From Bacteroidota bacterium (GTDB lineage: Bacteria > Bacteroidota > Bacteroidia > Chitinophagales > Chitinophagaceae): a DNA stretch of 64,000 bases. Shown one piece after another: positions 1-64,000 of this stretch. The stretch is taken from the NCBI GenBank assembly GCA_030706735.1, contig JAUZNZ010000008.1:1-64000 (forward strand). The letters run 5' to 3'. Every line of letters begins with the position of its first letter. The first letter of the stretch is position 1. The position numbers were made by a program, and so were the translations under genes. Below the pieces are notes generated by a model, which saw only the letters and a list, made by a program, of their open reading frames with translations, had not been told where the DNA came from and did not search any database.

Positions 1-2
1 CA

Positions 3-1172
3 ATGGCAAATGCTCCTGTAAAAAAGCGGATCGCTATCTTCGGCTCCACCGGCTCCATCGGCAGGCAGTGCCTTGAAGTGATCGCCGCCAATCCGTCTGC
101 CTTCAGCGTGGAAGTGCTGACAGCGCAAACGAATGACGATTTGCTCGTGAAGCAGGCCATTCACTTTAAGCCGAATATGGTCGTGATCGGGGATGAGAAG
201 AAATATACCAGGGTCCGCGACGCGCTGTCCGCTCACCAGGTCAAGGTGTTTGCAGGCGAAAACTCACTGGAAGAGGTGGCGTCAATGGATCATTATGATA
301 TGATGATGGCGGCCATTGTCGGATTTGCCGGATTGAAACCCACATTATGCGCGATCGCGAATGGGAAAGCCGTCGCGTTGGCTAACAAGGAGACCCTCGT
401 CGTTGCGGGCGATATCGTCATGCAAAAGGCATTCGAGAACCGCGCTCCGGTCATTCCTGTCGATTCGGAACACTCGGCTATCTTCCAGTGCCTGGTCGGT
501 GAGACGCGCAACAGGATCGAAAAGATCGTGCTCACGGCTTCGGGCGGCCCTTTCCTGGGTAAAAAGCCGAATTTCCTCGTTAACGTCAAGCGGGACCACG
601 CTTTGCAACACCCTAATTGGAATATGGGCGCCAAGATCACCATCGACTCCGCTACCCTGATGAACAAAGGGCTGGAAATGATCGAGGCCCGCTGGCTGTT
701 CAACCTGCAACCCGAACAGGTACAGGTCGTGATCCATCCCCAGAGCATTATTCACAGTATGGTGCAGTTCGAGGACGGGAGCGTAAAAGCGCAGATGGGA
801 TTACCGGATATGAAATTGCCCATTCAATATGCGCTCGGATTCCCGCTGCGCATTGCCAATGACTTTCCTCGTTACGATTTTAAAAAGCCCAACAACCTCA
901 CCTTCGAGGAGCCCGATGTCAAAACCTTCCGCAATTTGGCGCTAGCCACGGAGGCATTATACAAAGGCGGGAATTTGCCCTGCGTCCTAAATGCGGCTAA
1001 TGAGATCGCCGTGTTCGCTTTTCTGCGAAATCGCATCGGCTTCCTGGATATGACGGACCTGGTTGAGCGCACGATGCGGCACGTGCCATTCATCGGGCGT
1101 CCGACATTGGAAGAATATTTTGACAGCGATGGGGAGGCTCGTAATTTTGCAGCTTCCTTAATAAAGCTCTAA
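3..1172 (+). CDS. dxr: 1-deoxy-D-xylulose 5-phosphate reductoisomerase
   Basis: This enzyme converts 1-deoxy-D-xylulose 5-phosphate to 2-C-methyl-D-erythritol 4-phosphate with NADPH, the committing step of the cytoplasmic MEP isoprenoid pathway. The N-terminal Rossmann fold carries GSTGSIG at residues 14-20. ANKE lies at 127-130, the metal-site motif PVDSEHSA at 152-159 (Asp154, Glu156), TASGGPF at 178-184 and MNKGLE with the third ligand Glu225 at 220-225. At 389 residues it has the usual family length and appears complete, although the ATG is only three bases from the window edge. The rseP gene follows ten bases downstream on the same strand, so the two are probably co-transcribed, as is common in this phylum. 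Confidence 0.97.
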   Translation: MANAPVKKRIAIFGSTGSIGRQCLEVIAANPSAFSVEVLTAQTNDDLLVKQAIHFKPNMVVIGDEKKYTRVRDALSAHQVKVFAGENSLEEVASMDHYDMMMAAIVGFAGLKPTLCAIANGKAVALANKETLVVAGDIVMQKAFENRAPVIPVDSEHSAIFQCLVGETRNRIEKIVLTASGGPFLGKKPNFLVNVKRDHALQHPNWNMGAKITIDSATLMNKGLEMIEARWLFNLQPEQVQVVIHPQSIIHSMVQFEDGSVKAQMGLPDMKLPIQYALGFPLRIANDFPRYDFKKPNNLTFEEPDVKTFRNLALATEALYKGGNLPCVLNAANEIAVFAFLRNRIGFLDMTDLVERTMRHVPFIGRPTLEEYFDSDGEARNFAASLIKL

Positions 1173-1182
1173 CCCCAGATAA

Positions 1183-2538
1183 ATGACACTTTTAGCAATT
1201 GATTTTGGAACCATTGGTATAAAGGCGGTACAATTGATCCTGTCCCTCGGCATCCTGGTGGTGCTCCATGAATTCGGTCATTTCCTTCCGGCAAAAATAT
1301 TCAAGTGCCGGATCGAAAAATTCTTCCTGTTCTTCGACCCCTGGTTCGCCCTGGTGAAAAAGAAGATCGGTGATACCGTATACGGGATCGGCTGGTTACC
1401 GCTTGGCGGCTACGTCAAGATTTCGGGGATGATCGATGAGAGCATGGACAAGGAACAGATGTCACAGCCCGCGCAACCCTGGGAGTTTCGCAGCAAGCCG
1501 GCCTGGCAACGCCTGATCATCATGGTCGGCGGAGTGACCGTGAACGTCATCCTGGGTTTTTTCATCTTTTCGATGATCCTCTGGAAATGGGGCGAGGAAT
1601 ATTTGCCTGCGAAGAATGTTAAATATGGCATCTACGTCGACAGTCTCGGTAAGCGGATGGGTCTGCAGGACGGCGACAAGATCCTGGGTGTGAATGGCAA
1701 ACCGGCGGATAATTTTTATAAGATCTCGACCGACATGATCCTCAACGAGGCCAGAACGGTCGATATTGAAAGGAATGGTCAGGCGATGTCCCTGCCCGTA
1801 CCCGCAGGAACGATCAGTACCATAATAAGGAGGAAGGGCGACCCGGTAGCCTATCCCAGGTTCCCTGCCGTCGTCGACAGCGTCAACCTCAAAATTGCCC
1901 ATTTCGAATCGGGATACCTGCAGAGAGGGGATCAGATCATCGGGTTTAACGGTACGCCGATCACCTCTTTCTATCAGTTGGCTGATCTGAAAAGAGCGTT
2001 CAAGAACCAATCTGTGACCCTATCCGTACTCCGCGGCGCGGATACCGTGCAGGTCAGGGCAAAGACCGACGACGATGCCAGCATCGGGTTCTTCAATGTA
2101 CCGGAAGAGAAATACCTGGACTACACGCAGAAAAATTATACATTCCTCGAATCGCTCCCGGCCGGCGTTAAAAAAGGATGGAACACCCTTGTCATGAATG
2201 TGACCAACCTGCGGCTCATCTTCACGTCCAAAGAGGTCAAAGCAAGCGAATCATTGGGCAGTTTCATTACCATCGGGAAAATGTTCGGTTCCAGTTGGGA
2301 CTGGGAACGATTCTGGTCGATGACGGCCTTACTGAGTATTATCCTGGCATTTATGAACATCCTTCCCATCCCCGCCCTGGACGGCGGACACGTGCTGTTC
2401 ACTCTCTATGAGATGATCAGCGGTAGGAAACCGAGCGACAAGTTCATGGAATATGCCCAGATGGGCGGCATGGTGCTCCTGCTGGCGCTGATGGTCTATG
2501 CCATGGGCCTCGATATCAGCCGGTTGTTCCACAAGTAG
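1183..2538 (+). CDS. rseP: RIP metalloprotease RseP (site-2 protease)
   Basis: This is an inner-membrane zinc protease that cleaves transmembrane substrates such as anti-sigma factors. The zinc site HEFGH is at residues 29-33 inside the first membrane segment. Two PDZ-like regions follow at about 140-215 and 225-300, the first with a GLQDGDKILGVNG core. The second catalytic segment carries NILPIPALDGGH at 392-403 with Asp400 as the third zinc ligand. The length (451 residues) is normal for Bacteroidota. It follows dxr by ten bases. A natural partner within the window would be the sigma/membrane protein pair at 39.6-41.6 kb, but that link is only inference. Confidence 0.93.
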   Translation: MTLLAIDFGTIGIKAVQLILSLGILVVLHEFGHFLPAKIFKCRIEKFFLFFDPWFALVKKKIGDTVYGIGWLPLGGYVKISGMIDESMDKEQMSQPAQPWEFRSKPAWQRLIIMVGGVTVNVILGFFIFSMILWKWGEEYLPAKNVKYGIYVDSLGKRMGLQDGDKILGVNGKPADNFYKISTDMILNEARTVDIERNGQAMSLPVPAGTISTIIRRKGDPVAYPRFPAVVDSVNLKIAHFESGYLQRGDQIIGFNGTPITSFYQLADLKRAFKNQSVTLSVLRGADTVQVRAKTDDDASIGFFNVPEEKYLDYTQKNYTFLESLPAGVKKGWNTLVMNVTNLRLIFTSKEVKASESLGSFITIGKMFGSSWDWERFWSMTALLSIILAFMNILPIPALDGGHVLFTLYEMISGRKPSDKFMEYAQMGGMVLLLALMVYAMGLDISRLFHK

Positions 2539-2595
2539 TTGCAAGCCAGAAGCTACGGGCCGTAAGTTCTCCCCGCGGTTCCGGCATTTTTTTCG

Positions 2596-2603
2596 TAAAT
2601 TTG
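2596..2603 (+). promoter_or_regulatory. putative -7 element of the ssrA promoter
   Basis: TAAATTTG is an exact match to the Bacteroidota -7 consensus TAnnTTTG. It lies 49 bases before the mature tmRNA 5' end, which would give a pre-tmRNA with a leader of about 40 bases. I could not find a convincing -33 TTG at the standard spacing. Confidence 0.45.
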
Positions 2604-2652
2604 CAGTCCGATTGCAGCGCTTTGGCCATGGCCATGGTTTGCGATCGGTCAT

Positions 2653-3023
2653 GGGGCTGCCCGGTTTTGACAGCATAGGTCTTTGAAAGTATAAGCATGT
2701 CGTGCGTTGGGCAATTAGCACGTTAATCTGAATGCTCAACATTCAAATGGCAATACTCAGTATGCCATGGCTGCCTAATCAGTGATTAGATAGTCATTAG
2801 GGCCCTGCGGCAGGTTGACCTGTTACCAAGCTGCACCGCCGACTCAAAATAAATACAGGTTGCTGCAACGGAAGGCTGTGACCGTTGCTTAAGCCCATCC
2901 AGCTAAGGAAATGATTGGTGCGCCCGGCTCCTGTCATTTCCCGACAACCAATGCCGGGCTAAGCATGTAGAAAGCTTTTAACGATCATGTTTGGACAGGG
3001 GTTCGACTCCCCTCAGCTCCACC
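2653..3023 (+). ncRNA. ssrA: transfer-messenger RNA (tmRNA)
   Basis: tmRNA rescues stalled ribosomes and adds a degradation tag. The 5' end GGGGCTG pairs with CAGCTCC near the 3' end to form the acceptor stem, and the T-arm GGGGTTCGACTCCCC sits just before it. The 5' half includes a tRNA-like start with GGTTTTGACAG. The tag frame ends in a TAA at 2776-2778. Read back from this stop it gives a peptide ending NTQYAMAA, matching the YAxAA ends of known tags. The resume codon may be GCT at 2734, which would give a 14-residue tag, but the N-terminal limit is uncertain. The final A of CCA is not encoded (CCT in the DNA). Confidence 0.93.
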
Positions 3024-3614
3024 TGAAGGGGGAACCACGCGGTTCCCCCTTTCTTTCTTGCACCAATCGTCTGCCATCAATACATCCGCGTGGCGGGGGA
3101 ATATTTTGGAGGTCAGCACGCGATGCACTTCTTCGTCTGCATCGGCGCAGCAATCGGCCAATACCGTTAAACGATAATCTTTATCGGTTGCTTCGCGCAA
3201 AGTCGACAACACTACACCGCTGGTAGAAATGCCGGTGAGTACCAGGTGCTGAATGCCCAAGGCCCGTAGAACCAGGTCCAGGTCGCTGCCCGAAAACGCA
3301 CTTAACCGGCGTTTCAAAACGGTAAGCTCTCCATCTTGTGGACGTAAATCCGGGTGGACTTTGATAAATTCATCCATATTCACGGTGGCAAAGCGCTCTT
3401 TGACTGCGGCAACGCCCTTGTTATTCGCGCTTACTTCGGGGGCGCCTTGTCTAAAGCCGACAGTTACATAAATTACCGGGATCTTGTTTTCCCTTGCACA
3501 TGCTATAGATTGCGCAATCTTAGGTAGCACACCTGTAGCGTTGGGCAGCGCTCCAATTATCCCTGACTGCATATCCATTACGAGCAAGGCAGTGTTCTTA
3601 CCGAATTGTTCCAT
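2985..3614 (-). CDS. isochorismatase-family cysteine hydrolase
   Basis: This is a cytoplasmic hydrolase of the isochorismatase/nicotinamidase fold; the substrate cannot be told. The N-terminus has the catalytic-Asp motif ALLVMDMQSGI. A Lys-containing segment (VLKRRLSAFSGSDLD) follows, and the LVLTGISTSGVVLSTLREA stretch covers the usual cysteine-loop region. There the expected Cys (as in GxxTxxCV) reads Ser-Gly-Val, so the nucleophile seems to be missing. I chose the ATG at 3614 (MEQFGKN), because an upstream ATG at 3635 adds an unlikely basic stretch. The last 20 or so codons lie in the ssrA terminator and the antisense of the tmRNA 3' end (…GSRTPVQT), so the native C-terminus was probably lost or extended. 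Confidence 0.82.
   Translation of the reverse strand: MEQFGKNTALLVMDMQSGIIGALPNATGVLPKIAQSIACARENKIPVIYVTVGFRQGAPEVSANNKGVAAVKERFATVNMDEFIKVHPDLRPQDGELTVLKRRLSAFSGSDLDLVLRALGIQHLVLTGISTSGVVLSTLREATDKDYRLTVLADCCADADEEVHRVLTSKIFPRHADVLMADDWCKKERGNRVVPPSGGAEGSRTPVQT
3026..3057 (+). terminator. Rho-independent terminator of ssrA
   Basis: An 11-bp perfect stem (AAGGGGGAACC at 3026-3036, GGTTCCCCCTT at 3041-3051) with a four-base ACGC loop is followed by a T-rich run. It begins three bases after the tmRNA 3' end. Confidence 0.8.
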
Positions 3615-3671
3615 TCTTGATCTTTTAAGAAGCAAAGGTCGGAAATAAGAAAAAGGACAAATAGTAAAAAA

Positions 3672-4454
3672 TCATTGATCTATTGGATCGGATGTGCCCT
3701 TGAAATAGCTAAATGGCGTTTTGCCTGTAAATAATTTGAAGTCTTTTATGAAATGCGATTGGTCGAAGTACCCATAATCATTAGCAATTTCAGATAGTGA
3801 TTCATTGCAGTATTTTCTGTTGATCAAGCTTGTAAGCCGTACTATGGAAGAAAATTGCTTGGGAGATGTGCCTGCGATTTTTCTGAACTGTTTTTCAAAG
3901 GCGTCTAAGCTTATATGTAAAATGGATGCAAGCTCTTTTATGCGCATAGTGCCATTCGAAAGAACTATCTTTTGAACGGCCGTTTTTATTAAATCATTAG
4001 AACGATCGATGTTCAATAGGGAAATCAGGAACTTTTCAATCGTGCTGATCTTTTGAACAGTATTGCCACCTCTGGCCAGTTGTTCCTCAATATCTAATAC
4101 AACCTGCCTTGGAATAAGATCGCATAAGGAAATACTGACCCCGGAAAAAAGCTGCAGCGGCTCTTTAAAGAATAAAGCAGATTCACCGGGTTTAAATTTT
4201 ACCAAAAATGTTTCTGTGTTCTTTGATAGGGAAATTGGCTTTACGGATTTTCTTATTCCTGTAATAGCAGCTGATGGCAGGTTTTTTTGAATACCATTTA
4301 CCCAATAGGTATGCTCTCCTTTGCTCCTAAATGATAGGCTCAGTGAGGTTTCGGGGATTATTGTCGTTGAAATTGCCTGTTCTGTGTTTACAACCACGTA
4401 ATTTCTGACGTATTCTCTTAATATTCCCGTCGGTTTATATGTTCTATATAACAT
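3672..4454 (-). CDS. AraC-family transcriptional regulator
   Basis: The C-terminal third (about residues 165-255) is an AraC-type double helix-turn-helix, including MRIKELASILHISLDAFEKQ and the second-helix signature SEIANDYGYFDQSHFIKDFK followed by TGKTPFSYF. The N-terminal 150 residues resemble the sensor part of Bacteroidota AraC proteins (RTYKPTGILREYVRNY at the start). It probably regulates nearby genes, perhaps the isochorismatase-like gene 57 bases downstream on the same strand. The gene is clearly more AT-rich than its neighbours, which suggests acquisition by transfer. The inducer is unknown. Confidence 0.88.
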   Translation of the reverse strand: MLYRTYKPTGILREYVRNYVVVNTEQAISTTIIPETSLSLSFRSKGEHTYWVNGIQKNLPSAAITGIRKSVKPISLSKNTETFLVKFKPGESALFFKEPLQLFSGVSISLCDLIPRQVVLDIEEQLARGGNTVQKISTIEKFLISLLNIDRSNDLIKTAVQKIVLSNGTMRIKELASILHISLDAFEKQFRKIAGTSPKQFSSIVRLTSLINRKYCNESLSEIANDYGYFDQSHFIKDFKLFTGKTPFSYFKGTSDPIDQ

Positions 4455-4546
4455 TTGGAAGGGAGTGCGTTGTCATTTTATCCACGTGACCTTTACAAGG
4501 CTCATTCACCGAAAATACTAAAAAAAGGCCCCCACACAAGCTACCA

Positions 4547-6049
4547 ATGCGAACCTCGACTAAAAACTTTTCAGTAACTTCCCATATGCTAAAACAATAT
4601 TTCCTACTGCTATTCGCCGCCTCCCTTTGCTCGGCGGATTATGGCCAGACCTTCCGTGTAAGTTATCCGGCGGCCGTTCTTAGTGCGCCATTTAGTGGAA
4701 AGGTGATCCTCTACCTGAACAAGGAGAACCGGAATCCCAAAGAGGCCATGGCCGATCTGGATCCGTTCCCCTGCTTCTCTATCGACGTGCGGGATATAAA
4801 ACCAGGTACCGCCGTCACGTTCGACGATCGTGCAGCGGCCTTTCCTGCCCGGTTATCTGACATAGAGAGGGGGGAGTATTATGTTCAGGCTGTTTGGGAC
4901 AGGAACCTCGGAGGGCGCGCGATCCCGGAGAGTCCGGGCAATCTTTATTCCACGCCACAAAAAGTCAAACTTACTAAGGAGGAGAACGCGGTATTCAAGC
5001 TGAATTGCGACCGGGTAGTGCCGCAACCGAAATTTACGGATTCTAAATGGGTGAAGGAATTGAAGGTGGCGTCGCCACTTTTGTCGAAGTCCCAGGGGAA
5101 AGAGATGACAGTAGATGCTGCTGTGTTGCTGCCGCCGGAGTATTATACCCAGCCGCAACGGCAATTCCCCGTGTTATTTGTGGTGTCCGGCTATGGCGGG
5201 GATTACCACCGGTATTCGGGGGATACATCCGCCTTCAGCAGGCCATTCGATTCAGTCTCCTGCATCACGGTTTACCTGGATGGCAATTGCGCCGGAGGTC
5301 ACTCCGTTTATGCCAACAGCGATAACAATGGTCCCTGGGGAGATGCGCTCACAAAGGAATTCATTCCGCAACTCGAAAAAACCTATCGCTGCAATGGGGC
5401 CAGGCTCTTAAGAGGGCATAGCAGCGGGGGATGGACCGTACTCTGGTTGCAAACCCACTATCCCGGGGTTTTTGCGGGTTGCTGGTCGAGCTCGCCCGAC
5501 CCGGTTGACTTCCGGAATTTTCAACGCGTCAATCTCTATGAAGAGGATAATATTTTTTATTCCAGGGACGGCGCCTCGCATGCCGTCGCAACGATTGCGG
5601 GGTATTTTCCGGTCGCGACGATGAAACAATGTTACCAGCAGGAATTTGTACTCTACCGGGGCGAGCAAATGCATTCATTTAACTATGTATTTAGCGCAAA
5701 AGGTCCGGATGGACAACCCATACCAATATGCGACCCCTTAACCGGGGTCATCGACAAGTCCTGTTTTGAGCACTGGAAATCCTACGATATCTGCGCTTAC
5801 CTGCGCAACAACTGGCCGGCCCTTGAGAAGGGGTTGCAAAGCAAGATCCGGGTATCGGTGGGCAACCAGGACAATTTTCTGTTGAACTATGCCGTCCACA
5901 TGCTGGAGGACGAAATGAAGAAGCTGGATACGCGCTTTATCTTCGAATATTATCCGGGAGATCATTTTACATTGAATACCCCGGAATATCAGGCGGCAGG
6001 GGCCAGGTTTCTCGCGGAGCGGTATGCACAATGGAAGGGCCGCCATTAA
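4547..6049 (+). CDS. secreted alpha/beta-hydrolase (putative esterase family)
   Basis: This looks like an exported serine hydrolase of the esterase D/enterochelin-esterase-like type. A signal peptide is clear if translation starts at the second ATG, 4586 (MLKQYFLLLFAASLCSA). The ATG at 4547 would add 13 polar residues. The catalytic domain begins near residue 190. The nucleophile elbow GHSSG places Ser292 (from the first ATG) at the active site; an Asp/His pair is plausible in VGNQDNF and YPGDHFTLN near the C-terminus. The N-terminal 180 residues form a beta-rich region that I cannot name. The natural substrate is unknown; acetylated or feruloylated glycans would be typical. Confidence 0.75.
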   Translation: MRTSTKNFSVTSHMLKQYFLLLFAASLCSADYGQTFRVSYPAAVLSAPFSGKVILYLNKENRNPKEAMADLDPFPCFSIDVRDIKPGTAVTFDDRAAAFPARLSDIERGEYYVQAVWDRNLGGRAIPESPGNLYSTPQKVKLTKEENAVFKLNCDRVVPQPKFTDSKWVKELKVASPLLSKSQGKEMTVDAAVLLPPEYYTQPQRQFPVLFVVSGYGGDYHRYSGDTSAFSRPFDSVSCITVYLDGNCAGGHSVYANSDNNGPWGDALTKEFIPQLEKTYRCNGARLLRGHSSGGWTVLWLQTHYPGVFAGCWSSSPDPVDFRNFQRVNLYEEDNIFYSRDGASHAVATIAGYFPVATMKQCYQQEFVLYRGEQMHSFNYVFSAKGPDGQPIPICDPLTGVIDKSCFEHWKSYDICAYLRNNWPALEKGLQSKIRVSVGNQDNFLLNYAVHMLEDEMKKLDTRFIFEYYPGDHFTLNTPEYQAAGARFLAERYAQWKGRH

Positions 6050-6094
6050 TCCCCAAAAAAGTGCGACCTTCCCCGGGAAGTAATAAGAGAATGT

Positions 6095-6325
6095 ATGGCA
6101 TCCACGCAGGAGCAAAAAGAAAAATTCGAGAACGAATTCCAGCAGATCATCGACGCTGCGCCCGTTAATGTCGGGTCGAAATGGAATGGCAGGTACAACT
6201 GGGTTGACCCGCCGGGGAAAACGGTGTCTCAACCCAAGGTTGACACGGTGGTGAATAAGCTTCCGGCAGAGCTGAAAGAGCAGTATGAAGACTTATTAAA
6301 TAATTTCAAACATAATCGATTGTAA
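6095..6325 (+). CDS. small hypothetical protein (76 aa)
   Basis: This is a short soluble, acidic and mostly helical reading frame (MASTQEQKEKFENEFQQIID at the start) with no signal peptide or membrane segment. It starts 45 bases after the esterase stop on the same strand and ends nine bases before the convergent cupin gene. Its amino-acid composition looks protein-like, with alternating charged and hydrophobic residues and a WNGRYNWVDPPGKT core. I do not recognise a family. Confidence 0.55.
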   Translation: MASTQEQKEKFENEFQQIIDAAPVNVGSKWNGRYNWVDPPGKTVSQPKVDTVVNKLPAELKEQYEDLLNNFKHNRL

Positions 6326-6333
6326 TCAGCATA

Positions 6334-6693
6334 CTATTTCCTAAGGTACGCATCTGTTTTATCCAACCAGTCCTGGCGCGGCGGGGCCCAGGTGTCCACT
6401 TCTTCCACCTCGCCGATCATCTCCGCCTCGTGCGGCAGGTTGGAGGCAATCACAATCACGTCTCCTGGCTCCAACACCATGGTTTGCTCCTTGTGCTCTC
6501 CAAACCAAAAACGCATTTTGCCGGAAATGACCTGCGTTACCTGCTCGTGCACGTGGGAATGCAACGGGACAATAAATCCGTCCTTGAATTTGATCCTTGC
6601 GATCATCAATTTGTCCCCCGAGACGATCTGGCGCGACATAGAAGGATTTACAATCTCGACCGGAATGGAATCCCAATTCAGCTTACTGACCAT
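6334..6693 (-). CDS. cupin domain protein
   Basis: This is a single-domain cupin of 119 residues. Cupin motif 1 reads HSHVHEQVTQVISGKMRF, supplying two His and a Glu-type metal site, and motif 2 is PGDVIVIASNLPHEAEMI with the last His. Such small cupins are metal-binding dioxygenase-like or sugar-binding proteins; the substrate cannot be told. It stands alone on the minus strand, converging on the 76-residue gene, with the DUF4382 gene next upstream. Confidence 0.85.
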   Translation of the reverse strand: MVSKLNWDSIPVEIVNPSMSRQIVSGDKLMIARIKFKDGFIVPLHSHVHEQVTQVISGKMRFWFGEHKEQTMVLEPGDVIVIASNLPHEAEMIGEVEEVDTWAPPRQDWLDKTDAYLRK

Positions 6694-6727
6694 AATAGGC
6701 GAATTTTAGGTGCCGCTATTACCCCGA

Positions 6728-7552
6728 TTATTTCTTTGACAACATTACAGAGCCTGCATTAGTTACCGCGCCGGTATTTACGATTACGGAAAATACCGAG
6801 TCCTTATAAGTTGAATCCCGGGCCTGGATAAGGAGGTTCCAACTTCCGGCATTTACTCCTCCAAAAAAGTAATATCCTGTCAGTGAATCCGGTAAAGCCA
6901 AAAGAGTATCGGAGCCCTGAGCAGCCCATACCAGCGGCTTGGCTGCGGTAGGCAAGACAAATCCCTTGATGCTGCCTCCAATGGCCTCGGAATAAGTGCG
7001 TATGACAGGTTTCAGCAGATGCTTTCCACTATTGCCCGCTGTAACAATGGAACGGCTGGCATCAAAATCGATCCAGAGCCTGTAGACGATCCCGGCTGTC
7101 AATATGGAATGAATATTCAATTTCAAACCGGACTGCTGTGCGGAGGGAGTAGTGAGTGCATAGGACTGCCCGTTTATAACAACTGAATTATGGTCGCCCA
7201 ATATCAGGCGGATTTGCGACAGAGAGCCGGCCGGCAGATCCGCCGAAGCCAATAAGGTGTCGATACCATTCCTGAAATGGAGCAAATTATAAACCCCCGG
7301 CCGAAGGATGTTTACGGTCTGCCATCCGATGCTCGTGCCGGTATCGGAAGATACATTAACTTCTACTTTCTGGATATCGATATACACCGCGTCGTAGTTG
7401 GCCGGGTCGTCCGTCAACCTTACCTCCAGGCGACTATTGCCGCTGTAGGCGCCTGTGCTGCTTTTATTACACGAAAGAAAAATGAGAAGCACAGATGAAA
7501 TGAATCCTAAAACGAGAACGGAAAGTGTAGAAGTTCCCTCTTTCATAATCAT
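6728..7552 (-). CDS. DUF4382-domain lipoprotein
   Basis: A hydrophobic leader ends in the lipobox LSC (IFLSCNKS), so this should be a lipoprotein. The next 150 residues match DUF4382: RLTDDPANYDAVYIDIQKVE, then SDLPAGSLSQIRL-type and WIDFDASRSIV segments. The last 80 residues resemble a carboxypeptidase-regulatory-like beta sandwich (SIKGFVLP to VNTGAVTNAGSVML). DUF4382 proteins are cell-surface proteins of unknown function. The gene is divergent from the secreted protein at 7758, with 205 bases between. Confidence 0.8.
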   Translation of the reverse strand: MIMKEGTSTLSVLVLGFISSVLLIFLSCNKSSTGAYSGNSRLEVRLTDDPANYDAVYIDIQKVEVNVSSDTGTSIGWQTVNILRPGVYNLLHFRNGIDTLLASADLPAGSLSQIRLILGDHNSVVINGQSYALTTPSAQQSGLKLNIHSILTAGIVYRLWIDFDASRSIVTAGNSGKHLLKPVIRTYSEAIGGSIKGFVLPTAAKPLVWAAQGSDTLLALPDSLTGYYFFGGVNAGSWNLLIQARDSTYKDSVFSVIVNTGAVTNAGSVMLSKK

Positions 7553-7757
7553 TTAAATTTAATGCCTTATCGTCAGATATTCAATATCTATGCCAGAGTA
7601 AAGACGGTTTGGACTCTCCCAAAAGGGGAATTTCTCCAGAAAGCGGCACCATACCTTGTTTTCGATTAATCGCTTGCATATGGCACAATTTTTTTATATT
7701 TTTAACTGTTATTGTTTTATATCCGATCCAATTCTGTGAAAAGTCAAATCCGTGACT

Positions 7758-10010
7758 ATGAAATCAACTTTTGCCCTTGGGCTATTAGCGGCTGTATTAC
7801 TCCCATGCTCAGCCTTTTCCCAATTGAATAATGGTGGTCTCAGCGCTTACTTCGGTGTGGATGCCGATACGCGAAGCAGCTATATGAAATATGGTATTCA
7901 GATGGGATCCCTCGCCGGCGATGACTGGTTTTCTCCCTCCATATCGGGCAACAATGTGATCGATACGTCAAATTCCGCTTTGTATTTATCACTGCTCCAG
8001 GGTGGCGCCAACCTCGGCTTCAATAAAAGAATGTCCGTTCCTCTTTATTCCAAGATCAACGGAAGATTATGGTTGGATGCCGTATATGGCAGGGATTATG
8101 TGGCAACAAACCCCCTGACGGACTCCACTGCCTTTACAATCGCTTGTAAGAATGGGGATGACCCCGGCGTCTGGGTGGGCGGCAGCACGAACTTTCCGGA
8201 CAAGAACGATCTCGTGGACGTTTTTGCGCATATGCGCAGGGATGGAACCAGCGTCTATGATTCACTATGGCTCTTTACCGGGGTATCCACCGTTGGAACC
8301 TCCGGGTCGAGGTATTTTGATATAGAGTTATACAAAAAGAATTTCAGTTACAACGGGGCCAGCGGAAGTTTTTCCAGTGCGGGAACGGACGCCGGACATA
8401 CACAATGGATATTTGATGCCGCCGGAAATATTATTCAAACCGGGGACCTGATCCTGGCCGTGAACTATTCTCCAGGCGCTCCCCCGGTCGTGGATGTTCG
8501 TATCTGGGTAAGCCAAACGACTTTCGCATCCGTCAACCCCGCCTATTTCAACTTCGGCGCGAGCTTCGATGGCGCCACCGCGTCCCCCGCATTTGGCTAT
8601 GCATCGATCGTTTCCAAAACGGGCTCGACGGCATTTGGAGCCGGCATATCGAATTATTCAGCCACGCCTGCACAGGATACAACCTACTCTACGCCCTGGG
8701 GAACGGAACAGTCCACCAAGAACTGGGGGGCTCAATACCAGTCATTACAGTTTATCGAGATCGGTTTAAATCTGACCCGGATCGGGGTCGACCCCGCGTT
8801 ATATGCCGCTTTCGGTTTAAGCCCCTGTCAGTCCCTATTTTCAGATATTTTTTTCAAATCAAGATCCTCGAATTCTTTTACTTCCAATATGCAGGATTTT
8901 GTCACGCCCCTAATCTTCCTGCAAAACCCTGTCATGGATTATTCCCTGCAACCGGATACGCTCCGCTGCAACCGGAAGGTGGGCACCATCCGGATTACCA
9001 ATAATACGACGGCCGGAAATTATACCTGGAAAGCCCTCAATGGAACCATTTCAGGGGCCAACACAGATAGCTCACAGATCAATATTACCAAAGCAGGGAC
9101 GTATGTCGTGTCGGCGTCTCCTGCAGCGGGATGCCCTGCCACCAGGACTGATACCGTTGTGATCCCGATAGATACGTCAAGACCCGTGGCCTCCGTCAAC
9201 GTGTCCCTTGTAGGCAATTTCGCTTATCTGCAACTCTACGGAGGCGATGTGAATGCCAGCAACTATTCTACCCCCTTTGGCGGGTCGCAAGGCTTATTAT
9301 GGAATTGGAGCGGTCCCGGAGGGTTTTCTTCCGCTATCCAGAACCCGAACACTACGGATACCGTATGGGGTAACTACCAACTCGTGGTCACGGAAAAACG
9401 AAATGGCTGTACGGATACAGCGACCAAAAGCATTAATCTGTACGATTTTACCGTTCTGCTGGCCAATGGCCTGGTGATAACGGGTGATCAGGTCGACCAT
9501 TCAATTGTCGTTCGATGGAGTGATCTCAATCAAATCCTGGCGGAGACATACGAAATAGAAAGATCCACTGGCGATAAGAGCTTCGTTACGATCGGTGCCG
9601 TTCCCAATGGGAACCATACCGGAAAGGTAAATACAACACTCTTTTCCTTTACCGATGGCAATCCTGCCCAAGGCAACAATAGGTATCGGATCAAAGCAAT
9701 GACATTGGGCGGCCACGTCTATTATTCAGGCATCCTGACCCTGGATGTGGAAGGATCGCAAACCTGCTATCTGACGGGAAATTCGTTCACGAACCGAATG
9801 ACGTTGGTTGCCAATGTAGCGGCTGACTGCCGGGGCGAAATCCTCATTTACAGCATAGCCGGGCAAAAGTTGCAACAAAAGAATGTTCAGCTTGCCAAGG
9901 GGTTCAATAGGATCGACCTGCCGGCAACGAACATTAGCCAACCAGGCATCCGGGTGATAAGCCTGTATATAGACGGCAGGATCGCGTACTCGCAGAAGAT
10001 ATCGCTGTAA
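7758..10010 (+). CDS. large secreted protein with T9SS-type C-terminal domain
   Basis: A signal peptide (MKSTFALGLLAAVLLPCSAFS) starts at the ATG at 7758; an in-frame GTG at 7752 is less likely. The first 380 residues are a beta-rich region of unknown family. The middle has an Ig/PKD-like stretch with CRNRKVGTIRITN-like and PAAGCPATRTDTV parts, in which paired Cys are typical of gliding-bacterium surface proteins. The last 75 residues look like a type A sorting domain for type IX secretion (LIYSIAGQKLQQKNVQ, ending in YSQKISL). It is probably released to, or anchored at, the cell surface. The ligand or activity is unknown. Confidence 0.72.
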   Translation: MKSTFALGLLAAVLLPCSAFSQLNNGGLSAYFGVDADTRSSYMKYGIQMGSLAGDDWFSPSISGNNVIDTSNSALYLSLLQGGANLGFNKRMSVPLYSKINGRLWLDAVYGRDYVATNPLTDSTAFTIACKNGDDPGVWVGGSTNFPDKNDLVDVFAHMRRDGTSVYDSLWLFTGVSTVGTSGSRYFDIELYKKNFSYNGASGSFSSAGTDAGHTQWIFDAAGNIIQTGDLILAVNYSPGAPPVVDVRIWVSQTTFASVNPAYFNFGASFDGATASPAFGYASIVSKTGSTAFGAGISNYSATPAQDTTYSTPWGTEQSTKNWGAQYQSLQFIEIGLNLTRIGVDPALYAAFGLSPCQSLFSDIFFKSRSSNSFTSNMQDFVTPLIFLQNPVMDYSLQPDTLRCNRKVGTIRITNNTTAGNYTWKALNGTISGANTDSSQINITKAGTYVVSASPAAGCPATRTDTVVIPIDTSRPVASVNVSLVGNFAYLQLYGGDVNASNYSTPFGGSQGLLWNWSGPGGFSSAIQNPNTTDTVWGNYQLVVTEKRNGCTDTATKSINLYDFTVLLANGLVITGDQVDHSIVVRWSDLNQILAETYEIERSTGDKSFVTIGAVPNGNHTGKVNTTLFSFTDGNPAQGNNRYRIKAMTLGGHVYYSGILTLDVEGSQTCYLTGNSFTNRMTLVANVAADCRGEILIYSIAGQKLQQKNVQLAKGFNRIDLPATNISQPGIRVISLYIDGRIAYSQKISL

Positions 10011-10056
10011 AAGGCAGGCATAATTCTTCCTACCTTTATAGCACAAAATATCGATC

Positions 10057-10713
10057 ATGCCCGTCAAGACCGACTGGCCGGCCGCCATCAAGCCGCTTAT
10101 GCGCAAATACAAGGGTAGGAGACTGCCCCTGAACTATCATAATACCTATGAACTACTCGTCATGGTGGTTCTGGCCGCACAAAGCGCCGACGAGCACATC
10201 AACGCTCTGGCGCCAACCCTTTTCAAGGCCTTTCCCGACATGCACTCTCTCTCGACAGCTACTCCGCAAAGCCTCTTTCCCTATATCAGTAAGGTGCGCA
10301 ATTTCGGGCACAAGGCCGATTGGCTGACGGAGATAGCCAAAAAGGTAAGAACGGACAACAATATACCACTAACGCTTGACGCCCTCACCGCCTTGCCCGG
10401 CATCGGACGTAAATCGGCGAACGTGATCCTGCGCGAAGAGGGCCGGCCGCCGGAAGGGATCATCGTCGACCTGCACGTCGTCCGTGTGGCGCCAAGGCTC
10501 GGCATCGCCACCGGCGAGGATCCCAAAAAGATCGAGAAACAGCTCATGGACATCTTGCCGCGACAGCAATGGGATGCGGGAATGGCCATGTCATTCCTTG
10601 GCAGGGAGATCTGCCATCCCAAACCGGATTGCCAGAAATGCCTGATGCGTCCGGTCTGCGCATGGTACCGGAAAAATGTCGCCCCGAAAGAAAAGAAGGA
10701 AAAGAAGCGCTGA
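10057..10713 (+). CDS. nth: endonuclease III-like DNA glycosylase/AP lyase
   Basis: This is a base-excision repair enzyme that removes oxidised pyrimidines and cuts AP sites. The helix-hairpin-helix motif LPGIGRKSANV carries the catalytic Lys119, and the catalytic Asp138 sits in VDLHVVRV. Four cysteines for the [4Fe-4S] cluster are at 186, 192, 195 and 201. Two details differ from the textbook enzyme: the Cys spacing is X5-X2-X5 rather than X6-X2-X5, and VDTH reads VDLH. The C-terminus is a very basic tail (PKEKKEKKR). It converges on the lytic transglycosylase gene. Confidence 0.88.
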   Translation: MPVKTDWPAAIKPLMRKYKGRRLPLNYHNTYELLVMVVLAAQSADEHINALAPTLFKAFPDMHSLSTATPQSLFPYISKVRNFGHKADWLTEIAKKVRTDNNIPLTLDALTALPGIGRKSANVILREEGRPPEGIIVDLHVVRVAPRLGIATGEDPKKIEKQLMDILPRQQWDAGMAMSFLGREICHPKPDCQKCLMRPVCAWYRKNVAPKEKKEKKR

Positions 10714-10728
10714 ACTTGTGCATGGTTC

Positions 10729-11685
10729 TTACCCCTCGATCAACTTATTGGCCTTCTGCAGGCTCTCTTCTGAAGTCTTCATCAGCTTCTTGAACCGGTC
10801 TTCTGCAGGTTCCTGGCTGCTGGACGGTTTCTCACTTTTCTTGGGCGCCTGATTGGCTGAATAGTCATTGATATCCAATAGGTTATGAACAACTCCCGGC
10901 TTGACCGCAATAGCGCACACCGAATTCGCTTCGAAAGCCTTCACCGATTTGGCAAACTGGATATTCTCAGCCTTCGTTAACGTGGTCACACTCCCCTGAC
11001 CTTCAAAATAATAATGGGTGGCGATAAACCTCTTTACATGCTCCCTGCTCTCGGCAGGCAGATACGACTGAAGGGCCCAGAAATTCCTGCTGCCCGACTT
11101 GTGGATAGCTGTGAGTACCTTGCCGGGCCCGCCATTGTATGCGGCCAGCACCAGCAACCAGTCGCCGAATTGTGCATACAGATCCTTCAGGTACAAGGCG
11201 GCAGCCTTCGTGCTCTTATAATAATTGGTGCGTTCGTCATTTTGACGGCTCACCTTTAACCCGAGATCATGCGCAGTCTCAGGCATCAACTGCCAGGGAC
11301 CGAGCGCACCGACACAGGAAAGCGCGGACGATTTCAATTCAGATTCGATCACCGCCAGGTATTTCAACTGCAGAGGCAATCCATACCGGCCGAAGACAGA
11401 GTCAATAATGGTAAAGGGAACCTTGCTTCTTTGCTTGATCTGATCAAGATCCTCAATACTGGTCTTGATATACTTCTTCGCAAATTGCAATTCCTGCTTG
11501 TTCAGCTCAACATGCGGGGCCAGCAACAATTTGTTGTTTGCCGTAGCTTCGTTGGCGACAATCGCGGGAGACCCTTCATTTGACGTAGAAAAGTTGGCGC
11601 CGGCTTGCTGGCGGGGAATGAACGATACCGCGGCCAGGCACAACAACATGAGATAAATTGCTTTCGATAACTGAGTTTTCAACAT
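10729..11685 (-). CDS. lytic murein transglycosylase (SLT/MltD-like)
   Basis: This is a periplasmic enzyme that cleaves peptidoglycan between MurNAc and GlcNAc. The start at 11685 gives a signal peptide (MLKTQLSKAIYLMLLCLAAV); an ATG at 11709 would add eight polar residues. The SLT domain has catalytic Glu114 in AVIESE, GALGPWQLMP at 126-135, and AAYNGGPGKV further on. There are no LysM repeats; the C-terminus is a Lys/Ser/Glu-rich tail. It lies convergently after the endonuclease III gene. Confidence 0.87.
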   Translation of the reverse strand: MLKTQLSKAIYLMLLCLAAVSFIPRQQAGANFSTSNEGSPAIVANEATANNKLLLAPHVELNKQELQFAKKYIKTSIEDLDQIKQRSKVPFTIIDSVFGRYGLPLQLKYLAVIESELKSSALSCVGALGPWQLMPETAHDLGLKVSRQNDERTNYYKSTKAAALYLKDLYAQFGDWLLVLAAYNGGPGKVLTAIHKSGSRNFWALQSYLPAESREHVKRFIATHYYFEGQGSVTTLTKAENIQFAKSVKAFEANSVCAIAVKPGVVHNLLDINDYSANQAPKKSEKPSSSQEPAEDRFKKLMKTSEESLQKANKLIEG

Positions 11686-11987
11686 CGTTTTATTTTTTGA
11701 GTAAAACAATGCCGACCCGAAGGGTTTGGATTCAACAACAAACTTGGTTATAGGAATATCGGAAGCAGAAGATATAGCAGACTACCGTGGGTGCGGACGT
11801 TTGAGTTTTTCATTTGTACGGAGTGCTATATCGATGGATCAAATATACTGTGAAAACCCCAAACCTCATAGCGGTTTTACCTCGTAAAACTACGATCCAG
11901 CCTTAATCCCATGGGTTTCACTACCTAAGGAAAAAAGAAAAAAATAGATTAAAAAAAACGGGATTTGTAATCAACTCATACCCGGGA
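11686..11987. other. gene-free stretch upstream of the transglycosylase
   Basis: No protein-like reading frame was found. It is AT-rich and should contain the promoter of the minus-strand transglycosylase. A short perfect hairpin (GTTTTAC-CTC-GTAAAAC at 11874-11890) is the only structure I see. An A-rich run near 11930-11960 lies just past the end of the NAD-binding gene and might help stop its transcript. Confidence 0.4.
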
Positions 11988-12692
11988 TCAGGTTGGTTTT
12001 TCGCCAAAGTCAGTCGCCTTGGCAGCAGCGATGATGTCCTTAACTTCCAGGATCTTTTTATCATACCCTCCGGCTGCGACACGGATCATCGCCAATCCGA
12101 CCTCTCTTAGGGTGCATGCGCTATTCGGGAATACTTTTCGCAGGATGGGATACATCCATGAAAAATAGGTATACAACTTTTGCGTTCTTTTCAACCCCTT
12201 CGTAGGATGAATATACCCTGGCCGGAATGCAAATACCGCTTTGAATGGCAGCCTGAACAATTCATTTTCTGTCTTGCCCTTGACACGGGCCCAGTTCAAT
12301 CTCCCCTTCTCACTGCTGTCGGTGCCCGCTCCCGACACATAACAAAACGTCATGCCGGAATTAAGGCGGCTCAGGGTTTGAGCAACATGCATGGTCAGGG
12401 TATAGGTCAACCGGAAATAATCCGCCTTGGGCATGCCTACGGAGGAGACGCCCAAACAAAAAAAACAGGCATCATAACCGGCAAGCGATCCCTCGATAGG
12501 AGAGAGATCGAAAAAATCTGGATGGAGGACTTCCTTTAATTTCGGATGGATGATCCCGCAGGGTTTCCTGTTAATGACGAGTACCGACGCGACCCGCGGA
12601 TCTTTCAGGCATTCATGCACGACGCCCTCCCCGACCATTCCGGTGGCGCCGGTGACAATAGCGCGGATGCTGTCGTTCAGTCGCACATCCAT
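11988..12692 (-). CDS. NAD(P)-binding epimerase/dehydratase-like protein
   Basis: This is an atypical short-chain dehydrogenase fold. GATGMVG at residues 15-21 binds the dinucleotide. FFCLGVSSVG is at the end of strand four and YVSGAGTDSSEKG in the strand-five region, followed by a conserved FRPGYIHP. The usual YxxxK is not obvious (WARVKGKTENEL occupies that place), so it may be a non-catalytic or hydride-sensing member. Its ATG overlaps the TAA of the upstream carboxylesterase by one base, which suggests translational coupling. Confidence 0.8.
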   Translation of the reverse strand: MDVRLNDSIRAIVTGATGMVGEGVVHECLKDPRVASVLVINRKPCGIIHPKLKEVLHPDFFDLSPIEGSLAGYDACFFCLGVSSVGMPKADYFRLTYTLTMHVAQTLSRLNSGMTFCYVSGAGTDSSEKGRLNWARVKGKTENELFRLPFKAVFAFRPGYIHPTKGLKRTQKLYTYFSWMYPILRKVFPNSACTLREVGLAMIRVAAGGYDKKILEVKDIIAAAKATDFGEKPT

Positions 12693-14281
12693 TATTTTAC
12701 ACGAAGTTTATCGATCGCCAGGTACCGGTTGCGGAATTTTTCAGTCTCCAGCCTTGTATTCACATTGATATGCATGACCTCGGCAGGTCCGCCGCTTTTG
12801 ACAGGCTGCCAGACGGGGAGCGCAAGGCCATTCGGATTGGCGTTCACGATAAAATTGACGAAGTATCCCTGCATGATCGTCGATACAAGGTAATCATCGG
12901 GCTGCCAGTCGAAAACCCGGTTCGTGGGCAGGTTGCCCATCGCATATTCGATCTCCGCGGAATGTACCGCGCCACGCGCCGGAGCAGGGTCGGATGGTTT
13001 GGCGTCTCTTTGCGCAGGCCTGGGACGCTCGTACAAATAGCGAAAGACGGGCTTGCCGCCGGTGCGGCTTTGCACGTCGGACCATTTCCAGGTACTGAAG
13101 CCAATGAACCGGTCACTCGCAAGGTCCGTGGCAACCTGCTCCACATCCGCATCCGTAGCAGGATCATAGTTGGCGAGCATGTCTGCCGCATTCGCCGGAT
13201 ATAGTTTCCGGACGGCCGCGGTAAAATTTGCCTTAGTGGAAGGCTGCTGCCCCAGGATGTTTCGATAGTTCCCTTCCTCCGAGTTCCACCCCACAAGCAA
13301 AGGAACGTTCGCCTGCTCGCCGGCGTCAAAAATGGCCGCTGGAGGCTTGGGGAAAAAATAACCATCGAGTATCTCGGAAAAGCGCGGAACGCCCGCTTTG
13401 GCCGTTCCCTCGAGGATCACGGATGCTGGCATGGCACGCAGATCGGCCAGCGATTTGGCGCCCAATAGCGTAGCGAACTGAACGCCCGCCTTTTCAGCGT
13501 CCGCCAGGGACGCCGGTGGCTGAAGCCCGAGTAAGGATCCGCTCTCCCCGATGGCGCCGGCCATGAGGTTCCTTGCAAGCGGAGACGCCATCTGGGCGCT
13601 CACGGAAAAAGATCCAGCGGATTCCCCGGCAATGGTTACCCGCAGCGGATCGCCGCCGAAGGCCGCAATATTTTGCCTGACCCAGCGAAGGGCCGCGGTT
13701 TGATCCAACAGGCCATAGTTGCCGGATGCATGATGGGGGGATTCCCTGGTTAGTTCCGGATGCGCAAAAAAGCCAAAAACGCTGAGGCGGTAGTTCACCG
13801 TGACGGCAACGATCCCATGCCTGGCCATGCTTTCCCCATCATACCGGTATTCCGAACCATCGCCCGCCATCAGGCCGCCACCATAGAAATAAACCAGGAC
13901 AGGCAACTTCTCCTTTTCCGATTTCGCGGGCGTCCAGACATTCAGGTATAGGCAATCTTCACTTACTCCGTCAGAACGGAAATTCATATCGGAATAAATG
14001 GGTCGTTGCATGGCGCGGGGACCGAATCGGGTCGCCTTGCGCACGCCATCCCAGGGCTTCACGGGCTGAGGCTCTCTCCATCTCAGGTCGCCGACAGGCG
14101 GCTGTGCAAAGGGAATGCCTTTGAATGAACGAATGCCCGACCCATAAACGCCCTCCAGCATGCCATCGGCCGTTCGTACCTGGAGGGAAATGCCATCGGG
14201 CGCCTGGGCTACCGTATCCTGCCCGAAACAAATAAAGCATAGCACCAGGATGACCGGCGTTTTTGAAGAGATAGGGTTCAT
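12692..14281 (-). CDS. type-B carboxylesterase (secreted)
   Basis: This is an exported alpha/beta-hydrolase of the carboxylesterase/para-nitrobenzyl-esterase family. A signal peptide is followed by the family motif SEDCLYLNVWTP (residues 107-118), an oxyanion-type YGGG, and FGGDPLRVTIAGESAG with nucleophile Ser221. A catalytic His is likely in GAVHSAEIEY. The length (529 residues) is normal. It lies in a minus-strand run, DoxX-like, GH30-like, this gene, then the NAD-binding gene, with gaps of 9, 49 and -1 bases, so they are likely one operon. A role in removing acyl groups from glycans taken up by this region is inference. Confidence 0.9.
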   Translation of the reverse strand: MNPISSKTPVILVLCFICFGQDTVAQAPDGISLQVRTADGMLEGVYGSGIRSFKGIPFAQPPVGDLRWREPQPVKPWDGVRKATRFGPRAMQRPIYSDMNFRSDGVSEDCLYLNVWTPAKSEKEKLPVLVYFYGGGLMAGDGSEYRYDGESMARHGIVAVTVNYRLSVFGFFAHPELTRESPHHASGNYGLLDQTAALRWVRQNIAAFGGDPLRVTIAGESAGSFSVSAQMASPLARNLMAGAIGESGSLLGLQPPASLADAEKAGVQFATLLGAKSLADLRAMPASVILEGTAKAGVPRFSEILDGYFFPKPPAAIFDAGEQANVPLLVGWNSEEGNYRNILGQQPSTKANFTAAVRKLYPANAADMLANYDPATDADVEQVATDLASDRFIGFSTWKWSDVQSRTGGKPVFRYLYERPRPAQRDAKPSDPAPARGAVHSAEIEYAMGNLPTNRVFDWQPDDYLVSTIMQGYFVNFIVNANPNGLALPVWQPVKSGGPAEVMHINVNTRLETEKFRNRYLAIDKLRVK

Positions 14282-14330
14282 GCGCGACTGATTTTGGAAT
14301 ATAAATGTACTACAACCTGGATCAATAGCA

Positions 14331-16295
14331 TTATTCGCTTTGCAGCGTGGTATAGGTCATCGAAGAGAGGGTGAAACTCGCCTTCCCATCGATGACATGG
14401 ATCGGTTGACCCTCCTTCATTGCGTCTTCCTTATTGGTCCTGAAAATGCGGAGCGTCTTTAATTTGCCGGGCAGACCGGTGAGGGTCGCGTCACGCGTTG
14501 CGCCCCGGTTGACGAAATGGAAGGCATAGGATTTTTTGGAAGGGTTGCCCAGCGCGGCGCAGGAAATGTTCGGCCTGTCGCAACTAAGCGGCATGGCCGA
14601 TAAACCCTTCGGAGCAGAAGCAAGCTGCTTCAGGTTCCAAAATCGTTGGGTGGGATGTAGAGGTTCGTTATTCCCGAAGATACCGCCTCCCGCCAGGGGT
14701 GAGTAGTCGGAGGTCAGCTGCCACTGCAGGATGCTCACGGGCTGACAAATCGCTAACAAACGGACATAGAGATTGATTTCTTCGATCGCATAAGTGGCTT
14801 CTTCGAAGACGGCTGGATAATTCCAGGCGGCCGCATCGATGCTGCCTTCCGCGACAATCAACGGAAGCCGTGATTTCGTAGCCGCATCGGCCCATTTTTC
14901 CAGCGTTTCCTTTTCCCAGCCACGCCAGGAATGAAACGAGATTGCGCCGATATAGGGCCTGGCCGCGGTATCTTCCAGCGCCGGATAAATGAATGACCAG
15001 GTCGTTGCATCGGAATTATCTCCCAACAGCATTTTGGTCTTCAGCCCGCAGGCGGCGAAATAGGCTCCCATTCCCTTGATGAGCTCGTCGTGCTCCTGAG
15101 CGGTCAGCCTGATGTTTATGCCCAGGTCCGATTCATTGAAGGAAAAGAGCCGGATCTCGACGCCATGTTTCTTTTTCAGATAGTATAAATAGTCTGCAAT
15201 GGACCGGTAAATGTCAGCCATGTTGACTTTGTTCAGCGGATTGCCCCAAACGCCATCAGGCCCCGGCCGGAATTTCGGCGGCCCTTCAATCGCCCAGGAT
15301 GGTGCCGACCATGCGGAAAGGATCAGGGGAATGCCCTTCTTGTTCAGCCGTTGCGCCATGTCCATCGCGTTCAATACCGCCGGATTCATTTTCCCGGCTA
15401 TGGCGGAGTCGATGGGATGGCTGTCCTTGACAGGCTGCCAGAACCGCCAGGGCATCTCTACCCGCGCCCATGCCACGCGTAGGTTGTCCAGGCAATAGTT
15501 GATGACCTCCGGGTCGGCATTGGGGTTCTGCAGTCTGAAATTGCCGCCAAAGCCGTCGAATGCACGACCTGTTTGCGAGGTATTAAGGACGAATGTGACA
15601 GGCTCATGATCGATAGGCCCGCTCGTTTTGATCGTGAACTCCTTGTCTGCCATCTGCTCTTTATGAAGATCGCCGGACACGATAGGAAAGTACAGCCGGA
15701 AAACATGCGCCTCCTTCGTCACGATAACGGTGCCGGCCTCCCGGGAACGGACCTCCAGATCGCGGCCGGCGGCATGGCAAATGATCCCACCGGCATTTGC
15801 ACGCAGGTATTCCCCGGGGCCGGCAGGCCCGGCCTTGGTCAGGGAAGTGATGGCCGGCTCGATCAGCTGCAGGGTTCCGTCGCCATATTCGTCCTCAGGC
15901 AAGGCGATGGTGAAAAATACGCCTCCCGTATGGGCTTCGGCAAGCGCTTTCGCCGAGAGCCTTACTTTGGCCAGTCCCGGGCCCCGGTCTTCGATCACTT
16001 CGGTAAATGAGAGATTTTCGATTTGGGTGGAGACGATCTGCACCTTCCCTTCACGTGCATAGCGCGGGTGTTGCCGTTCCTTGCCCGTGGAGACGGCAGA
16101 CGCCCAATCCGTTCCCACCACGCGAATGCTCGATTCAAATTGCATCAATTGCCCATCCATTCGAATGCCGGTAATATTACCCCATGGCTCTACCTCGACT
16201 TGCCCGACGGCGGCGAGACCGGAAAGGCAAAAAAATAAAATGATTCGAAAACAGATCATGAGCGCAAAGATCAGGGTAATCCGGATACTTGCCAA
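14331..16295 (-). CDS. glycoside hydrolase, clan GH-A (GH30-like)
   Basis: A signal peptide (best from the ATG at 16259; 16295 is the longest frame) is followed by a 200-residue N-terminal beta domain and then a TIM barrel starting at FDGFGGNFRL. The acid/base is probably Glu388 in FNESDLG and the nucleophile Glu483 in IVAEGSID, both counted from 16295. This order and spacing fit clan GH-A, with GH30 the nearest family I can name; GH39 or another endo-glycosidase cannot be ruled out. A C-terminal beta domain ends the protein. It probably acts in the periplasm on a glycan backbone, with the carboxylesterase next to it. Confidence 0.7.
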   Translation of the reverse strand: MASIRITLIFALMICFRIILFFCLSGLAAVGQVEVEPWGNITGIRMDGQLMQFESSIRVVGTDWASAVSTGKERQHPRYAREGKVQIVSTQIENLSFTEVIEDRGPGLAKVRLSAKALAEAHTGGVFFTIALPEDEYGDGTLQLIEPAITSLTKAGPAGPGEYLRANAGGIICHAAGRDLEVRSREAGTVIVTKEAHVFRLYFPIVSGDLHKEQMADKEFTIKTSGPIDHEPVTFVLNTSQTGRAFDGFGGNFRLQNPNADPEVINYCLDNLRVAWARVEMPWRFWQPVKDSHPIDSAIAGKMNPAVLNAMDMAQRLNKKGIPLILSAWSAPSWAIEGPPKFRPGPDGVWGNPLNKVNMADIYRSIADYLYYLKKKHGVEIRLFSFNESDLGINIRLTAQEHDELIKGMGAYFAACGLKTKMLLGDNSDATTWSFIYPALEDTAARPYIGAISFHSWRGWEKETLEKWADAATKSRLPLIVAEGSIDAAAWNYPAVFEEATYAIEEINLYVRLLAICQPVSILQWQLTSDYSPLAGGGIFGNNEPLHPTQRFWNLKQLASAPKGLSAMPLSCDRPNISCAALGNPSKKSYAFHFVNRGATRDATLTGLPGKLKTLRIFRTNKEDAMKEGQPIHVIDGKASFTLSSMTYTTLQSE

Positions 16296-16304
16296 TTGCC
16301 CGCG

Positions 16305-17108
16305 TCAGGGGTTCATGGAGACGTTATGCCGGTTTGCCAGGGGGCGGGGCGCCCAACGCACGGCAAACCAAAGCGCCAGCAGGCATCCATAGCTACCCCC
16401 GCGTTCGATCCATTCAAAAAGCGCGTAATGCGGATAAAAGAGTTCGCTTGCGACCTTCCAGACCAGCAGAACGAGCAGCAAGGGCGCAAAAGGCCGGATC
16501 AGCACGGCACAGGCGGCAATGATCTCGAAAAGACCTACTGAGATCGCTATGGAGGCCGGGTTGGAAAAGCCGATGGATGCGTACTGGCTCAGCAGCTCTT
16601 TCTTTTCCATCAGGTTCAGCCAACCATGCCCCGTCAACAGGAGGAAAACGGCAATCCGCAAACAGGCGATGACCCTGGCCCTCGTTTGCTGATCGGCGCT
16701 AATGGAGGGGTTGATCTTCGTGAACCACCGCTTCAGGGAGGTGCCTCCTCCGCCTGACAGGAATAGAAGGGCCAGCGGAGCGCCGAAATTGCCCGCCCTT
16801 TCGACAAATTCTGCGAAAGGTTCTCCGGACAAGGGCCGTAGCAGGGCCGTCACGATCCCCCAGCCCACCAACCATCCGGGGATCGCGCGCAATGGATAAG
16901 CCAGCATCGCCACGCCCGCCAGGATGTCGATCGAGCCCATGACCGGCATAAGCTGATAAGCAAGGTCCTGCCCTATGCCGAATACGGCGAAATAATGGCA
17001 CCAGACCGGCTTGGTAATAATGCCGAAACTACCATGGCCGATATAGCACATGGCCACCGCGATGCGTAGCGTGTAATGAATTTTTTGATCTCTGGTAAAA
17101 TGCAACAT
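16305..17108 (-). CDS. DoxX-like membrane protein
   Basis: This is an integral membrane protein of 267 residues with about seven hydrophobic segments in two similar halves, each with a HG motif (CYIGHGSFG near the N-terminus, LLTGHGWLNL in the second half). That pattern fits the DoxX/DoxD-like family, whose role is poorly known. It is first in the minus-strand run with the glycosidase and esterase genes, starting 10 bases before the long frame of the glycosidase. Confidence 0.7.
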   Translation of the reverse strand: MLHFTRDQKIHYTLRIAVAMCYIGHGSFGIITKPVWCHYFAVFGIGQDLAYQLMPVMGSIDILAGVAMLAYPLRAIPGWLVGWGIVTALLRPLSGEPFAEFVERAGNFGAPLALLFLSGGGGTSLKRWFTKINPSISADQQTRARVIACLRIAVFLLLTGHGWLNLMEKKELLSQYASIGFSNPASIAISVGLFEIIAACAVLIRPFAPLLLVLLVWKVASELFYPHYALFEWIERGGSYGCLLALWFAVRWAPRPLANRHNVSMNP

Positions 17109-17269
17109 ATCCTCTTCCTATCTTTATCACATTAAAAATAGAGGATACATAATCTAAAAGCAAAAGTAGTGTTCGCCCGAACCTCCCGCATTAGGAGGGA
17201 CATCGGGACCCGAAAGTTAGGCAAAAACAGGGGAAATCTCCCTACAAATCTTTGATTATATTTGCCGGC

Positions 17270-18307
17270 ATGGCGCTTTTATCTGTTCTTGGAAAGGTCC
17301 CCGCCGGCAAGAGGCTCGAAAGGGTCAAACGCTCCCCCCACTACGCCGGTGGCTCCTTTCGGAACCTCATGCCAACCGAACTGATCGTCAAAGGAGTTTC
17401 CTACCTGAACATGATGAGGGATTATCGGAACAGACCGGCAGGAACCACGCCGCCGGGCCCCTTGCCCTTTGTCTGCACGGATCTGTTTTCCCTGCCCGCA
17501 GACAGGCCTTCGGTGGTATGGTTCGGGCACTCTTCGTATTTGATGAAGGTGGAGGGCGTCCATATCCTCGTAGACCCCGTTTTCGGAGGCAACGCGTCGC
17601 CCCTTTCTTTCTTCGCAAGGTCCTTCCCCGGAACCGACGTATATACGCCGGACGAGTTTCCGGTTATTGACGCCCTGATCATCACCCACGATCATTATGA
17701 TCATCTGGACTATAGATCGATCCGGCAGTTCGCGCCGAAGATCCGTCATGTCTATACTTCTCTGGGGGTGGGTGCCCACCTGGAGTATTGGGGCATCGAT
17801 CCGTCCGGGATCACCGAGCTGGATTGGGACGATGGCGCCCGGATAGCCGATGATCTGTTCCTGACTGCAAAGCCCGCCAGACATTTCTCGGGCCGCACCT
17901 TTAAAAGGAACCAGACGCTTTGGTCCTCCTTTGTACTGAAAGCCGGCCCCTGGTCGTTCTTCCTCGGAGGCGATTCGGGGTATGGAGATCATTTTCAAAC
18001 CATCGGCGAGCAATGCGGGCCGTTCGATCTGGCCATCCTGGAATGTGGTCAGTACGGAAAGAACTGGCCGCAGATCCATATGTTCCCCGATCAGACCCTG
18101 CTGGCAGCATCCGCGCTCCGCGCCAAAACCTTGCTGCCCGTTCACTGGGGCAAGTTCTCACTGTCCCTTCACGATTGGGACGAACCGATCAGAACGCTGG
18201 TTGCGGCCGCCGCCGATAAAGGTGTCGACATCACGACGCCGATGATTGGCGAACCACTGATCATCGGGCATGAGATTCCCAGGACAAAATGGTGGGAACA
18301 GGTATAA
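17270..18307 (+). CDS. MBL-fold metallo-hydrolase (UlaG/NAPE-PLD-like)
   Basis: This is a metallo-beta-lactamase-fold hydrolase. The metal motif THDHYDH gives His140, His142, Asp144 and His145. VWFGHSSYLMKVEG and VDPVFGGNASP are typical of the NAPE-PLD/UlaG-like branch, and FLGGDSGYG plus LLPVHWGKF supply the later ligands. The first residues are hydrophobic and may anchor it in the membrane. I chose the ATG at 17270; a TTG at 17252 is the only in-frame alternative. The substrate is unknown: members cut phospho-diester or lactone bonds. The GH2 gene follows 31 bases later. Confidence 0.82.
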   Translation: MALLSVLGKVPAGKRLERVKRSPHYAGGSFRNLMPTELIVKGVSYLNMMRDYRNRPAGTTPPGPLPFVCTDLFSLPADRPSVVWFGHSSYLMKVEGVHILVDPVFGGNASPLSFFARSFPGTDVYTPDEFPVIDALIITHDHYDHLDYRSIRQFAPKIRHVYTSLGVGAHLEYWGIDPSGITELDWDDGARIADDLFLTAKPARHFSGRTFKRNQTLWSSFVLKAGPWSFFLGGDSGYGDHFQTIGEQCGPFDLAILECGQYGKNWPQIHMFPDQTLLAASALRAKTLLPVHWGKFSLSLHDWDEPIRTLVAAAADKGVDITTPMIGEPLIIGHEIPRTKWWEQV

Positions 18308-18311
18308 GCCA

Positions 18312-18319
18312 TATATTTG
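18312..18319 (+). promoter_or_regulatory. putative -7 element upstream of the GH2 gene
   Basis: TATATTTG matches TAnnTTTG exactly and lies five bases past the MBL-hydrolase stop and 20 bases before the chosen ATG. No -33 partner was found, so this may be chance. Confidence 0.28.
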
Positions 18320-18338
18320 GCCGTCAAAATGCATGCTC

Positions 18339-20786
18339 ATGAAAAAATTCCACCCGGCCGGCCTGACGCTGCTCTTCATGCTTTCTCTTCAGGGTCTTAT
18401 TGCCCAGACGCCCGTAACGAGGACCATCGCTTCATTCGACAAAGACTGGAGATTTCACCTGGGCGACGCGCCTGGCGCAAACGCCGCTGCTTTTGACGAT
18501 GCAACATGGCGTAACCTCGCGCTTCCCCATGACTGGAGTATCGAAGGGAAATTTGACAAGGACAATCCGGCCGGTACAGGAGGAGGCGCGCTGCCGGGTG
18601 GAGTGGGCTGGTACCGCAAGACATTTACAGTGCCGGCTTCCTCAAAAGGCCGGCACGTATTCATCGATTTCGACGGCATATATCGCAAGAGCGAGGTCTG
18701 GATCAATGGTCATTCTCTTGGCATGCGGCCGAACGGCTACATTTCTTTCCGGTATGAATTGACCCCGTTCCTTAAGTACGGCGGGGAAAAGAACTGTATC
18801 GCCGTCCGCGTCGATAATTCCCAGCAACCCAATTCACGTTGGTATTCAGGATCGGGGATATACAGGAATGTATGGCTCGTGACTACCGGCGGCCTGTTCG
18901 TCGACCACTGGGGTACCTACATAACCACTCCGAAGATCGACGATCAATCCGCGACGATCGCCATCCGTGTAAGATTGGATAATCCACAGGCGCAGGACCG
19001 CAGGGCGACGGTAAGAACGACGATCAACGACGCTGAGGGCGGATCTGTCGGTTCGGTCTCTTCGGAGGTTAACGCGAAGTCCGGCTCGGTCACCGGGACG
19101 GCTCAGGCAATCGACCTGAAGTCCCCGCGCCGCTGGTCCCTCGACGATCCCTACCTCTACCGGGCCGTAACGGAAATTTTCACGGGCGGAAAATTGGTGG
19201 ATTCCTACGAGACCTTTATCGGTATCCGCTCTTTCATCTTCGACAAGGACAAAGGGTTTCTTCTGAATGGCAAGCCCGTCAAGATCAACGGCGTTTGCGA
19301 CCACCATGATCTCGGCTGCCTCGGCTCGGCGATCAATTACCGGGCTCTTCAAAGACAACTGGAGATCCTCAAGGCGATGGGTTGCAATGGCATCCGCACT
19401 TCGCACAATCCCCCCGCGCCGGAATTGCTCGATCTCTGCGACAGGATGGGATTTATCGTCATGGATGAAGCCTTCGACATGTGGAAGCAGCAAAAAACAA
19501 AATACGACTATCATCTCGACTGGGACCAATGGCACAAAAAGGACCTGGAAGATCAGATTTTAAGGGACCGGAACCATCCCTCGGTTTTCATCTGGAGCAT
19601 CGGCAACGAGATCCCCGAACAATGGAGCAAGGACAGCAGCGGGGACAGGATAGCCGCCGAACTGGGGACGATCGTGCGTTCCCTGGACGCAACCCGGCCG
19701 ATTACCTCCGCCCTGAATAACCACAACTGGAATAATAATGGCATTCTCCGTTCGGGCGCGCTGGACCTGGTGGGATACAATTACGATCAGAAGGAATACC
19801 CGGACTTTCCTAAAAAATTCCCGGGTAAGAAGTTCATTGCGACGGAAACCGTTTCAGCCCTGGAAACGCGCGGTCATTACGATATGCCATCCGATAGCAT
19901 CCGCCGCTGGCCGACCCGCTGGGACAAACCTTTTGAAGGAGGGAACAAGGATTTCACCGTTTCCGCTTATGACAATGTTTCTGCGCCCTGGGGATCGACC
20001 CACGAAGAGACCTGGAAGGTGATTAAAAAATATGATTTCCTTTCAGGCCAGTTCATTTGGACCGGGTTCGATTATATCGGCGAGCCGACACCTTATCCCT
20101 GGCCGGCACGCAGTTCCTATTTCGGCATCATCGATCTGGCCGGTTTTCCGAAGGATCTGTATTATATGTATCAAAGCGAATGGACCGACAAGCCGGTGCT
20201 CCATATCTTCCCGCATTGGAATTGGCGCGCCGGAGACACGATCGATGTATGGGCGTATTACAATCAGGCCGACGAAGTGGAATTGTTCCTTAACGGCAAG
20301 TCGCTGGGCGTCAGGGCGAAGCATGGGGACGATCTGCATGTCATGTGGCGCGTGCCCTATCAACCCGGGACACTCTCCGCCGTTTCGCGCAGGAACGGCG
20401 CCACGGTGCTGACCGGCGAGATCCGGACGGCCGGCAAACCCGCCGCCATCGTTTTGCAGGCGGACCGCGAAAAGATAAAGGCAGACGGCGATGACCTTTC
20501 GTTCCTGACGGCAAAGGTCGTGGATGCGGCCGGAGTGATCGTGCCGGACGCTGATAACCTGATCAGGTTCGCTACGGTCGGAGAAGGTACGGTGATCGCC
20601 ACAGACAATGGCAATGAAACAAGCATGGAGTCTTTTAAAGCTTCCCAACATAGGGCCTTCAATGGCCTTTGCCTGGCCGTCATCCGGTCTTCGGGCAAGG
20701 CCGGCCATATTCAGGTGACGGCTACCGCGGAAGGGTTGCCGCCCGCCAGCCTGACCATCACGGCAGAAAATACCCCGATCAAATAG
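18339..20786 (+). CDS. glycoside hydrolase family 2 (beta-galactosidase-like)
   Basis: This is an exported exo-glycosidase. The ATG at 18339 starts a signal peptide (MKKFHPAGLTLLFMLSLQGLIAQ). A sugar-binding jelly roll follows (SIEGKFD, HVFIDFDGIYRKSEVWINGH), then an Ig-like domain and the TIM barrel with DHHDLGCLGS, RTSHNPP and the acid/base SIGNE (Glu424). The nucleophile is probably Glu503 in FIATE. The C-terminus has the extra beta domains of Bacteroidota GH2 enzymes (DUF4982-like and an invasin-like end, from about residue 640). Substrate specificity (galactose, glucuronate or mannose) cannot be told. It lies just upstream of SusC/SusD, so it likely trims the imported glycan. Confidence 0.9.
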   Translation: MKKFHPAGLTLLFMLSLQGLIAQTPVTRTIASFDKDWRFHLGDAPGANAAAFDDATWRNLALPHDWSIEGKFDKDNPAGTGGGALPGGVGWYRKTFTVPASSKGRHVFIDFDGIYRKSEVWINGHSLGMRPNGYISFRYELTPFLKYGGEKNCIAVRVDNSQQPNSRWYSGSGIYRNVWLVTTGGLFVDHWGTYITTPKIDDQSATIAIRVRLDNPQAQDRRATVRTTINDAEGGSVGSVSSEVNAKSGSVTGTAQAIDLKSPRRWSLDDPYLYRAVTEIFTGGKLVDSYETFIGIRSFIFDKDKGFLLNGKPVKINGVCDHHDLGCLGSAINYRALQRQLEILKAMGCNGIRTSHNPPAPELLDLCDRMGFIVMDEAFDMWKQQKTKYDYHLDWDQWHKKDLEDQILRDRNHPSVFIWSIGNEIPEQWSKDSSGDRIAAELGTIVRSLDATRPITSALNNHNWNNNGILRSGALDLVGYNYDQKEYPDFPKKFPGKKFIATETVSALETRGHYDMPSDSIRRWPTRWDKPFEGGNKDFTVSAYDNVSAPWGSTHEETWKVIKKYDFLSGQFIWTGFDYIGEPTPYPWPARSSYFGIIDLAGFPKDLYYMYQSEWTDKPVLHIFPHWNWRAGDTIDVWAYYNQADEVELFLNGKSLGVRAKHGDDLHVMWRVPYQPGTLSAVSRRNGATVLTGEIRTAGKPAAIVLQADREKIKADGDDLSFLTAKVVDAAGVIVPDADNLIRFATVGEGTVIATDNGNETSMESFKASQHRAFNGLCLAVIRSSGKAGHIQVTATAEGLPPASLTITAENTPIK

Positions 20787-20918
20787 CCCCGCGCGGACGG
20801 CGGGATGCAGGTACTTCACCGATTTTATCCGGATAAATAAATAGGATGAATTGGATAAAATAGTATTACAAAAAAAGTCTATTTTTTAGGTACTTTGGTC
20901 AAACTAACCAACTGCTAT

Positions 20919-21029
20919 ATGAAGACCAGATCTCTTCAACGACCGGGTAACTTAAGACCCGGTACCTCCGTCCCTTTTGCCTTCCTCCGGCGATCTCATC
21001 CATCAATTTGTTTTGCTCAATTCTTATGA
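20919..21029 (+). promoter_or_regulatory. SusC leader with short ORF and hairpin
   Basis: An ATG-started frame of 36 codons (MKTRSLQRPG at its start) lies in the SusC leader and stops 17 bases before the SusC ATG. A perfect 7-bp inverted repeat (ACCGGGT at 20942-20948, ACCCGGT at 20957-20963) lies within it. A near -7 element (TACTTTG) sits about 25 bases before the ATG. It may be a translated leader or attenuator, or a chance frame; no codon-based test was made. Confidence 0.3.
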
Positions 21030-21046
21030 TAATTCTTAAATGCTAA

Positions 21047-24000
21047 ATGGAAAAAAAAATGAACAAAAGACTTCTTTCTAAAAGCACTGCCGGCAGGGTA
21101 TTGAGCTTGACCCTGTTCCTGCTTGCTTTTGCACAGGGTATCGCGCTGGCTCAGACCAATACCGTAACCGGGAAGGTGATGTCATCGGAAGGGAACTCGC
21201 CCTTGCCAAACGTCACCATCAGGGTAAGAGGCGCAAATACCAGCGCGCTCACCGGCGCCGACGGGTCATTCACGATCAAGGCGGCCCCGAATGCGACCCT
21301 GATATTTAGTTCCGTTGGCTATTCGTCCCAGGAGATAGCCCTCGCCGGTCGTACCTCGGTGACGATTACGCTGGCGTCCAACGCAACCAATTTACAGCAG
21401 GTGGTGGTCGTCGGTTACGGTACGGTCAAACGAAAGGATCTGACCGGATCGATCGCCAGCGTTAGTGCCGATCAGATCGAAAAAGTACCGATTACCACGG
21501 TCGAGCAGGCCTTGCAGGGACGTGCCTCCGGCGTGCAGGTAACCAATAACGACGCATCCCCCGGCGGCAATATTACCGTGCTGATCCGCGGTACAGGCAG
21601 CTTGGCGAGCAATGGCAATACGCCCTTATATGTAGTGGACGGCTATCCCCTCGAGACCGGCGGGATCAACAATATCAATCCAAACGATATCGCCTCCATC
21701 GATATCCTCAAAGATGCCTCCGCCACCGCGATCTATGGCGTGCGCGCAGGGAACGGCGTCGTCATCATTACCACCAAAAAGGGCCGCAAGAATGGCCTGT
21801 TGGTATCCATCGACGCCTATGACGGACTGCAGAGCAAACCCAAAATGTACAAAGTTCTGAACGCCCAGCAGTTCGCCACACTGGCCAACCAGATCGCTGC
21901 CACGCCGGGTACCAATTTTACTACCTTTTCCGCCTGGGCCAAACCGGAGACCCTCCACTCGGTAGACTGGCAGAATGCCCTTTACCGGCCGGGCCTTACC
22001 CAGAGTTACTCGGTGGCCTTGCGTGGAGGCAATGACAAAGTGCAGTCCTCCAGCTCGGTTGGCTATTACAGCCAGAAAGGGATCGTTCAGGGCTCTTTCT
22101 TCAAACGGCTCACGCTCTCCAGTAACGTGGATTACCAGCCATCCACCTGGCTCAGATCGTCGACCAACCTGAAATACAGCTGGCAGCAGAACATTACGCC
22201 ATTCGGTACCGGAGGCCTGATCCAGCTCAGTCAGCTGCCCCCCACCCTGGACAGCGGAAACGCCAAGACGAACGAAATAGTTGACGGGCATGGTAATTAT
22301 GGCTTCTTCAACCCGATCTACACCTACGTGGCAAAATATGCGAATCCCCTATTCGGCATCAACAACAACAGATATGGCAATGCAACCAACTTCTTCTTGT
22401 TGAACTCCTCCCTGGAGGCGACGATCATCGATGGGCTGAAGGTCAAGACCAATGCCGGCGTCACCTTCAACGGCTTTTCCGGGTCTTATTTCTCTCCGGA
22501 GGACGATCGCCTGGTCAACCAATATGGAGCGCAGGCCGGGGCCACGCAAAATGCGTTCGAGAACCAATTCATCAACCAAAGCTTCGACTGGCTCTGGGAG
22601 AATACGCTTTCGTATGACAAGACCTTTGGAGACCATGTGATCAACTTCGTGGCTGGTTATAGCGCGCAGAAGAATACCTACAACACAATGGCCGGTCAGG
22701 GGATCCCGCCGAACAGCGTGATCACGGATCTCTCGCAGGCCTCCTCCCCATTATTCCTGCCCAATGGCCAGAATGGTCAGGCTATACAAACCCTTCAATC
22801 CGAATTTGTCCGGCTTGCCTACAATTTCGCAGGTAAATATTATATCACCGGTACGGTCAGAAGGGATGGATCCTCGAAGTTCGACGTCGGCCACCAGTAT
22901 GGCGTATTCCCTTCGGGCGCAGTATCCTGGCATATCAAAGAAGAGGACTTCCTCAAAGACGTCAACTGGTTGACCGACCTGAAGTTCAGAGGCGGTTATG
23001 GTCGGGTGGGCAATATGTCGGCCATCGGACTGTTTGGGTATGACGCCCTCTATGCTTCGGGTTCTGCGGCAACCACTTCTCCCAACTACGGCTACACCTT
23101 TGGCAACCCGAAGACGTACGCCCCGGGCATCTATTCCCTCCAACCGGCGAATCCCAACCTGCGTTGGGAAACCGATATCCAAACCGATATCGGAACGGAC
23201 GCCGCCTTTTTGGACGGTCACCTGACCCTGACGGTGGATTATTTTAACCGCAAGTCCCAGGACTTCCTCCTGACCCTGCCCGCACCCGCGCAATCAGGGT
23301 ATTCGTTCCTGACATCAAATGTCGGCAGCATGCTGAATACCGGACTCGAATTCGCGCTGGGATATAATCATGCAGTATCGAATGACTTCACGTGGTCGGC
23401 CAACCTGACCATCACCACGGCCCACAATAAACTTCTGAGCCTGGCTACCGGACAGAAGACCATCGCCGGTTTCGGGAATCCGAATCTCACCGTGCCCGCC
23501 ATGGCCGGATGGAACCCGCTGACCATGACGAACGTCGGAGGACCTGTCGGTGATTTCTTTGGATACAAATCAGTGGGCATCTTCCAGGATACGGCGACGA
23601 TCGGCGCCCTCAACCGCGCGGCACAGAAGGCAACGGGTAATAGCACGGCGACCTACCAGACGTCGCTTACCCAACCCGGCGACCGCCGCTTCGCAGACGT
23701 CAATAAAGACGGTGTGGTCACGGCCAGCGATCAGACCGATATCGGCAGCCCGATCCCGAAATTCTTCGGTGGCCTGAACCTGGATGCAACCTATAAGGCC
23801 TTCGATTTCAATCTCTATTTCTATGGCATGTACGGGAATAAGCTCCTCAATTTCGCCCGGAGCGACATGGAGAGCTTCGCGAACCGGACCTTTGCCGGGA
23901 TAGAGAACATCGGCCAGACCTACTTTGCAAATGCCTGGACCCCGCAAAATCATAGCAACACCTATGCACGCATTACGCCAAACGATAACGGCATCGGCAG

Positions 24001-24277
24001 CAACGTGATCTCCTCCGCCTATGTGGAAAATGGTAGCTTTCTCAAGTTGAAGAATCTAACGGTTGGCTACACCCTGCCGGCTACACTATTGAGCAAATAC
24101 ATGATCTCCAAGCTCAGAGTGTATGTCTCTACCCAGAACCTGTTTACCGTCACCAAGTACACAGGACTCGATCCTGAGGTTGGCGTACAGGGTGGGAATG
24201 CCACGCAAAACGGCATCGACGCAGGTACGTATCCTTCGTCCAGATACTATACGTTGGGTGTAAACGTTACATTTTAA
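21047..24277 (+). CDS. SusC/RagA-family TonB-linked outer-membrane receptor
   Basis: This is a TonB-dependent outer-membrane channel that works with SusD to import a glycan. A signal peptide is followed by a carboxypeptidase-regulatory-like domain (VTGKVMSSEGNSPLPNVT). The plug starts at VVVVGYGTVKRKDLTGSIAS and contains PLYVVDGYPL and the SIDILKDASATAIYGVRAGN box typical of SusC. The rest is a long beta-barrel ending in YYTLGVNVTF with a C-terminal Phe. The length (1076 residues) is normal. SusD follows by 18 bases. No sigma/anti-sigma pair sits immediately upstream. Confidence 0.97.
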   Translation: MEKKMNKRLLSKSTAGRVLSLTLFLLAFAQGIALAQTNTVTGKVMSSEGNSPLPNVTIRVRGANTSALTGADGSFTIKAAPNATLIFSSVGYSSQEIALAGRTSVTITLASNATNLQQVVVVGYGTVKRKDLTGSIASVSADQIEKVPITTVEQALQGRASGVQVTNNDASPGGNITVLIRGTGSLASNGNTPLYVVDGYPLETGGINNINPNDIASIDILKDASATAIYGVRAGNGVVIITTKKGRKNGLLVSIDAYDGLQSKPKMYKVLNAQQFATLANQIAATPGTNFTTFSAWAKPETLHSVDWQNALYRPGLTQSYSVALRGGNDKVQSSSSVGYYSQKGIVQGSFFKRLTLSSNVDYQPSTWLRSSTNLKYSWQQNITPFGTGGLIQLSQLPPTLDSGNAKTNEIVDGHGNYGFFNPIYTYVAKYANPLFGINNNRYGNATNFFLLNSSLEATIIDGLKVKTNAGVTFNGFSGSYFSPEDDRLVNQYGAQAGATQNAFENQFINQSFDWLWENTLSYDKTFGDHVINFVAGYSAQKNTYNTMAGQGIPPNSVITDLSQASSPLFLPNGQNGQAIQTLQSEFVRLAYNFAGKYYITGTVRRDGSSKFDVGHQYGVFPSGAVSWHIKEEDFLKDVNWLTDLKFRGGYGRVGNMSAIGLFGYDALYASGSAATTSPNYGYTFGNPKTYAPGIYSLQPANPNLRWETDIQTDIGTDAAFLDGHLTLTVDYFNRKSQDFLLTLPAPAQSGYSFLTSNVGSMLNTGLEFALGYNHAVSNDFTWSANLTITTAHNKLLSLATGQKTIAGFGNPNLTVPAMAGWNPLTMTNVGGPVGDFFGYKSVGIFQDTATIGALNRAAQKATGNSTATYQTSLTQPGDRRFADVNKDGVVTASDQTDIGSPIPKFFGGLNLDATYKAFDFNLYFYGMYGNKLLNFARSDMESFANRTFAGIENIGQTYFANAWTPQNHSNTYARITPNDNGIGSNVISSAYVENGSFLKLKNLTVGYTLPATLLSKYMISKLRVYVSTQNLFTVTKYTGLDPEVGVQGGNATQNGIDAGTYPSSRYYTLGVNVTF

Positions 24278-24295
24278 CTAGATTAAAGACAAAAC

Positions 24296-26080
24296 ATGAA
24301 ACGAAATAATAGAATTATAGCCATTATAGCCGTTTGCATGGCGTTGCTGCCTCCCGCCTGCAAAAAGAGCTTTTTGTCTCAGACCGATACGGCTGCGGCG
24401 ACGGCAAGCGCGACCTTCCAAAAGCCACAGCAGGTGGTCGCGCTGGTGAACGCCATTTATGACACCTACCAGAGTAGTGACCTGCTGAAAAAGTCGATGT
24501 GGTATTATGCGAATTTCATGACCCACGATTGGTACAATTGGGGAACGGATTACATTTGGAACAATTACGGGATCGGCGCCGACTTCTACGCCATACCTAC
24601 CTTTTGGAACAACGCCTATATCGGGATCGCCCGCGCGAATTCCGCCCTCGAAGTGATCGCGGCAACCCGGGCCAACGGCGTGCTCCCAGCGGCCCTCGCC
24701 GACCGGCTGGAAGGCGAAGCCTATTTCCTGCGCGGCATGACCTATTATTATCTGGCCGGGACCTTTGGCGCGGTTCCCCTCGAATTGAAAGCCGAGACGA
24801 ACGGCCTGAGCCGTCGTATCGGCCAGGACACCGTATTCAAACAGGTGATTGCCGACATGCAACTGGCGGAAGGCCTGCTCTTGTCAAAGACACAGCTTGC
24901 CGCGACAGATATCGGTAGGGCGACCAAGGGCGCTGCTTATGCCTATGAAGGCGCAGCCCATATGTGGCTTAAGGACTATGCCGGTGCATTGACCGCCTTC
25001 AACAACACGGAACTGACTACCAATTATCACCTTTTGCCTCAGTTCGTGAACGTCGGTGAATTCGACCACCAGAATAACGACGAATCGATATATGAAGTGC
25101 AGTTCAACGTGTACGGATCTCAAAGCTGGGACGGTGGCTGGCAGGACGGTGGCGAAGAAGGCTGGATCGACGACTTCAGCTGGCCATGGGAGATCAGCGG
25201 CTTCGGGTATGACTACGGGAACCCCGGTCTCTGGTATTCCTACCAGGCTGGCGACCTCCGCAGGAACCTGACCATCGTTGGCCCCGGCGATACGCTTCAG
25301 AGCCCGGGCATTCTTGCCAAATGGGGGGGGATCAAGGGTTATGCGGTCACGATCTCGAACTTTGCCGAAGCATCGAAGGTCATCGCAGGCCCCGACTCAC
25401 CGGCCATTCTGCTCGCCCGTCAGCGTTATACCACGGGGATCAATAACATCCATACCCCGGCCAATACCAATGCGATCATCAATACCTGCGGTTCGGTGAA
25501 CTATCCCTGGTATGGGGATGACGGCGGTCGTTCCGGGTACTACAATGCGAAGAAATGGAGGGATCCGACCCTGACCGGCGCGAACGGTACCTCCGCGATC
25601 TTCGGCGGTCAAAACCAGATCCTGATGCGTTACGCAGAGGTACTTCTCTCCCGCGCCGAATGCAAGATCCGTACGGGCGACGTGAACGGCGGATTGGCCG
25701 ATATCAAATTGGTCAGGGACCGCGCATGGGGAGGCTCAGCGCCTGCAACCATGCAGGATGGGCTGACCTGGGACGGCAAACCGACCCAGCCGATCACCGA
25801 TCCGCTCCAGATGGTGTACAGCGAATACCGCCACGAGCTCACGGCAGAGTATTCCGAGTTCTATGACCTGCGCAGGGCAGGCGTGGCGCAGGCCTTTGTC
25901 CAGGCTGCCTATGGCACGACCAGTAACACAAACCCGATCCTCTATCCTTTCGGTCCGACGGCCGATGGAAAGACGCATGGCGTGTACATGACCAGCCTGC
26001 CCAATAATAAGGATGTGCTCCCGATCCCGGTTACCGCGATCGCGCTCAATCCAAACCTGACACAAAACCCGTCGTATTAA
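24296..26080 (+). CDS. SusD/RagB-family nutrient-binding lipoprotein
   Basis: This is the surface lipoprotein partner of SusC. It has a lipobox (LPPACKK), helical TPR-like architecture (NAIYDTYQSSDLLKKSMWYY), and the SusD-typical RFLRGMTYYYL-like segment (YFLRGMTYYYLAGTFGAVPL). The C-terminal YSEFYDLRRAG and VLPIPVTAIALNPNLTQNP are hallmarks of the family. Tryptophans and tyrosines are many, as in glycan-binding members. It forms a two-gene operon with SusC and ends at a clear terminator. Confidence 0.97.
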   Translation: MKRNNRIIAIIAVCMALLPPACKKSFLSQTDTAAATASATFQKPQQVVALVNAIYDTYQSSDLLKKSMWYYANFMTHDWYNWGTDYIWNNYGIGADFYAIPTFWNNAYIGIARANSALEVIAATRANGVLPAALADRLEGEAYFLRGMTYYYLAGTFGAVPLELKAETNGLSRRIGQDTVFKQVIADMQLAEGLLLSKTQLAATDIGRATKGAAYAYEGAAHMWLKDYAGALTAFNNTELTTNYHLLPQFVNVGEFDHQNNDESIYEVQFNVYGSQSWDGGWQDGGEEGWIDDFSWPWEISGFGYDYGNPGLWYSYQAGDLRRNLTIVGPGDTLQSPGILAKWGGIKGYAVTISNFAEASKVIAGPDSPAILLARQRYTTGINNIHTPANTNAIINTCGSVNYPWYGDDGGRSGYYNAKKWRDPTLTGANGTSAIFGGQNQILMRYAEVLLSRAECKIRTGDVNGGLADIKLVRDRAWGGSAPATMQDGLTWDGKPTQPITDPLQMVYSEYRHELTAEYSEFYDLRRAGVAQAFVQAAYGTTSNTNPILYPFGPTADGKTHGVYMTSLPNNKDVLPIPVTAIALNPNLTQNPSY

Positions 26081-26094
26081 TTCAACTCATAATG

Positions 26095-26129
26095 AAAAAA
26101 GGCTTTCTCCAAAAGAGAAGCCTTTTTTT
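26095..26129 (+). terminator. Rho-independent terminator of the SusC/SusD operon
   Basis: A stem AAAAAAGGCTT(T)CTC pairs with GAGAAGCCTTTTTT (one bulged T), loop CAAAA, followed by a T run. It sits 15 bases after the SusD stop. Confidence 0.75.
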
Positions 26130-26134
26130 ATTGC

Positions 26135-26151
26135 TATTTGCCATAAATTTA
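26135..26151 (+). promoter_or_regulatory. putative promoter (TATTTG / TAAATTTA) of the VCBS gene
   Basis: TATTTGCCATAAATTTA lies 29 bases before the ATG at 26180 and just after the terminator. It is very like the site at 31062 (TTTGCCTTAAATTTAGG). TAAATTTA (26144-26151) is one base off the -7 consensus TAnnTTTG. Confidence 0.4.
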
Positions 26152-26179
26152 GGGATCTCCGCACTTAAGAGGATTAGTC

Positions 26180-29100
26180 ATGAAAGTGTTTCGATTTGCT
26201 TTAGCAGGGATATCGGCCGGACTTTTTTTTTCGTGCAGCAATAAGCACACCCTATTTGAAAAAATTGATCCTTCACATTCCGGCATTACGTTTAACAATC
26301 AGATCACGGAAAATGACTCCACCAATCCGATGGATGTGGTGAACATTTACAATGGGGGCGGCATCGGGATCGGGGACTTTAACCAGGACGGATTACCCGA
26401 CATCTACTTCGGCGGAAATAGGGTCCCGGGCAGGCTATATCTCAACAAAGGCAATTTCAAATTCGAGGATGTCACCGAAGCCGCAGGCGTGGGCGGCATG
26501 GGGAGATGGGAGAGGGGCATTTCCGTGGTCGACATAAATAACGACGGTCTGCCGGATATTTATATCTGCAATACCATCGATAGGGACTCGCTCAAAAGGC
26601 GGAATATCCTCTATGTCAATCAGGGAATGGGCAAAGACGGTATTCCGCATTTTAAAGACATGGCTGCTGAATATGGTCTCGACATTCACGTCCAGTCCAC
26701 CATGGCCAGCTTTTTTGATTATGACAATGACGGCGACCTGGATATGTACCTTACCGTCAACGAAGCGTCCAACGGCGACAATACGTCCACTTTTTTCCAT
26801 CGTGACCCAAAGGGGTCCGCCCCAAGCCTCGGGCGACTATTCCGAAACGACTGGGATCCTTCGCTCGGACACGCGGTCTACCATGACGTGTCGGCACAGG
26901 CAGGTATTAATTTTGAAGGTTTCGGTCACGCGGCGACCATCTGCGACATCAACAACGACGGCTGGAAAGATATCTATGTCTCCGATGATTTTTTATCCAG
27001 CAATCTGCTCTATATCAATAATCACGACGGCACATTCACCAACCGGGTCAAGGACTATTTCAAGCACACCTCATACAACTCCATGGGTCAGGATGTCGTG
27101 GATATGAACAATGACGGTTTGCCCGACATCGTTGAGCTGGATATGGCTCCCCAGGATAACTACCGTAAGAAAACAATGGCCAGTTCCGACAATTACTATA
27201 CCTATCAGAACTTTGACGCCCTCGGCATGGAATACCAATACGTGCGGAATACCTTTCAACTCAACCAGGGCCCCCGGGTCGGAGAGAACGATTCGATCGG
27301 TATCCCGGCCTTTAGCGAAATTGCCTACCAGAGCGGCATCGCCGAAACGGATTGGAGTTGGTCTCCTCTCATAACAGATTTCGACAACGACGGTTATCGT
27401 GACCTGGTCGTCACCAACGGATTTCCAAAGGATGTTTCAGACAAGGATTTTACCGCCTACCAGAATAAGAACAAAGGACGTGTGGACAAAGCGACCCTGA
27501 TCTCCCAGATCCCCGAGGTCAAGCTGCACAATTACGCCTACCGCAACACCCGGGATCTACGCTTTGCGGATATGACCGCCGATTGGGGCCTGGAACAACC
27601 CACTTTCTCCAGCGGCGCAGCCTACGCGGATTTTGACAACGACGGCGCGATCGATATGGTGATCAGCAATATAAATGATGTGGCTCTTGTGTACCGCAAC
27701 AGGTCCAGGGACAAGGATACGCTGAATACGCACTTCCTGCAGGTCCGGTATCACGGGGGCAGGCAGAATAGTAACGGACTGGGCGCGGTGGCGGCGATCT
27801 ATTACGATCATGGCAGGACCCAGGTTTATGACAACAATCCATACCGGGGATATATCTCTACCATGGAGGATATTACGCATTTCGGGCTCGGGCCGGTAAC
27901 GACCGTCGATTCGCTCGTGATACGATGGCCGAACCGCAGACAACAGACAATAAAGAACCTGAAGGCAGATCAGATCATAACCGTGAATGTGGCGGATGCT
28001 CATGTTCCGTTCTCTTATGATCAGCCGGCCATTGACAGCAACGCGCTGTTTGACGACGTAACACGCGCGAAGGGCATTTATTACCGGGATATTGATCATG
28101 ACTTTATCGATTTTAATATTCAGCCCTTATTGCCGCACAAGCTCTCCCAATATTCCCCGGCCCTGGCAGCGGCCGACCTCGATGGAAATGGTTCCGACGA
28201 CCTCGTCATCGGCGGAAATGGGAATTTGCCGGCCCAGGTATTGCTCCAGCGTCCAGACGGGAGTTTTATGCAAAGAGAGCTACTGCCTGGCGCGACAACC
28301 GGGTCGCCGAATGGCAAGGATGAAGGATTATTGCTCTTTGACGCGAACGGCGACGGCAAACCTGATCTCTATATAGCCAGCGGGGGGTATGCATTGGCGC
28401 CGGGTGATCCGGGCTACCAGGACAGGCTCTATCTGAACGACGGAAAAGGGAATTTCAAATGGGATTCATTGGCCCTGCCCCGCAATACGGCCAGCAAATT
28501 CTGTGTCCGCGCCATGGATTATAACCATGACGGGAAATTGGATCTTTTTGTCTCCAGCCGTGTGGACCCCTGGAATTACCCCAGGCCGGTCAGTAGTTTC
28601 ATTTTCAGGAATGATACGGAGAACGGTCGCGTGAAATTCACCGATGTCACCGCTCAGGTCGCGCCCGACCTCAAAAATATCGGGATGATCTGCGACGCGC
28701 TCTTTACCGATTTTGATGGCGACGGCCAAACCGACCTGATCGTCATCGGGGAATGGATGCCCATTACGTTGCTGAAAAATGCGAATGGAAAATTCACGAA
28801 TGTCACCCCCGCCTCCGGGCTGGGCGAATGGAAGGGCTGGTGGAATTCCATCGCTGCGGGTGATTTCCGGCACACCGGAAGGATCGACTATATCGTGGGC
28901 AATACCGGGTTGAATTCCCTGTATCAGCCAACTGACCGGGAACCGGTATTCATCACGGCAAAGGATTTTAACGGCAATGGGAAATATATTGCGATCCCTT
29001 CCTTATTCCTCCCGGATCGGCAGGGTGAAAGAAAAGAGTTCCCGGAGCCGACCAGGGACGCCATTGCCAAGGTGATGCCCATCATAAAAAAGAAATTTGC

Positions 29101-29782
29101 AACCTACAAGCCCTATGCATCCGCAACGATGGATGAAGTGCTGACCCCCGACCAGCGCGATGGCGCGATGCGGCTAAAAGTCAATACGCTCCAATCCTGT
29201 TACCTGCGAAATGACGGCGGCGGAAAATTTACGGCGATCCCGTTGCCCCCGGAGGCCCAGGTTTCTGCGCTCAGTGGAATGGTCGTTGACGATTTTGACG
29301 GCGATGGTAATCTGGATGTACTCATCAACGGCAATGACTTCGGAACCGAGATTGGCATCGGACGTTACGATGCGCTGAACGGCTTATTACTAAAAGGGGA
29401 CGGAACAGGCGGTTTTACCCCCTTGTCTATTTTGCAGAGCGGGATCTACATCCCCGGAGACGGGAAGGCCCTGGTGAAGCTCAGATCCTCTTCCGGAAAC
29501 TACCTGGTCGCTGCCAGCCAGAACAAAGGCGACCTGAAGTTATTTGAACTGAATGCAAAGACCTTCTGTATCCCCATCGGCAACGATGAGGTGAGCGCCA
29601 TGATCCGGTTCAGGAATGGGAAAACGCAAAGAGAAGAATTCTATTATGGCACCTCATTCTTGTCTGAATCAGCCAGGTTCCTCCGCGTGGATAACCAGGT
29701 GGTTAAAGTGACGATCATGGACTCCAGGGGAGAGAGCCGCGAGGTCATTCCCCCGGCCATGCCCGGCCGTCGGGGGCTCTAG
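26180..29782 (+). CDS. FG-GAP/VCBS-repeat lipoprotein with ASPIC/UnbV domain
   Basis: This is a surface-exposed lipoprotein (lipobox FFSCSNK) with integrin-like beta-propeller blades. At least twelve Ca-binding loops of the DxDxDG type are visible, such as DFNQDGLPD, DYDNDGDLD, DANGDGKPD and DFDGDGNLD, arranged in two groups. Between them (about residues 540-620) lies an ASPIC/UnbV segment with VTTVDSLVIRWPNRRQQTIK. The length is 1200 residues. Proteins like this commonly follow SusC/SusD pairs in this phylum and are thought to bind glycan. Its stop codon overlaps that of the convergent cytochrome gene (CTAG). Confidence 0.9.
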   Translation: MKVFRFALAGISAGLFFSCSNKHTLFEKIDPSHSGITFNNQITENDSTNPMDVVNIYNGGGIGIGDFNQDGLPDIYFGGNRVPGRLYLNKGNFKFEDVTEAAGVGGMGRWERGISVVDINNDGLPDIYICNTIDRDSLKRRNILYVNQGMGKDGIPHFKDMAAEYGLDIHVQSTMASFFDYDNDGDLDMYLTVNEASNGDNTSTFFHRDPKGSAPSLGRLFRNDWDPSLGHAVYHDVSAQAGINFEGFGHAATICDINNDGWKDIYVSDDFLSSNLLYINNHDGTFTNRVKDYFKHTSYNSMGQDVVDMNNDGLPDIVELDMAPQDNYRKKTMASSDNYYTYQNFDALGMEYQYVRNTFQLNQGPRVGENDSIGIPAFSEIAYQSGIAETDWSWSPLITDFDNDGYRDLVVTNGFPKDVSDKDFTAYQNKNKGRVDKATLISQIPEVKLHNYAYRNTRDLRFADMTADWGLEQPTFSSGAAYADFDNDGAIDMVISNINDVALVYRNRSRDKDTLNTHFLQVRYHGGRQNSNGLGAVAAIYYDHGRTQVYDNNPYRGYISTMEDITHFGLGPVTTVDSLVIRWPNRRQQTIKNLKADQIITVNVADAHVPFSYDQPAIDSNALFDDVTRAKGIYYRDIDHDFIDFNIQPLLPHKLSQYSPALAAADLDGNGSDDLVIGGNGNLPAQVLLQRPDGSFMQRELLPGATTGSPNGKDEGLLLFDANGDGKPDLYIASGGYALAPGDPGYQDRLYLNDGKGNFKWDSLALPRNTASKFCVRAMDYNHDGKLDLFVSSRVDPWNYPRPVSSFIFRNDTENGRVKFTDVTAQVAPDLKNIGMICDALFTDFDGDGQTDLIVIGEWMPITLLKNANGKFTNVTPASGLGEWKGWWNSIAAGDFRHTGRIDYIVGNTGLNSLYQPTDREPVFITAKDFNGNGKYIAIPSLFLPDRQGERKEFPEPTRDAIAKVMPIIKKKFATYKPYASATMDEVLTPDQRDGAMRLKVNTLQSCYLRNDGGGKFTAIPLPPEAQVSALSGMVVDDFDGDGNLDVLINGNDFGTEIGIGRYDALNGLLLKGDGTGGFTPLSILQSGIYIPGDGKALVKLRSSSGNYLVAASQNKGDLKLFELNAKTFCIPIGNDEVSAMIRFRNGKTQREEFYYGTSFLSESARFLRVDNQVVKVTIMDSRGESREVIPPAMPGRRGL

Positions 29783-31056
29783 CTTTTTTTTGCCTTTATT
29801 TTTTCCAGGTATTGAAGGGTGCTTTCCGGATAAATGGCTATCCGGTGCGTCCGCACCAGGGCCGGGGTCGCCTTGCTCGCGCCGGAAAGCAATTCCTTGC
29901 TCATTCCCGAACCTTGTATGGCAATTTTTTGCGAGGCCAGGGCCGGCATATGACAGTCGATACAATTATCGCTCAGCACCAGTCCCGGGGTCGGATGCAT
30001 GGTGCACGTATTGTGCGCGGCCTCATTATGACAGGCAATGCAACGTTGCGAGAACAGTTTCGGATCGTTCACCTCGCGGGCATGCACATGGTGGCAGGAG
30101 GAACAATCTATTTGGGAACGAATGAAACACCTGCTCGACAGGAGGAGCCCATACTGATTGCCATGAACCTCCGGAACCGCGGTTCCCTTTCCGAGCCCGG
30201 GTTGATAATAATTTCGCAAAGTATCCCCGGCCCTGAAACTAAAGGCCGGCTTCAAAGCGACCCCCAGGCCCGAATGACAAAGAGCGCAGGCATCCAGCCT
30301 TCGTTGCCGGGGTAGTAAGGCGGGATTAATGATATATCTGGCATGGCGGTCTCCGGGATGCGCGGTTTGATAGTTGACGTGCTGCGCCGCCGGTCCATGA
30401 CATCTTTCACAATCGATGCCATAGAGGATCTGGGACTTGTCGATGATCTCCTGGTCATAGACCGCATCCGGACCCGATCCGGCATTCGTGGCATGGCATT
30501 CGAGACAGTAGGCAGTGACCTGACGATTAAACCGGATCGAATCAGGATAGTAACCCGGACTATTGCACCAACCATCCGTAGTAGTGGAGTACGAGATGGG
30601 CAGCTGATATAATTTCCCATCGTCACCGTAATAGAGATAAGTCTGGCCCTTCCTGCCCGAACCGATCACGATCTCGAACCGCTCGCTCCTGAATTTCTTT
30701 CCATTGACCAGGGCGGTTTGAAAAAACCCGGTATCCTTTTGCTCCATGACCACTTCGGTGGATGAACTGAAAAGGTATCGGTTCCTTCGGCTGTCGAAGC
30801 TCCCCTTTATCGTCGCCGCCGAAGCAGGCCTGGAGTCGCGGTAATGCGCCGTTTGAATATGGCTTTTGTATAGGTCCGCATGACAGGAGATGCATGCGGC
30901 GGAGCCCGCAAATGCCTTGCCATACCCGTCTTTTATGGGTCCGCTCTCGTCGCTCTCCTGCCGCGAACTGCACATATTGGCGCAAAAAAAGACGGCTATC
31001 ATGAGGGCCGCCGGGATAGTTTGAGTGTTCCTGATCTTCCGGAAGGAGGTTGGCAT
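29779..31056 (-). CDS. multihaem cytochrome c-like protein (seven CxxCH)
   Basis: Seven c-type haem sites are visible: CISCH, CLECH, CERCH, CALCH, CSSCH, CIACH and CIDCH. A hydrophobic leader ends at FCANMCSS, which looks like a lipobox, so it is probably an envelope lipoprotein. The order and spacing resemble cytochrome c554/DmsE-like domains; no TPR tail follows. It may carry electrons across the envelope, but the redox partner is unknown. It is divergent from the GH27 gene, sharing a 37-base intergenic region, and converges on the VCBS gene. Confidence 0.88.
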   Translation of the reverse strand: MPTSFRKIRNTQTIPAALMIAVFFCANMCSSRQESDESGPIKDGYGKAFAGSAACISCHADLYKSHIQTAHYRDSRPASAATIKGSFDSRRNRYLFSSSTEVVMEQKDTGFFQTALVNGKKFRSERFEIVIGSGRKGQTYLYYGDDGKLYQLPISYSTTTDGWCNSPGYYPDSIRFNRQVTAYCLECHATNAGSGPDAVYDQEIIDKSQILYGIDCERCHGPAAQHVNYQTAHPGDRHARYIINPALLPRQRRLDACALCHSGLGVALKPAFSFRAGDTLRNYYQPGLGKGTAVPEVHGNQYGLLLSSRCFIRSQIDCSSCHHVHAREVNDPKLFSQRCIACHNEAAHNTCTMHPTPGLVLSDNCIDCHMPALASQKIAIQGSGMSKELLSGASKATPALVRTHRIAIYPESTLQYLEKIKAKKS

Positions 31057-31060
31057 ACGT

Positions 31061-31083
31061 ATTTGCCTTAAATTTAGGCAAAT
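31061..31083. promoter_or_regulatory. palindromic shared promoter region
   Basis: The 37 bases between the divergent cytochrome and GH27 genes contain a perfect 8-bp inverted repeat, ATTTGCCT at 31061-31068 and AGGCAAAT at 31076-31083, around TAAATTT. Both strands can be read as TAAATTTA, one base off the -7 consensus. It may be two overlapping promoters, or an operator on top of them. Confidence 0.4.
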
Positions 31084-31093
31084 TTAGTCTACC

Positions 31094-32299
31094 ATGATGC
31101 GACTCACGACGCTTGCTGCCTTACTATCCTTTTCGATCGCCGCCCGGGCCCAGAAATTTGAAAATCTCGCCATGACCCCACCCATGGGCTGGAATAGCTG
31201 GAATACGTTTGCCGTAAAGATCGACGAGAAAATGGTTATGGACATGGCCGACGCGATGGTGACCTCCGGCATGCGGGACGCCGGCTATATCTATCTGGTG
31301 CTCGATGACGGCTGGATGGCCATGGAGCGCGACGCCCAGGGCAACCTCGTTCCTGACCCGCAGAAATTCCCGCACGGCATCAAGGCGGTTGCCGATTATG
31401 TCCATTCGAAGGGATTGAAATTCGGATTATACAACTGCGCGGGCACCAAGACCTGCGCCGGATACCCCGGCACGCGCGGCTGCGAATACCAGGATGCGAG
31501 GAATTATGCGGCCTGGGAGATAGACTACTTGAAATTCGACTGGTGCAGTAGCGAGGGGATCAATGCCCGCGAGGCATACGCCACGATGAGCAAGGCGCTC
31601 CGCAAAGCAGGACGGCCCATCATTTTCAGTTTATGCGAATGGGGGCAGAATAAGCCCTGGGAATGGGCGGCTCCGATAGGCCAGCTCTGGCGGACGACGG
31701 GAGATATCAATCCCCTTTACGATGGGATCAAACGGTATGGCAACTGGCACGCAAACGGCGTGATGACCATCGTCGATTTGCAGGCGGACCTCGCCAGGTA
31801 TGCCGGCCCCGGTCATTGGAATGACCCCGATATGCTCGAGGTCGGGAACGGCATGTCCCAGCCTGAAGACCGAACCCATTTCTCCATGTGGTGCATGCTG
31901 GCGGCCCCGTTGATCTCCGGCAACGATCTTCGTAAAATGTCCCCGCAGACCACGGCCATTCTCACCAATAAGGAGGCCATCGCCATTGACCAGGACCCGC
32001 TGGGGGCGCAAGGGATCAGGTATTCAACCAGGGACAGCGTCGAAACCTGGGTGAAACCCCTGCAGAACGGGGATTGGGCGATTTGTTTCCTGAACCGCTC
32101 CCTGAATCCGAAAAACCTGTCCTTCGATTGGGGAAAAGAAAATATCGCGGATTCGTTGGTGCACTCCGCATTGAATGTGCATTCGACAACCTATTCCTTG
32201 CATGATTGCTGGCAAGGGAAAAATGTCGGCAGCACATCGGCCCCGCTTGCAGCAACCATTCCTCCGCACGACGTGATCCTGCTGAGGCTGAAGAAATGA
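31094..32299 (+). CDS. alpha-galactosidase, glycoside hydrolase family 27
   Basis: This is a retaining enzyme that removes terminal alpha-galactose, probably in the periplasm. A signal peptide (MMRLTTLAALLSFSIAARAQ) is followed by the GH27 start MTPPMGWNSWN and LVLDDGW. The nucleophile is Asp149 in YLKFDWC. The acid/base aspartate lies in GHWNDPDMLEVGNG (Asp244/246 region). SGNDLRKM and IAIDQDPLG lead to a C-terminal beta domain. The length (401 residues) is typical. It belongs with GH2 and SusC/SusD in a galactoside-type utilisation region. Confidence 0.95.
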   Translation: MMRLTTLAALLSFSIAARAQKFENLAMTPPMGWNSWNTFAVKIDEKMVMDMADAMVTSGMRDAGYIYLVLDDGWMAMERDAQGNLVPDPQKFPHGIKAVADYVHSKGLKFGLYNCAGTKTCAGYPGTRGCEYQDARNYAAWEIDYLKFDWCSSEGINAREAYATMSKALRKAGRPIIFSLCEWGQNKPWEWAAPIGQLWRTTGDINPLYDGIKRYGNWHANGVMTIVDLQADLARYAGPGHWNDPDMLEVGNGMSQPEDRTHFSMWCMLAAPLISGNDLRKMSPQTTAILTNKEAIAIDQDPLGAQGIRYSTRDSVETWVKPLQNGDWAICFLNRSLNPKNLSFDWGKENIADSLVHSALNVHSTTYSLHDCWQGKNVGSTSAPLAATIPPHDVILLRLKK

Positions 32300-32332
32300 T
32301 TCGCATCCGGAGCGCAGCATTCGACGCTTGCT

Positions 32333-32905
32333 CTACTTGGTTCTTGTGTACTTGATCTCCATATTCTTGAACTCCTTCCCACCCGACATCGCATACATCT
32401 CCATGATCTGCGTATTGTCGTCGACGAATTTTAACACCTCGCGAACGGGGATGTCTTTACCCGACACCGGATCTACCATGTTGCCGGTAAAAATAATGCT
32501 GTTCGACTGGGCGTCCCACTTGCCCTCAAGGAACATCATCCCCGTCCCCATATTGTCGATCCACGAATTGACAAAGGTCTTTTTGGCATTGTCATATCCG
32601 GTGACGCTGATGCCTTCAAAGGGCATTCCCATGAAATTGCTGCTGTTCTTTGCCTGAAGATACCGGCCTCCAAGGATCGTATCATTTTGTGAGACGCCGG
32701 TGGCATGCATCACGGGAGCGCCCGGTTGCATCCACATGCTGATATCGCCCGACCAGGTGCCGACGGATTTGGCCATCATCTTGTGAATATTGCCGGGGGC
32801 GGCATAGTCCATCATGGCTTTCATTTCTTCCTGGCTTTGAGCCAGGGTCGGATGGGTTAGCAGGCAGGGGGCGGCAATAAGCAGGAGCAGGCTTATCTTC
32901 TTCAT
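32333..32905 (-). CDS. DUF1579-family secreted protein
   Basis: This is an exported protein of 190 residues with signal peptide MKKISLLLLIAAPCLLTHPT. The family features are present: GTWSGDISMWMQPGAPV, ILGGRYLQAKN and GYDNAKKTFVNSWIDNMGTG. DUF1579 proteins have a lipocalin-like beta fold and no settled function. It converges with the GH27 gene and is divergent from the SRPBCC gene. Confidence 0.85.
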   Translation of the reverse strand: MKKISLLLLIAAPCLLTHPTLAQSQEEMKAMMDYAAPGNIHKMMAKSVGTWSGDISMWMQPGAPVMHATGVSQNDTILGGRYLQAKNSSNFMGMPFEGISVTGYDNAKKTFVNSWIDNMGTGMMFLEGKWDAQSNSIIFTGNMVDPVSGKDIPVREVLKFVDDNTQIMEMYAMSGGKEFKNMEIKYTRTK

Positions 32906-33006
32906 AATTTGGTGTTTTTAGTTAGAAAAAAGTTACGAATAAATACCTGGATCGGGACCAAATAGCCCCCTAAATTTTTCCATGGACCATCCAATGGTTT
33001 ATGGTT

Positions 33007-33014
33007 TACCTTTG
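33007..33014 (+). promoter_or_regulatory. putative -7 element of the SRPBCC/SDR operon
   Basis: TACCTTTG matches TAnnTTTG exactly, 20 bases before the ATG at 33035. No clear -33 box was seen. Confidence 0.35.
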
Positions 33015-33034
33015 GCAGTACAAAATCAATCGAT

Positions 33035-33490
33035 ATGAGCCAGCCCTTGCTCGTCCGGAATGTCATAACGATCGCCGCCTCCCCGCAGAAGGTCTGGGAC
33101 GCCCTGGTCAATCCGGCACAGACCAGAAGATATATGTTTGGTTGCGAGACGGTATCCGATTGGAAAGCAGGAAGTCCTCTCCTCTGGCAAGGGAATTTTG
33201 AAGGGGTCGACCTGGTCGCCGTAAAGGGCTTTATCAAGGCGATACGGCCTGCGGAATATCTTGCCTACACCGTATTCGACCCGAATATAGGTATGGAGGA
33301 TATCCCCGAGAACTACCTTACGGTAACGTATGAACTTTCCGAAAAGGACGGCCAGACTGTTTTGACCGTTACCCAGAGTGGTTTCGAGACCGTGGCTGAC
33401 GGCGCAAGGAGGTTTAAGGAGGCGTCCAATGATGGGCACGGCTGGGAGCCTATTCTGATCGAGATCAAAAAACTGGTTGAATCAGCATGA
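33035..33490 (+). CDS. SRPBCC (AHSA1-like) domain protein
   Basis: This is a small 151-residue START-like protein. The fold signature begins at RNVITIAASPQKVWDALVNP, with an internal GCETVSDWKAGSPLLW (characteristic of AHSA1-type SRPBCC) and LTYELSEKDGQTVLTVTQSGF-type strands before the C-terminal helix (GWEPILIEIKKLVE). Such proteins bind hydrophobic ligands or act as Hsp90-activator-like factors. The function here is unknown. Its stop overlaps the next gene's ATG by four bases. Confidence 0.88.
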   Translation: MSQPLLVRNVITIAASPQKVWDALVNPAQTRRYMFGCETVSDWKAGSPLLWQGNFEGVDLVAVKGFIKAIRPAEYLAYTVFDPNIGMEDIPENYLTVTYELSEKDGQTVLTVTQSGFETVADGARRFKEASNDGHGWEPILIEIKKLVESA

Positions 33491-34266
33491 TGGCTCAGCA
33501 AAATGAAGCGCCCGGCAAACCCGTGGCGATCGTAACGGGCGCCGGGCAGGGTATCGGCCTGGCCATTTCGCGTGAGCTGGCCAGCCAGGGTTCCTGCGTG
33601 CTATTGAATGATATCGATCCTGTCCTGACCGGCCAGGCTGCCGCATCGATCGAAAAGGAATTCGGTCATTGTTTCGGCCTGCACGGCGATTCGGGGGATG
33701 TCGGCTTCATCCGGTCCATGGTCGATGAGGCCGTCAGGCGGTTCGGCCGCCTGACCACGGTGGTCGCCAATGCGGGCATCACGTTGTTTGGCGATTTCCT
33801 TGAATATGAACCGGAAGCCTTTCAACGCATTGTCCATACGAATCTAAGGGGCGGTTTCTTTCTTGCGCAGGCTGCCGCCAGGCAGATGATCAGGCAGGGC
33901 GGCGGCGGCAGTATCCTGTTCATGTCCTCCGTAACGGGTCACCAGGCACATAAGAACCTCGCCGCATACGGGATGACCAAAGCGGCACTTGAAATGCTGG
34001 CCAGGAACCTGGTCATGGAATTGTCTCCCTACCGGATTACCGTCAACGCCATCGCTCCCGGCGCCACCGTCACCGAACGCACCTCCGGGGATCCTGGTTA
34101 TACGGCGATATGGTCCGACATCACCCCGATGGGAAGGCCTGCCACGACCGCCGATATTGCCTATGCCGCTGCCTTCCTCGTCTCGGAAAGAGCAACGCAT
34201 ATCACGGGTCAGACGCTGATCGTCGATGGCGGATGGACGGTCGTCAGTCCTTCACCTTACCGGTAA
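33487..34266 (+). CDS. short-chain dehydrogenase/reductase (SDR)
   Basis: This is a classical SDR of 259 residues. The cofactor site is VTGAGQGIGLA, followed by NAGI, the catalytic Ser in MSSVTGH and YGMTK with Tyr and Lys. IAPGATVTERT and ITGQTLIVDGGW end the fold, as in glucose/3-oxoacyl-type reductases. The Asp near the end of strand two (LLNDIDPV) points to NAD(H) rather than NADP(H). It is translationally coupled to the SRPBCC gene. The substrate is unknown. Confidence 0.92.
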   Translation: MMAQQNEAPGKPVAIVTGAGQGIGLAISRELASQGSCVLLNDIDPVLTGQAAASIEKEFGHCFGLHGDSGDVGFIRSMVDEAVRRFGRLTTVVANAGITLFGDFLEYEPEAFQRIVHTNLRGGFFLAQAAARQMIRQGGGGSILFMSSVTGHQAHKNLAAYGMTKAALEMLARNLVMELSPYRITVNAIAPGATVTERTSGDPGYTAIWSDITPMGRPATTADIAYAAAFLVSERATHITGQTLIVDGGWTVVSPSPYR

Positions 34267-34288
34267 TGAACAGCCGCGGGAAGACCTT

Positions 34289-34819
34289 CTATTTCCTCTT
34301 CGGCTTCGTGGGGGCGATAATGCCATGGAAGGAGATCGGCTGCTTGGTCGTGTTGATCACCTGCAGCGTGGCATATCCATCTTCTGAAACGCTTAACGAC
34401 AATTGCTGTACATCCCCCGCATCCTTTGGCTTGATCCGGATGTCCCACCCGCCTTTCTTGCCGGGAACAGCGCTATAGGAGAAATCTTTGGACGTAAATT
34501 GAATGCCCCCCTCCCTCGGATCGATCGGCGCCGAATAGGCCCTGCCGAAATAGGGCAAATAACTCACGATGGAGGCCTTCCCCACGGTCAGATCGTAGTC
34601 GGACGTCAGCTGCCTGACCCGGCCGCCCATCGGCATGGCCGTCTGCGCCTGAAATACATAGCTCTGCGATTCGATGAGATTCTTGATCAGCGCCCGCTGC
34701 GCTGCTTTCTTGTCCTGTGCGGGCGCTGCAGGCACAGACTGGGCAACGACAGGGGAATGGCCGATGCAAAGGGCGAGAACGAATAGAATGCAGGCTCTCT
34801 TCGCGGACGACGTTTTCAT
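34289..34819 (-). CDS. DUF4251-family secreted protein
   Basis: The start at 34819 gives a signal peptide (MKTSSAKRACILFVLALCIG); the upstream ATG at 34828 adds only three residues. The body matches DUF4251: RALIKNLIESQSYVFQAQTA, VRQLTSDYDLTVGK, YLPYFGRAYSAPIDPREGG and the late VSEDGYATLQVINTTKQPIS strand pair. The family is restricted to Bacteroidota and of unknown function. It lies convergent to the SDR gene and just downstream of the large helical hypothetical gene on the same strand. Confidence 0.85.
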   Translation of the reverse strand: MKTSSAKRACILFVLALCIGHSPVVAQSVPAAPAQDKKAAQRALIKNLIESQSYVFQAQTAMPMGGRVRQLTSDYDLTVGKASIVSYLPYFGRAYSAPIDPREGGIQFTSKDFSYSAVPGKKGGWDIRIKPKDAGDVQQLSLSVSEDGYATLQVINTTKQPISFHGIIAPTKPKRK

Positions 34820-34849
34820 GATGTGCATAAACGGGAAGTTTAAAAGTGT

Positions 34850-36478
34850 TTACATTTTTTTTGCCTTCACGGCAGGGGAGGGGGTAGGCGGCACTTGAAC
34901 GCTTGGACGGTTCTCGGGTCGGGGGACATGATGCCTCTTGGGATTGTTGAGGTATTTTTCGCGGATAACCTGGCTCATGGGTACTTGATTGACCTTGCTC
35001 TCGACCCAGGAGACCAGGTCCAGGTAAGCGAACGCTCTCGTCTCCCATCGGTTCTTTTCAAATTGTTTGATCTTCAGCAGGAACTTCCCGAATTCAGCCT
35101 TAAGGCTGTGGCGGGAAAGGTGGAACGTATGCCGCAGGAATTTGAACATCTCTTCTTCCATGCGGGTGAGGTTCTCTTTTTTGGCCATGAACCGATAGAC
35201 GGATTTTGTCAGCGATTCCATCAGTTCGAAATTGCCCAGTTCATAATGGGCCATCAGGTGCAGCACCCGCGCATAGCTTTGCAGGTCGTTTCGCATGTCC
35301 ACCTGATCATTGATGATCCGCTGCAGGTAATCGATGCAGGCTCCGTATTCCTCGCTGCCGAAATGGAGCGTGGCGATCTTGTAGTTCAGCACCAGGATGC
35401 GGTGCCTGTCAATGAACAAGTCATATTCCGCCAGTTTCTCCTCGATTTCCGGCACCATCTGCAACCCTTCCCGGAAGGTGCCCAGCATAAAGTGCTGATT
35501 GATCTTCGCCGTCGTAATGTAAAGAAATGACTGAATGCGGAAATTGTCGTTTTCACGGACCCTTGCCGTGGTCGCAAACGCTTCGAATTGCTGTAAGGTG
35601 ACTTCGAATTTCTGGTAATTCCTCAGGTCGAAATGCGCATTCAGCAGGTTGTGCAATCCCTTGATGTAATGCCCGGTCTCCACGCGGATCATCAACGGCT
35701 GCTCATCGAACAGATCCACCCATTTCTGCGAATACCGGTAGTACATCAGAAAGTCCTGGCGGATAAATGCGTACCAGTTATAGATCTGGTAGAGATACAG
35801 GCGTTCATAGAAGCCTGTTTGTGACCGCGCCTGGGCGGGCAGGTTAACGTCCAGCCAACGCCTGATCTCCTCTTCGTCTCTTTCGTTCCGCGCATGGCCA
35901 TTGCGGATATACCAGCTGTACAACTGCATGGCCAGGTTGGAAAGCCTGGCCACCATATCGATCCGGCCACTCACCTCCAAGGCCTCGGCCGACAATTGCT
36001 CGGCCCTCATTTGCATGCTGTGGGTGATGTGCAACGTTTCGATCCGCTTCTCAAGCGCCAGCACCTGCGCGAGGAAGTTGAATTTCTGATTGGCCTTCGC
36101 CGTCTCCTTCGCCCGGTCGAGCATTCTCAGGCTTTGCACGAATAAGCCTTTCTTATACAGGATATGGGCATAGTCGAACATTTCATTAAGCTGAAGGTCG
36201 ATGCTTTCCGCACTCTTAAGCAGACGCAGACTGGCCAGGATCTGCTTATACAGATGCGTCTTCAGATTTGATAACTGGGGCTTCTCGATCCCGGGCAGTT
36301 TTTTCAGCAGCATTTTTTCATCGTAATCGCTCAGTTTATCCATCGCGTCGAATAACTGGACGATCTTGAGGTCTTCCTTGGTAGAGCTGCGCTTGATATA
36401 CAGCTTGAAATGCCTTTTTTCAGACTTTTCGAGGGAATGAATCAACTGGAATAACGTATCGGAAAACCTGTTGGCCAT
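34850..36478 (-). CDS. conserved-looking helical protein (542 aa), function unknown
   Basis: This is a soluble, all-helical, charge-rich protein. The N-terminus (MANRFSDTLFQLIHSLEKSE) is followed by a region like a winged-helix/partner domain (KRHFKLYIKRSSTKEDLKIV) and then TPR-like helical pairs over most of the length. The C-terminal 40 residues are Pro-rich and basic. No signal peptide or membrane segment is present, so it should be cytoplasmic. I do not recognise the family. It lies 30 bases upstream of the DUF4251 gene and could form an operon with it. Confidence 0.72.
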   Translation of the reverse strand: MANRFSDTLFQLIHSLEKSEKRHFKLYIKRSSTKEDLKIVQLFDAMDKLSDYDEKMLLKKLPGIEKPQLSNLKTHLYKQILASLRLLKSAESIDLQLNEMFDYAHILYKKGLFVQSLRMLDRAKETAKANQKFNFLAQVLALEKRIETLHITHSMQMRAEQLSAEALEVSGRIDMVARLSNLAMQLYSWYIRNGHARNERDEEEIRRWLDVNLPAQARSQTGFYERLYLYQIYNWYAFIRQDFLMYYRYSQKWVDLFDEQPLMIRVETGHYIKGLHNLLNAHFDLRNYQKFEVTLQQFEAFATTARVRENDNFRIQSFLYITTAKINQHFMLGTFREGLQMVPEIEEKLAEYDLFIDRHRILVLNYKIATLHFGSEEYGACIDYLQRIINDQVDMRNDLQSYARVLHLMAHYELGNFELMESLTKSVYRFMAKKENLTRMEEEMFKFLRHTFHLSRHSLKAEFGKFLLKIKQFEKNRWETRAFAYLDLVSWVESKVNQVPMSQVIREKYLNNPKRHHVPRPENRPSVQVPPTPSPAVKAKKM

Positions 36479-36618
36479 AATGAGCTAATTTTCCTAAAAC
36501 TCAATCCAGTGAAGGGTTTCGTCACTAGAATGATCATTTTGACATGATTAATTCCCATATAATTTGATTAGAACGGGTTCCGGATGGATCGTACTTTTAT
36601 AGAGAATAAGATCAAAAT

Positions 36619-36699
36619 ATGGCAGCAATCGTACGGCAGGCAGTCGGTAGAGAGATCTTAGAGAATACAAAGCTGAGTAAATCAGCAGGAAAAAGATAA
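36619..36699 (+). CDS. possible 26-aa small protein
   Basis: An ATG-started frame, MAAIVRQAVGREILENTKLS and then SAGKR, lies after promoter-like sequence and before a hairpin with a T-run. It has an amphipathic, basic character. A copy of its first bases (ATATGGCA[A]GCAATCGT) recurs 95 bases on, followed by an early stop. It may be a real peptide or part of an untranslated RNA. Confidence 0.28.
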   Translation: MAAIVRQAVGREILENTKLSKSAGKR

Positions 36700-36732
36700 T
36701 TACTTTTTTTCATATGGCAAGCAATCGTTAAC

Positions 36733-36762
36733 GCCCTTTGTTTCTACACGGGGCTTTTTTTT
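36733..36762 (+). terminator. weak terminator-like hairpin
   Basis: A 4-5 bp stem (GCCC/GGGC) with a 13-14-base loop containing TTGTTTCTACA precedes eight Ts. The same 11-base loop string occurs in the stronger hairpin at 37845-37879. Confidence 0.35.
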
Positions 36763-36875
36763 GCAATTTACCCAAGAAACGACACAAAAACACGATTTCT
36801 CCCGCACTTTATTTTTCTCGTCTCCCCTTTCTCCCCACGCAACATATAGTAACTTAGCAACCTAAGCCTATAATA

Positions 36876-37649
36876 ATGAAAATCAAGGTAAACCGGTTTG
36901 CCGCCGGATATTTGGCCGCTTTCTTGTTATGCGTCGGATGCGGGTCCCTCCGGGCTCAATCCCGCACCGATACGCTTAACACGCTCAGCCCCAAGGAGCG
37001 AAAACAAGGATTTCAGCTCCTCTTCAACGGTACGGACCTTGGGGGTTGGCGCGCGATCGGGACCGACAAACCGCCCGCCAAAGGATGGGTCGTGGAAAAC
37101 GGCGTCCTGCACGTACTGGCTTCAAAAGAAGGCTATGCCGGCCGCGGCGGCGATATCGTAACGGTTCAAAAGTTCGATTTTTTTGAATTGACCTTTGACT
37201 TCCGCATTACCGAAGGAGCCAATTCGGGCGTCAAATACTTTGTCATGGACAGCATCGCTACCCCGGGGGCGGGCCTGGGACTGGAATACCAGATCCTGGA
37301 CGATGAGCATCATCCCGATGCCAGGCTTGGGAGGGATGGCGATAGGACCCAGGGCAGCCTCTACGACCTGATCCCGGCTGACAAGTCGGATCCCCGTACC
37401 CGCAAACCGATCGGCGAATGGAACCATGGAAGGATCGTCGCCTCTCCGGATGGGCACATCCAACATTGGCTGAACGGCGTGAAGGTGCTGGAATATACCC
37501 GCGGGAGCGACCGGTTCAATGACCTGGTGGCGCATAGCAAGTTTGCCGGGATTCGCGGGTTCGGCAAGCCGGCCGTCGCCCCGATCCTGTTGCAAGACCA
37601 CGGTAATTCCGTGTATTTCGCAAATATTAAGGTCAGACAGTTGAAATAA
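36876..37649 (+). CDS. DUF1080 (3-keto-disaccharide hydrolase) secreted protein
   Basis: This is an exported beta-sandwich protein of the DUF1080 family, now known to include 3-keto-disaccharide hydrolases. A hydrophobic leader is followed by GFQLLFNGTDLGGWRAIG, the family opening. GWVVENGVLHV, DFFELTFDFRITEGANSGVKY and YQILDDEHHPDA follow, with the last strand YFANIKVRQLK. The leader carries a Cys (LLCVGCGSLR) that could be a lipobox. The size (257 residues) is normal. A role in oxidised-sugar breakdown would suit the surrounding glycan region, but no partner dehydrogenase is adjacent. Confidence 0.9.
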   Translation: MKIKVNRFAAGYLAAFLLCVGCGSLRAQSRTDTLNTLSPKERKQGFQLLFNGTDLGGWRAIGTDKPPAKGWVVENGVLHVLASKEGYAGRGGDIVTVQKFDFFELTFDFRITEGANSGVKYFVMDSIATPGAGLGLEYQILDDEHHPDARLGRDGDRTQGSLYDLIPADKSDPRTRKPIGEWNHGRIVASPDGHIQHWLNGVKVLEYTRGSDRFNDLVAHSKFAGIRGFGKPAVAPILLQDHGNSVYFANIKVRQLK

Positions 37650-38090
37650 AGCCTCCCCCTCTGTCCCCGTCTTGCAAATCGCTCGATTCGTGTACCGGCC
37701 GGAGCGGTTGATGTAATTTTCTCTCCGTATGGGCCGGAAAGGGCTAATTTCCGGTCGTTTATGTGTTTGTTTTTAGTATACGAATAGTGTTTCCCTTCGG
37801 GTCCTCTTGCTCGAAGCTCATGTGATCCGCCGTTGACGGATTTGGCAGGGGCTTGTTTCTACAATGCCCTTGCTTTTTTGATCGATTTACGGGGAACTAT
37901 TTTTGTAAACAAGTAATTTTTTTTATATTGGATTTCAAATTTCTACTCGTTGCGCCCTGACTATCCATCGAAGCTGTTCCCCGACAAACGCATGAACTAT
38001 GTGCTCCTCATGGAGTCGCTCGCCGCAGATCCCAGGTGATGCCATTCCCTTCGGTTCACCATCTCCTTTTTGTAATAAAACAAACCCAAC
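37650..38090. other. 441-base gene-free stretch
   Basis: No convincing gene is present. It holds an imperfect hairpin near 37825-37841 (ATCCG…CGGAT), a strong terminator at 37845-37879, and AT-rich sequence with TATATTGG near 37925-37932 that might be part of a promoter for the LytTR gene. The part before the terminator may be a long 3' UTR or a small RNA. Confidence 0.45.
37845..37879 (+). terminator. Rho-independent terminator
   Basis: An 8-bp stem (GCAGGGGC at 37845-37852, GCCCTTGC at 37866-37873, one G-T pair), a 13-base loop and six Ts form a good intrinsic terminator. It lies 195 bases after the DUF1080 stop, so it ends either a long 3' UTR or a separate small transcript. Confidence 0.6.
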
Positions 38091-38453
38091 GTGCAATCTT
38101 TTTTCTTTATCCGGCAAGACGGCAGGAATGTAAAAGTAGATTATCACCAGATCCTCTATATCGAAGCCCGCAAGAACTATACGCGCCTCGTGATGACCGA
38201 CAAGGCGGCCATGGTGCTCATTACCCTTAAACAGTGGGAAAAGATCCTGCCTCCCGACCTGTTCTGCCGCATCCATCGGGGCTATATCGTGGCAGTGGAA
38301 AGGATCATCTCGTTCGATAATCGCTTTGTATACCTGCCCGGGATGAATATCGCCATCGGAGAACAATATCGGAATGCATTGCCGCAAATGGTAAGGATCG
38401 TCGCAAACGAAGCATCCTCCAGAAGTATATTATCCGATCTCAGGGCCTGCTAG
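38091..38453 (+). CDS. LytTR-family DNA-binding protein
   Basis: This is a stand-alone LytTR domain of 120 residues: MQSFFFIRQDGRNVKVDYHQ, ILYIEARKNYTRLV, and CRIHRGYIVAVERI as the recognition part, with a last strand IAIGEQYRN. There is no receiver or membrane domain, so it is either an autonomous regulator or works with another protein. Its 3' end overlaps that of the convergent TIR gene by 14 bases. Confidence 0.9.
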   Translation: MQSFFFIRQDGRNVKVDYHQILYIEARKNYTRLVMTDKAAMVLITLKQWEKILPPDLFCRIHRGYIVAVERIISFDNRFVYLPGMNIAIGEQYRNALPQMVRIVANEASSRSILSDLRAC

Positions 38454-38832
38454 GCCCGCCCAGTATCTTTACGAGGTTTTCCCATGTCCAATTGTATAAT
38501 ACACCGCCTTGCGGTACCCGGGTATATTGACGATCCTTGTAACCGATGATCTGGATAACCCTCTTCCCGAGCTCGCGCGCGATCTTCACCTCTTTCAGGA
38601 CCCCCGGCGCGCGATGCGTTTTATGCCCAAGCAGCACGATCACGGTATCGGCCCTCCCGATCCGTTCGCGGGCCTTTTCCTCCCATTCATCGTCCGGCTC
38701 GGCTTCATGCAGTGAACCGTCCGCGATCTCGAAAGGCGATCCCTCATTGTTCGCCTGACCGACGAGCAGATCCTTCAGGGCTTTGTCCCGGTCATAGTCA
38801 AAGCTGATATATACTTTTGTTCTGGACAACAT
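38440..38832 (-). CDS. TIR-domain protein (Thoeris ThsB-like)
   Basis: This 130-residue protein resembles the MTH538/ThsB branch of TIR domains, which use NAD+ to make cyclic ADP-ribose-type signals in Thoeris defence. Strand one is TKVYISFDYDRDKA, followed by IADGSLHEAEPDDEWEE and IGRADTVIVLLGHKTHRAPG. The catalytic glutamate is probably Glu81 in VLKEVKIARELGKRV, at the place where TIR NADases carry theirs. The start at 38832 (MLSRTKV) is chosen; the longer frame reads through the SLOG gene. It follows the SLOG gene by two bases, so both are in one transcript. It has no membrane or effector domain of its own. Confidence 0.78.
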   Translation of the reverse strand: MLSRTKVYISFDYDRDKALKDLLVGQANNEGSPFEIADGSLHEAEPDDEWEEKARERIGRADTVIVLLGHKTHRAPGVLKEVKIARELGKRVIQIIGYKDRQYTRVPQGGVLYNWTWENLVKILGGPSRP

Positions 38833-38834
38833 CG

Positions 38835-39416
38835 CTAACTGGCTATTCGGATGATGAGGTCGATCAGGTCCTCCGGCGCAACGGACGGGTCGCCGAGCTG
38901 TTCGACCATCCAGCGTTTGTCCTTGCACGGATAGAAGTCGTCGAATTCGTTGACTACCCGCTTCCATAGCTTTTCGGCAGCATATCCGGACACCCCGACG
39001 GGGATCACGGCCGCCTGGTTGGACCTGGCTATTTCGAATTCTTCCAGAACCCCATCAGCATCCCTGATGAAGATATCCTGCAGTTTATTGCCGAAGAGGA
39101 ACACGGCCGTGTCCGCCCTGGCTATCATATCGTTGCGGTAGGCAGACCAAACCGCCGGCGACCTGGTTTGATGGGGGAAGGGAAAGCATTGCAACTGGTC
39201 CCTGATGGGTTCCTTTCGTTCCAGGTGGATTTCGTCGATAGCGCCCTCGACAACATGGGCGCCGACGCCCAGCCCAAAGCCGGATACGATCCTGAACCCA
39301 TTCTTCAGCAGCGCCCTGGACAAATGTTTGATAAAGGGCTTCCCAATCTCCCCAAATCTTCCATACTCGTACGCGCTCCCGGAAATGAACACGGTTTTCC
39401 GATTTTCGAGATGCAT
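38835..39416 (-). CDS. stand-alone SLOG-domain protein (ThsA C-terminus-like)
   Basis: This 193-residue protein is a Rossmann-like SLOG domain. TVFISGSAYEYG opens strand one, FRIVSGFGLGVGAHVVEGAI (41-60) is the Gly-rich nucleotide loop, and RADTAVFLFGN (100-110) with LEEFEIARSNQ (124-134) closes the site. These blocks resemble the SLOG domain that senses cyclic ADP-ribose in Thoeris ThsA, but the SIR2 NADase half is missing. It is the first gene of a pair with the TIR gene. It may be a sensor, a scaffold or an enzyme of the LOG type. The start at 39416 is well placed after a -7-like site. Confidence 0.72.
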   Translation of the reverse strand: MHLENRKTVFISGSAYEYGRFGEIGKPFIKHLSRALLKNGFRIVSGFGLGVGAHVVEGAIDEIHLERKEPIRDQLQCFPFPHQTRSPAVWSAYRNDMIARADTAVFLFGNKLQDIFIRDADGVLEEFEIARSNQAAVIPVGVSGYAAEKLWKRVVNEFDDFYPCKDKRWMVEQLGDPSVAPEDLIDLIIRIAS

Positions 39417-39449
39417 GGGTATAATTTAGCGTGGTAATTTAATGGCCTG

Positions 39450-39457
39450 CAAAAATA
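39450..39457 (-). promoter_or_regulatory. putative -7 element of the SLOG/TIR operon
   Basis: On the minus strand, TATTTTTG matches TAnnTTTG and ends 33 bases before the SLOG ATG. No -33 box was seen at standard spacing. Confidence 0.4.
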
Positions 39458-39497
39458 AAAGATATTCCTCTTTAGGGATCAGCCGGCAAAAAAATGG

Positions 39498-39608
39498 CTA
39501 ATTTTGCCATTCGTCCGCGGCAGGCTTGTCGGCCACCCGCAGGATATTGCGCTCATTATCATAGTTTATTCCAGGCAACCCCTTGGATAAATTCAGCGTT
39601 TGAACTAT
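39498..39608 (-). pseudogene. possible 36-codon coding remnant
   Basis: A minus-strand open frame without an ATG reads protein-like (LNLSKGLPGINYDNERNIL, ending in PAADEWQN before TAG). It sits between the SLOG promoter and the sigma-factor gene, and a TAA lies in frame just upstream. It could be the tail of a deleted gene. I do not recognise the family, and it may be chance. Confidence 0.25.
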
Positions 39609-39643
39609 TTAAAATCCATTTTTTTTAGGGCAAGCAGGATAGT

Positions 39644-40219
39644 TTGGAAAAATTGATTCATATCATCGAAGGTTGCGCAGTACAGGACCGCCATTGTCAG
39701 CAGCTCCTGTATGACAAGTTCTATGGCCTCTGCCTTAAGATCGCTTTTCGGTATGTCAATACCTATGAACAGGCCGTAGAAGTGGTGCACGACGGATACC
39801 TGAAGATGTTCCGCAATTTCAGCAGGTTCGAAGTGAGAGATAAGGATAAAGTGGAAATGCTTCTGATGGGCTGGATCCGCAGGGTAATTATTAACGCAGC
39901 CATCGATTACATGAGAAGAGAGATAAATAATCACCAGACCTATGCGATCCCGGAACATGTCTGGGAACATGGCGATGACCGGCAACTTTCTGATAACTCA
40001 CTGCTTTATAAGGAATTGATCACCCTCGTTAAAGAATTGCCTCCGGCGTACCGCGTCGTATTTAACCTGCATGTTATCGAAGGGTATTCTCACCCGGAGA
40101 TCGCCAAAATGCTTGGTATAACGACCGGGACCTCGAAATCTAACCTCTCCAAGGCCCGAGCTCATTTGCAAAAAGCCTTGGCAGCCGAAAACGTAGAAAC
40201 CATTTTATGGCAAACATAA
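39644..40219 (+). CDS. ECF-type RNA polymerase sigma factor
   Basis: This is a sigma-70 family ECF factor. Region 2 includes FYGLCLKIAFRYVNTYEQAV and VVHDGYLKMFRNF; region 4 has LPPAYRVVFNLHVIEGYSHPEIAKMLGI and then TGTSKSNLSKARAHLQK. The first in-frame ATG is at codon 53, too late, and a TAG lies 18 bases upstream, so the start must be the TTG at 39644 (or the TTG at 39653). The downstream gene starts 13 bases before this stop, so they are coupled. The membrane protein encoded there is the likely partner or anti-sigma. Confidence 0.9.
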   Translation: MEKLIHIIEGCAVQDRHCQQLLYDKFYGLCLKIAFRYVNTYEQAVEVVHDGYLKMFRNFSRFEVRDKDKVEMLLMGWIRRVIINAAIDYMRREINNHQTYAIPEHVWEHGDDRQLSDNSLLYKELITLVKELPPAYRVVFNLHVIEGYSHPEIAKMLGITTGTSKSNLSKARAHLQKALAAENVETILWQT

Positions 40220-41553
40220 ACGGGAATAATATAGATGATCTCTTCAGACAGGCGTCTGACAAATACCCCCTCAGAACCGATAGTTCGGATTGGGCTAAGT
40301 TGTCCGATGCTCTCGAAAAAGAGCCTTCCCTTATCCAGCCTTCACTAAGCGGAAAAGAGGACCGTCGACGCAGGCGGCTTTTCTGGCTGTTCCTCCTGCT
40401 GCTGCCCATGGCAGGCGCAGGATATCTTTTCTGGCAGTCAGGCACGCAACGCCCTGCCCAACGCCCGGCCCCAACCGTGACCCAGACCCGGGCCCAAAAC
40501 CCGGCCCAGACCCCGGCCCAGGCCTCGACCCAACGCCCTTCCCGTACCGCCTCCGGGATCACGGTGCCTTCCCCTTCCGTCGCTTCGGTGGCGCCCAAAA
40601 GCTTTACTCGCGGATCGGATAACCAATCCACGACTACCCGCGGCTCGGCAACCGGCCGCGAAACAACCCGCGGTTCGGCTACCCGCCAGGCAACAACCCG
40701 CGGCGCGGCTACCCGCGGCTTGGCTTCAGGCGACCTGGCACCGGATGGCACGACTTCCCGCGGCTCGACGCCCGGCCTCACGACTTCCGGCACGCCCGGC
40801 GCAACTGTAGAACCTTCCGCCGACCCCTTGCTTGCTTTCCTTGATGTCCAAAGGGCAAGGACCTCCGACGGCGTTCTTCTCCAGGTCGACGTGCACCGTA
40901 CAAACCAAACCGCTCCCATCGATAAAGGCAAAACCGCGAAGGTTACCAAATTGCAGCCCAACCATCATTCATTCTATGCTGGGCTCCTTGTCGCCCCGGA
41001 TCTTAGTACGATCAGGTTTCAAACCGTCAAGTCGGTGGGAACGACCTACGGCGTGTTATTGGGATACACGTTCAATGCGAAGTGGAGCCTGGAAACGGGC
41101 GTTTATATCGATAGAAAGAAATATTTCACCGAAGGGCAGTATTTCAACAAGGAGAAAGTACCACCCCTGCGCTATGTCGACCTGCAGAAAGTGGACGGCA
41201 TTTGCAACATGGTGGAGTTGCCTCTCTCCCTTAGGTACAACCTGGGAACCGGAAATAAGGTGAAGTGGTTCACGACGGCCGGTCTGTCGACCTACCTCAT
41301 GTCCAGTGAATGGTATAACTACCAATATCTGTCCAATGGCAACCCTATGACAAAAGCCGCATCCTATAGAAATCCGTCACAAAATTGGTTTTCCATCGTT
41401 AACCTTAGCGTGGGATACGAACAAAAACTCGGCAGCATCGGCAACTTGAGATTGGAGCCGTATTTGAGAGTTCCGCTCTCTGGCATCGGTACCGGTAGCT
41501 TGCCCATTATGAGCGCAGGCCTGAATATAGGCATTACGCGCAGGATCTGGTAA
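40207..41553 (+). CDS. membrane-anchored outer-membrane beta-barrel-like protein (putative anti-sigma partner)
   Basis: The first 55 residues are cytoplasmic-type and polar, followed by RRRRR-like basic residues and one membrane segment (about 58-75, LFWLFLLLLPMAGAGYLFW). Then comes a Pro/Ala/Thr/Gln-rich linker (about 78-215), including PAQ-type repeats and three 10-residue TRGSAT repeats. The C-terminal 190 residues have beta-barrel features (SFYAGLLVAPDLS, VLLGYTFNAKWSLETGVYI, NIGITRRIW end). A protein with a short cytoplasmic part, one inner-membrane helix and a periplasmic/outer-membrane barrel could link the outer membrane to the sigma factor with which it overlaps. This arrangement is inferred, not proven. 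Confidence 0.72.
   Translation: MANINGNNIDDLFRQASDKYPLRTDSSDWAKLSDALEKEPSLIQPSLSGKEDRRRRRLFWLFLLLLPMAGAGYLFWQSGTQRPAQRPAPTVTQTRAQNPAQTPAQASTQRPSRTASGITVPSPSVASVAPKSFTRGSDNQSTTTRGSATGRETTRGSATRQATTRGAATRGLASGDLAPDGTTSRGSTPGLTTSGTPGATVEPSADPLLAFLDVQRARTSDGVLLQVDVHRTNQTAPIDKGKTAKVTKLQPNHHSFYAGLLVAPDLSTIRFQTVKSVGTTYGVLLGYTFNAKWSLETGVYIDRKKYFTEGQYFNKEKVPPLRYVDLQKVDGICNMVELPLSLRYNLGTGNKVKWFTTAGLSTYLMSSEWYNYQYLSNGNPMTKAASYRNPSQNWFSIVNLSVGYEQKLGSIGNLRLEPYLRVPLSGIGTGSLPIMSAGLNIGITRRIW
40636..40725 (+). repeat. three 30-bp tandem repeats in the linker
   Basis: Three tandem units of 30 bases begin ACCCGCGG at 40636, 40666 and 40696 and encode TRGSATGRET, TRGSATRQAT and TRGAATRGLA. Upstream of these a less regular PAQ/TPA-rich stretch runs from about 40440. 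Such a linker could change length by recombination. Confidence 0.75.
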
Positions 41554-41576
41554 TATTCATTTAATCGCGGAATGAT

Positions 41577-42008
41577 ATGCTGAAAAAAAGGACTTTTTTT
41601 TGGTTGGGGACCCTTTTGCTCCTTTTGGTCGGATTGGGTTGGGGTTTCTACCTTTACAACAAACCTCACCAAAGCGCCGGTCAGGAGACGGCAAGCTTCA
41701 CCCTTGACGCTGACTCTTTATTTGCAGAATACCAGAAAGACGAACAGACGGCCGATAAACGGTACCTGGGTAAGGTCGTTCAGGTCAGGGGCCGCCTGGC
41801 GGAGATCCAGCGTAGCGGCGCATCGGAAGTCTGGATACTTTCTGTCAAGCCAGGCAATGCACCCGCCGGCGGTGGGGTGAATTGTCAGCTATTTGCCCCG
41901 ACCGGAAATTCCTCGCCAAGACCGAAGGCGGGTGACGAGGTCACCGTCAAAGGGAGATGCACCGGTTTTCTGATGGATGTAAACCTGGCGGATTGCGTAC
42001 CCCAATAG
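41577..42008 (+). CDS. membrane-anchored OB-fold protein
   Basis: This is a 143-residue protein with one N-terminal hydrophobic segment (TFFWLGTLLLLLVGLGWGFY). The remainder is an OB-fold, tRNA_anti-like: YLGKVVQVRGRLAEIQRSGA, GNAPAGGGVNCQLF, GDEVTVKGRCTGFLMDVNLAD. The family is common in Bacteroidota and its ligand is unknown. It starts 24 bases after the beta-barrel gene and is likely in the same transcript. Confidence 0.8.
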   Translation: MLKKRTFFWLGTLLLLLVGLGWGFYLYNKPHQSAGQETASFTLDADSLFAEYQKDEQTADKRYLGKVVQVRGRLAEIQRSGASEVWILSVKPGNAPAGGGVNCQLFAPTGNSSPRPKAGDEVTVKGRCTGFLMDVNLADCVPQ

Positions 42009-42093
42009 TTTGCGAATCTCAAAGTTCACGGTTCTCGATGATTACCGCGGCTGGCTGACGGTCGCATCATTATAATGCTTAAAATTTGACAAC

Positions 42094-42480
42094 ATGCGGT
42101 TCTTACTGATTAGTATCCTTGTCATCGCAGGCTTCGCCCTGGTATTCTTAGGCTGCTCCAAGACCAGCGCCGACAGGCTCTCCGGCTATACCCCCTGCGA
42201 TACGACAGCGGTGAGTTATACCAGGGATATTTTGCCCATCATTCAGCAATACTGCTATCCCTGCCACGGCAATGGCAGGGGCGCATTCGGCGCCGGGATC
42301 AACCTGGAAAGCAAGGATACCGGTTATGACGAAATGCAAGGCTGGGGCATGAACGGGTACCTCATCGGCAACGTAACCCACGCGTCAGGGTATATCGGTA
42401 TGCCGTACGGCAAGCCCATGCTCGATAGTTGCGAGATCAATAAGATCATTGCCTGGGTCAACCAGAATTACCCGCGATGA
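42094..42480 (+). CDS. cytochrome c-like lipoprotein (one CxxCH)
   Basis: A hydrophobic leader ends in LGCSKTS, a lipobox. A single haem site CYPCH lies at about residue 52 (QQYCYPCHGNGRGAFG), and the C-terminal INKIIAWVNQNYPR helix with GYIGMPYGKPMLDSCE resembles the Met-ligand part of class I cytochromes. It begins a run of three co-directional genes with YceI and DUF5777. It probably passes electrons in the envelope. Confidence 0.8.
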   Translation: MRFLLISILVIAGFALVFLGCSKTSADRLSGYTPCDTTAVSYTRDILPIIQQYCYPCHGNGRGAFGAGINLESKDTGYDEMQGWGMNGYLIGNVTHASGYIGMPYGKPMLDSCEINKIIAWVNQNYPR

Positions 42481-42503
42481 GCATAAACATTTAAACAGTT
42501 GAT

Positions 42504-43046
42504 ATGAAGAAGTTTGTTGTAATGGTTTCTCTTTTGACGGCTTGTCTTCCTGCCGCCCGCAGCCAGGTATTCATGACGAGGACGGGATTCATCGGATTCT
42601 ATTCGAAAACGCCCTTTGAAGATATTAAGGCGGAAAATAACCAGGTATTCGCAGCCATCGACGCCGGCAGGCGCAACATCGCCTTTGCCGTGTTATTGAA
42701 AGGGTTCGTCTTCACCAAAGAGCTCATGCAGGAGCATTTTAACGAGAACTATGTGGAGAGTGACAAATATCCCAAGGCGAGCTTTAACGGTTCCTACACG
42801 GGCGATGTCAATCTCAACAAGGAGGGGGCCTACCATGTGACCGTGAAAGGCAATCTGACCCTGCACAACGTGACCCGGGCTATCGAAGAGTCCGCCACCA
42901 TGGAGGTCAAAGGAGGCAAACTTTCCGGGTCCGCAGATTTCCTGATCAAACCGGAGGACTTCGGGATCAGTATACCCTCGATTGTCCGCGACAAGATCGC
43001 CAGAGAAATGACGATACATGTTCGTATTGATTGTACCCCTAAATAA
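42504..43046 (+). CDS. YceI-family protein
   Basis: This is an exported lipocalin-like protein of 180 residues with a signal peptide (MKKFVVMVSLLTACLPAARS). Family motifs are IGFYSKTPFEDIKAENN, MQEHFNENYVESDKYPKA and FNGSYTGDVNLNKEGAYHV. YceI proteins bind polyisoprenoid-type lipids. The TAA overlaps the ATG of the DUF5777 gene by one base. Confidence 0.9.
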   Translation: MKKFVVMVSLLTACLPAARSQVFMTRTGFIGFYSKTPFEDIKAENNQVFAAIDAGRRNIAFAVLLKGFVFTKELMQEHFNENYVESDKYPKASFNGSYTGDVNLNKEGAYHVTVKGNLTLHNVTRAIEESATMEVKGGKLSGSADFLIKPEDFGISIPSIVRDKIAREMTIHVRIDCTPK

Positions 43047-43978
43047 TGTCAGCACCACTAAAAAATAACAGTATGCGTATCAAGTCACTCCTATACGGTT
43101 TATTCCTATTGACTATTTCATCGGCCTCCCGTGCACAGGACAGCACACTCCTTGCCTCGCTCAACGATTCCCTGACCGCCAGCGGACAGAGGTCACTCGT
43201 TACGGGCACGTTCAAGGCAACCCATGTCGTAAACATGCAAACGGTCGAAGGGCCCGCCAAAGGGGCCATGGTCTTCCTTATTCAGCACCGCTTCGGAGCC
43301 CTGAACAGCGGCTCCTATAATTTCTTTGGCCTCGATAATGCAGTGCTCCGGTTGGGCTTCGACTACGGCATTACCGACCGCCTCACCGTCGGGATCGGCA
43401 GAAGTTCCTACCTGAAGACCTATGACGGCTATCTGAAATACAAGCTGCTCCGCCAGACAGAAGGCCCCGGAGCCATGCCCGTGTCGGTAAGCCTCCTGGG
43501 CATCGTTAACGACTATACCCTGAACGCGCCCTTCGAATCCTACATCAACGGCATGTACCACGTTTCCTATGTGACCCAGTTGCTTATCGCCCGCAAGTTC
43601 AGCCGAAATCTGTCCCTCCAGATCGCACCGACCTGGTTGCACTACAACCTTCAACCTACGGTCAACGATAAGAACGACATACTGGCCCTGGGCATCGGCG
43701 GCCGGATGAAGATCAACCGGCGCATGAGCATCAACGCGGAGTATAATTATTTACCTTCGGGGCAGGTCGTATCCCGGCCGGCCTATAACTCGTTTTCACT
43801 GGGCTGGGATATCGAAACAGGCGGGCACGTATTTCAGCTTGTCTTCAGCAATTCCCAGAGCATGGTCGAATCGCAATATATCACGCAAACGACGGGCAGG
43901 TGGGGCAAAGGGGATATTTATTTCGGGTTCAATCTTTCACGTACATTCGACCTGAAGAAAAAAAAGAAGGCCACCTAG
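43046..43978 (+). CDS. DUF5777-family outer-membrane beta-barrel
   Basis: This is a 310-residue protein with alternating polar and hydrophobic residues in beta-strand pattern, such as RLGFDYGITDRLTVGIGRSS. It fits the DUF5777 family, which sits beside YceI and haem proteins in many Bacteroidota. The ATG at 43046 overlaps the YceI stop; the ATG at 43073 begins a good signal peptide (MRIKSLLYGLFLLTISSASR) and may be the real start. The last strand ends in SRTFDLKKKKKAT, a basic tail. Confidence 0.78.
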   Translation: MSAPLKNNSMRIKSLLYGLFLLTISSASRAQDSTLLASLNDSLTASGQRSLVTGTFKATHVVNMQTVEGPAKGAMVFLIQHRFGALNSGSYNFFGLDNAVLRLGFDYGITDRLTVGIGRSSYLKTYDGYLKYKLLRQTEGPGAMPVSVSLLGIVNDYTLNAPFESYINGMYHVSYVTQLLIARKFSRNLSLQIAPTWLHYNLQPTVNDKNDILALGIGGRMKINRRMSINAEYNYLPSGQVVSRPAYNSFSLGWDIETGGHVFQLVFSNSQSMVESQYITQTTGRWGKGDIYFGFNLSRTFDLKKKKKAT

Positions 43979-44005
43979 TTCAGGGAGGCCGCCTGGATCA
44001 ACCGA

Positions 44006-45451
44006 ATGAGAAAAAGGATCATCCATGATATTTCCGCCAGTTCGCTACAGGTGATCATCAGCCAGTTGGCCGGGCTGATCCTCTTTTTCGTTACGTCATC
44101 CTACCTCAGCAAGTCCGTATTCGGGCAGTTGAACTGGGCCCTGGCCGTGCTCCTGGTCAGCTTCGCCGTCCTGGGTTTCGGGATCGACCAGATCACGGTT
44201 CGCAAAATAGCTGCCGGCGAGGACGCCTCCTCCTATCTGAGGATCTATCTCTTCCACGTATTGCTGACCGGTATCCTTTTCCTCGCCCTGCTGTCCTCGG
44301 TCTCGCTGATTTCTGGAAACGGCTATGCAAGGTGGAACCTGCTGCTCTTTCTGGCGATCGGACAGTTTTTTACCTTTTTGTCACTGCCATTCAAGCAGAT
44401 CGCTAATGGGAAGGAGGACTTCAGGGCGCTCCTCTTCATGTCAGCAGGCGCCAATCTCATCAAAGTGACCGGCATTTTCTTGCTGGCCCTGCTACACGCC
44501 ATCACGCTCGATTCCTTTGTACTGTTATATGTGCTGGCGGCTGCCGCCGAATTGTTGATCAGTATTTTTGCCGCCCGCCATTTTCTTAACCTCCGGGCCG
44601 GCATAACCTGGGATCGCCGGCGCTACTCCCGCCTCATCCGGGAGTCGTTGCCGCAATTGGGCGTAATCCTTTGCTCTGCAGGCATCGCCCGCTTCGATTG
44701 GATCTTCCTCGGTATCATCTCTACCGCGCCCGTCGTGGCAGAATACAGTTTCGCGTACCGGGCATTCGAGGTGTCGAGCCTTCCCTTACTGGTGCTGGCG
44801 CCTCTCCTGCTCCCCAGGATTACCCGCTGGTTTGCCGGTTCGGACAATACCCCCCTCCGGGGCCGGCGAAAGGCGGGCCTCTTCCTCCTTGCTCGTTTCG
44901 AGATGATCCTGGCCTGGGGCTGTGCCCTCGTATTGAATATGATCTGGGCTCCCCTCGTCGATTGGCTTACCGGCAATCGGTATGGTGCGGTCAATTCCGC
45001 GATCTTCTTATTGCTGTCCTGTTCGCTTCCATTCTTGTATATCAACAATCTGCTGTGGTGCATTCATTTTGCCCTGGGACGCATGAAATTTATTTTTTTC
45101 GTGTTTATGATCACCCTCCTGATTACCTCTGCGGGGGACCTGATCCTGATCCCTTTCTTCCAGGGTAAGGGCGCGGCCATTGCCTACTTGTCGGCCATCG
45201 TCGTGCAGACCATTCAATTCATCCATCATCGCGGCAAGGACCGGATGGTGACCGGCATGGCCAGGCTCTGGCAACCTCTGCTCCTTTGCGGTGCCTCGGC
45301 CCTGATCAGCGGATGGCTCGCCATCCATCTCCATGAAGGTACGGTCCTCCGCTTGCTCGCCGCCATGGGGGCATACCTGGTTTTGCTGTTTGCCAGCGGG
45401 CAACTCAGGGTACATGATTGGGTCACCTGTAAAAGGATGATCTATGCATGA
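44006..45451 (+). CDS. polysaccharide flippase (Wzx/MATE-like)
   Basis: This is an integral inner-membrane protein of 481 residues with about 12-14 hydrophobic segments, as in polysaccharide biosynthesis/MVF flippases. Its N-terminus (IHDISASSLQVIISQLAGLI) and the VFGQLNWALAVLLVSFAV segment are family-like. It is the first gene of the glycan cluster and probably moves a lipid-linked oligosaccharide across the inner membrane. It overlaps the polymerase-like gene by eight bases. Confidence 0.87.
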   Translation: MRKRIIHDISASSLQVIISQLAGLILFFVTSSYLSKSVFGQLNWALAVLLVSFAVLGFGIDQITVRKIAAGEDASSYLRIYLFHVLLTGILFLALLSSVSLISGNGYARWNLLLFLAIGQFFTFLSLPFKQIANGKEDFRALLFMSAGANLIKVTGIFLLALLHAITLDSFVLLYVLAAAAELLISIFAARHFLNLRAGITWDRRRYSRLIRESLPQLGVILCSAGIARFDWIFLGIISTAPVVAEYSFAYRAFEVSSLPLLVLAPLLLPRITRWFAGSDNTPLRGRRKAGLFLLARFEMILAWGCALVLNMIWAPLVDWLTGNRYGAVNSAIFLLLSCSLPFLYINNLLWCIHFALGRMKFIFFVFMITLLITSAGDLILIPFFQGKGAAIAYLSAIVVQTIQFIHHRGKDRMVTGMARLWQPLLLCGASALISGWLAIHLHEGTVLRLLAAMGAYLVLLFASGQLRVHDWVTCKRMIYA

Positions 45452-47096
45452 GGCGAAGGTACTGCCCGCTGAACCAAAGGCCCCGGCCATCGATTGGGCC
45501 TTGTTCCTCTTCCTCGTTCTTTTTCTGAATGTAAGGCTGCCCTGCAAGCTGATCGCTCTCGTCCTCATCTTTGTCCTAAGGCCAGATTTCCGATTCGGGC
45601 TTCGCCTTCCCTTTCGTCGGGATGGACGTAGATCGAGATTGCCCTTATTCTATCCGGCCATGGCACTCATCGCCTTGTGGAACGCTTTCGCCCATGGGCC
45701 CCTGACAGGAACAAATTATGGTTTTTCCCTGGCCGGAGGCCTGGCCTATTGGATGGCGGGGCTTCTGGCTATTCATCAGGTCAAACTCGCCGTAGATCGT
45801 CTTCCTGCAACGACCCTGCATCGCACATTGGTCGCATTCTTTGCGATCAACGCCGCCGTATCCATTTTTACGCTATTGAAGATCATGATAGAGGCCAGAA
45901 CGTTTAACCCGTATCTCTACCAGGGCGAATATCAAAAATACTTTATCAACACGGGTGACTATATTCGCGGGATACTCTTCGATACATCGAGTGCAAATGC
46001 GCTGATCAATGCCTTTGGCGTGCTCTATTTCATTTCGCGGAAGCGCGCGGGAATGGCCCTGATCTGTATGACGGTAATGCTGTTGACGGGCAGCAACGCC
46101 ACCGATATCATTGCCTTCTGCGCCTTATTATGGATGCTCATCGCCGGCCGCGGCCGGGAACGAAAAAGCCTGGCGCTGCTAAGCCTGTTCATGCTGATCC
46201 TTTTCACCGTCCGGATCTCGCCGCAAAATCATCTCTATGTGTTCGGCACGATAGAGAACAGTCTTTCGAAAGGACCCGGCACAGGGGTAAATGCAGACAA
46301 ACCGGCAGTACGCATCACCGATATGCCCGATAGTCTTCTTGACAGGGACGGACGAAGAATGAAGATCGCTACCCGCTATGTGGACAGCGTAAGCTACCTG
46401 TTCTGGCTGAAAAGAGACTCGGTCTATAAACGGCTCGGGGTGCAATGGCCGAAAATACGACCCCGTCCCAGGCCCGATCTGGACGCCCCCGAATTCCAAA
46501 GCCGCCTGGATACCACATTGGAAATGCGCAAAAAATTGTTGGAGTTCATCAGGCTGCAACACATGGAAGACCAGGTCGCCATGGCGGGCGAAGGCTATGG
46601 CCGTCTTCCAGGGAAGTTCATCGCTATGCGACAGGCGATCGACTTCCTGCGGCGCCATCCGGGAAAATGGCTTTTCGGCGACGGCATGGGGAACTATTCC
46701 TCCAAACTCGCTTTTCGCTCCACCGGACTGGGGATGTCCGGCAAATACCCGGAGAGCATCCGGTACATAAGCCCGGAATTCAAGGCCGGCCACCTGGCTC
46801 TCTATCTCTATTACTTTACGAAAGGGCCCGCCTTGCACTCCGTGCTCAACACGCCCGATTCCGTTTACGACCAGATGCTCGCCGAATATGGGTTGGCCGG
46901 TGTCCTCATTTTCGTGTTCTTTTATCTTGGGTATTTTTGCCGGCAACCGGGCAGTACCGGAATACCGTTGTTATTCATGATGGCGATCGGTTTTTGCCTT
47001 AATTACTGGTTTGAGCAACTTTCAGTGGTCGTGGTCTTTGAGCTGATCATGCTCATGGATCGGAAAGAAAGTCTTTCGGCTGTCACAAAAGAATGA
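45444..47096 (+). CDS. O-antigen polymerase/ligase-like membrane protein
   Basis: This is a 550-residue membrane protein with about ten hydrophobic segments and a large polar loop (about residues 275-455), the architecture of Wzy or WaaL proteins. The loop contains RHPGKWLFGDGMGNYSSK, similar to the GxGxG-like glycan part of O-antigen ligases. Which of the two it is cannot be told. It overlaps the flippase before it and the GT2 after it (by four bases). Confidence 0.75.
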   Translation: MHEAKVLPAEPKAPAIDWALFLFLVLFLNVRLPCKLIALVLIFVLRPDFRFGLRLPFRRDGRRSRLPLFYPAMALIALWNAFAHGPLTGTNYGFSLAGGLAYWMAGLLAIHQVKLAVDRLPATTLHRTLVAFFAINAAVSIFTLLKIMIEARTFNPYLYQGEYQKYFINTGDYIRGILFDTSSANALINAFGVLYFISRKRAGMALICMTVMLLTGSNATDIIAFCALLWMLIAGRGRERKSLALLSLFMLILFTVRISPQNHLYVFGTIENSLSKGPGTGVNADKPAVRITDMPDSLLDRDGRRMKIATRYVDSVSYLFWLKRDSVYKRLGVQWPKIRPRPRPDLDAPEFQSRLDTTLEMRKKLLEFIRLQHMEDQVAMAGEGYGRLPGKFIAMRQAIDFLRRHPGKWLFGDGMGNYSSKLAFRSTGLGMSGKYPESIRYISPEFKAGHLALYLYYFTKGPALHSVLNTPDSVYDQMLAEYGLAGVLIFVFFYLGYFCRQPGSTGIPLLFMMAIGFCLNYWFEQLSVVVVFELIMLMDRKESLSAVTKE

Positions 47097-48064
47097 ATGT
47101 TAATGATATGACTGCACCAAGGGTCACCATGCTGATGCCTGCCTATAATGCGGGCAAATATATCGCCGAAGCGATCCGGTCGGTATTGGCCCAGGATTTT
47201 TCAGATTTTGAGCTGCTGATCGTGGATGACGGTTCCACCGATGACACCCGGGAGGTCATCGGCCGGTTTTCAGATCCGAGGATCCGCCTCCTGGAACAGG
47301 AGAATAAGGGGATCTCCGCGGCCCTGAATGCCGGGCTCACCGCCGCCAGAGGGATCTATATTGCCCGCTTCGACGCCGACGATATCTGTCTCCCGCAACG
47401 GCTTTCACGTCAGACCGCCTTCCTCGATGCCAACCCGGACTATATTCTCGTCGGCAGCGAAGCGGAATACGTATCCGAAGATGGCGAGCACCTTTTCCAT
47501 TTCCGCTGTATCGCCTATTCCTATCCGGAGATCATGTCCAGGATCGTCCATGCCTGCCCTTTTATACATTCTGCCGTCATGTACAGGCAAAAAGAGGTGC
47601 TGGCCGCCGGCGCTTATTCGCTGTATGCCCATAACTTCGAAGACTATTTCCTATGGATTCAACTGGTGCGGACAGGCAAATGCTGCAACCTGCCCGAAGT
47701 GCTGATAAAAGTAAGGATCAACCCCGATTCGGCAACGATCGACGAGAAATGGCGGGGCAGGCATTTCCGCCGGTTAAAGAAGAGGATAATCCGAAGAGGG
47801 GTGATCACGCCTGAGGAAGGGAACAAGCTGCTGGCCATTATAATGGATCAAAACAACCGGAAAATGAAAGAAGGTTCCTACCACGCACTCTGCGGGAAAA
47901 AATACCTGGCCGACAACTATCAGCCCGAAAAAGCACGATGGCACGTGACCCGGGCAATCCATATCCACCCATTCCGACTCGATAATTACGGCATCCTGGC
48001 GGCAACTTTCCTGCCGCCGGGCTGGATCAAATGGCTGCTTCGGAGGAGCCCCGGCAAAAGCTGA
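47093..48064 (+). CDS. glycosyltransferase family 2
   Basis: This is a cytoplasmic GT-A fold transferase. The nucleotide-sugar site begins VTMLMPAYNAGKYIAEAIRS, then IVDDGSTDDT and the DxD-like FDADDICL. Downstream, ACPFIHSAVMYR and NFEDYFLW fit acceptor-side motifs of family 2. The C-terminal helices hold no membrane segment. It probably adds one sugar to the lipid-linked repeat unit. It overlaps the polymerase-like gene by four bases. Confidence 0.93.
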   Translation: MNVNDMTAPRVTMLMPAYNAGKYIAEAIRSVLAQDFSDFELLIVDDGSTDDTREVIGRFSDPRIRLLEQENKGISAALNAGLTAARGIYIARFDADDICLPQRLSRQTAFLDANPDYILVGSEAEYVSEDGEHLFHFRCIAYSYPEIMSRIVHACPFIHSAVMYRQKEVLAAGAYSLYAHNFEDYFLWIQLVRTGKCCNLPEVLIKVRINPDSATIDEKWRGRHFRRLKKRIIRRGVITPEEGNKLLAIIMDQNNRKMKEGSYHALCGKKYLADNYQPEKARWHVTRAIHIHPFRLDNYGILAATFLPPGWIKWLLRRSPGKS

Positions 48065-48066
48065 AT

Positions 48067-49002
48067 ATGGAACGCTCCATTTTTCCCGATCCTCCGCTCG
48101 TTACGGTGGTCATCGCCACGTATAACCGGCAAAGGCTGGTCAAACAGGCCATCGCCTCGGTCCTGGGGCAGACCTATCCGCATTGGGAGCTCATCGTTGC
48201 AGACGACGGGTCACGGGACGATACGGTGGCTGAGGTCCGATCCCTGGCCGATCCCCGGATCCGGGTCCTGGAATTGCCCCATACGGGCATCATCGCTGCC
48301 GTCAGAAATGCCGGGGTGGCGGCAGGAACCGGATATTGGGTTAGTTTTCTGGATTCCGACGACCTATGGCTTCCGCATAAACTGGAGGAACAATTGGGTT
48401 TGCTGAACCGGGAGAACAAACGCTGGGCTTACGGCGGATTCGAGTTGATGAACGAGAGCGGAGAAACGATCTCTAACAAAGCGGGAACCTATTCGGCCAT
48501 TTCCGGGTGGATCATCAGACCGCTGCTCAGGTGTGAGGCTTCGGTCAATATCGGGTCTCTCATCGTGGAGCGCACCCTTTTTGATGAGATCGGCGGATTC
48601 GATTCCGATCCATTGCTCAATTTTCGCGAGGACTATGACCTGGCCCTTCGATTGGCGATGAAGGCCGAGGCAGCAGCTTCTTCGCATCTGGTCATGAGGG
48701 TCAGGGAGCATAAGGGACGGGTGACCAGCCTGGCGGGTGGCGGCAACGAACGATCCGGCTATGCCTACCGGCACTTCCTGGGGTACTCGCCCGGTAAGGA
48801 CCTGGAAAGAATAGCGCGGCGGCAACTGGCTTTTCATCTTGCCGAATCGGCGGTAAACAGGTTCTTGGCCGGCCAGCATTCGACGGCTATCCGGGAGTGG
48901 TGGATGGCATTGTGTAACGGCGATAAGGGCAGACATTTATTTTCGTCCTTGCGCCGGATGATCCGTGGCAAGGGCAACCATATTCAAGATATTAGCCAGT
49001 GA
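48067..49002 (+). CDS. glycosyltransferase family 2
   Basis: This is another GT-A transferase. PLVTVVIATYNRQRLVKQAI, IVADDGSRDDT and FLDSDDLW (DxD) are visible, then SLIVERTLFDEIGGFD and EDYDLALRL. The ATG at 48067, two bases after the previous stop, starts just before the catalytic domain; an upstream ATG at 48031 overlaps the preceding gene. It ends in a four-base overlap with the GTG of the ABC gene. Confidence 0.93.
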   Translation: MERSIFPDPPLVTVVIATYNRQRLVKQAIASVLGQTYPHWELIVADDGSRDDTVAEVRSLADPRIRVLELPHTGIIAAVRNAGVAAGTGYWVSFLDSDDLWLPHKLEEQLGLLNRENKRWAYGGFELMNESGETISNKAGTYSAISGWIIRPLLRCEASVNIGSLIVERTLFDEIGGFDSDPLLNFREDYDLALRLAMKAEAAASSHLVMRVREHKGRVTSLAGGGNERSGYAYRHFLGYSPGKDLERIARRQLAFHLAESAVNRFLAGQHSTAIREWWMALCNGDKGRHLFSSLRRMIRGKGNHIQDISQ

Positions 49003-50666
49003 ACGACGTCGTTAGAAATATTTTCGCCATTCTTGACCGGAAGGAAAAGAAGTTACTGGCCAGACTCATCGCATTTGACGTGATCATCAGCCTCCTTGAC
49101 ATCGCCTTCCTGGTCGCCCTGCTCTACATTGTTCAGTTCTTCACGCAATCCATTCGCCCGGCCGGATTCGCCCGTTTCCCCTTTTCTATATTCGACCGGT
49201 CTCCGCTACTGCTGATAACGACCTTCTTCCTGCTGTTCAGCCTCAAGAACCTGGCTGCCTTTCTCGTTCTCCGGACACAATTCCGGTTCGTCTACGGGGT
49301 AGCATCCAGGCTTTCCCGGAACAACCTCTCACTTTACCTGAAAGGCGCCTATGCCGGATATGTCGATGTCAACTCCTCGGTACAGATACGGAAGATCAAC
49401 CAGCATCCCATCGAGTTCGGGCATCACGTACTGGGCGGTTTTCAACAGATCGTCGGTCAGGGACTACTGATCCTGATCACCGTGGCGGCCACGCTGATCT
49501 ACAATCCCGTCCTGTTCCTGCTGCTATTCCTCATCCTTACCCCGCCCATCGTATTGACCGGCTTTCTGATCAGGCGAAAGATGGGCCGGGTGCGCAGAAC
49601 CGCCAAGCCGGTGAGCGAAAAAGCGCTCCAATATCTGCAGGAGGCGCTGGCCGGGTTTGTAGACAGCAGCATTTACGGTTGCGAAGATTTTTTCGTCCGC
49701 CGTTACGACGCCTGCCAGTCCGCATTTAACGGGTTCCTGGCGGATCAGCAGGTTATCCAGAACATACCCTCGAAGCTGATCGAAGTATTTGCAGTTTTCG
49801 GGTTCTTCGTCCTGGTGCTCATCAATTCCTATACGGGCAATACCAACACGATCCAATTGATCACGATCGGCGCGTTCATGGGCGCCGCATACAAGATCAT
49901 TCCCGGGATCGTCAGGATCCTGAACAGCGTGGGCCAGATCAGGACCTATGGATTTACCGCCGCCGAGCTCGCCGCCGAACGGAACAAGCACGTCCAAAGG
50001 GGGGCCGCGGACAAGGCGACTATCCGGTCCATCGGGTTTTCCGACGTTTCCTTCTGGTACGCGGACGAGCCCGTCTTGCGGGATTTTTCAATGAGCCTTT
50101 GCCCCGGGGAAATGGTCGGTCTTTCCGGCGTCTCCGGCAAGGGTAAGACGACCGTGGTCAACTTGTTACTGGGCTTTATAGAGCCTTCATCCGGCAGCAT
50201 TTCGATAAATGGTCAGAAAATGTCCGCGCCGGAACGCAGGAAGTACTGGAGTCAGATCGCTTATGTGAAGCAGCAGCCATTCATGATCTCCGATACGGTT
50301 CTCCGCAATATCGTATTGAGCGAGCAGGCAGAAGATCCCGCGAGACTGGAAATGGTCTTCAGCAAATTGGGCCTGGACGGCCCCGGTGGCGTATTTCCGG
50401 AAGGCTCGGGCAAATTGTTGACGGAAGATGGAAGGAATATCAGCGGAGGCCAGCGTCAACGGATCGCCTTCGCCCGGGCACTCTATAAAAAGGCGGACTT
50501 GCTCATCCTGGACGAGCCGTTCAACGAGCTCGATGAGGCGTCCGAAGGTATCTTGCTGGGATATTGCCGCCAGCTGGCGGCGGAAGGGATGGCGATCCTG
50601 CTGATCACCCATAACAGCAAAAGCCTGACGGCTTGCGATAAAATCGTCTCACTGAATGGATCCTAA
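48999..50666 (+). CDS. ABC exporter (fused membrane and ATPase domains)
   Basis: This is a type I ABC exporter half-transporter. The first 330 residues have about six membrane segments; the ATPase domain follows with Walker A GVSGKGKTT, Q-loop, signature ISGGQRQRIAFARAL, Walker B LLILDEPFNELDE and an H-loop in LLITHNS. It starts with GTG, overlapping the upstream stop. One gene suggests a homodimer. The substrate may be a lipid-linked glycan or another product of this cluster. It adds a second exporter beside the flippase. Confidence 0.93.
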   Translation: MNDVVRNIFAILDRKEKKLLARLIAFDVIISLLDIAFLVALLYIVQFFTQSIRPAGFARFPFSIFDRSPLLLITTFFLLFSLKNLAAFLVLRTQFRFVYGVASRLSRNNLSLYLKGAYAGYVDVNSSVQIRKINQHPIEFGHHVLGGFQQIVGQGLLILITVAATLIYNPVLFLLLFLILTPPIVLTGFLIRRKMGRVRRTAKPVSEKALQYLQEALAGFVDSSIYGCEDFFVRRYDACQSAFNGFLADQQVIQNIPSKLIEVFAVFGFFVLVLINSYTGNTNTIQLITIGAFMGAAYKIIPGIVRILNSVGQIRTYGFTAAELAAERNKHVQRGAADKATIRSIGFSDVSFWYADEPVLRDFSMSLCPGEMVGLSGVSGKGKTTVVNLLLGFIEPSSGSISINGQKMSAPERRKYWSQIAYVKQQPFMISDTVLRNIVLSEQAEDPARLEMVFSKLGLDGPGGVFPEGSGKLLTEDGRNISGGQRQRIAFARALYKKADLLILDEPFNELDEASEGILLGYCRQLAAEGMAILLITHNSKSLTACDKIVSLNGS

Positions 50667-51759
50667 CGCCAGGATAACCGACGTCGGTCCCGGGTCGACC
50701 GGGAAAAGGCCCAGGACCCTGGTGATCCTCAGTCCGGGCTTTCCGAAAGATGAATCGGACAGCACCTGCCTGCCTGCGCAACAGCTCTTCGTGAGCGCGC
50801 TCAACCGTTGTTTCCCCACGCTGCAAGTCGTTATCCTGGCTTTTGAATATCCATTCAGTAAAGAACCGTACAGATGGCATGGTAATCTCGTCATCCCTTT
50901 CGATGGGTGGAATAAGGGCCGGCTGAATAAGGTCCTGGTATGGACAAAGGCATGGAACACCCTCAACGGCCTGCGCCATGACCGGGATGTTCTCGGGTTA
51001 CTCAGTTTTTGGTGCACTGCCTGCAGCCTGGTCGGAACCTGGTATGGAAGACGAAAGGACCTGCCTCATTTTACCTGGATACTTGGACAAGACGCGCGCA
51101 GGAACCGCTACATACGCTTTATACGACCGCGGCCGGAGCATTTGGTCGCCATGTCGGATTCCCTGGCAACCGAGTTCCGGGCAAATTATGGCATTCTCCC
51201 CCGGCATATCGTGACAAACGGGATCGACGCCGCCCAATATCCCCGACCCGCCCGGGACGCGTCCGCCCGCGATATCGATGTACTGGGGGTCGGATCGCTC
51301 ATCCCGTTGAAGCAATACGATCTTTTTCTTGCCGTGATCAGGCAGATGGCGGATCGACGTCCCGATATCCGCAGCGTCATCTGCGGCAAGGGTCCCGAAG
51401 AGGACCGCCTGCGGGAACTTATCCGGAAAGAACGGTTGGAGGACAAGGTGGAATTGGCCGGGGAACGCCCCCATGACGAAGTGCTGCGGCTCATGCAGCG
51501 CTCGCGGGTATTTCTTCACACGTCCTCCTACGAAGGCTTCAGCACAGTTTGCCTGGAGGCCCTGTACGCAGGGGCGCACGTGCTCAGCCTCGTCAAACCG
51601 ACCCCTCTCCCCGTCAAACATTGGCAGGTCGCCGACCGTTGGCAAGACATGGCTGGCCTGGCGTTGGGGATCCTTCAGGATCCGGCGCCGGATCACTCTC
51701 CCGTACTGCTATACACGATGGACGACAGCGCACGCGGGATGATGCGTCTATTCGAATGA
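50656..51759 (+). CDS. glycosyltransferase family 4
   Basis: This is a GT-B fold transferase. RTLVILSPGFPKDESDST starts the N-terminal domain, and ILGQDARRNRYIRFIRP and HIVTNGIDAAQYPRPARDAS lead to the C-terminal donor domain (LGVGSLIPLKQYDLFLAVI, EAL-type signature SYEGFSTVCLEALYAGAHV). It overlaps the ABC gene by 11 bases. Minor oddity: the LAVI helix is followed by GKGPEEDRLRELIRKE, the usual family feature. It probably adds a sugar to the repeat unit. Confidence 0.92.
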   Translation: MDPNARITDVGPGSTGKRPRTLVILSPGFPKDESDSTCLPAQQLFVSALNRCFPTLQVVILAFEYPFSKEPYRWHGNLVIPFDGWNKGRLNKVLVWTKAWNTLNGLRHDRDVLGLLSFWCTACSLVGTWYGRRKDLPHFTWILGQDARRNRYIRFIRPRPEHLVAMSDSLATEFRANYGILPRHIVTNGIDAAQYPRPARDASARDIDVLGVGSLIPLKQYDLFLAVIRQMADRRPDIRSVICGKGPEEDRLRELIRKERLEDKVELAGERPHDEVLRLMQRSRVFLHTSSYEGFSTVCLEALYAGAHVLSLVKPTPLPVKHWQVADRWQDMAGLALGILQDPAPDHSPVLLYTMDDSARGMMRLFE

Positions 51760-51768
51760 TCGATACCG

Positions 51769-52917
51769 TTATGCCGGACCATGGTTTCGGAGGGAAATAG
51801 CAACCTCCTCCATGCCGGCTGCAATGGCTTCGAAAGAGAGTTTTGACCGGAACTGCTCAAGCGTCTTACGTCGTTCGGACGCAATATCCATGTCGGACGT
51901 TGCCATCAGGGCCGCCAGCAGGCCTTGCTGGTCACCTGCGGCATACAACCGGCCGCATCGGCCATGACCGGTCATCATGCGAAAAGAAGGGATGTCCGTC
52001 AGGATAGGGATGCAACCGCAGGACATGGCCTCGCAGACCGCTGCGCCGCTGCCTTCATACCAGGAACCGGACACGATGAAATCGGCGCTGCTATACCAGT
52101 CTTGCAGACGGCCATGATCCTGCGCCCCGACCAGAATGACCTCCCTCCGATCTCCCTGTTCCCGATCTCCGTCCTTCCCGTCTGCCCTTTCTCCTTCGAG
52201 GAGCCGTTCTATTTCACCCAATAATTCCGTGGTATGGAAGATCATGTATAGCCGCGGTCCGGGGCGGACACGCGCATACTGCAAAAAAGCGCGTAGTACC
52301 ATCAATGGGTTCTTGTTTTGATCCAGCCGGCCCACCCACAGCCAGACGGGCTGACCCTGCACCCCCGTTGTAGATCGCGCCATTTCCCGGTCCGACGGGT
52401 GAAAGACGGAAGAGACCTCCATGACCTCATGGATCTTTCGCCTGTCAGCCAGGTTTCCGCGGTCCACCCAATCCGAACCCATCTCTTTTGAACTGAAGAA
52501 GTAGGCGTCGATGCATCGGTCGGCCATACGCTGCAGGAGCTTCCTGATCCCCGTGAAAGGCTTTTCGGCGTGATTCTGCGCGATGATCACGACCTCATTC
52601 CCCAGACGCCACCGCAACTGGATGACCTGCCAGGGGTAATGAAGCCCCGATACGACGACGACGTCGGGATGCAGGGCGGCGACAAACCGGTGCAATGCCC
52701 ATGGCCAGTGAAGCTTTCCCTTGCCATAGTCTCCAAAGTAGTACTGGACACCCTCATGGAGGCAACTTCCCGTATAATTGATTCGTTCTATACGAATGAC
52801 GGAATGTCTTTCACTCAGACAGCTCAGGGACCCGGTATATATCTTTATCCTCGCGAACCAATCCCCGGGTGAATGAATGTCCGGAGAATAATTATGACTG
52901 ACGAACACAAATTTCAT
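51769..52917 (-). CDS. glycosyltransferase family 4
   Basis: This is a GT-B transferase on the opposite strand. MKFVFVSHNYSPDIHSPGDW is the N-terminus from the ATG at 52917; an ATG at 52941 would add eight residues. The donor part has LWVGRLDQNKNPLMVLRAF and SWYEGSGAAVCEAMSCGCIP. It lies head-to-tail against the previous GT4 and is divergent from the methyltransferase. Its opposite strand suggests it is expressed separately. Confidence 0.9.
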   Translation of the reverse strand: MKFVFVSHNYSPDIHSPGDWFARIKIYTGSLSCLSERHSVIRIERINYTGSCLHEGVQYYFGDYGKGKLHWPWALHRFVAALHPDVVVVSGLHYPWQVIQLRWRLGNEVVIIAQNHAEKPFTGIRKLLQRMADRCIDAYFFSSKEMGSDWVDRGNLADRRKIHEVMEVSSVFHPSDREMARSTTGVQGQPVWLWVGRLDQNKNPLMVLRAFLQYARVRPGPRLYMIFHTTELLGEIERLLEGERADGKDGDREQGDRREVILVGAQDHGRLQDWYSSADFIVSGSWYEGSGAAVCEAMSCGCIPILTDIPSFRMMTGHGRCGRLYAAGDQQGLLAALMATSDMDIASERRKTLEQFRSKLSFEAIAAGMEEVAISLRNHGPA

Positions 52918-52946
52918 CCGTACCGCATTTACATAACTCAAATTAC

Positions 52947-52954
52947 TATTTTTA
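52947..52954 (+). promoter_or_regulatory. putative -7 element before the methyltransferase gene
   Basis: TATTTTTA, followed by GGG, is one base off TAnnTTTG and lies 18 bases before the ATG at 52973. It resembles the TAAATTTAGG sites at 26144 and 31069. No -33 box was seen. Confidence 0.25.
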
Positions 52955-52972
52955 GGGCCCTTATATTCCGTT

Positions 52973-53647
52973 ATGCCGACAAAACCGATGAGAAATATTT
53001 TCTTTTATGATCAGATCGCGCAGGACTATGACGCGATCATGGAAGAAGAACGCTCCAACGGTTTGGTGAGACAAAAGGTGATCCGCAAATTCCTGGAAAC
53101 GGTCGCTCCGGGACGCGTGCTTGATTTCGGAGGAGGGACTGGCAGCGACCTGGGTTGGCTGACGGATCACTATTATCATGTTATCTTCTGCGAGCCTTCC
53201 GTAAAAATGAAGGATCTCGCGATCCGCCGCCATCAGCGGAAGAGTTTGCCCGGGCATGTGGAGTTCCTTTCCGGTCCAGCCGTCGATTTCACCGGCTGGA
53301 ACAGGGACCTTCCGTTTTATCCTCCGGCCGACGCCATCCTGGCTAATTTCGCCGTTATCAATTGCATTGAGGATATCGACACCTTGTTCAGGAGCCTGTC
53401 CCTGGTCGTCCGTCCGGGAGGCAGCCTGATTGCCTTGCTGCTCCGCCCGAATTGGAGGCATACCCTGCGGTCCATGGCGGGGCTGGCGCCAGGTACGCTG
53501 GAAGTCCGGTATAAGGGCTATGAGCAAACGGTTTATGTACATACCCCGGTGGCCGTCAGACGGGCTTCCGGGGATTATTTTGATTTCAGCGGCTGGCGCT
53601 CCTTGCATGGGTCGGTATTCTCCATTTTACACCTGACCCGCAAATGA
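52973..53647 (+). CDS. class I SAM-dependent methyltransferase
   Basis: This is a 224-residue Rossmann methyltransferase. RVLDFGGGTGSDLGWLTDHY is the SAM site (motif I), FCEPS the acidic end of strand two, and ADAILANFAVINCIED the strand-four region; VRPGGSLIALLL is motif III-like. The substrate is unknown. It overlaps the next gene by four bases, so the flavin-reductase-like protein should be its partner in this pathway. Confidence 0.9.
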   Translation: MPTKPMRNIFFYDQIAQDYDAIMEEERSNGLVRQKVIRKFLETVAPGRVLDFGGGTGSDLGWLTDHYYHVIFCEPSVKMKDLAIRRHQRKSLPGHVEFLSGPAVDFTGWNRDLPFYPPADAILANFAVINCIEDIDTLFRSLSLVVRPGGSLIALLLRPNWRHTLRSMAGLAPGTLEVRYKGYEQTVYVHTPVAVRRASGDYFDFSGWRSLHGSVFSILHLTRK

Positions 53648-54594
53648 AGGAACTTTTCCGGAAAATACTGTTCGGAGAGGCCCTGATCAGGGAATATGCA
53701 ACCGTTCGCATCGGGGAAGAGATCAGGGAAAGAGTGTACCTGCGCAAGAATGCCGGCGACGCACCCCGGGATGTATCCCGCACACACTGGGTGCTATGCC
53801 TCGACCCGCTGGTTTTTGGCATATGGACCGAAACGACGCCGGACAACGTCGGCGATGGGATAAGCCATTGGCTTTATTTTAGGGATGGCCCCTGCAAACC
53901 CGGCGAGGACCCGGAGAGGCAGGCCGTCGCCGTGGCAGAGCTTGAATTTATGGACAGGATAGAAGAGGCCGGCGGCTGCCTGTTGCTCTTCAGGCTGGTC
54001 TCCTGCCGCGTCCATCATATCGCCGCATTCAAGACCCGGCTGCTCTATTCGAAATATTATCGCAAGCCGGGACTCTCTTTCGATAAATTGAAGGCCTTTG
54101 CCACGGCGTATAGTTATCCCCGAAAGGTACGTCTCGTGTCTTTCCGCGGAGAAAATTATTACAATATCTTTCCCATGGATCTGCTCGGGGACATACCCCG
54201 GGCAGGACGTTTTGTCTTTGGCCTGCGGCATTCAAATGTGGCCCTTTCCCGTATCATCGCGGAAAAGAAGATAGTGGTGTCTGAAGTTCCGTCCGGATCG
54301 AAGGAGATGATCTACCAATTGGGCAGCCATCATAGTTCGGTTCCCCCGCCCGTGGCCGAACTGCCATTCGCCGTCATCCCCAGCCCCGCGTTTGGTTTTT
54401 GGGTGCCCGCCTGGGCGGAGAGTTGCAAAGAGATACGCATCCTGCGAACCATGGACCTGGGCAGCCACATGCTCATGTGGGGCGAGCCGGTAGGAGAATT
54501 GCTGTTGAATCCGGTCTCGGATCATTTGCATCATATCCACTTCCTGATGTATTTGCATCAGCTTAAAAAGAGATCAGGGTACCTTCCGGCATAG
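53644..54594 (+). CDS. flavin reductase-like (split-barrel) protein, tentative
   Basis: This 316-residue protein has no signal peptide. RKVRLVSFRGENYYNIFPMD, GRFVFGLRHSNVALSRIIAE and SESCKEIRI-type strands (AWAESCKEIRILRTMDLGSH) look like the FMN-binding split-barrel of flavin reductases, in which a Thr/Ser- and Asn-rich loop binds FMN. The first 130 residues are not recognised. It overlaps the preceding methyltransferase gene. Its role could be supplying reduced flavin or acting on a pathway intermediate. The family call is uncertain. Confidence 0.5.
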   Translation: MKELFRKILFGEALIREYATVRIGEEIRERVYLRKNAGDAPRDVSRTHWVLCLDPLVFGIWTETTPDNVGDGISHWLYFRDGPCKPGEDPERQAVAVAELEFMDRIEEAGGCLLLFRLVSCRVHHIAAFKTRLLYSKYYRKPGLSFDKLKAFATAYSYPRKVRLVSFRGENYYNIFPMDLLGDIPRAGRFVFGLRHSNVALSRIIAEKKIVVSEVPSGSKEMIYQLGSHHSSVPPPVAELPFAVIPSPAFGFWVPAWAESCKEIRILRTMDLGSHMLMWGEPVGELLLNPVSDHLHHIHFLMYLHQLKKRSGYLPA

Positions 54595-54617
54595 GCCCCC
54601 GGTCAAAACTCCTCCGC

Positions 54618-55793
54618 TCAATCGACCTCCACCGGGATCTCCGCTCCGGGATGAGCTTCCCTGATCCGTCTGATGAGGCCGGGCAGATCGCCGTACACAA
54701 ATTTTCGACTATGCCCGACAGTGACCGGGCAGAATCCGGCATGACCGGGGTAGAGACCTTCAGGGCCCGTGGCCAGAGCGGCGTCGAAGAGCCGAACCTT
54801 CCCATGATAGAGTACGAGCAGGATGTCCTCGGGATTTATCGAAAACAAGGCGTCCATTCCCGTGGATGGGCCGGGTCGGGCAACGACCAGGTCGGCATAC
54901 ATGCCCGGCACGAGACTGCCGGTGTCGGCCAGTCCCCATACCGGGGCCGCCTTGCTCGTAAGGCTTGCCAATAGTTCCTGATCGGTCAGTAGGCCCGATC
55001 GCCTTGCCAGGCGGATCTGTTCCCAGATATTCCAGTCCGAGGTCAGCGTGGAGTCCGTGCCGAACAGGATCGGCAGGCGGTTCTTCAAGCGGTCTACCGC
55101 GGCGGTACGGTCCAATAGCCGATAGTTCGAGTCAATGCACCAGACCAGGGCCTTGAACCCCGCTGCCTGCTCCTCATTCATGGCCACGCCATGTATGCCG
55201 ATAAGGGGGGTGCGCAGCAGGTTCCAGGCAAGGAGCCGGTCGATCTCGCGCGCCGCCATCTCATCCGTTCCTTCCCCGACATGGATCACCACGGCCCGTT
55301 TGCCCCCGAACGGACGATTGATCTTCCATTTCCAGTTCTTTTCAAAGCCTACCGAATGCAGGGATCGGGTCTGCAGTACGCCGATGCCCGCGGCATCCGG
55401 ATCGATGGACAAACGATCTCCATGATTGACTACCGTCGTTACCCCGTTCAGAAGGTTCTTGTACAGGCCCCAGGAAATTCGTAAAGACTGCGGTATCCGC
55501 AATACTTCGCCGATCTGCGACCGGTTGTTGTCGTGGATATCTTGTCCCCACTGGCGGTAATTGGAATAGATCCGGTTTGCCATGGCCGGAAAGAGGTTGA
55601 AGTCCAGGTGGTCATGGGAATTGATGAGGCCCGGCAGAACAATGGCCCCGGACAAGACCGCATCAAGGCCCTCGGGCGAAAAACGGCTGTCGGTCACCGA
55701 GGGATCGATGCTACTGATCCGCTCATTTTCGATCCGAATATCCACCGGCCCGGGACGGCTGCCCCCGGCAAGCCGAAGGTTACACAGCTTCAT
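54618..55793 (-). CDS. amidohydrolase (cytosine/adenosine deaminase-like)
   Basis: This is a metal-dependent hydrolase of the amidohydrolase superfamily, in the branch with chlorohydrolases and SAH/adenosine-type deaminases. VLPGLINSHDHLDFNLF carries the HxH site, HVGEGTDE and IGIHGVAM the next ligands, and LFGTDSTLTSDWNIWEQI the Asp. A composite beta domain closes the sequence (GMYADLVVARPG). It overlaps the upstream methyltransferase by four bases. The substrate is unknown; an aminated or deaminated base or sugar is possible. Confidence 0.85.
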   Translation of the reverse strand: MKLCNLRLAGGSRPGPVDIRIENERISSIDPSVTDSRFSPEGLDAVLSGAIVLPGLINSHDHLDFNLFPAMANRIYSNYRQWGQDIHDNNRSQIGEVLRIPQSLRISWGLYKNLLNGVTTVVNHGDRLSIDPDAAGIGVLQTRSLHSVGFEKNWKWKINRPFGGKRAVVIHVGEGTDEMAAREIDRLLAWNLLRTPLIGIHGVAMNEEQAAGFKALVWCIDSNYRLLDRTAAVDRLKNRLPILFGTDSTLTSDWNIWEQIRLARRSGLLTDQELLASLTSKAAPVWGLADTGSLVPGMYADLVVARPGPSTGMDALFSINPEDILLVLYHGKVRLFDAALATGPEGLYPGHAGFCPVTVGHSRKFVYGDLPGLIRRIREAHPGAEIPVEVD

Positions 55794-56530
55794 GGACCCG
55801 GAGCAATTAAATGAAGGCCGTAAATGATCCTGACGCCATAAAATCGATCATAGAGGGCAAGAGCTTGTTGCTGCTCATAGTAGGGCCGGACCGCATCGTC
55901 GATCACTTTCTCCACGCAACGTTCGATCCGCAGATTGAGCTCTCCGGCGATCTCCTTCAGCCTGTCAAGTGGATGGATATGGTTCCTCACGGCCAGGACC
56001 CGGTCATTGTGCCGGAAGGTCCGCTGGCCACCCCTTGCGAGGGCATCGGGATGGTAATCGGTGATCAGGATGGATCCACCCGGCCTTAAGACCCTCCGCC
56101 ACTCCTGCAAGGCGGATGCAATATCGTCTATATGGGCTACCGTCAGCGTGGACAGGACAAGATCGCAGGTTTCGTCGGCGAGGCCCGGCAACCGCTCATC
56201 CCTCAGCAAATGGGTCTCCGCTCCGGGATATTTCCTCTGCAACATGCCCAGCATGCCCGGGGATACATCATAGCCTGCCAACCTGGCGGGCTGGGCCTCC
56301 AGCAGCCTGGCCCAATGACGGCCAGTACCGCAGCCGACATCAGCCACGATCTTGCCCCGGATCACCAGATCAGACATCAATTCCGAGCATACTTGTTCAT
56401 CGAGGGCGAGCATCAGATTCCCAGGCTGGTCGTCGTAGCCCTCCGCCCATTGGTCATAGGCCTTTGCCGGCTCCAGTTCTTTTTTCCGGATCGATGGGAA
56501 ATACCGCCTGAGTCTGTTCAATAGAGGCAT
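55790..56530 (-). CDS. class I SAM-dependent methyltransferase
   Basis: This is a 246-residue methyltransferase, UbiE/COQ5-like. KAYDQWAEGYDDQPGN opens it, IVADVGCGTGRHWARLLE is motif I, CDLVLSTLTVAHIDD is at strand four, and LRPGGSILITDYHPDA is motif III. It is the first gene of a two-gene minus-strand operon with the amidohydrolase and is divergent from the radical SAM gene at 56614. Confidence 0.9.
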   Translation of the reverse strand: MPLLNRLRRYFPSIRKKELEPAKAYDQWAEGYDDQPGNLMLALDEQVCSELMSDLVIRGKIVADVGCGTGRHWARLLEAQPARLAGYDVSPGMLGMLQRKYPGAETHLLRDERLPGLADETCDLVLSTLTVAHIDDIASALQEWRRVLRPGGSILITDYHPDALARGGQRTFRHNDRVLAVRNHIHPLDRLKEIAGELNLRIERCVEKVIDDAVRPYYEQQQALALYDRFYGVRIIYGLHLIAPGP

Positions 56531-56613
56531 CCTTTGAAGAATAATCAGCGTTTAGTATGAATAGAAATCACAAAGGTATACACAAAACGACTACCAAGTA
56601 AGTAATAGACTAT

Positions 56614-58113
56614 ATGAATAAGGTTCTTTTGTACAATCCGGTCAGTGCCATCGCTAAGCACCGGGTGCCTAATTCTCTTATGAATATAGCTGCGTCGGTC
56701 GAGGGGATGTTCGAGTGGGTGATCGTCGATGGTAACCGGGAACCCGATCCCTATCGGAAGATTGCCGGCTATCTGGCAACCGGTGAATACAAGTACATCG
56801 GATTTACCGTCATGCCCGGGCCGCAGGCCAAACAAGCCATTCCATTCGCCAAACGGATCCGGAGAGAGTTTCCCGGCACCGTCATGATCTGGGGCGGATA
56901 TTTTCCCACCAACCACTACAAGGTCGTGCTGAATTCCGGCTATGTCGATTTCGTGATCAACGGCCCGGGAGACCATGCCTTTCCCCGTCTGCTCCGGGCA
57001 TTGGAAAACAATGAACCCTACGAACTGATCCGGAATGTCATTTATCGGTCCGGAGACAAAGTGATCAAGACTACGAAGGAGGATCTGATCGAGCAGGACA
57101 CCCTGCCCCCCCTGCCATACGATAAACTGGCCGGATTCTATCCGATCGAGAAGTACCTGGGAAAAACCTACCTGGGGAACCGGACCCTGGCCTACCATTC
57201 CAGTATCGGTTGCCCTTTCACCTGTTCGTTCTGCGCCGTGGTTCCGACCTATGAGGCCAGATGGAAGGCCAAATCGGCGGAACATGTCTATCGTGACGTC
57301 AAGTATATCAAGGAACGCTGGGGCGCCGATGCCATCGAGTTCCACGACAACAATTTCTTCGTGTCGGAGCGGCGGACGGTCGAATTTTCCCGGTTGCTGA
57401 AACCCGAGAAGATGAACTGGTGGGGAATGGCCAGGATCGATACCATGGATAAATTCAAGGACGAGTCCCTGGCCCTGATCAGGGAGGCGGGCTGCAAGAT
57501 CATCTTTTTCGGAGCAGAGAGCGGGAACGACTCGGTATTGAAGCAACTCGATAAGGGCGGTACGCAGACCGGCGAACAGATCGTACGATTCGCCGAACGA
57601 TTGAAGAAATTCGATATCATCCCGGAATATTCCTTCGTGCTCGGAACGCCTGCCGAAACGCCCGAAAAGGTCATGGCGCAGATCGAGTTCGATATCGACT
57701 TTATCCGGCGGGTAAAGGCGGTCAATCCCAGGACCGAGATCGTCCTGTATACGTATAGCCCCGTTCCAACCGAGGGATCGGAGCTCTATCAGCAGGTACT
57801 GGCGACCGGGTTCCAATATCCCCGGACCCTCGAAGATTGGGTCAGCCCCCAGTGGGAACGGTTCGACATGCGCAAAAACCCCCTGACGCCCTGGCTTACC
57901 CCCGCGATGATCGAAAAGATCAGGAATTTCGAGACGGTGCTGAACGGCTATTATCCGACCGTCTCTGACATTCGCCTGAATACCTTTAAGCGCAAGATGA
58001 TCCATTTCGTTTCAGGCCTGCGCTACCGGGCGAATATGTACAAATATCCTTACGAAATAAAGCTCCTGCACAGGCTGTGGAAATACCGCCAGCCTGAGAT
58101 TCAGGGTTTCTAA
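56614..58113 (+). CDS. B12-binding-domain radical SAM enzyme
   Basis: The N-terminal 180 residues form a cobalamin-binding Rossmann-type domain (MNKVLLYNPVSAIAKHRVPN; IGFTVMPGPQAKQAIPFAKR; VMIWGGYFPTN). The radical SAM barrel has the cluster motif CPFTCSFC with Cys200, Cys204 and Cys207, followed by VEFHDNNF-type and GAESGNDSVL strands. The C-terminal 100 residues are helical. Such enzymes do methylations or skeletal changes on unactivated carbons, or join C-C bonds. The substrate is unknown. It starts the longest co-directional run at the end of the window. Confidence 0.92.
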   Translation: MNKVLLYNPVSAIAKHRVPNSLMNIAASVEGMFEWVIVDGNREPDPYRKIAGYLATGEYKYIGFTVMPGPQAKQAIPFAKRIRREFPGTVMIWGGYFPTNHYKVVLNSGYVDFVINGPGDHAFPRLLRALENNEPYELIRNVIYRSGDKVIKTTKEDLIEQDTLPPLPYDKLAGFYPIEKYLGKTYLGNRTLAYHSSIGCPFTCSFCAVVPTYEARWKAKSAEHVYRDVKYIKERWGADAIEFHDNNFFVSERRTVEFSRLLKPEKMNWWGMARIDTMDKFKDESLALIREAGCKIIFFGAESGNDSVLKQLDKGGTQTGEQIVRFAERLKKFDIIPEYSFVLGTPAETPEKVMAQIEFDIDFIRRVKAVNPRTEIVLYTYSPVPTEGSELYQQVLATGFQYPRTLEDWVSPQWERFDMRKNPLTPWLTPAMIEKIRNFETVLNGYYPTVSDIRLNTFKRKMIHFVSGLRYRANMYKYPYEIKLLHRLWKYRQPEIQGF

Positions 58114-58126
58114 ACTAATAAAAGCC

Positions 58127-58891
58127 ATGGGATTACCCGACTCTTCCATTTTGACAAATATCCAGGTTCCGGGCCGGACGACCCCCTCGGACATCCTGTT
58201 CGAGAAGAAATATATCACCACCAGGGGGCTCGAGAACAGGCTATATTCCGATGACGAGTTGATCCGGCTTCCGGAGATCGACCCCGAACACACGCACTAT
58301 CGCGAATGGCAGCTGCGGCAGCGTTCGGGCAGACGCATTGTCCGCTATCTGACCGGGAAGAAAAAAGCCCTGGATATCCTGGAGATAGGCTGCGGTAACG
58401 GTTGGCTGTCCCACCAGCTGGCCGGGATCCCCGGAACCCGGGTAACAGGGTTAGATATCAATTTCACGGAATTGCAACAGGCCGCCAGGGTATTCAGCGA
58501 TGATCCGAACCTGGTCTTTATCCACGGAGACATCCGGTCGGGCATCTTATACGGCAGGCAATTCGATTGCATCGTATTTGCTGCATCGATCCAATACTTC
58601 GCCTCGCTGAAAAAGATCGTCTATCTTTCTTTGTCCTACCTAAAGCCGGGAGGTGAGATCCATATTTTCGATTCCCATTTTTACCGGCCGAAGGAGTTGG
58701 AGACGGCCAGAAGAAGAACAATGGCCTACTATACCTCTCTCGGATACCCGGAAATGGCCGATTTTTATTTTCACCATGGCGTGAGGGACCTGCGGTCCTT
58801 TCACCACAGCATACTTTACAACCCGCTCTCTTTCCGGAACAGGCTGCTTAGAGGGAAGACGCCATTCCTTTGGGTTCGGATAACCAAATAA
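58127..58891 (+). CDS. class I SAM-dependent methyltransferase
   Basis: This is a 254-residue methyltransferase with a 70-residue N-terminal extension. DILEIGCGNGWLSHQLAGIP is motif I and TGLDIN the acidic residue; FDCIVFAASIQYFASLKKIV and LKPGGEIHIFDSHFY are the later motifs. It lies 13 bases after the radical SAM gene and seven bases before the SPASM-type gene, so it is in one operon with both. Confidence 0.88.
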   Translation: MGLPDSSILTNIQVPGRTTPSDILFEKKYITTRGLENRLYSDDELIRLPEIDPEHTHYREWQLRQRSGRRIVRYLTGKKKALDILEIGCGNGWLSHQLAGIPGTRVTGLDINFTELQQAARVFSDDPNLVFIHGDIRSGILYGRQFDCIVFAASIQYFASLKKIVYLSLSYLKPGGEIHIFDSHFYRPKELETARRRTMAYYTSLGYPEMADFYFHHGVRDLRSFHHSILYNPLSFRNRLLRGKTPFLWVRITK

Positions 58892-58898
58892 TGATACA

Positions 58899-59939
58899 AT
58901 GGCTATCGGTTCGCTCTATCATACGTTTCAACGGTACCGGACGCTGCAGACGGACAAGATCTCGGCCCTTCCCATCGTGATCCTGATGCCCCACAGCGCC
59001 TGCAACTGCAAATGCGTGATGTGCGACATCTGGAAAGGCAATCATAACCTGAAACAACTCACGGAACGCGACGTGGAGGCCCTGATGGATAGCCTGAAAC
59101 GGCTCGGCACCCGCCAGGTCGTCATGTCCGGCGGAGAGGCGCTGCTCAATCCGAATTTTTTCTCTTTCTGCGATATCCTGCGCAGAGGAAATATCAGGAT
59201 CACCCTGCTCTCGACCGGCCTTTCCCTGCATCGCCATGCCGCCCGGCTGATCGGCTCGGTGGACGATATCATTATTTCGCTGGACGGGGACGAACGCCTC
59301 CACGACAGCATCCGTAACGTTCCGGGCGCATTCCGCAAGCTGAAGGAGGGAGTGGCCAGCCTGCACGCCCTCAAGCCATCGTTCCGGGTCACCGGCCGGT
59401 CCGTCATTCACCGGCTCAATTTCAGGCACTGGCCTGCCATCATCGAGGCGGGCGCCGCCATGGGGTTGGACCAATTGAGCTTTTTGCCGGCGGACGTGAG
59501 CAGCGAGGCATTCAACCGTGCTCAGCCCTGGGATGAGCCCAGGCAGCACGAGATCCTGCCGGGCCTGGAAGAACTTCCGGAATTGATGGAGATCATCCGG
59601 CAGATCATCCGGGACCAGGCTGCCCGGTTCGACTCTTCATTCATCGCGGAATCGCCGGCCAAACTGGCCCGGATCGGGGAATACTATGCGGCATTCTATG
59701 GCCTCAATCCCTTTCCCTACAAAAAGTGCAATGCTCCCTGGGTTTCGGCGGTCGTGGAGGCGGATGGCACGGTACGGCCCTGTTTCTTTCACGCCCCCCT
59801 GGGTAATATCCATGAGAATTCGCTGGCCGCGATCCTGAATAGCGAAAAAGCCGTCGGCTTCAGAAAGTCGTTGGATATGGATGCCGATCCGACCTGTGTC
59901 AAATGCGTCTGCTACCTGAACCTTTCACCGCGTTCCTAA
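58899..59939 (+). CDS. radical SAM/SPASM enzyme
   Basis: The radical SAM cluster is SACNCKCVMC with Cys35, Cys39 and Cys42, followed by VVMSGGEALLNP (the GGE motif). The C-terminal Cys-rich region (KCNAPWVSAVVEADGTVRPC, then DPTCVKCVCYLN) fits a SPASM/twitch domain with further Fe-S clusters. SPASM enzymes modify peptides, sugars or other small molecules. No precursor-peptide gene was found close by. It lies between a methyltransferase and a GT39-like gene. Confidence 0.9.
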   Translation: MAIGSLYHTFQRYRTLQTDKISALPIVILMPHSACNCKCVMCDIWKGNHNLKQLTERDVEALMDSLKRLGTRQVVMSGGEALLNPNFFSFCDILRRGNIRITLLSTGLSLHRHAARLIGSVDDIIISLDGDERLHDSIRNVPGAFRKLKEGVASLHALKPSFRVTGRSVIHRLNFRHWPAIIEAGAAMGLDQLSFLPADVSSEAFNRAQPWDEPRQHEILPGLEELPELMEIIRQIIRDQAARFDSSFIAESPAKLARIGEYYAAFYGLNPFPYKKCNAPWVSAVVEADGTVRPCFFHAPLGNIHENSLAAILNSEKAVGFRKSLDMDADPTCVKCVCYLNLSPRS

Positions 59940-59949
59940 TCTGTGCGAA

Positions 59950-61518
59950 ATGGAGAAGAACAAAGAACTGCCGCTAAGGATATTGTTTCCGTTGCTGACG
60001 GCCTACCTGGTCATCAGCATCGCGGGGATGCTCCGGCATGAATTGTGGCTGGACGAGGCGCAGCACTTCCTCATTGGCCGGGACAGCCATTCCTTTACGT
60101 CGATGTACTATAATATGCGCTACGACGGACATCCCCGGCTATGGAATTTCCTGCTCTACCTGATCACCCATTATATCACGGAAAGCTATGCAGGCATGCA
60201 GGTATTTCATCTGTTGATCACGACAGGCACGATATTCGTCTTCCTCCGCTATGCTCCTTTCCATCTCTTGATCAAGATATTGGTTATCTCAGGCTATTAC
60301 TTCCTTTTTGAATATAACCTGCTGAGCCGGAATTACGCGCTGGGCATACTGCTCCTCTTCATTTGCTGCGTATGGCTTCGCGATCCGCGGAAGAATATCG
60401 TCCGGATCGGATTGTTGCTCCTGCTCATGTGCAATACACATCTTTTTTACGCCTTCGCGGCGATCGGGATCTTCCTTTTCCTGCTTCCGGAGTTCGCGCG
60501 AAATAAAGAGCTTTTCACGCCGGGCTGGCTGGCATTCTCCGGCCTCTTCCTTGCCGGTCTGGCTTGCATAGCGGTCCAAACCATGACCCCGCAGGTCGAC
60601 AATTTCTATCACGTCCGGCCCTCGGAATGGCTGACGTCGAAGAACCTGTCCTTTACTGGCTACGGCCTAATCAGGGGATGGCTCCCCATTCCCCAGTTTT
60701 ATAGTGGTCATTTCTGGAATACCTACTGGCTGCAGGACCGGAATATAGGGACCATTTTGCGGGACATCCTTTTCCTATTTTTTCTGGCCTTTCCTGGTTT
60801 CGTCCTTTGGAAAACGGCACGCGGCCGGCGGGCCATGCTTTTCTATTACAGCAGCCTGACCATCTTGCTGGCTTTTTTCATCGTCACACAATTGGCGGCT
60901 TCGAGATATTTCGGGATGGTGTATATCTATTTCCTGGCTGCATGCTGGATGACGGGCAACGATTCCGGAGATGTCTTTTCAATGGATCACCTGCTGGGCC
61001 GCCCGCGTCTGAGAGGGTTCCTGCGTACCTCATGGTACGCTGTGCTGATCGCACAGATCCTGATCGGCGCCTTCGCACTGGAACAGGATTTCAGCCGCCC
61101 CTTCTCGCAGGCGAAGAACGCCATCGGATATATCCGCGATCGCGGACTGACAGGACAGGAAGTGGCGGTGGACGGCTACAACTCGGGCCCAATGCTGAGC
61201 GCCTACCTGGGCCGGATGGTATATTATCTCGATATCAGCCAGCCGGGCAGTTGGGTTTATTGGAAAACTTCCTATTTCCCCAATCCCAGGCGATCGCTCA
61301 CCGATGAGATGTCCCGGTCAGCCTATTTGCAGGGATTGGATAGGTTTATTCTGATCGCCAACCGGCAGGAGGATACGCATGAAATGCGGTTTGGCAACAC
61401 CGTTTTTCGGCTGCAATTGCTGGACCGGTTTGAAAACAGCATATTGGTGGCTGAAAATTTTTACGTCTATCAGGTAACCAGGACGGCGAATAATTCAACA
61501 TGGGCAATCAACAAATGA
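59950..61518 (+). CDS. GT39/PMT-like integral membrane glycosyltransferase
   Basis: This is a 522-residue membrane protein with about ten or more hydrophobic segments. HELWLDEAQHFLIGRD in the first loop is the DE motif of polyprenyl-phosphate-sugar transferases, and the C-terminal 120 residues form a soluble periplasmic domain. It probably adds a sugar from a lipid carrier on the periplasmic face. It overlaps the next radical SAM gene by four bases (ATGA). Confidence 0.78.
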   Translation: MEKNKELPLRILFPLLTAYLVISIAGMLRHELWLDEAQHFLIGRDSHSFTSMYYNMRYDGHPRLWNFLLYLITHYITESYAGMQVFHLLITTGTIFVFLRYAPFHLLIKILVISGYYFLFEYNLLSRNYALGILLLFICCVWLRDPRKNIVRIGLLLLLMCNTHLFYAFAAIGIFLFLLPEFARNKELFTPGWLAFSGLFLAGLACIAVQTMTPQVDNFYHVRPSEWLTSKNLSFTGYGLIRGWLPIPQFYSGHFWNTYWLQDRNIGTILRDILFLFFLAFPGFVLWKTARGRRAMLFYYSSLTILLAFFIVTQLAASRYFGMVYIYFLAACWMTGNDSGDVFSMDHLLGRPRLRGFLRTSWYAVLIAQILIGAFALEQDFSRPFSQAKNAIGYIRDRGLTGQEVAVDGYNSGPMLSAYLGRMVYYLDISQPGSWVYWKTSYFPNPRRSLTDEMSRSAYLQGLDRFILIANRQEDTHEMRFGNTVFRLQLLDRFENSILVAENFYVYQVTRTANNSTWAINK

Positions 61519-62984
61519 AAAAGATCCTTTTTTCTCATTCTTACTTTATGCGCCTGGATCCCAAGCAATGGGAAACGGGACAACCCTATCCGCCCCTGGG
61601 AACCCTTCATGCGGCCGCATTCATGCGGGCCAACGGTTTCCCCGTCGCCTTGTTCGATACGCAGTTTGCAGAAGGGCCCGATAAGTTGATCGATTGGCTG
61701 GATGCGGAACGCCCCGATGTTTTCGTGATCTATGACGACGGCTTCAACTACCTGACTAAAATGTGCCTCACCAATATGCGTGAAGCGGCATTCCGGATGA
61801 TTCGGCTGGCCAAGGAACGAGGCTGCACGGTGATCCTCTCCGGTTCCGATTCTACAGACCATTATCAGAAATACCTGGAACACGGGGCGGATTTTGTCCT
61901 CCTGGGAGAAGGGGAAATGACACTCCTGGAACTCATCACCGCGATCCGGTACGGCGTGCTGGATTTTTCCCAGATCCCCGGCCTGGCATTGCGTCAACAT
62001 AATGATCCTATAAAAACTACAGGGCGAAAATTGATCAAAGACCTCGATGCATTGCCCATGCCGGCGTGGGATCTTGTAGATATGAGTATGTACAGGAATA
62101 CCTGGCTCAGTCACGCCGGCTATTTTTCTCTCAACGTCGGAACGACTCGCGGCTGCCCCTTCAAATGCAACTGGTGCGCAAAGCCTATCTATGGGAATAG
62201 GTACCATGCCAGATCGCCCCGCCACGTGGTGGAAGAACTTAAATGGCTGAAGGAACAGTACGCCTTTGACCATATCTGGTTTTGCGACGATATCTTCGGG
62301 CTGAAGCCGGGGTGGGTCGATGAATTTGCCGATCTGGTCGAAGAGGCCGGACTGAAGTTCCGGTTCAAGATCCAATCCCGCGCCGATCTGCTGGTACAGC
62401 AAAATTATGTCCGGGCACTGGCCCGGGCCGGATGCGCCGATGTCTGGATGGGCGCGGAGAGCGGTTCCCAAAAGATACTCGACGCCATGGACAAGGGCAT
62501 CACCGTCGAACAGATCCGCGTGGCCACGCAACTCCTCAGGCAGCACGGCGTGAAAGCCTCCTTCTTCATCCAGTTCGGCTATCCGGGTGAGACGCGCGAA
62601 GATATTCAAAAGACGATCCGGATGATCAATACCTTGCTTCCGGACAGCCTCGGCATTTCCGTCTCTTACCCATTGCCAGGCACCGTATTTTACGAACGCG
62701 TGAAGGCTGATCTCAAAGAAAAAGCCAATTGGACCGACTCCGATGAACTGCAGATCATGTTCCGTAACGCCCATACGCCGGCCTTTTACAAACAGCTGCA
62801 TCGCTACGTGCACAAAACCTATCGCAGACACCTTGCCCTGGCAAGTCTGAAGAACCTCTTTGCACATCCCGCCGCTACGTCCTGGGCTTCTCTTAAACGC
62901 GCAGCCTCCCTGGCCTGGTACACCCCAAGCGCCCTCCTGGCCGGCTATCGCCTCCACCGGATAGCTAAAATCCCTCATTCTTAG
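61515..62984 (+). CDS. B12-binding-domain radical SAM enzyme
   Basis: This is a second B12-type radical SAM protein, only distantly like the first. The cobalamin domain includes PYPPLGTLHAAAFMRANGFP, VFVIYDDGFNYLTKMC and ADFVLLGEGEMTLLELI. The radical SAM motif CPFKCNWC gives Cys214, Cys218 and Cys221, then WFCDDIF and GAESGSQKILDAMDKG. The start at 61515 forms an ATGA overlap with the previous stop; an ATG at 61500 is the alternative. The C-terminal 90 residues are helical and basic. The substrate is unknown. Confidence 0.92.
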   Translation: MKKILFSHSYFMRLDPKQWETGQPYPPLGTLHAAAFMRANGFPVALFDTQFAEGPDKLIDWLDAERPDVFVIYDDGFNYLTKMCLTNMREAAFRMIRLAKERGCTVILSGSDSTDHYQKYLEHGADFVLLGEGEMTLLELITAIRYGVLDFSQIPGLALRQHNDPIKTTGRKLIKDLDALPMPAWDLVDMSMYRNTWLSHAGYFSLNVGTTRGCPFKCNWCAKPIYGNRYHARSPRHVVEELKWLKEQYAFDHIWFCDDIFGLKPGWVDEFADLVEEAGLKFRFKIQSRADLLVQQNYVRALARAGCADVWMGAESGSQKILDAMDKGITVEQIRVATQLLRQHGVKASFFIQFGYPGETREDIQKTIRMINTLLPDSLGISVSYPLPGTVFYERVKADLKEKANWTDSDELQIMFRNAHTPAFYKQLHRYVHKTYRRHLALASLKNLFAHPAATSWASLKRAASLAWYTPSALLAGYRLHRIAKIPHS

Positions 62985-63004
62985 TACCTTAATGAAGCAA
63001 ACGC

Positions 63005-63853
63005 ATGTCGATGAACGAGTTGAGCCATGATCGGAACGAACAGGACGCGGCCTCGGCCTTCAGCAGACAGGCGCCCCTCTTCGATCAATATGACGCCGGG
63101 AATACGATCATTCAATATAAACGCCGCCGCGTACGTGATTGCGTCATGCAATGCCTCGCTCCGGGCAGCACGATCCTCGAGCTCAATGCCGGAACGGGTC
63201 AGGATTCGATCTGGCTGGCGGGTAAGGGCCACAAGGTGCACGCCACCGACATCGCACCGGGTATGCTCGCCGAGCTCGAAAAAAAAGTCAACGCCCTGGG
63301 ATTGGCCGCACAGGTGACCTGGGAACCCTGTTCGTTCACACAGCTGGCGGGGTTGAGATCCAAGGGGCCCTACGACCTGATCTTTTCCAATTTCGCAGGC
63401 CTTAACTGCACCGGCAAATTGGACGAGGTGCTGAACTCTTTTTCCGGATTGCTGAAGCCTGGTGGGCATGTCCTGCTCGTCGTATTGCCCTCCTTCTGCC
63501 TTTGGGAATCCTTACTGTTGTTCAGGGGGAAGTTCAGAACGGCTTTCCGGCGTCTGTTTGCTAAAAAAGGGGCCCGCTCACGCGTGGAGGGCGTCTATTT
63601 CAAATGCTGGTATTATCCTCCATCTTATATTACCCGCGTCCTGGCCCGGTCTTTCACGCTGAAAGGGCTCGAAGGGTTATGCAGCATCGTCCCGCCTTCC
63701 TATATCGAGCAATTCGCCGAGCGGCATCCCAAATTATACCATTGGTTGGTTAAAAAGGAAGATCGTTGGAAATCCAGCCGGCCATGGAGATCGATCGGGG
63801 ACTATTACATCATCACCTTGCAAAAGACGGAGGATCATTCCGCCGCGAAGTAA
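63005..63853 (+). CDS. class I SAM-dependent methyltransferase
   Basis: This is a 282-residue methyltransferase. The SAM site STILELNAGTGQDSIWLA contains ELNAGTGQD as motif I; HATDIAPGM and YDLIFSNFAGLNC follow, and LKPGGHVLLVVLPSF is motif III. An 80-residue C-terminal part (PPSYITRVLARSF region) may bind the acceptor. It is the last complete gene of the cluster, starting 20 bases after the radical SAM gene. Its end overlaps the 3' end of a convergent gene. Confidence 0.9.
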   Translation: MSMNELSHDRNEQDAASAFSRQAPLFDQYDAGNTIIQYKRRRVRDCVMQCLAPGSTILELNAGTGQDSIWLAGKGHKVHATDIAPGMLAELEKKVNALGLAAQVTWEPCSFTQLAGLRSKGPYDLIFSNFAGLNCTGKLDEVLNSFSGLLKPGGHVLLVVLPSFCLWESLLLFRGKFRTAFRRLFAKKGARSRVEGVYFKCWYYPPSYITRVLARSFTLKGLEGLCSIVPPSYIEQFAERHPKLYHWLVKKEDRWKSSRPWRSIGDYYIITLQKTEDHSAAK

Positions 63854-64000
63854 GCAGGCCACCGGGCCTCCAATCCCTTCATCTTGTCGGTGAAGAAGGC
63901 CATGATACGCGCTTGCAGATAGGCGGGATCCGGCTTGGAATAATGCTTGCCGGTCAGCAGGGACATCCGGTCGCCCTTTTTATTGCGCGCGCCGATATCG
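63835..64000 (-). CDS. 3' end of a gene running off the window
   Basis: A minus-strand frame of 54 codons to the window edge ends in a TGA at 63835 and reads protein-like, with KKGDRMSLLTGKHYSKPDPA and a C-terminal WPAYFAAE. Its end overlaps the methyltransferase gene by 19 bases in the convergent direction. I do not recognise the family; only the C-terminus is visible. Confidence 0.55.
   Translation of the reverse strand, partial: DIGARNKKGDRMSLLTGKHYSKPDPAYLQARIMAFFTDKMKGLEARWPAYFAAE

Follow-up and report, generated by a model that had tools for sequence, protein, structure and literature searches.

A nucleotidyltransferase (NTase), the B12-binding radical SAM protein B12b, and MT4, a class I methyltransferase, occur together as a core trio in sampled genomes of the phylum Bacteroidota, and the cassette built around this trio keeps company with glycosyltransferase (GT), flippase, and polymerase genes. 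A second B12-binding radical SAM protein (B12a), the MT2-AmH pair of a methyltransferase and an amidohydrolase, a third methyltransferase (MT3), and a SPASM radical SAM protein form nested layers added onto the core. On balance, we lean slightly towards reading the locus as a Wzx/Wzy-type surface-glycan cluster with a conserved modification cassette, with AmH as a by-product deaminase, and we infer that the cassette decorates the surface glycan.

The window is the whole stretch of DNA analyzed, 64,000 nucleotides long (Bacteroidota bacterium GCA_030706735.1, contig JAUZNZ010000008.1, positions 1 to 64,000), and the locus occupies 17 open reading frames (ORFs) in it, from 44006 to 63853, on the plus strand unless stated otherwise. 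Conservation was counted in 53 complete relatives, which have at least 9 kb on either side of B12a, with presence called by bit-score lines that we chose ourselves. The first ORF (44006-45451) encodes a Wzx-like protein that matches PF01943 (55.8 bits against a cut-off of 28.2), in line with an earlier note on this DNA that had called it a flippase. The polytopic protein encoded next (45444-47096, labeled wzy here), which the same note had described as O-antigen-polymerase-like, does match PF04932, but weakly, at 14.7 bits against a cut-off of 31.7. Four of five proposed GTs could be assigned to families: GT2a (47093-48064) and GT2b (48031-49002) match PF00535, while GT4a (50656-51759; 48/53 complete relatives) and GT4b (51769-52941, minus strand; 46/53) match PF00534. 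For the supposed fifth, a polytopic membrane protein at 59950-61518 (labeled GT39 here) found in 3/53 complete relatives, Pfam gave no hit with the threshold relaxed to E ≤ 1, and its slot is filled by a PF13231 protein in some relatives. The ABC exporter (48999-50666; 41/53) was recognized by PF00005, and its alignment with the PglK model spans almost the entire protein and scores 163 bits against a cut-off of 1000.

The modifying enzymes were largely as previously annotated. Pfam matches identify four class I methyltransferases, namely MT1 (52973-53647; accessory, 5/53), MT2 (55790-56530, minus strand), MT3 (58127-58891; 41/53), and MT4 (63005-63853; 53/53), as well as the amidohydrolase AmH (54618-55793, minus strand; PF07969/PF01979; 50/53), whose gene overlaps that of MT2 by 4 bases. 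Both B12-type radical SAM proteins, B12a (56614-58113) and B12b (61500-62984; 53/53), combine PF04055 with PF02310, and the SPASM protein (58899-59939; 49/53) combines PF04055 with PF13186. The accessory protein HYP (53644-54594; 18/53), encoded with a 4-base overlap with MT1, had been thought flavin-reductase-like; searches of NCBIfam, Pfam, PHROGs, and PDB sequences all came back without a match. A flavin reductase identity therefore stays unconfirmed, with no family or solved relative found. The window ends within the minus-strand NTase gene, with the part encoding the C terminus at 63835-64000 (whole gene G000:C79:63835-64758, equal to L083:3835-4758). As read in L083, the locus extends ~5.1 kb beyond the window and includes, besides the NTase, a Bac_transf priming phosphoglycosyltransferase (L083:4895-5593; PF02397, 187 bits), two GTs, and a Wzy_C-family polymerase/ligase (L083:7771-9087; PF04932, 64.5 bits against a cut-off of 31.7). 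The locus is not a chance assembly, given that its genes lie close together, overlapping in several places, and that relatives largely keep the same gene order.

In a profile search of 198 genomes of the phylum, B12b was found in 16 (E ≤ 1e-60), spanning ten families, and the NTase in the same 16 (E ≤ 2e-17, a line set after the scores were known, with three weaker matches at 7e-10 to 3e-8). The chance of two sets of 16 coinciding in 198 is ~1e-23 assuming independent genomes, which genomes are not. MT4 is present in all 16 and also in G055 and G128, whose MT4-like genes occur without the trio and outscore the MT4 of G073. A further sample comprised 25 loci, one for each other B12b-positive genome among 395. 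MT4 is present in every one of these loci, fused to B12b in a single ORF in L097, and the NTase in 24, the exception being L104, which stops 378 bases past B12b. The NTase is retained in all eight genomes where it is absent from the B12a flank, and the NTases of L088, L089, and L101 are only 24-26% identical. Searches of plasmids gave no match for B12b or the NTase, and 24 records for B12a, every one below 30% identity. No B12b relative was found in viral contigs, and PHROGs contained no match for the NTase, HYP, or the 59950-61518 protein, and one weak match of unannotated function for B12b.

The accessory layers are nested within this distribution. B12a occurs in 10/198 genomes, all among the 16 with B12b and the NTase, and AmH (7/198) and the SPASM protein (6/198) occur only within the B12a set. 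B12a is 72-83% identical across its best 80 loci, of which L015 is titled only 'bacterium' and the remaining 79 carry the names of taxa that we take to be Bacteroidota. L103 has a B12a match at 475 bits and L100 an 85-residue B12a piece. The locus sets overlap in part (L085 and L033); the residues given for B12b come from a 30-row alignment, and the 81-row B12b set includes loci with only B12a nearby.

B12a and B12b match PF02310 with 38.2 and 36.4 bits, respectively (cut-off 32.1), and each has PF04055 and a CxxxCxxC motif (CPFTCSFC at 200 in B12a and CPFKCNWC at 219 in B12b). Among the NCBIfam matches listed (all 22 for B12a, the best 25 of 37 for B12b, and the best 25 of 56 for the SPASM protein), none reaches its cut-off, and those missed include the curated cut-offs of HpnJ, BchE, PhpK, TIGR04295, and TIGR04072. 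The top scores of B12b and B12a among the listed models are with BchE and HpnJ, far below cut-off (155 bits against 481 for B12b with BchE). The closest relatives of solved structure include AprD4, a diol dehydratase.

How firmly the radical SAM genes belong to a glycan pathway can be judged from their neighbors. The earlier note had inferred an unusual methylated or branched-chain glycan, glycolipid, or glycosylated small molecule as the product, and had named as grounds for doubt that the radical SAM genes might be an unrelated neighboring pathway or the locus a known cluster with a defined product. Both possibilities now appear very improbable: synteny and co-occurrence are conserved, the radical SAM genes are accompanied by a GT or priming transferase from six families of this locus in 53/53 complete relatives, the radical SAM proteins miss the NCBIfam cut-offs among the matches listed, and a literature search covering titles and the starts of abstracts found no described counterpart or product. 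The glycan inference is partly supported, as far as the tie between radical SAM and glycan genes, while the kinship to AprD4 makes its methylation or branching part less certain. The trio could instead have its own product, be it a lipid, a cofactor-like compound, or a small molecule, with the glycan genes as a common partner, for example one that glycosylates it, rather than its target. We regard this alternative as rather unlikely, although it accounts for L097, L099, L105, L107, and L108 (5/25 further loci), where the trio is found without a recognized GT nearby in the part of the flanking ORFs scanned, and for L107 and L108 in particular, where AnmK, ROK, and adenylate kinase genes surround it. 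The names of the distant best-scoring models, BchE and HpnJ, also point to tetrapyrrole and hopanoid pathways. Against it stand the 53 complete relatives and the GT-like genes in 19/25 further loci, a count that excludes a weak GT29-like stretch in L093; this stretch lies in the MT4 ORF (20.5 bits, cut-off 23), and L093 was dropped as a GT-free locus. In addition, the NTase is distant from the cassette in five genomes and adjoins flippase-like, polymerase-like, and GT genes in four of them, with nothing related alongside it in the fifth, L116. Wza is expected for exopolysaccharide (EPS) or capsule, not for O-antigen; it is absent from the locus, and the genome's sole match to PF02563 is on contig C43. 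No sugar-nucleotide pathway genes were recognized among the genes scanned.

The roles of the NTase and AmH allow competing readings as well. The NTase motif G[GS]x(9-13)DxD is present in 67/68 rows, and PF01909 is matched at 17.7 bits, below its cut-off of 21. No Pfam family scores above cut-off, a profile search of PDB sequences gave no match, and Foldseek, with a model of the L017 orthologue, gave none at E ≤ 0.001. Its weak matches are MntA/ANT entries at E 0.04-0.13, and the NTase domain of the same model superposes on ANT 6un8 with Z 8.5 and 3.3 Å over 112 residues. The N-terminal winged helix and the weak likeness to the MntA antitoxin (7bxo, 6m6u) would suit a regulator or antitoxin-like protein, which we consider distinctly unlikely given the near-invariant active-site motif and its co-occurrence with B12b across 16 genomes from ten families. 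For AmH, the best profile match is TM0936 and the best Foldseek match 4gbd. Residues H60, H62, H171, E174, H201, and D247 align with the metal and catalytic residues of TM0936 and are invariant in 28 sequences. The nine best VIA rows, at Z 32.7-34.9, are either deaminases of the adenosine/MTA type or unnamed amidohydrolases. By sequence and fold, AmH most resembles 5'-modified-adenosine deaminases and therefore may not act on the glycan, but may clear SAM by-products. The curated deaminase family NF012037 is missed, at 15.1 of 779 bits, and so AmH is described as working like, rather than being, an MTA/SAH deaminase. Passages in PMC6079011 and PMC10978960 deal with the toxicity of such by-products and with deaminases for them. 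It strikes us as somewhat unlikely that AmH instead deaminates a pathway intermediate, such as a compound carrying an adenosyl group of the kind found in the futalosine route. The linkage of AmH to MT2 in the complete relatives (50 with both, 3 with neither, and none with one alone) is equally compatible with clean-up and with a common substrate, and L100, with AmH and no recognized MT2, departs from it. Aminofutalosine deaminase is the next structural neighbor (Z 31.6), although isocytosine deaminase and triazine hydrolases, at 31.0-31.5, are level with it. The top structural group is of the adenosine/MTA type, and no nucleosidase was recognized among the window genes scanned. CDA-fold deaminases lie beside the trio in L094, L098, and L107, each without AmH. 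Mutual replacement of the two deaminase types is mentioned only in passing, since 8 and 3 of 25 loci with none having both would often arise by chance.

In the by-product reading, which we prefer, AmH probably deaminates 5'-deoxyadenosine or S-adenosylhomocysteine released by the radical SAM and methyltransferase reactions. In the proposed pathway, B12b and then MT4 would act on the same sugar-like substrate, by radical C-methylation or rearrangement followed by O-methylation, with further changes by B12a, the SPASM protein, MT2, and MT3. The NTase could nucleotidylate a sugar hydroxyl or activate the modified unit for use by the GTs, which would extend it on a carrier primed by the Bac_transf enzyme, and the flippase and/or ABC exporter, together with the polymerase, would finish the product. 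A recurring cassette with no described product found may indicate an unusual modified bacterial surface sugar. A bolder proposal, about which we are quite doubtful, is that the trio is an undescribed phylum-wide pathway to a new surface building block, such as a sugar that bears C- and O-methyl groups and is either linked to a nucleotide or capped by a nucleotidyl group, and that radical SAM waste has a deaminase dedicated to it. The two B12-type radical SAM proteins come with a tight set of partners (the NTase and MT4, and the MT2-AmH pair) and a surface-glycan setting, and therefore the hunt for their substrate can be pursued in strains of Mucilaginibacter, Dyadobacter, and Puia that are named among the best 80 loci. 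If AmH is indeed a dedicated by-product deaminase, it would exemplify waste clearance inside a biosynthetic cluster.

The locus resembles Wzx/Wzy O-antigen and exopolysaccharide loci in that a single compact cluster encodes a flippase, a Wzy_C-family polymerase/ligase, a Bac_transf enzyme, and GT2 and GT4 enzymes. It differs from them in its three radical SAM proteins, four methyltransferases, deaminase-like amidohydrolase, and NTase, and in being without Wza and, among the genes scanned, recognized sugar-nucleotide genes. B12a and B12b have a B12-binding domain, a radical SAM domain, and the CxxxCxxC motif in common with cobalamin-dependent radical SAM enzymes (CysS, TokK, OxsB, and TsrM, and the BchE, HpnJ, and PhpK models), to which they are distant matches. 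However, they miss all of the listed model cut-offs, and AprD4 is as near to them as the methylases. The TIGR04295 model is likewise a B12-binding radical SAM model, and we read its name, B12_rSAM_oligo, as hinting at oligosaccharide loci; B12b scores 86 bits against its cut-off of 400. The NTase has the G-S..D-x-D motif of aminoglycoside nucleotidyltransferases and MntA (KNTase fold) but adds the winged helix at its N terminus and helices at its C terminus. Finally, AmH shares the fold and the aligned H-x-H, H..E, H, and D residues of MTA/SAH/5'-deoxyadenosine deaminases (TM0936, 4gbd, and 4f0r; DadD), while being 17-20% identical to them.

The 17 ORFs that make up the ~20 kb of the finding lie at 44006-63853, and the earlier note's account of their gene content was mostly right. 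Pfam agrees on a flippase, an ABC exporter, four class I methyltransferases (MT1, 52973-53647 (+); MT2, 55790-56530 (-); MT3, 58127-58891 (+); MT4, 63005-63853 (+)), two B12-binding/radical SAM proteins (B12a, 56614-58113 (+); B12b, 61500-62984 (+)), one SPASM radical SAM protein (SPASM, 58899-59939 (+)), and an amidohydrolase (AmH, 54618-55793 (-)). Four of the five proposed glycosyltransferases have Pfam matches, two to GT2 and two to GT4 (GT4a, 50656-51759 (+); GT4b, 51769-52941 (-)), but the fifth (59950-61518) is without database support, and database comparisons give no support for a flavin-reductase-like protein (HYP, 53644-54594 (+)). The O-antigen-polymerase-like protein matches its family only with a score under the Pfam cut-off. 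The window takes up positions 1-64000 of the 164 kb source contig (5.05 Mb assembly). Just past its end, a nucleotidyltransferase gene on the minus strand (NTase, 63835-64758, its C-terminal part inside the window) is followed by genes for one priming sugar transferase, then two GT4 proteins and one of the Wzy_C family. Adjacent genes overlap or are separated by at most 31 bases, except for MT2 and B12a, which face apart across 83 bases, and NTase and the priming enzyme, with a gap of 136 bases. Directly upstream (42094-43978) are genes for YceI, a DUF5777 beta-barrel, and a small cytochrome-like protein (below cut-off); of the 53 complete relatives among the best 80 B12a loci, 7 have counterparts of the first two at varying positions close to the cassette.

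These best 80 of 519 confirmed B12a candidates in bacterial genomes have 72-83% identity to B12a, and 53 of them, the complete relatives, extend at least 9 kb on either side of the gene. B12b and MT4 are present in all 53, MT2 and AmH in an identical set of 50, SPASM in 49, GT4a in 48, GT4b in 46, NTase near B12a in 45, and MT3 and the ABC exporter in 41 each, with at least one glycosyltransferase or priming transferase from six families in every case. Gene order is mostly shared among records from Chitinophagaceae, Mucilaginibacter, and Dyadobacter. The interval between GT4b and AmH is a variable slot, occupied in some loci by MT1 and HYP (window 52973-54594) and elsewhere by a GNAT and polysaccharide deacetylase pair (L074:5888-6835, L069:6879-7886). 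The occurrence of B12a is patchy, with the gene found in 35 of 195 family genomes (29 of the 167 rated good) and in 10 of 198 sampled across the phylum.

The same 198 genomes were used for B12b, NTase, MT4, AmH, and SPASM. The co-occurrence comparison with Bacteroidota genomes proposed in the earlier note places B12b (E≤1e-60) and NTase (E≤2e-17, a dividing line set post hoc with scores already known) in the identical 16 genomes, with three more NTase matches at 7e-10 to 3e-8. MT4 is found in all 16 and in two others, with matches as strong as, or stronger than, some of the 16; these MT4-like genes (G055, C20:121677-122378; G128, C85:1604-2413) are in genomes with no B12b or NTase match. B12a occurs in 10 of the 16, and AmH (7 genomes) and SPASM (6 genomes) occur exclusively within those 10. 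In a larger sample B12b was found in 26 of 395 genomes, and one locus from each of the other 25 positive genomes contained NTase in 24 cases, the exception being L104, where the contig stops 378 bases beyond B12b, and MT4 in all 25 (in L102 through a tblastn match only). In L097 a single 727-residue ORF comprises B12b and MT4, and at L093:8250-9953 MT4 is continuous with a segment resembling GT29 (sialyltransferase), whose 20.5 bits fall short of the cut-off. With part of the flanking ORFs scanned against Pfam, no glycosyltransferase was recognised in five of the 25 loci (L097, L099, L105, L107, L108). The cassette therefore has a core, NTase-B12b-MT4, to which B12a, MT2-AmH, and MT3-SPASM are added as layers.

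Other genes also adjoin the core. A second B12b-like protein (34-38% identity to B12b) is next to MT4 in L096, L099, L104, L105, L106, and L109, where B12a is absent; in L106 and L109 many ORFs, mostly ~130-250 residues, separate it from NTase-B12b. CDA-fold deaminases with a hydrophobic N terminus, assigned by PF00383 in L094 (11123-11701) and L098 (7238-7789) and by likeness in L107, adjoin the trio where AmH is absent. In L095, sulfotransferase and APS kinase genes (6922-8070, 12605-13147) lie amid those of the trio, a possible sign that the product is sulfated in this genome.

In the eight complete relatives with no NTase in the B12a flank, the gene is found elsewhere in the genome, and seven of these regions, all except that of L057, were compared. 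NTase is ~10 and ~19 kb from B12a in L064 and L055 and some 260 and 810 kb away in L070 and L078, in each case on a contig of equal size to that of B12a, and on contigs of other size in L047, L059, and L063. Four of the five far NTases (L110, L112, L113, L115) adjoin a Wzy_C-like gene and GT4 and GT2 enzymes, together with relatives of the window locus's polymerase-like and flippase-like genes; the fifth (L116) has no related gene nearby. The L055 region (L111) has this same glycan set, and that of L064 (L114) is the same cluster directly beyond the flank. The presence of NTase beside glycan genes elsewhere, and the union of cassette and glycan genes in the window locus, supports a role for the cassette in surface-glycan assembly. 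Because Wza is absent from the locus, a lipid-linked glycan, O-antigen-like or of another kind, would be a better candidate than a Wza-exported polysaccharide. The unusual modified glycan suggested in the earlier note gains support from synteny and co-occurrence for its glycan link; methylation or branching would be candidate modifications.

NTase was modeled from the L017 orthologue (42% identity to the window protein; mean pLDDT 92.9), with a predicted winged helix (residues 1-65) and nucleotidyltransferase domain (~74-200). The domain is nearest to MntA and the ANT enzymes, though its scores are modest, and Foldseek returned no match to the model at E≤0.001. A G-S..D-x-D motif is present in 67 of 68 NTase rows, and the protein is probably catalytic.

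The CxxxCxxC motif is retained in B12a, B12b, and SPASM, and none of the NCBIfam matches listed for these proteins reaches cut-off. The closest solved relatives of B12b, all distant, are 9ccb, AprD4, OxsB, and CysS. AprD4 acts as a cobalamin-independent diol dehydratase, which makes C-methylation only one candidate among several chemistries.

The new element is a defined, conserved cassette with a core trio, nested layers, and an amidohydrolase whose role is likely outside the glycan itself; among the papers listed in literature searches, titles and abstract starts contained no description of the cassette. The top solved sequence for an AmH profile of 28 sequences is TM0936 (E 5.5e-12), which we take to be the Thermotoga maritima DadD homologue, and the positions that we take as its zinc ligands and catalytic residues line up with AmH. 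AmH falls below the curated MTA/SAH deaminase family cut-off. The structures closest to its predicted fold (mean pLDDT 89.8) are adenosine deaminase 4gbd, TM0936, and comparable entries, with Z scores from 34.9 down to 32.7 and deviations of ~3 Å over 341-349 residues at 17-20% identity. Aminofutalosine deaminase comes next (Z 31.6), level with isocytosine deaminase and triazine hydrolases. Action on a pathway substrate would also fit, and is compatible with the linkage of AmH to MT2 in the complete relatives, but in L100 AmH is present and MT2 was not recognised. Handling of by-products by AmH is made plausible by its deaminase likeness and by the toxicity of 5'-deoxyadenosine, which is also an inhibitor of radical SAM enzymes (PMC6079011). 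DadD is described as a 5'-deoxyadenosine deaminase that also accepts SAH, and a Thermotoga maritima homologue of it as an MTA/SAH deaminase (PMC10978960).
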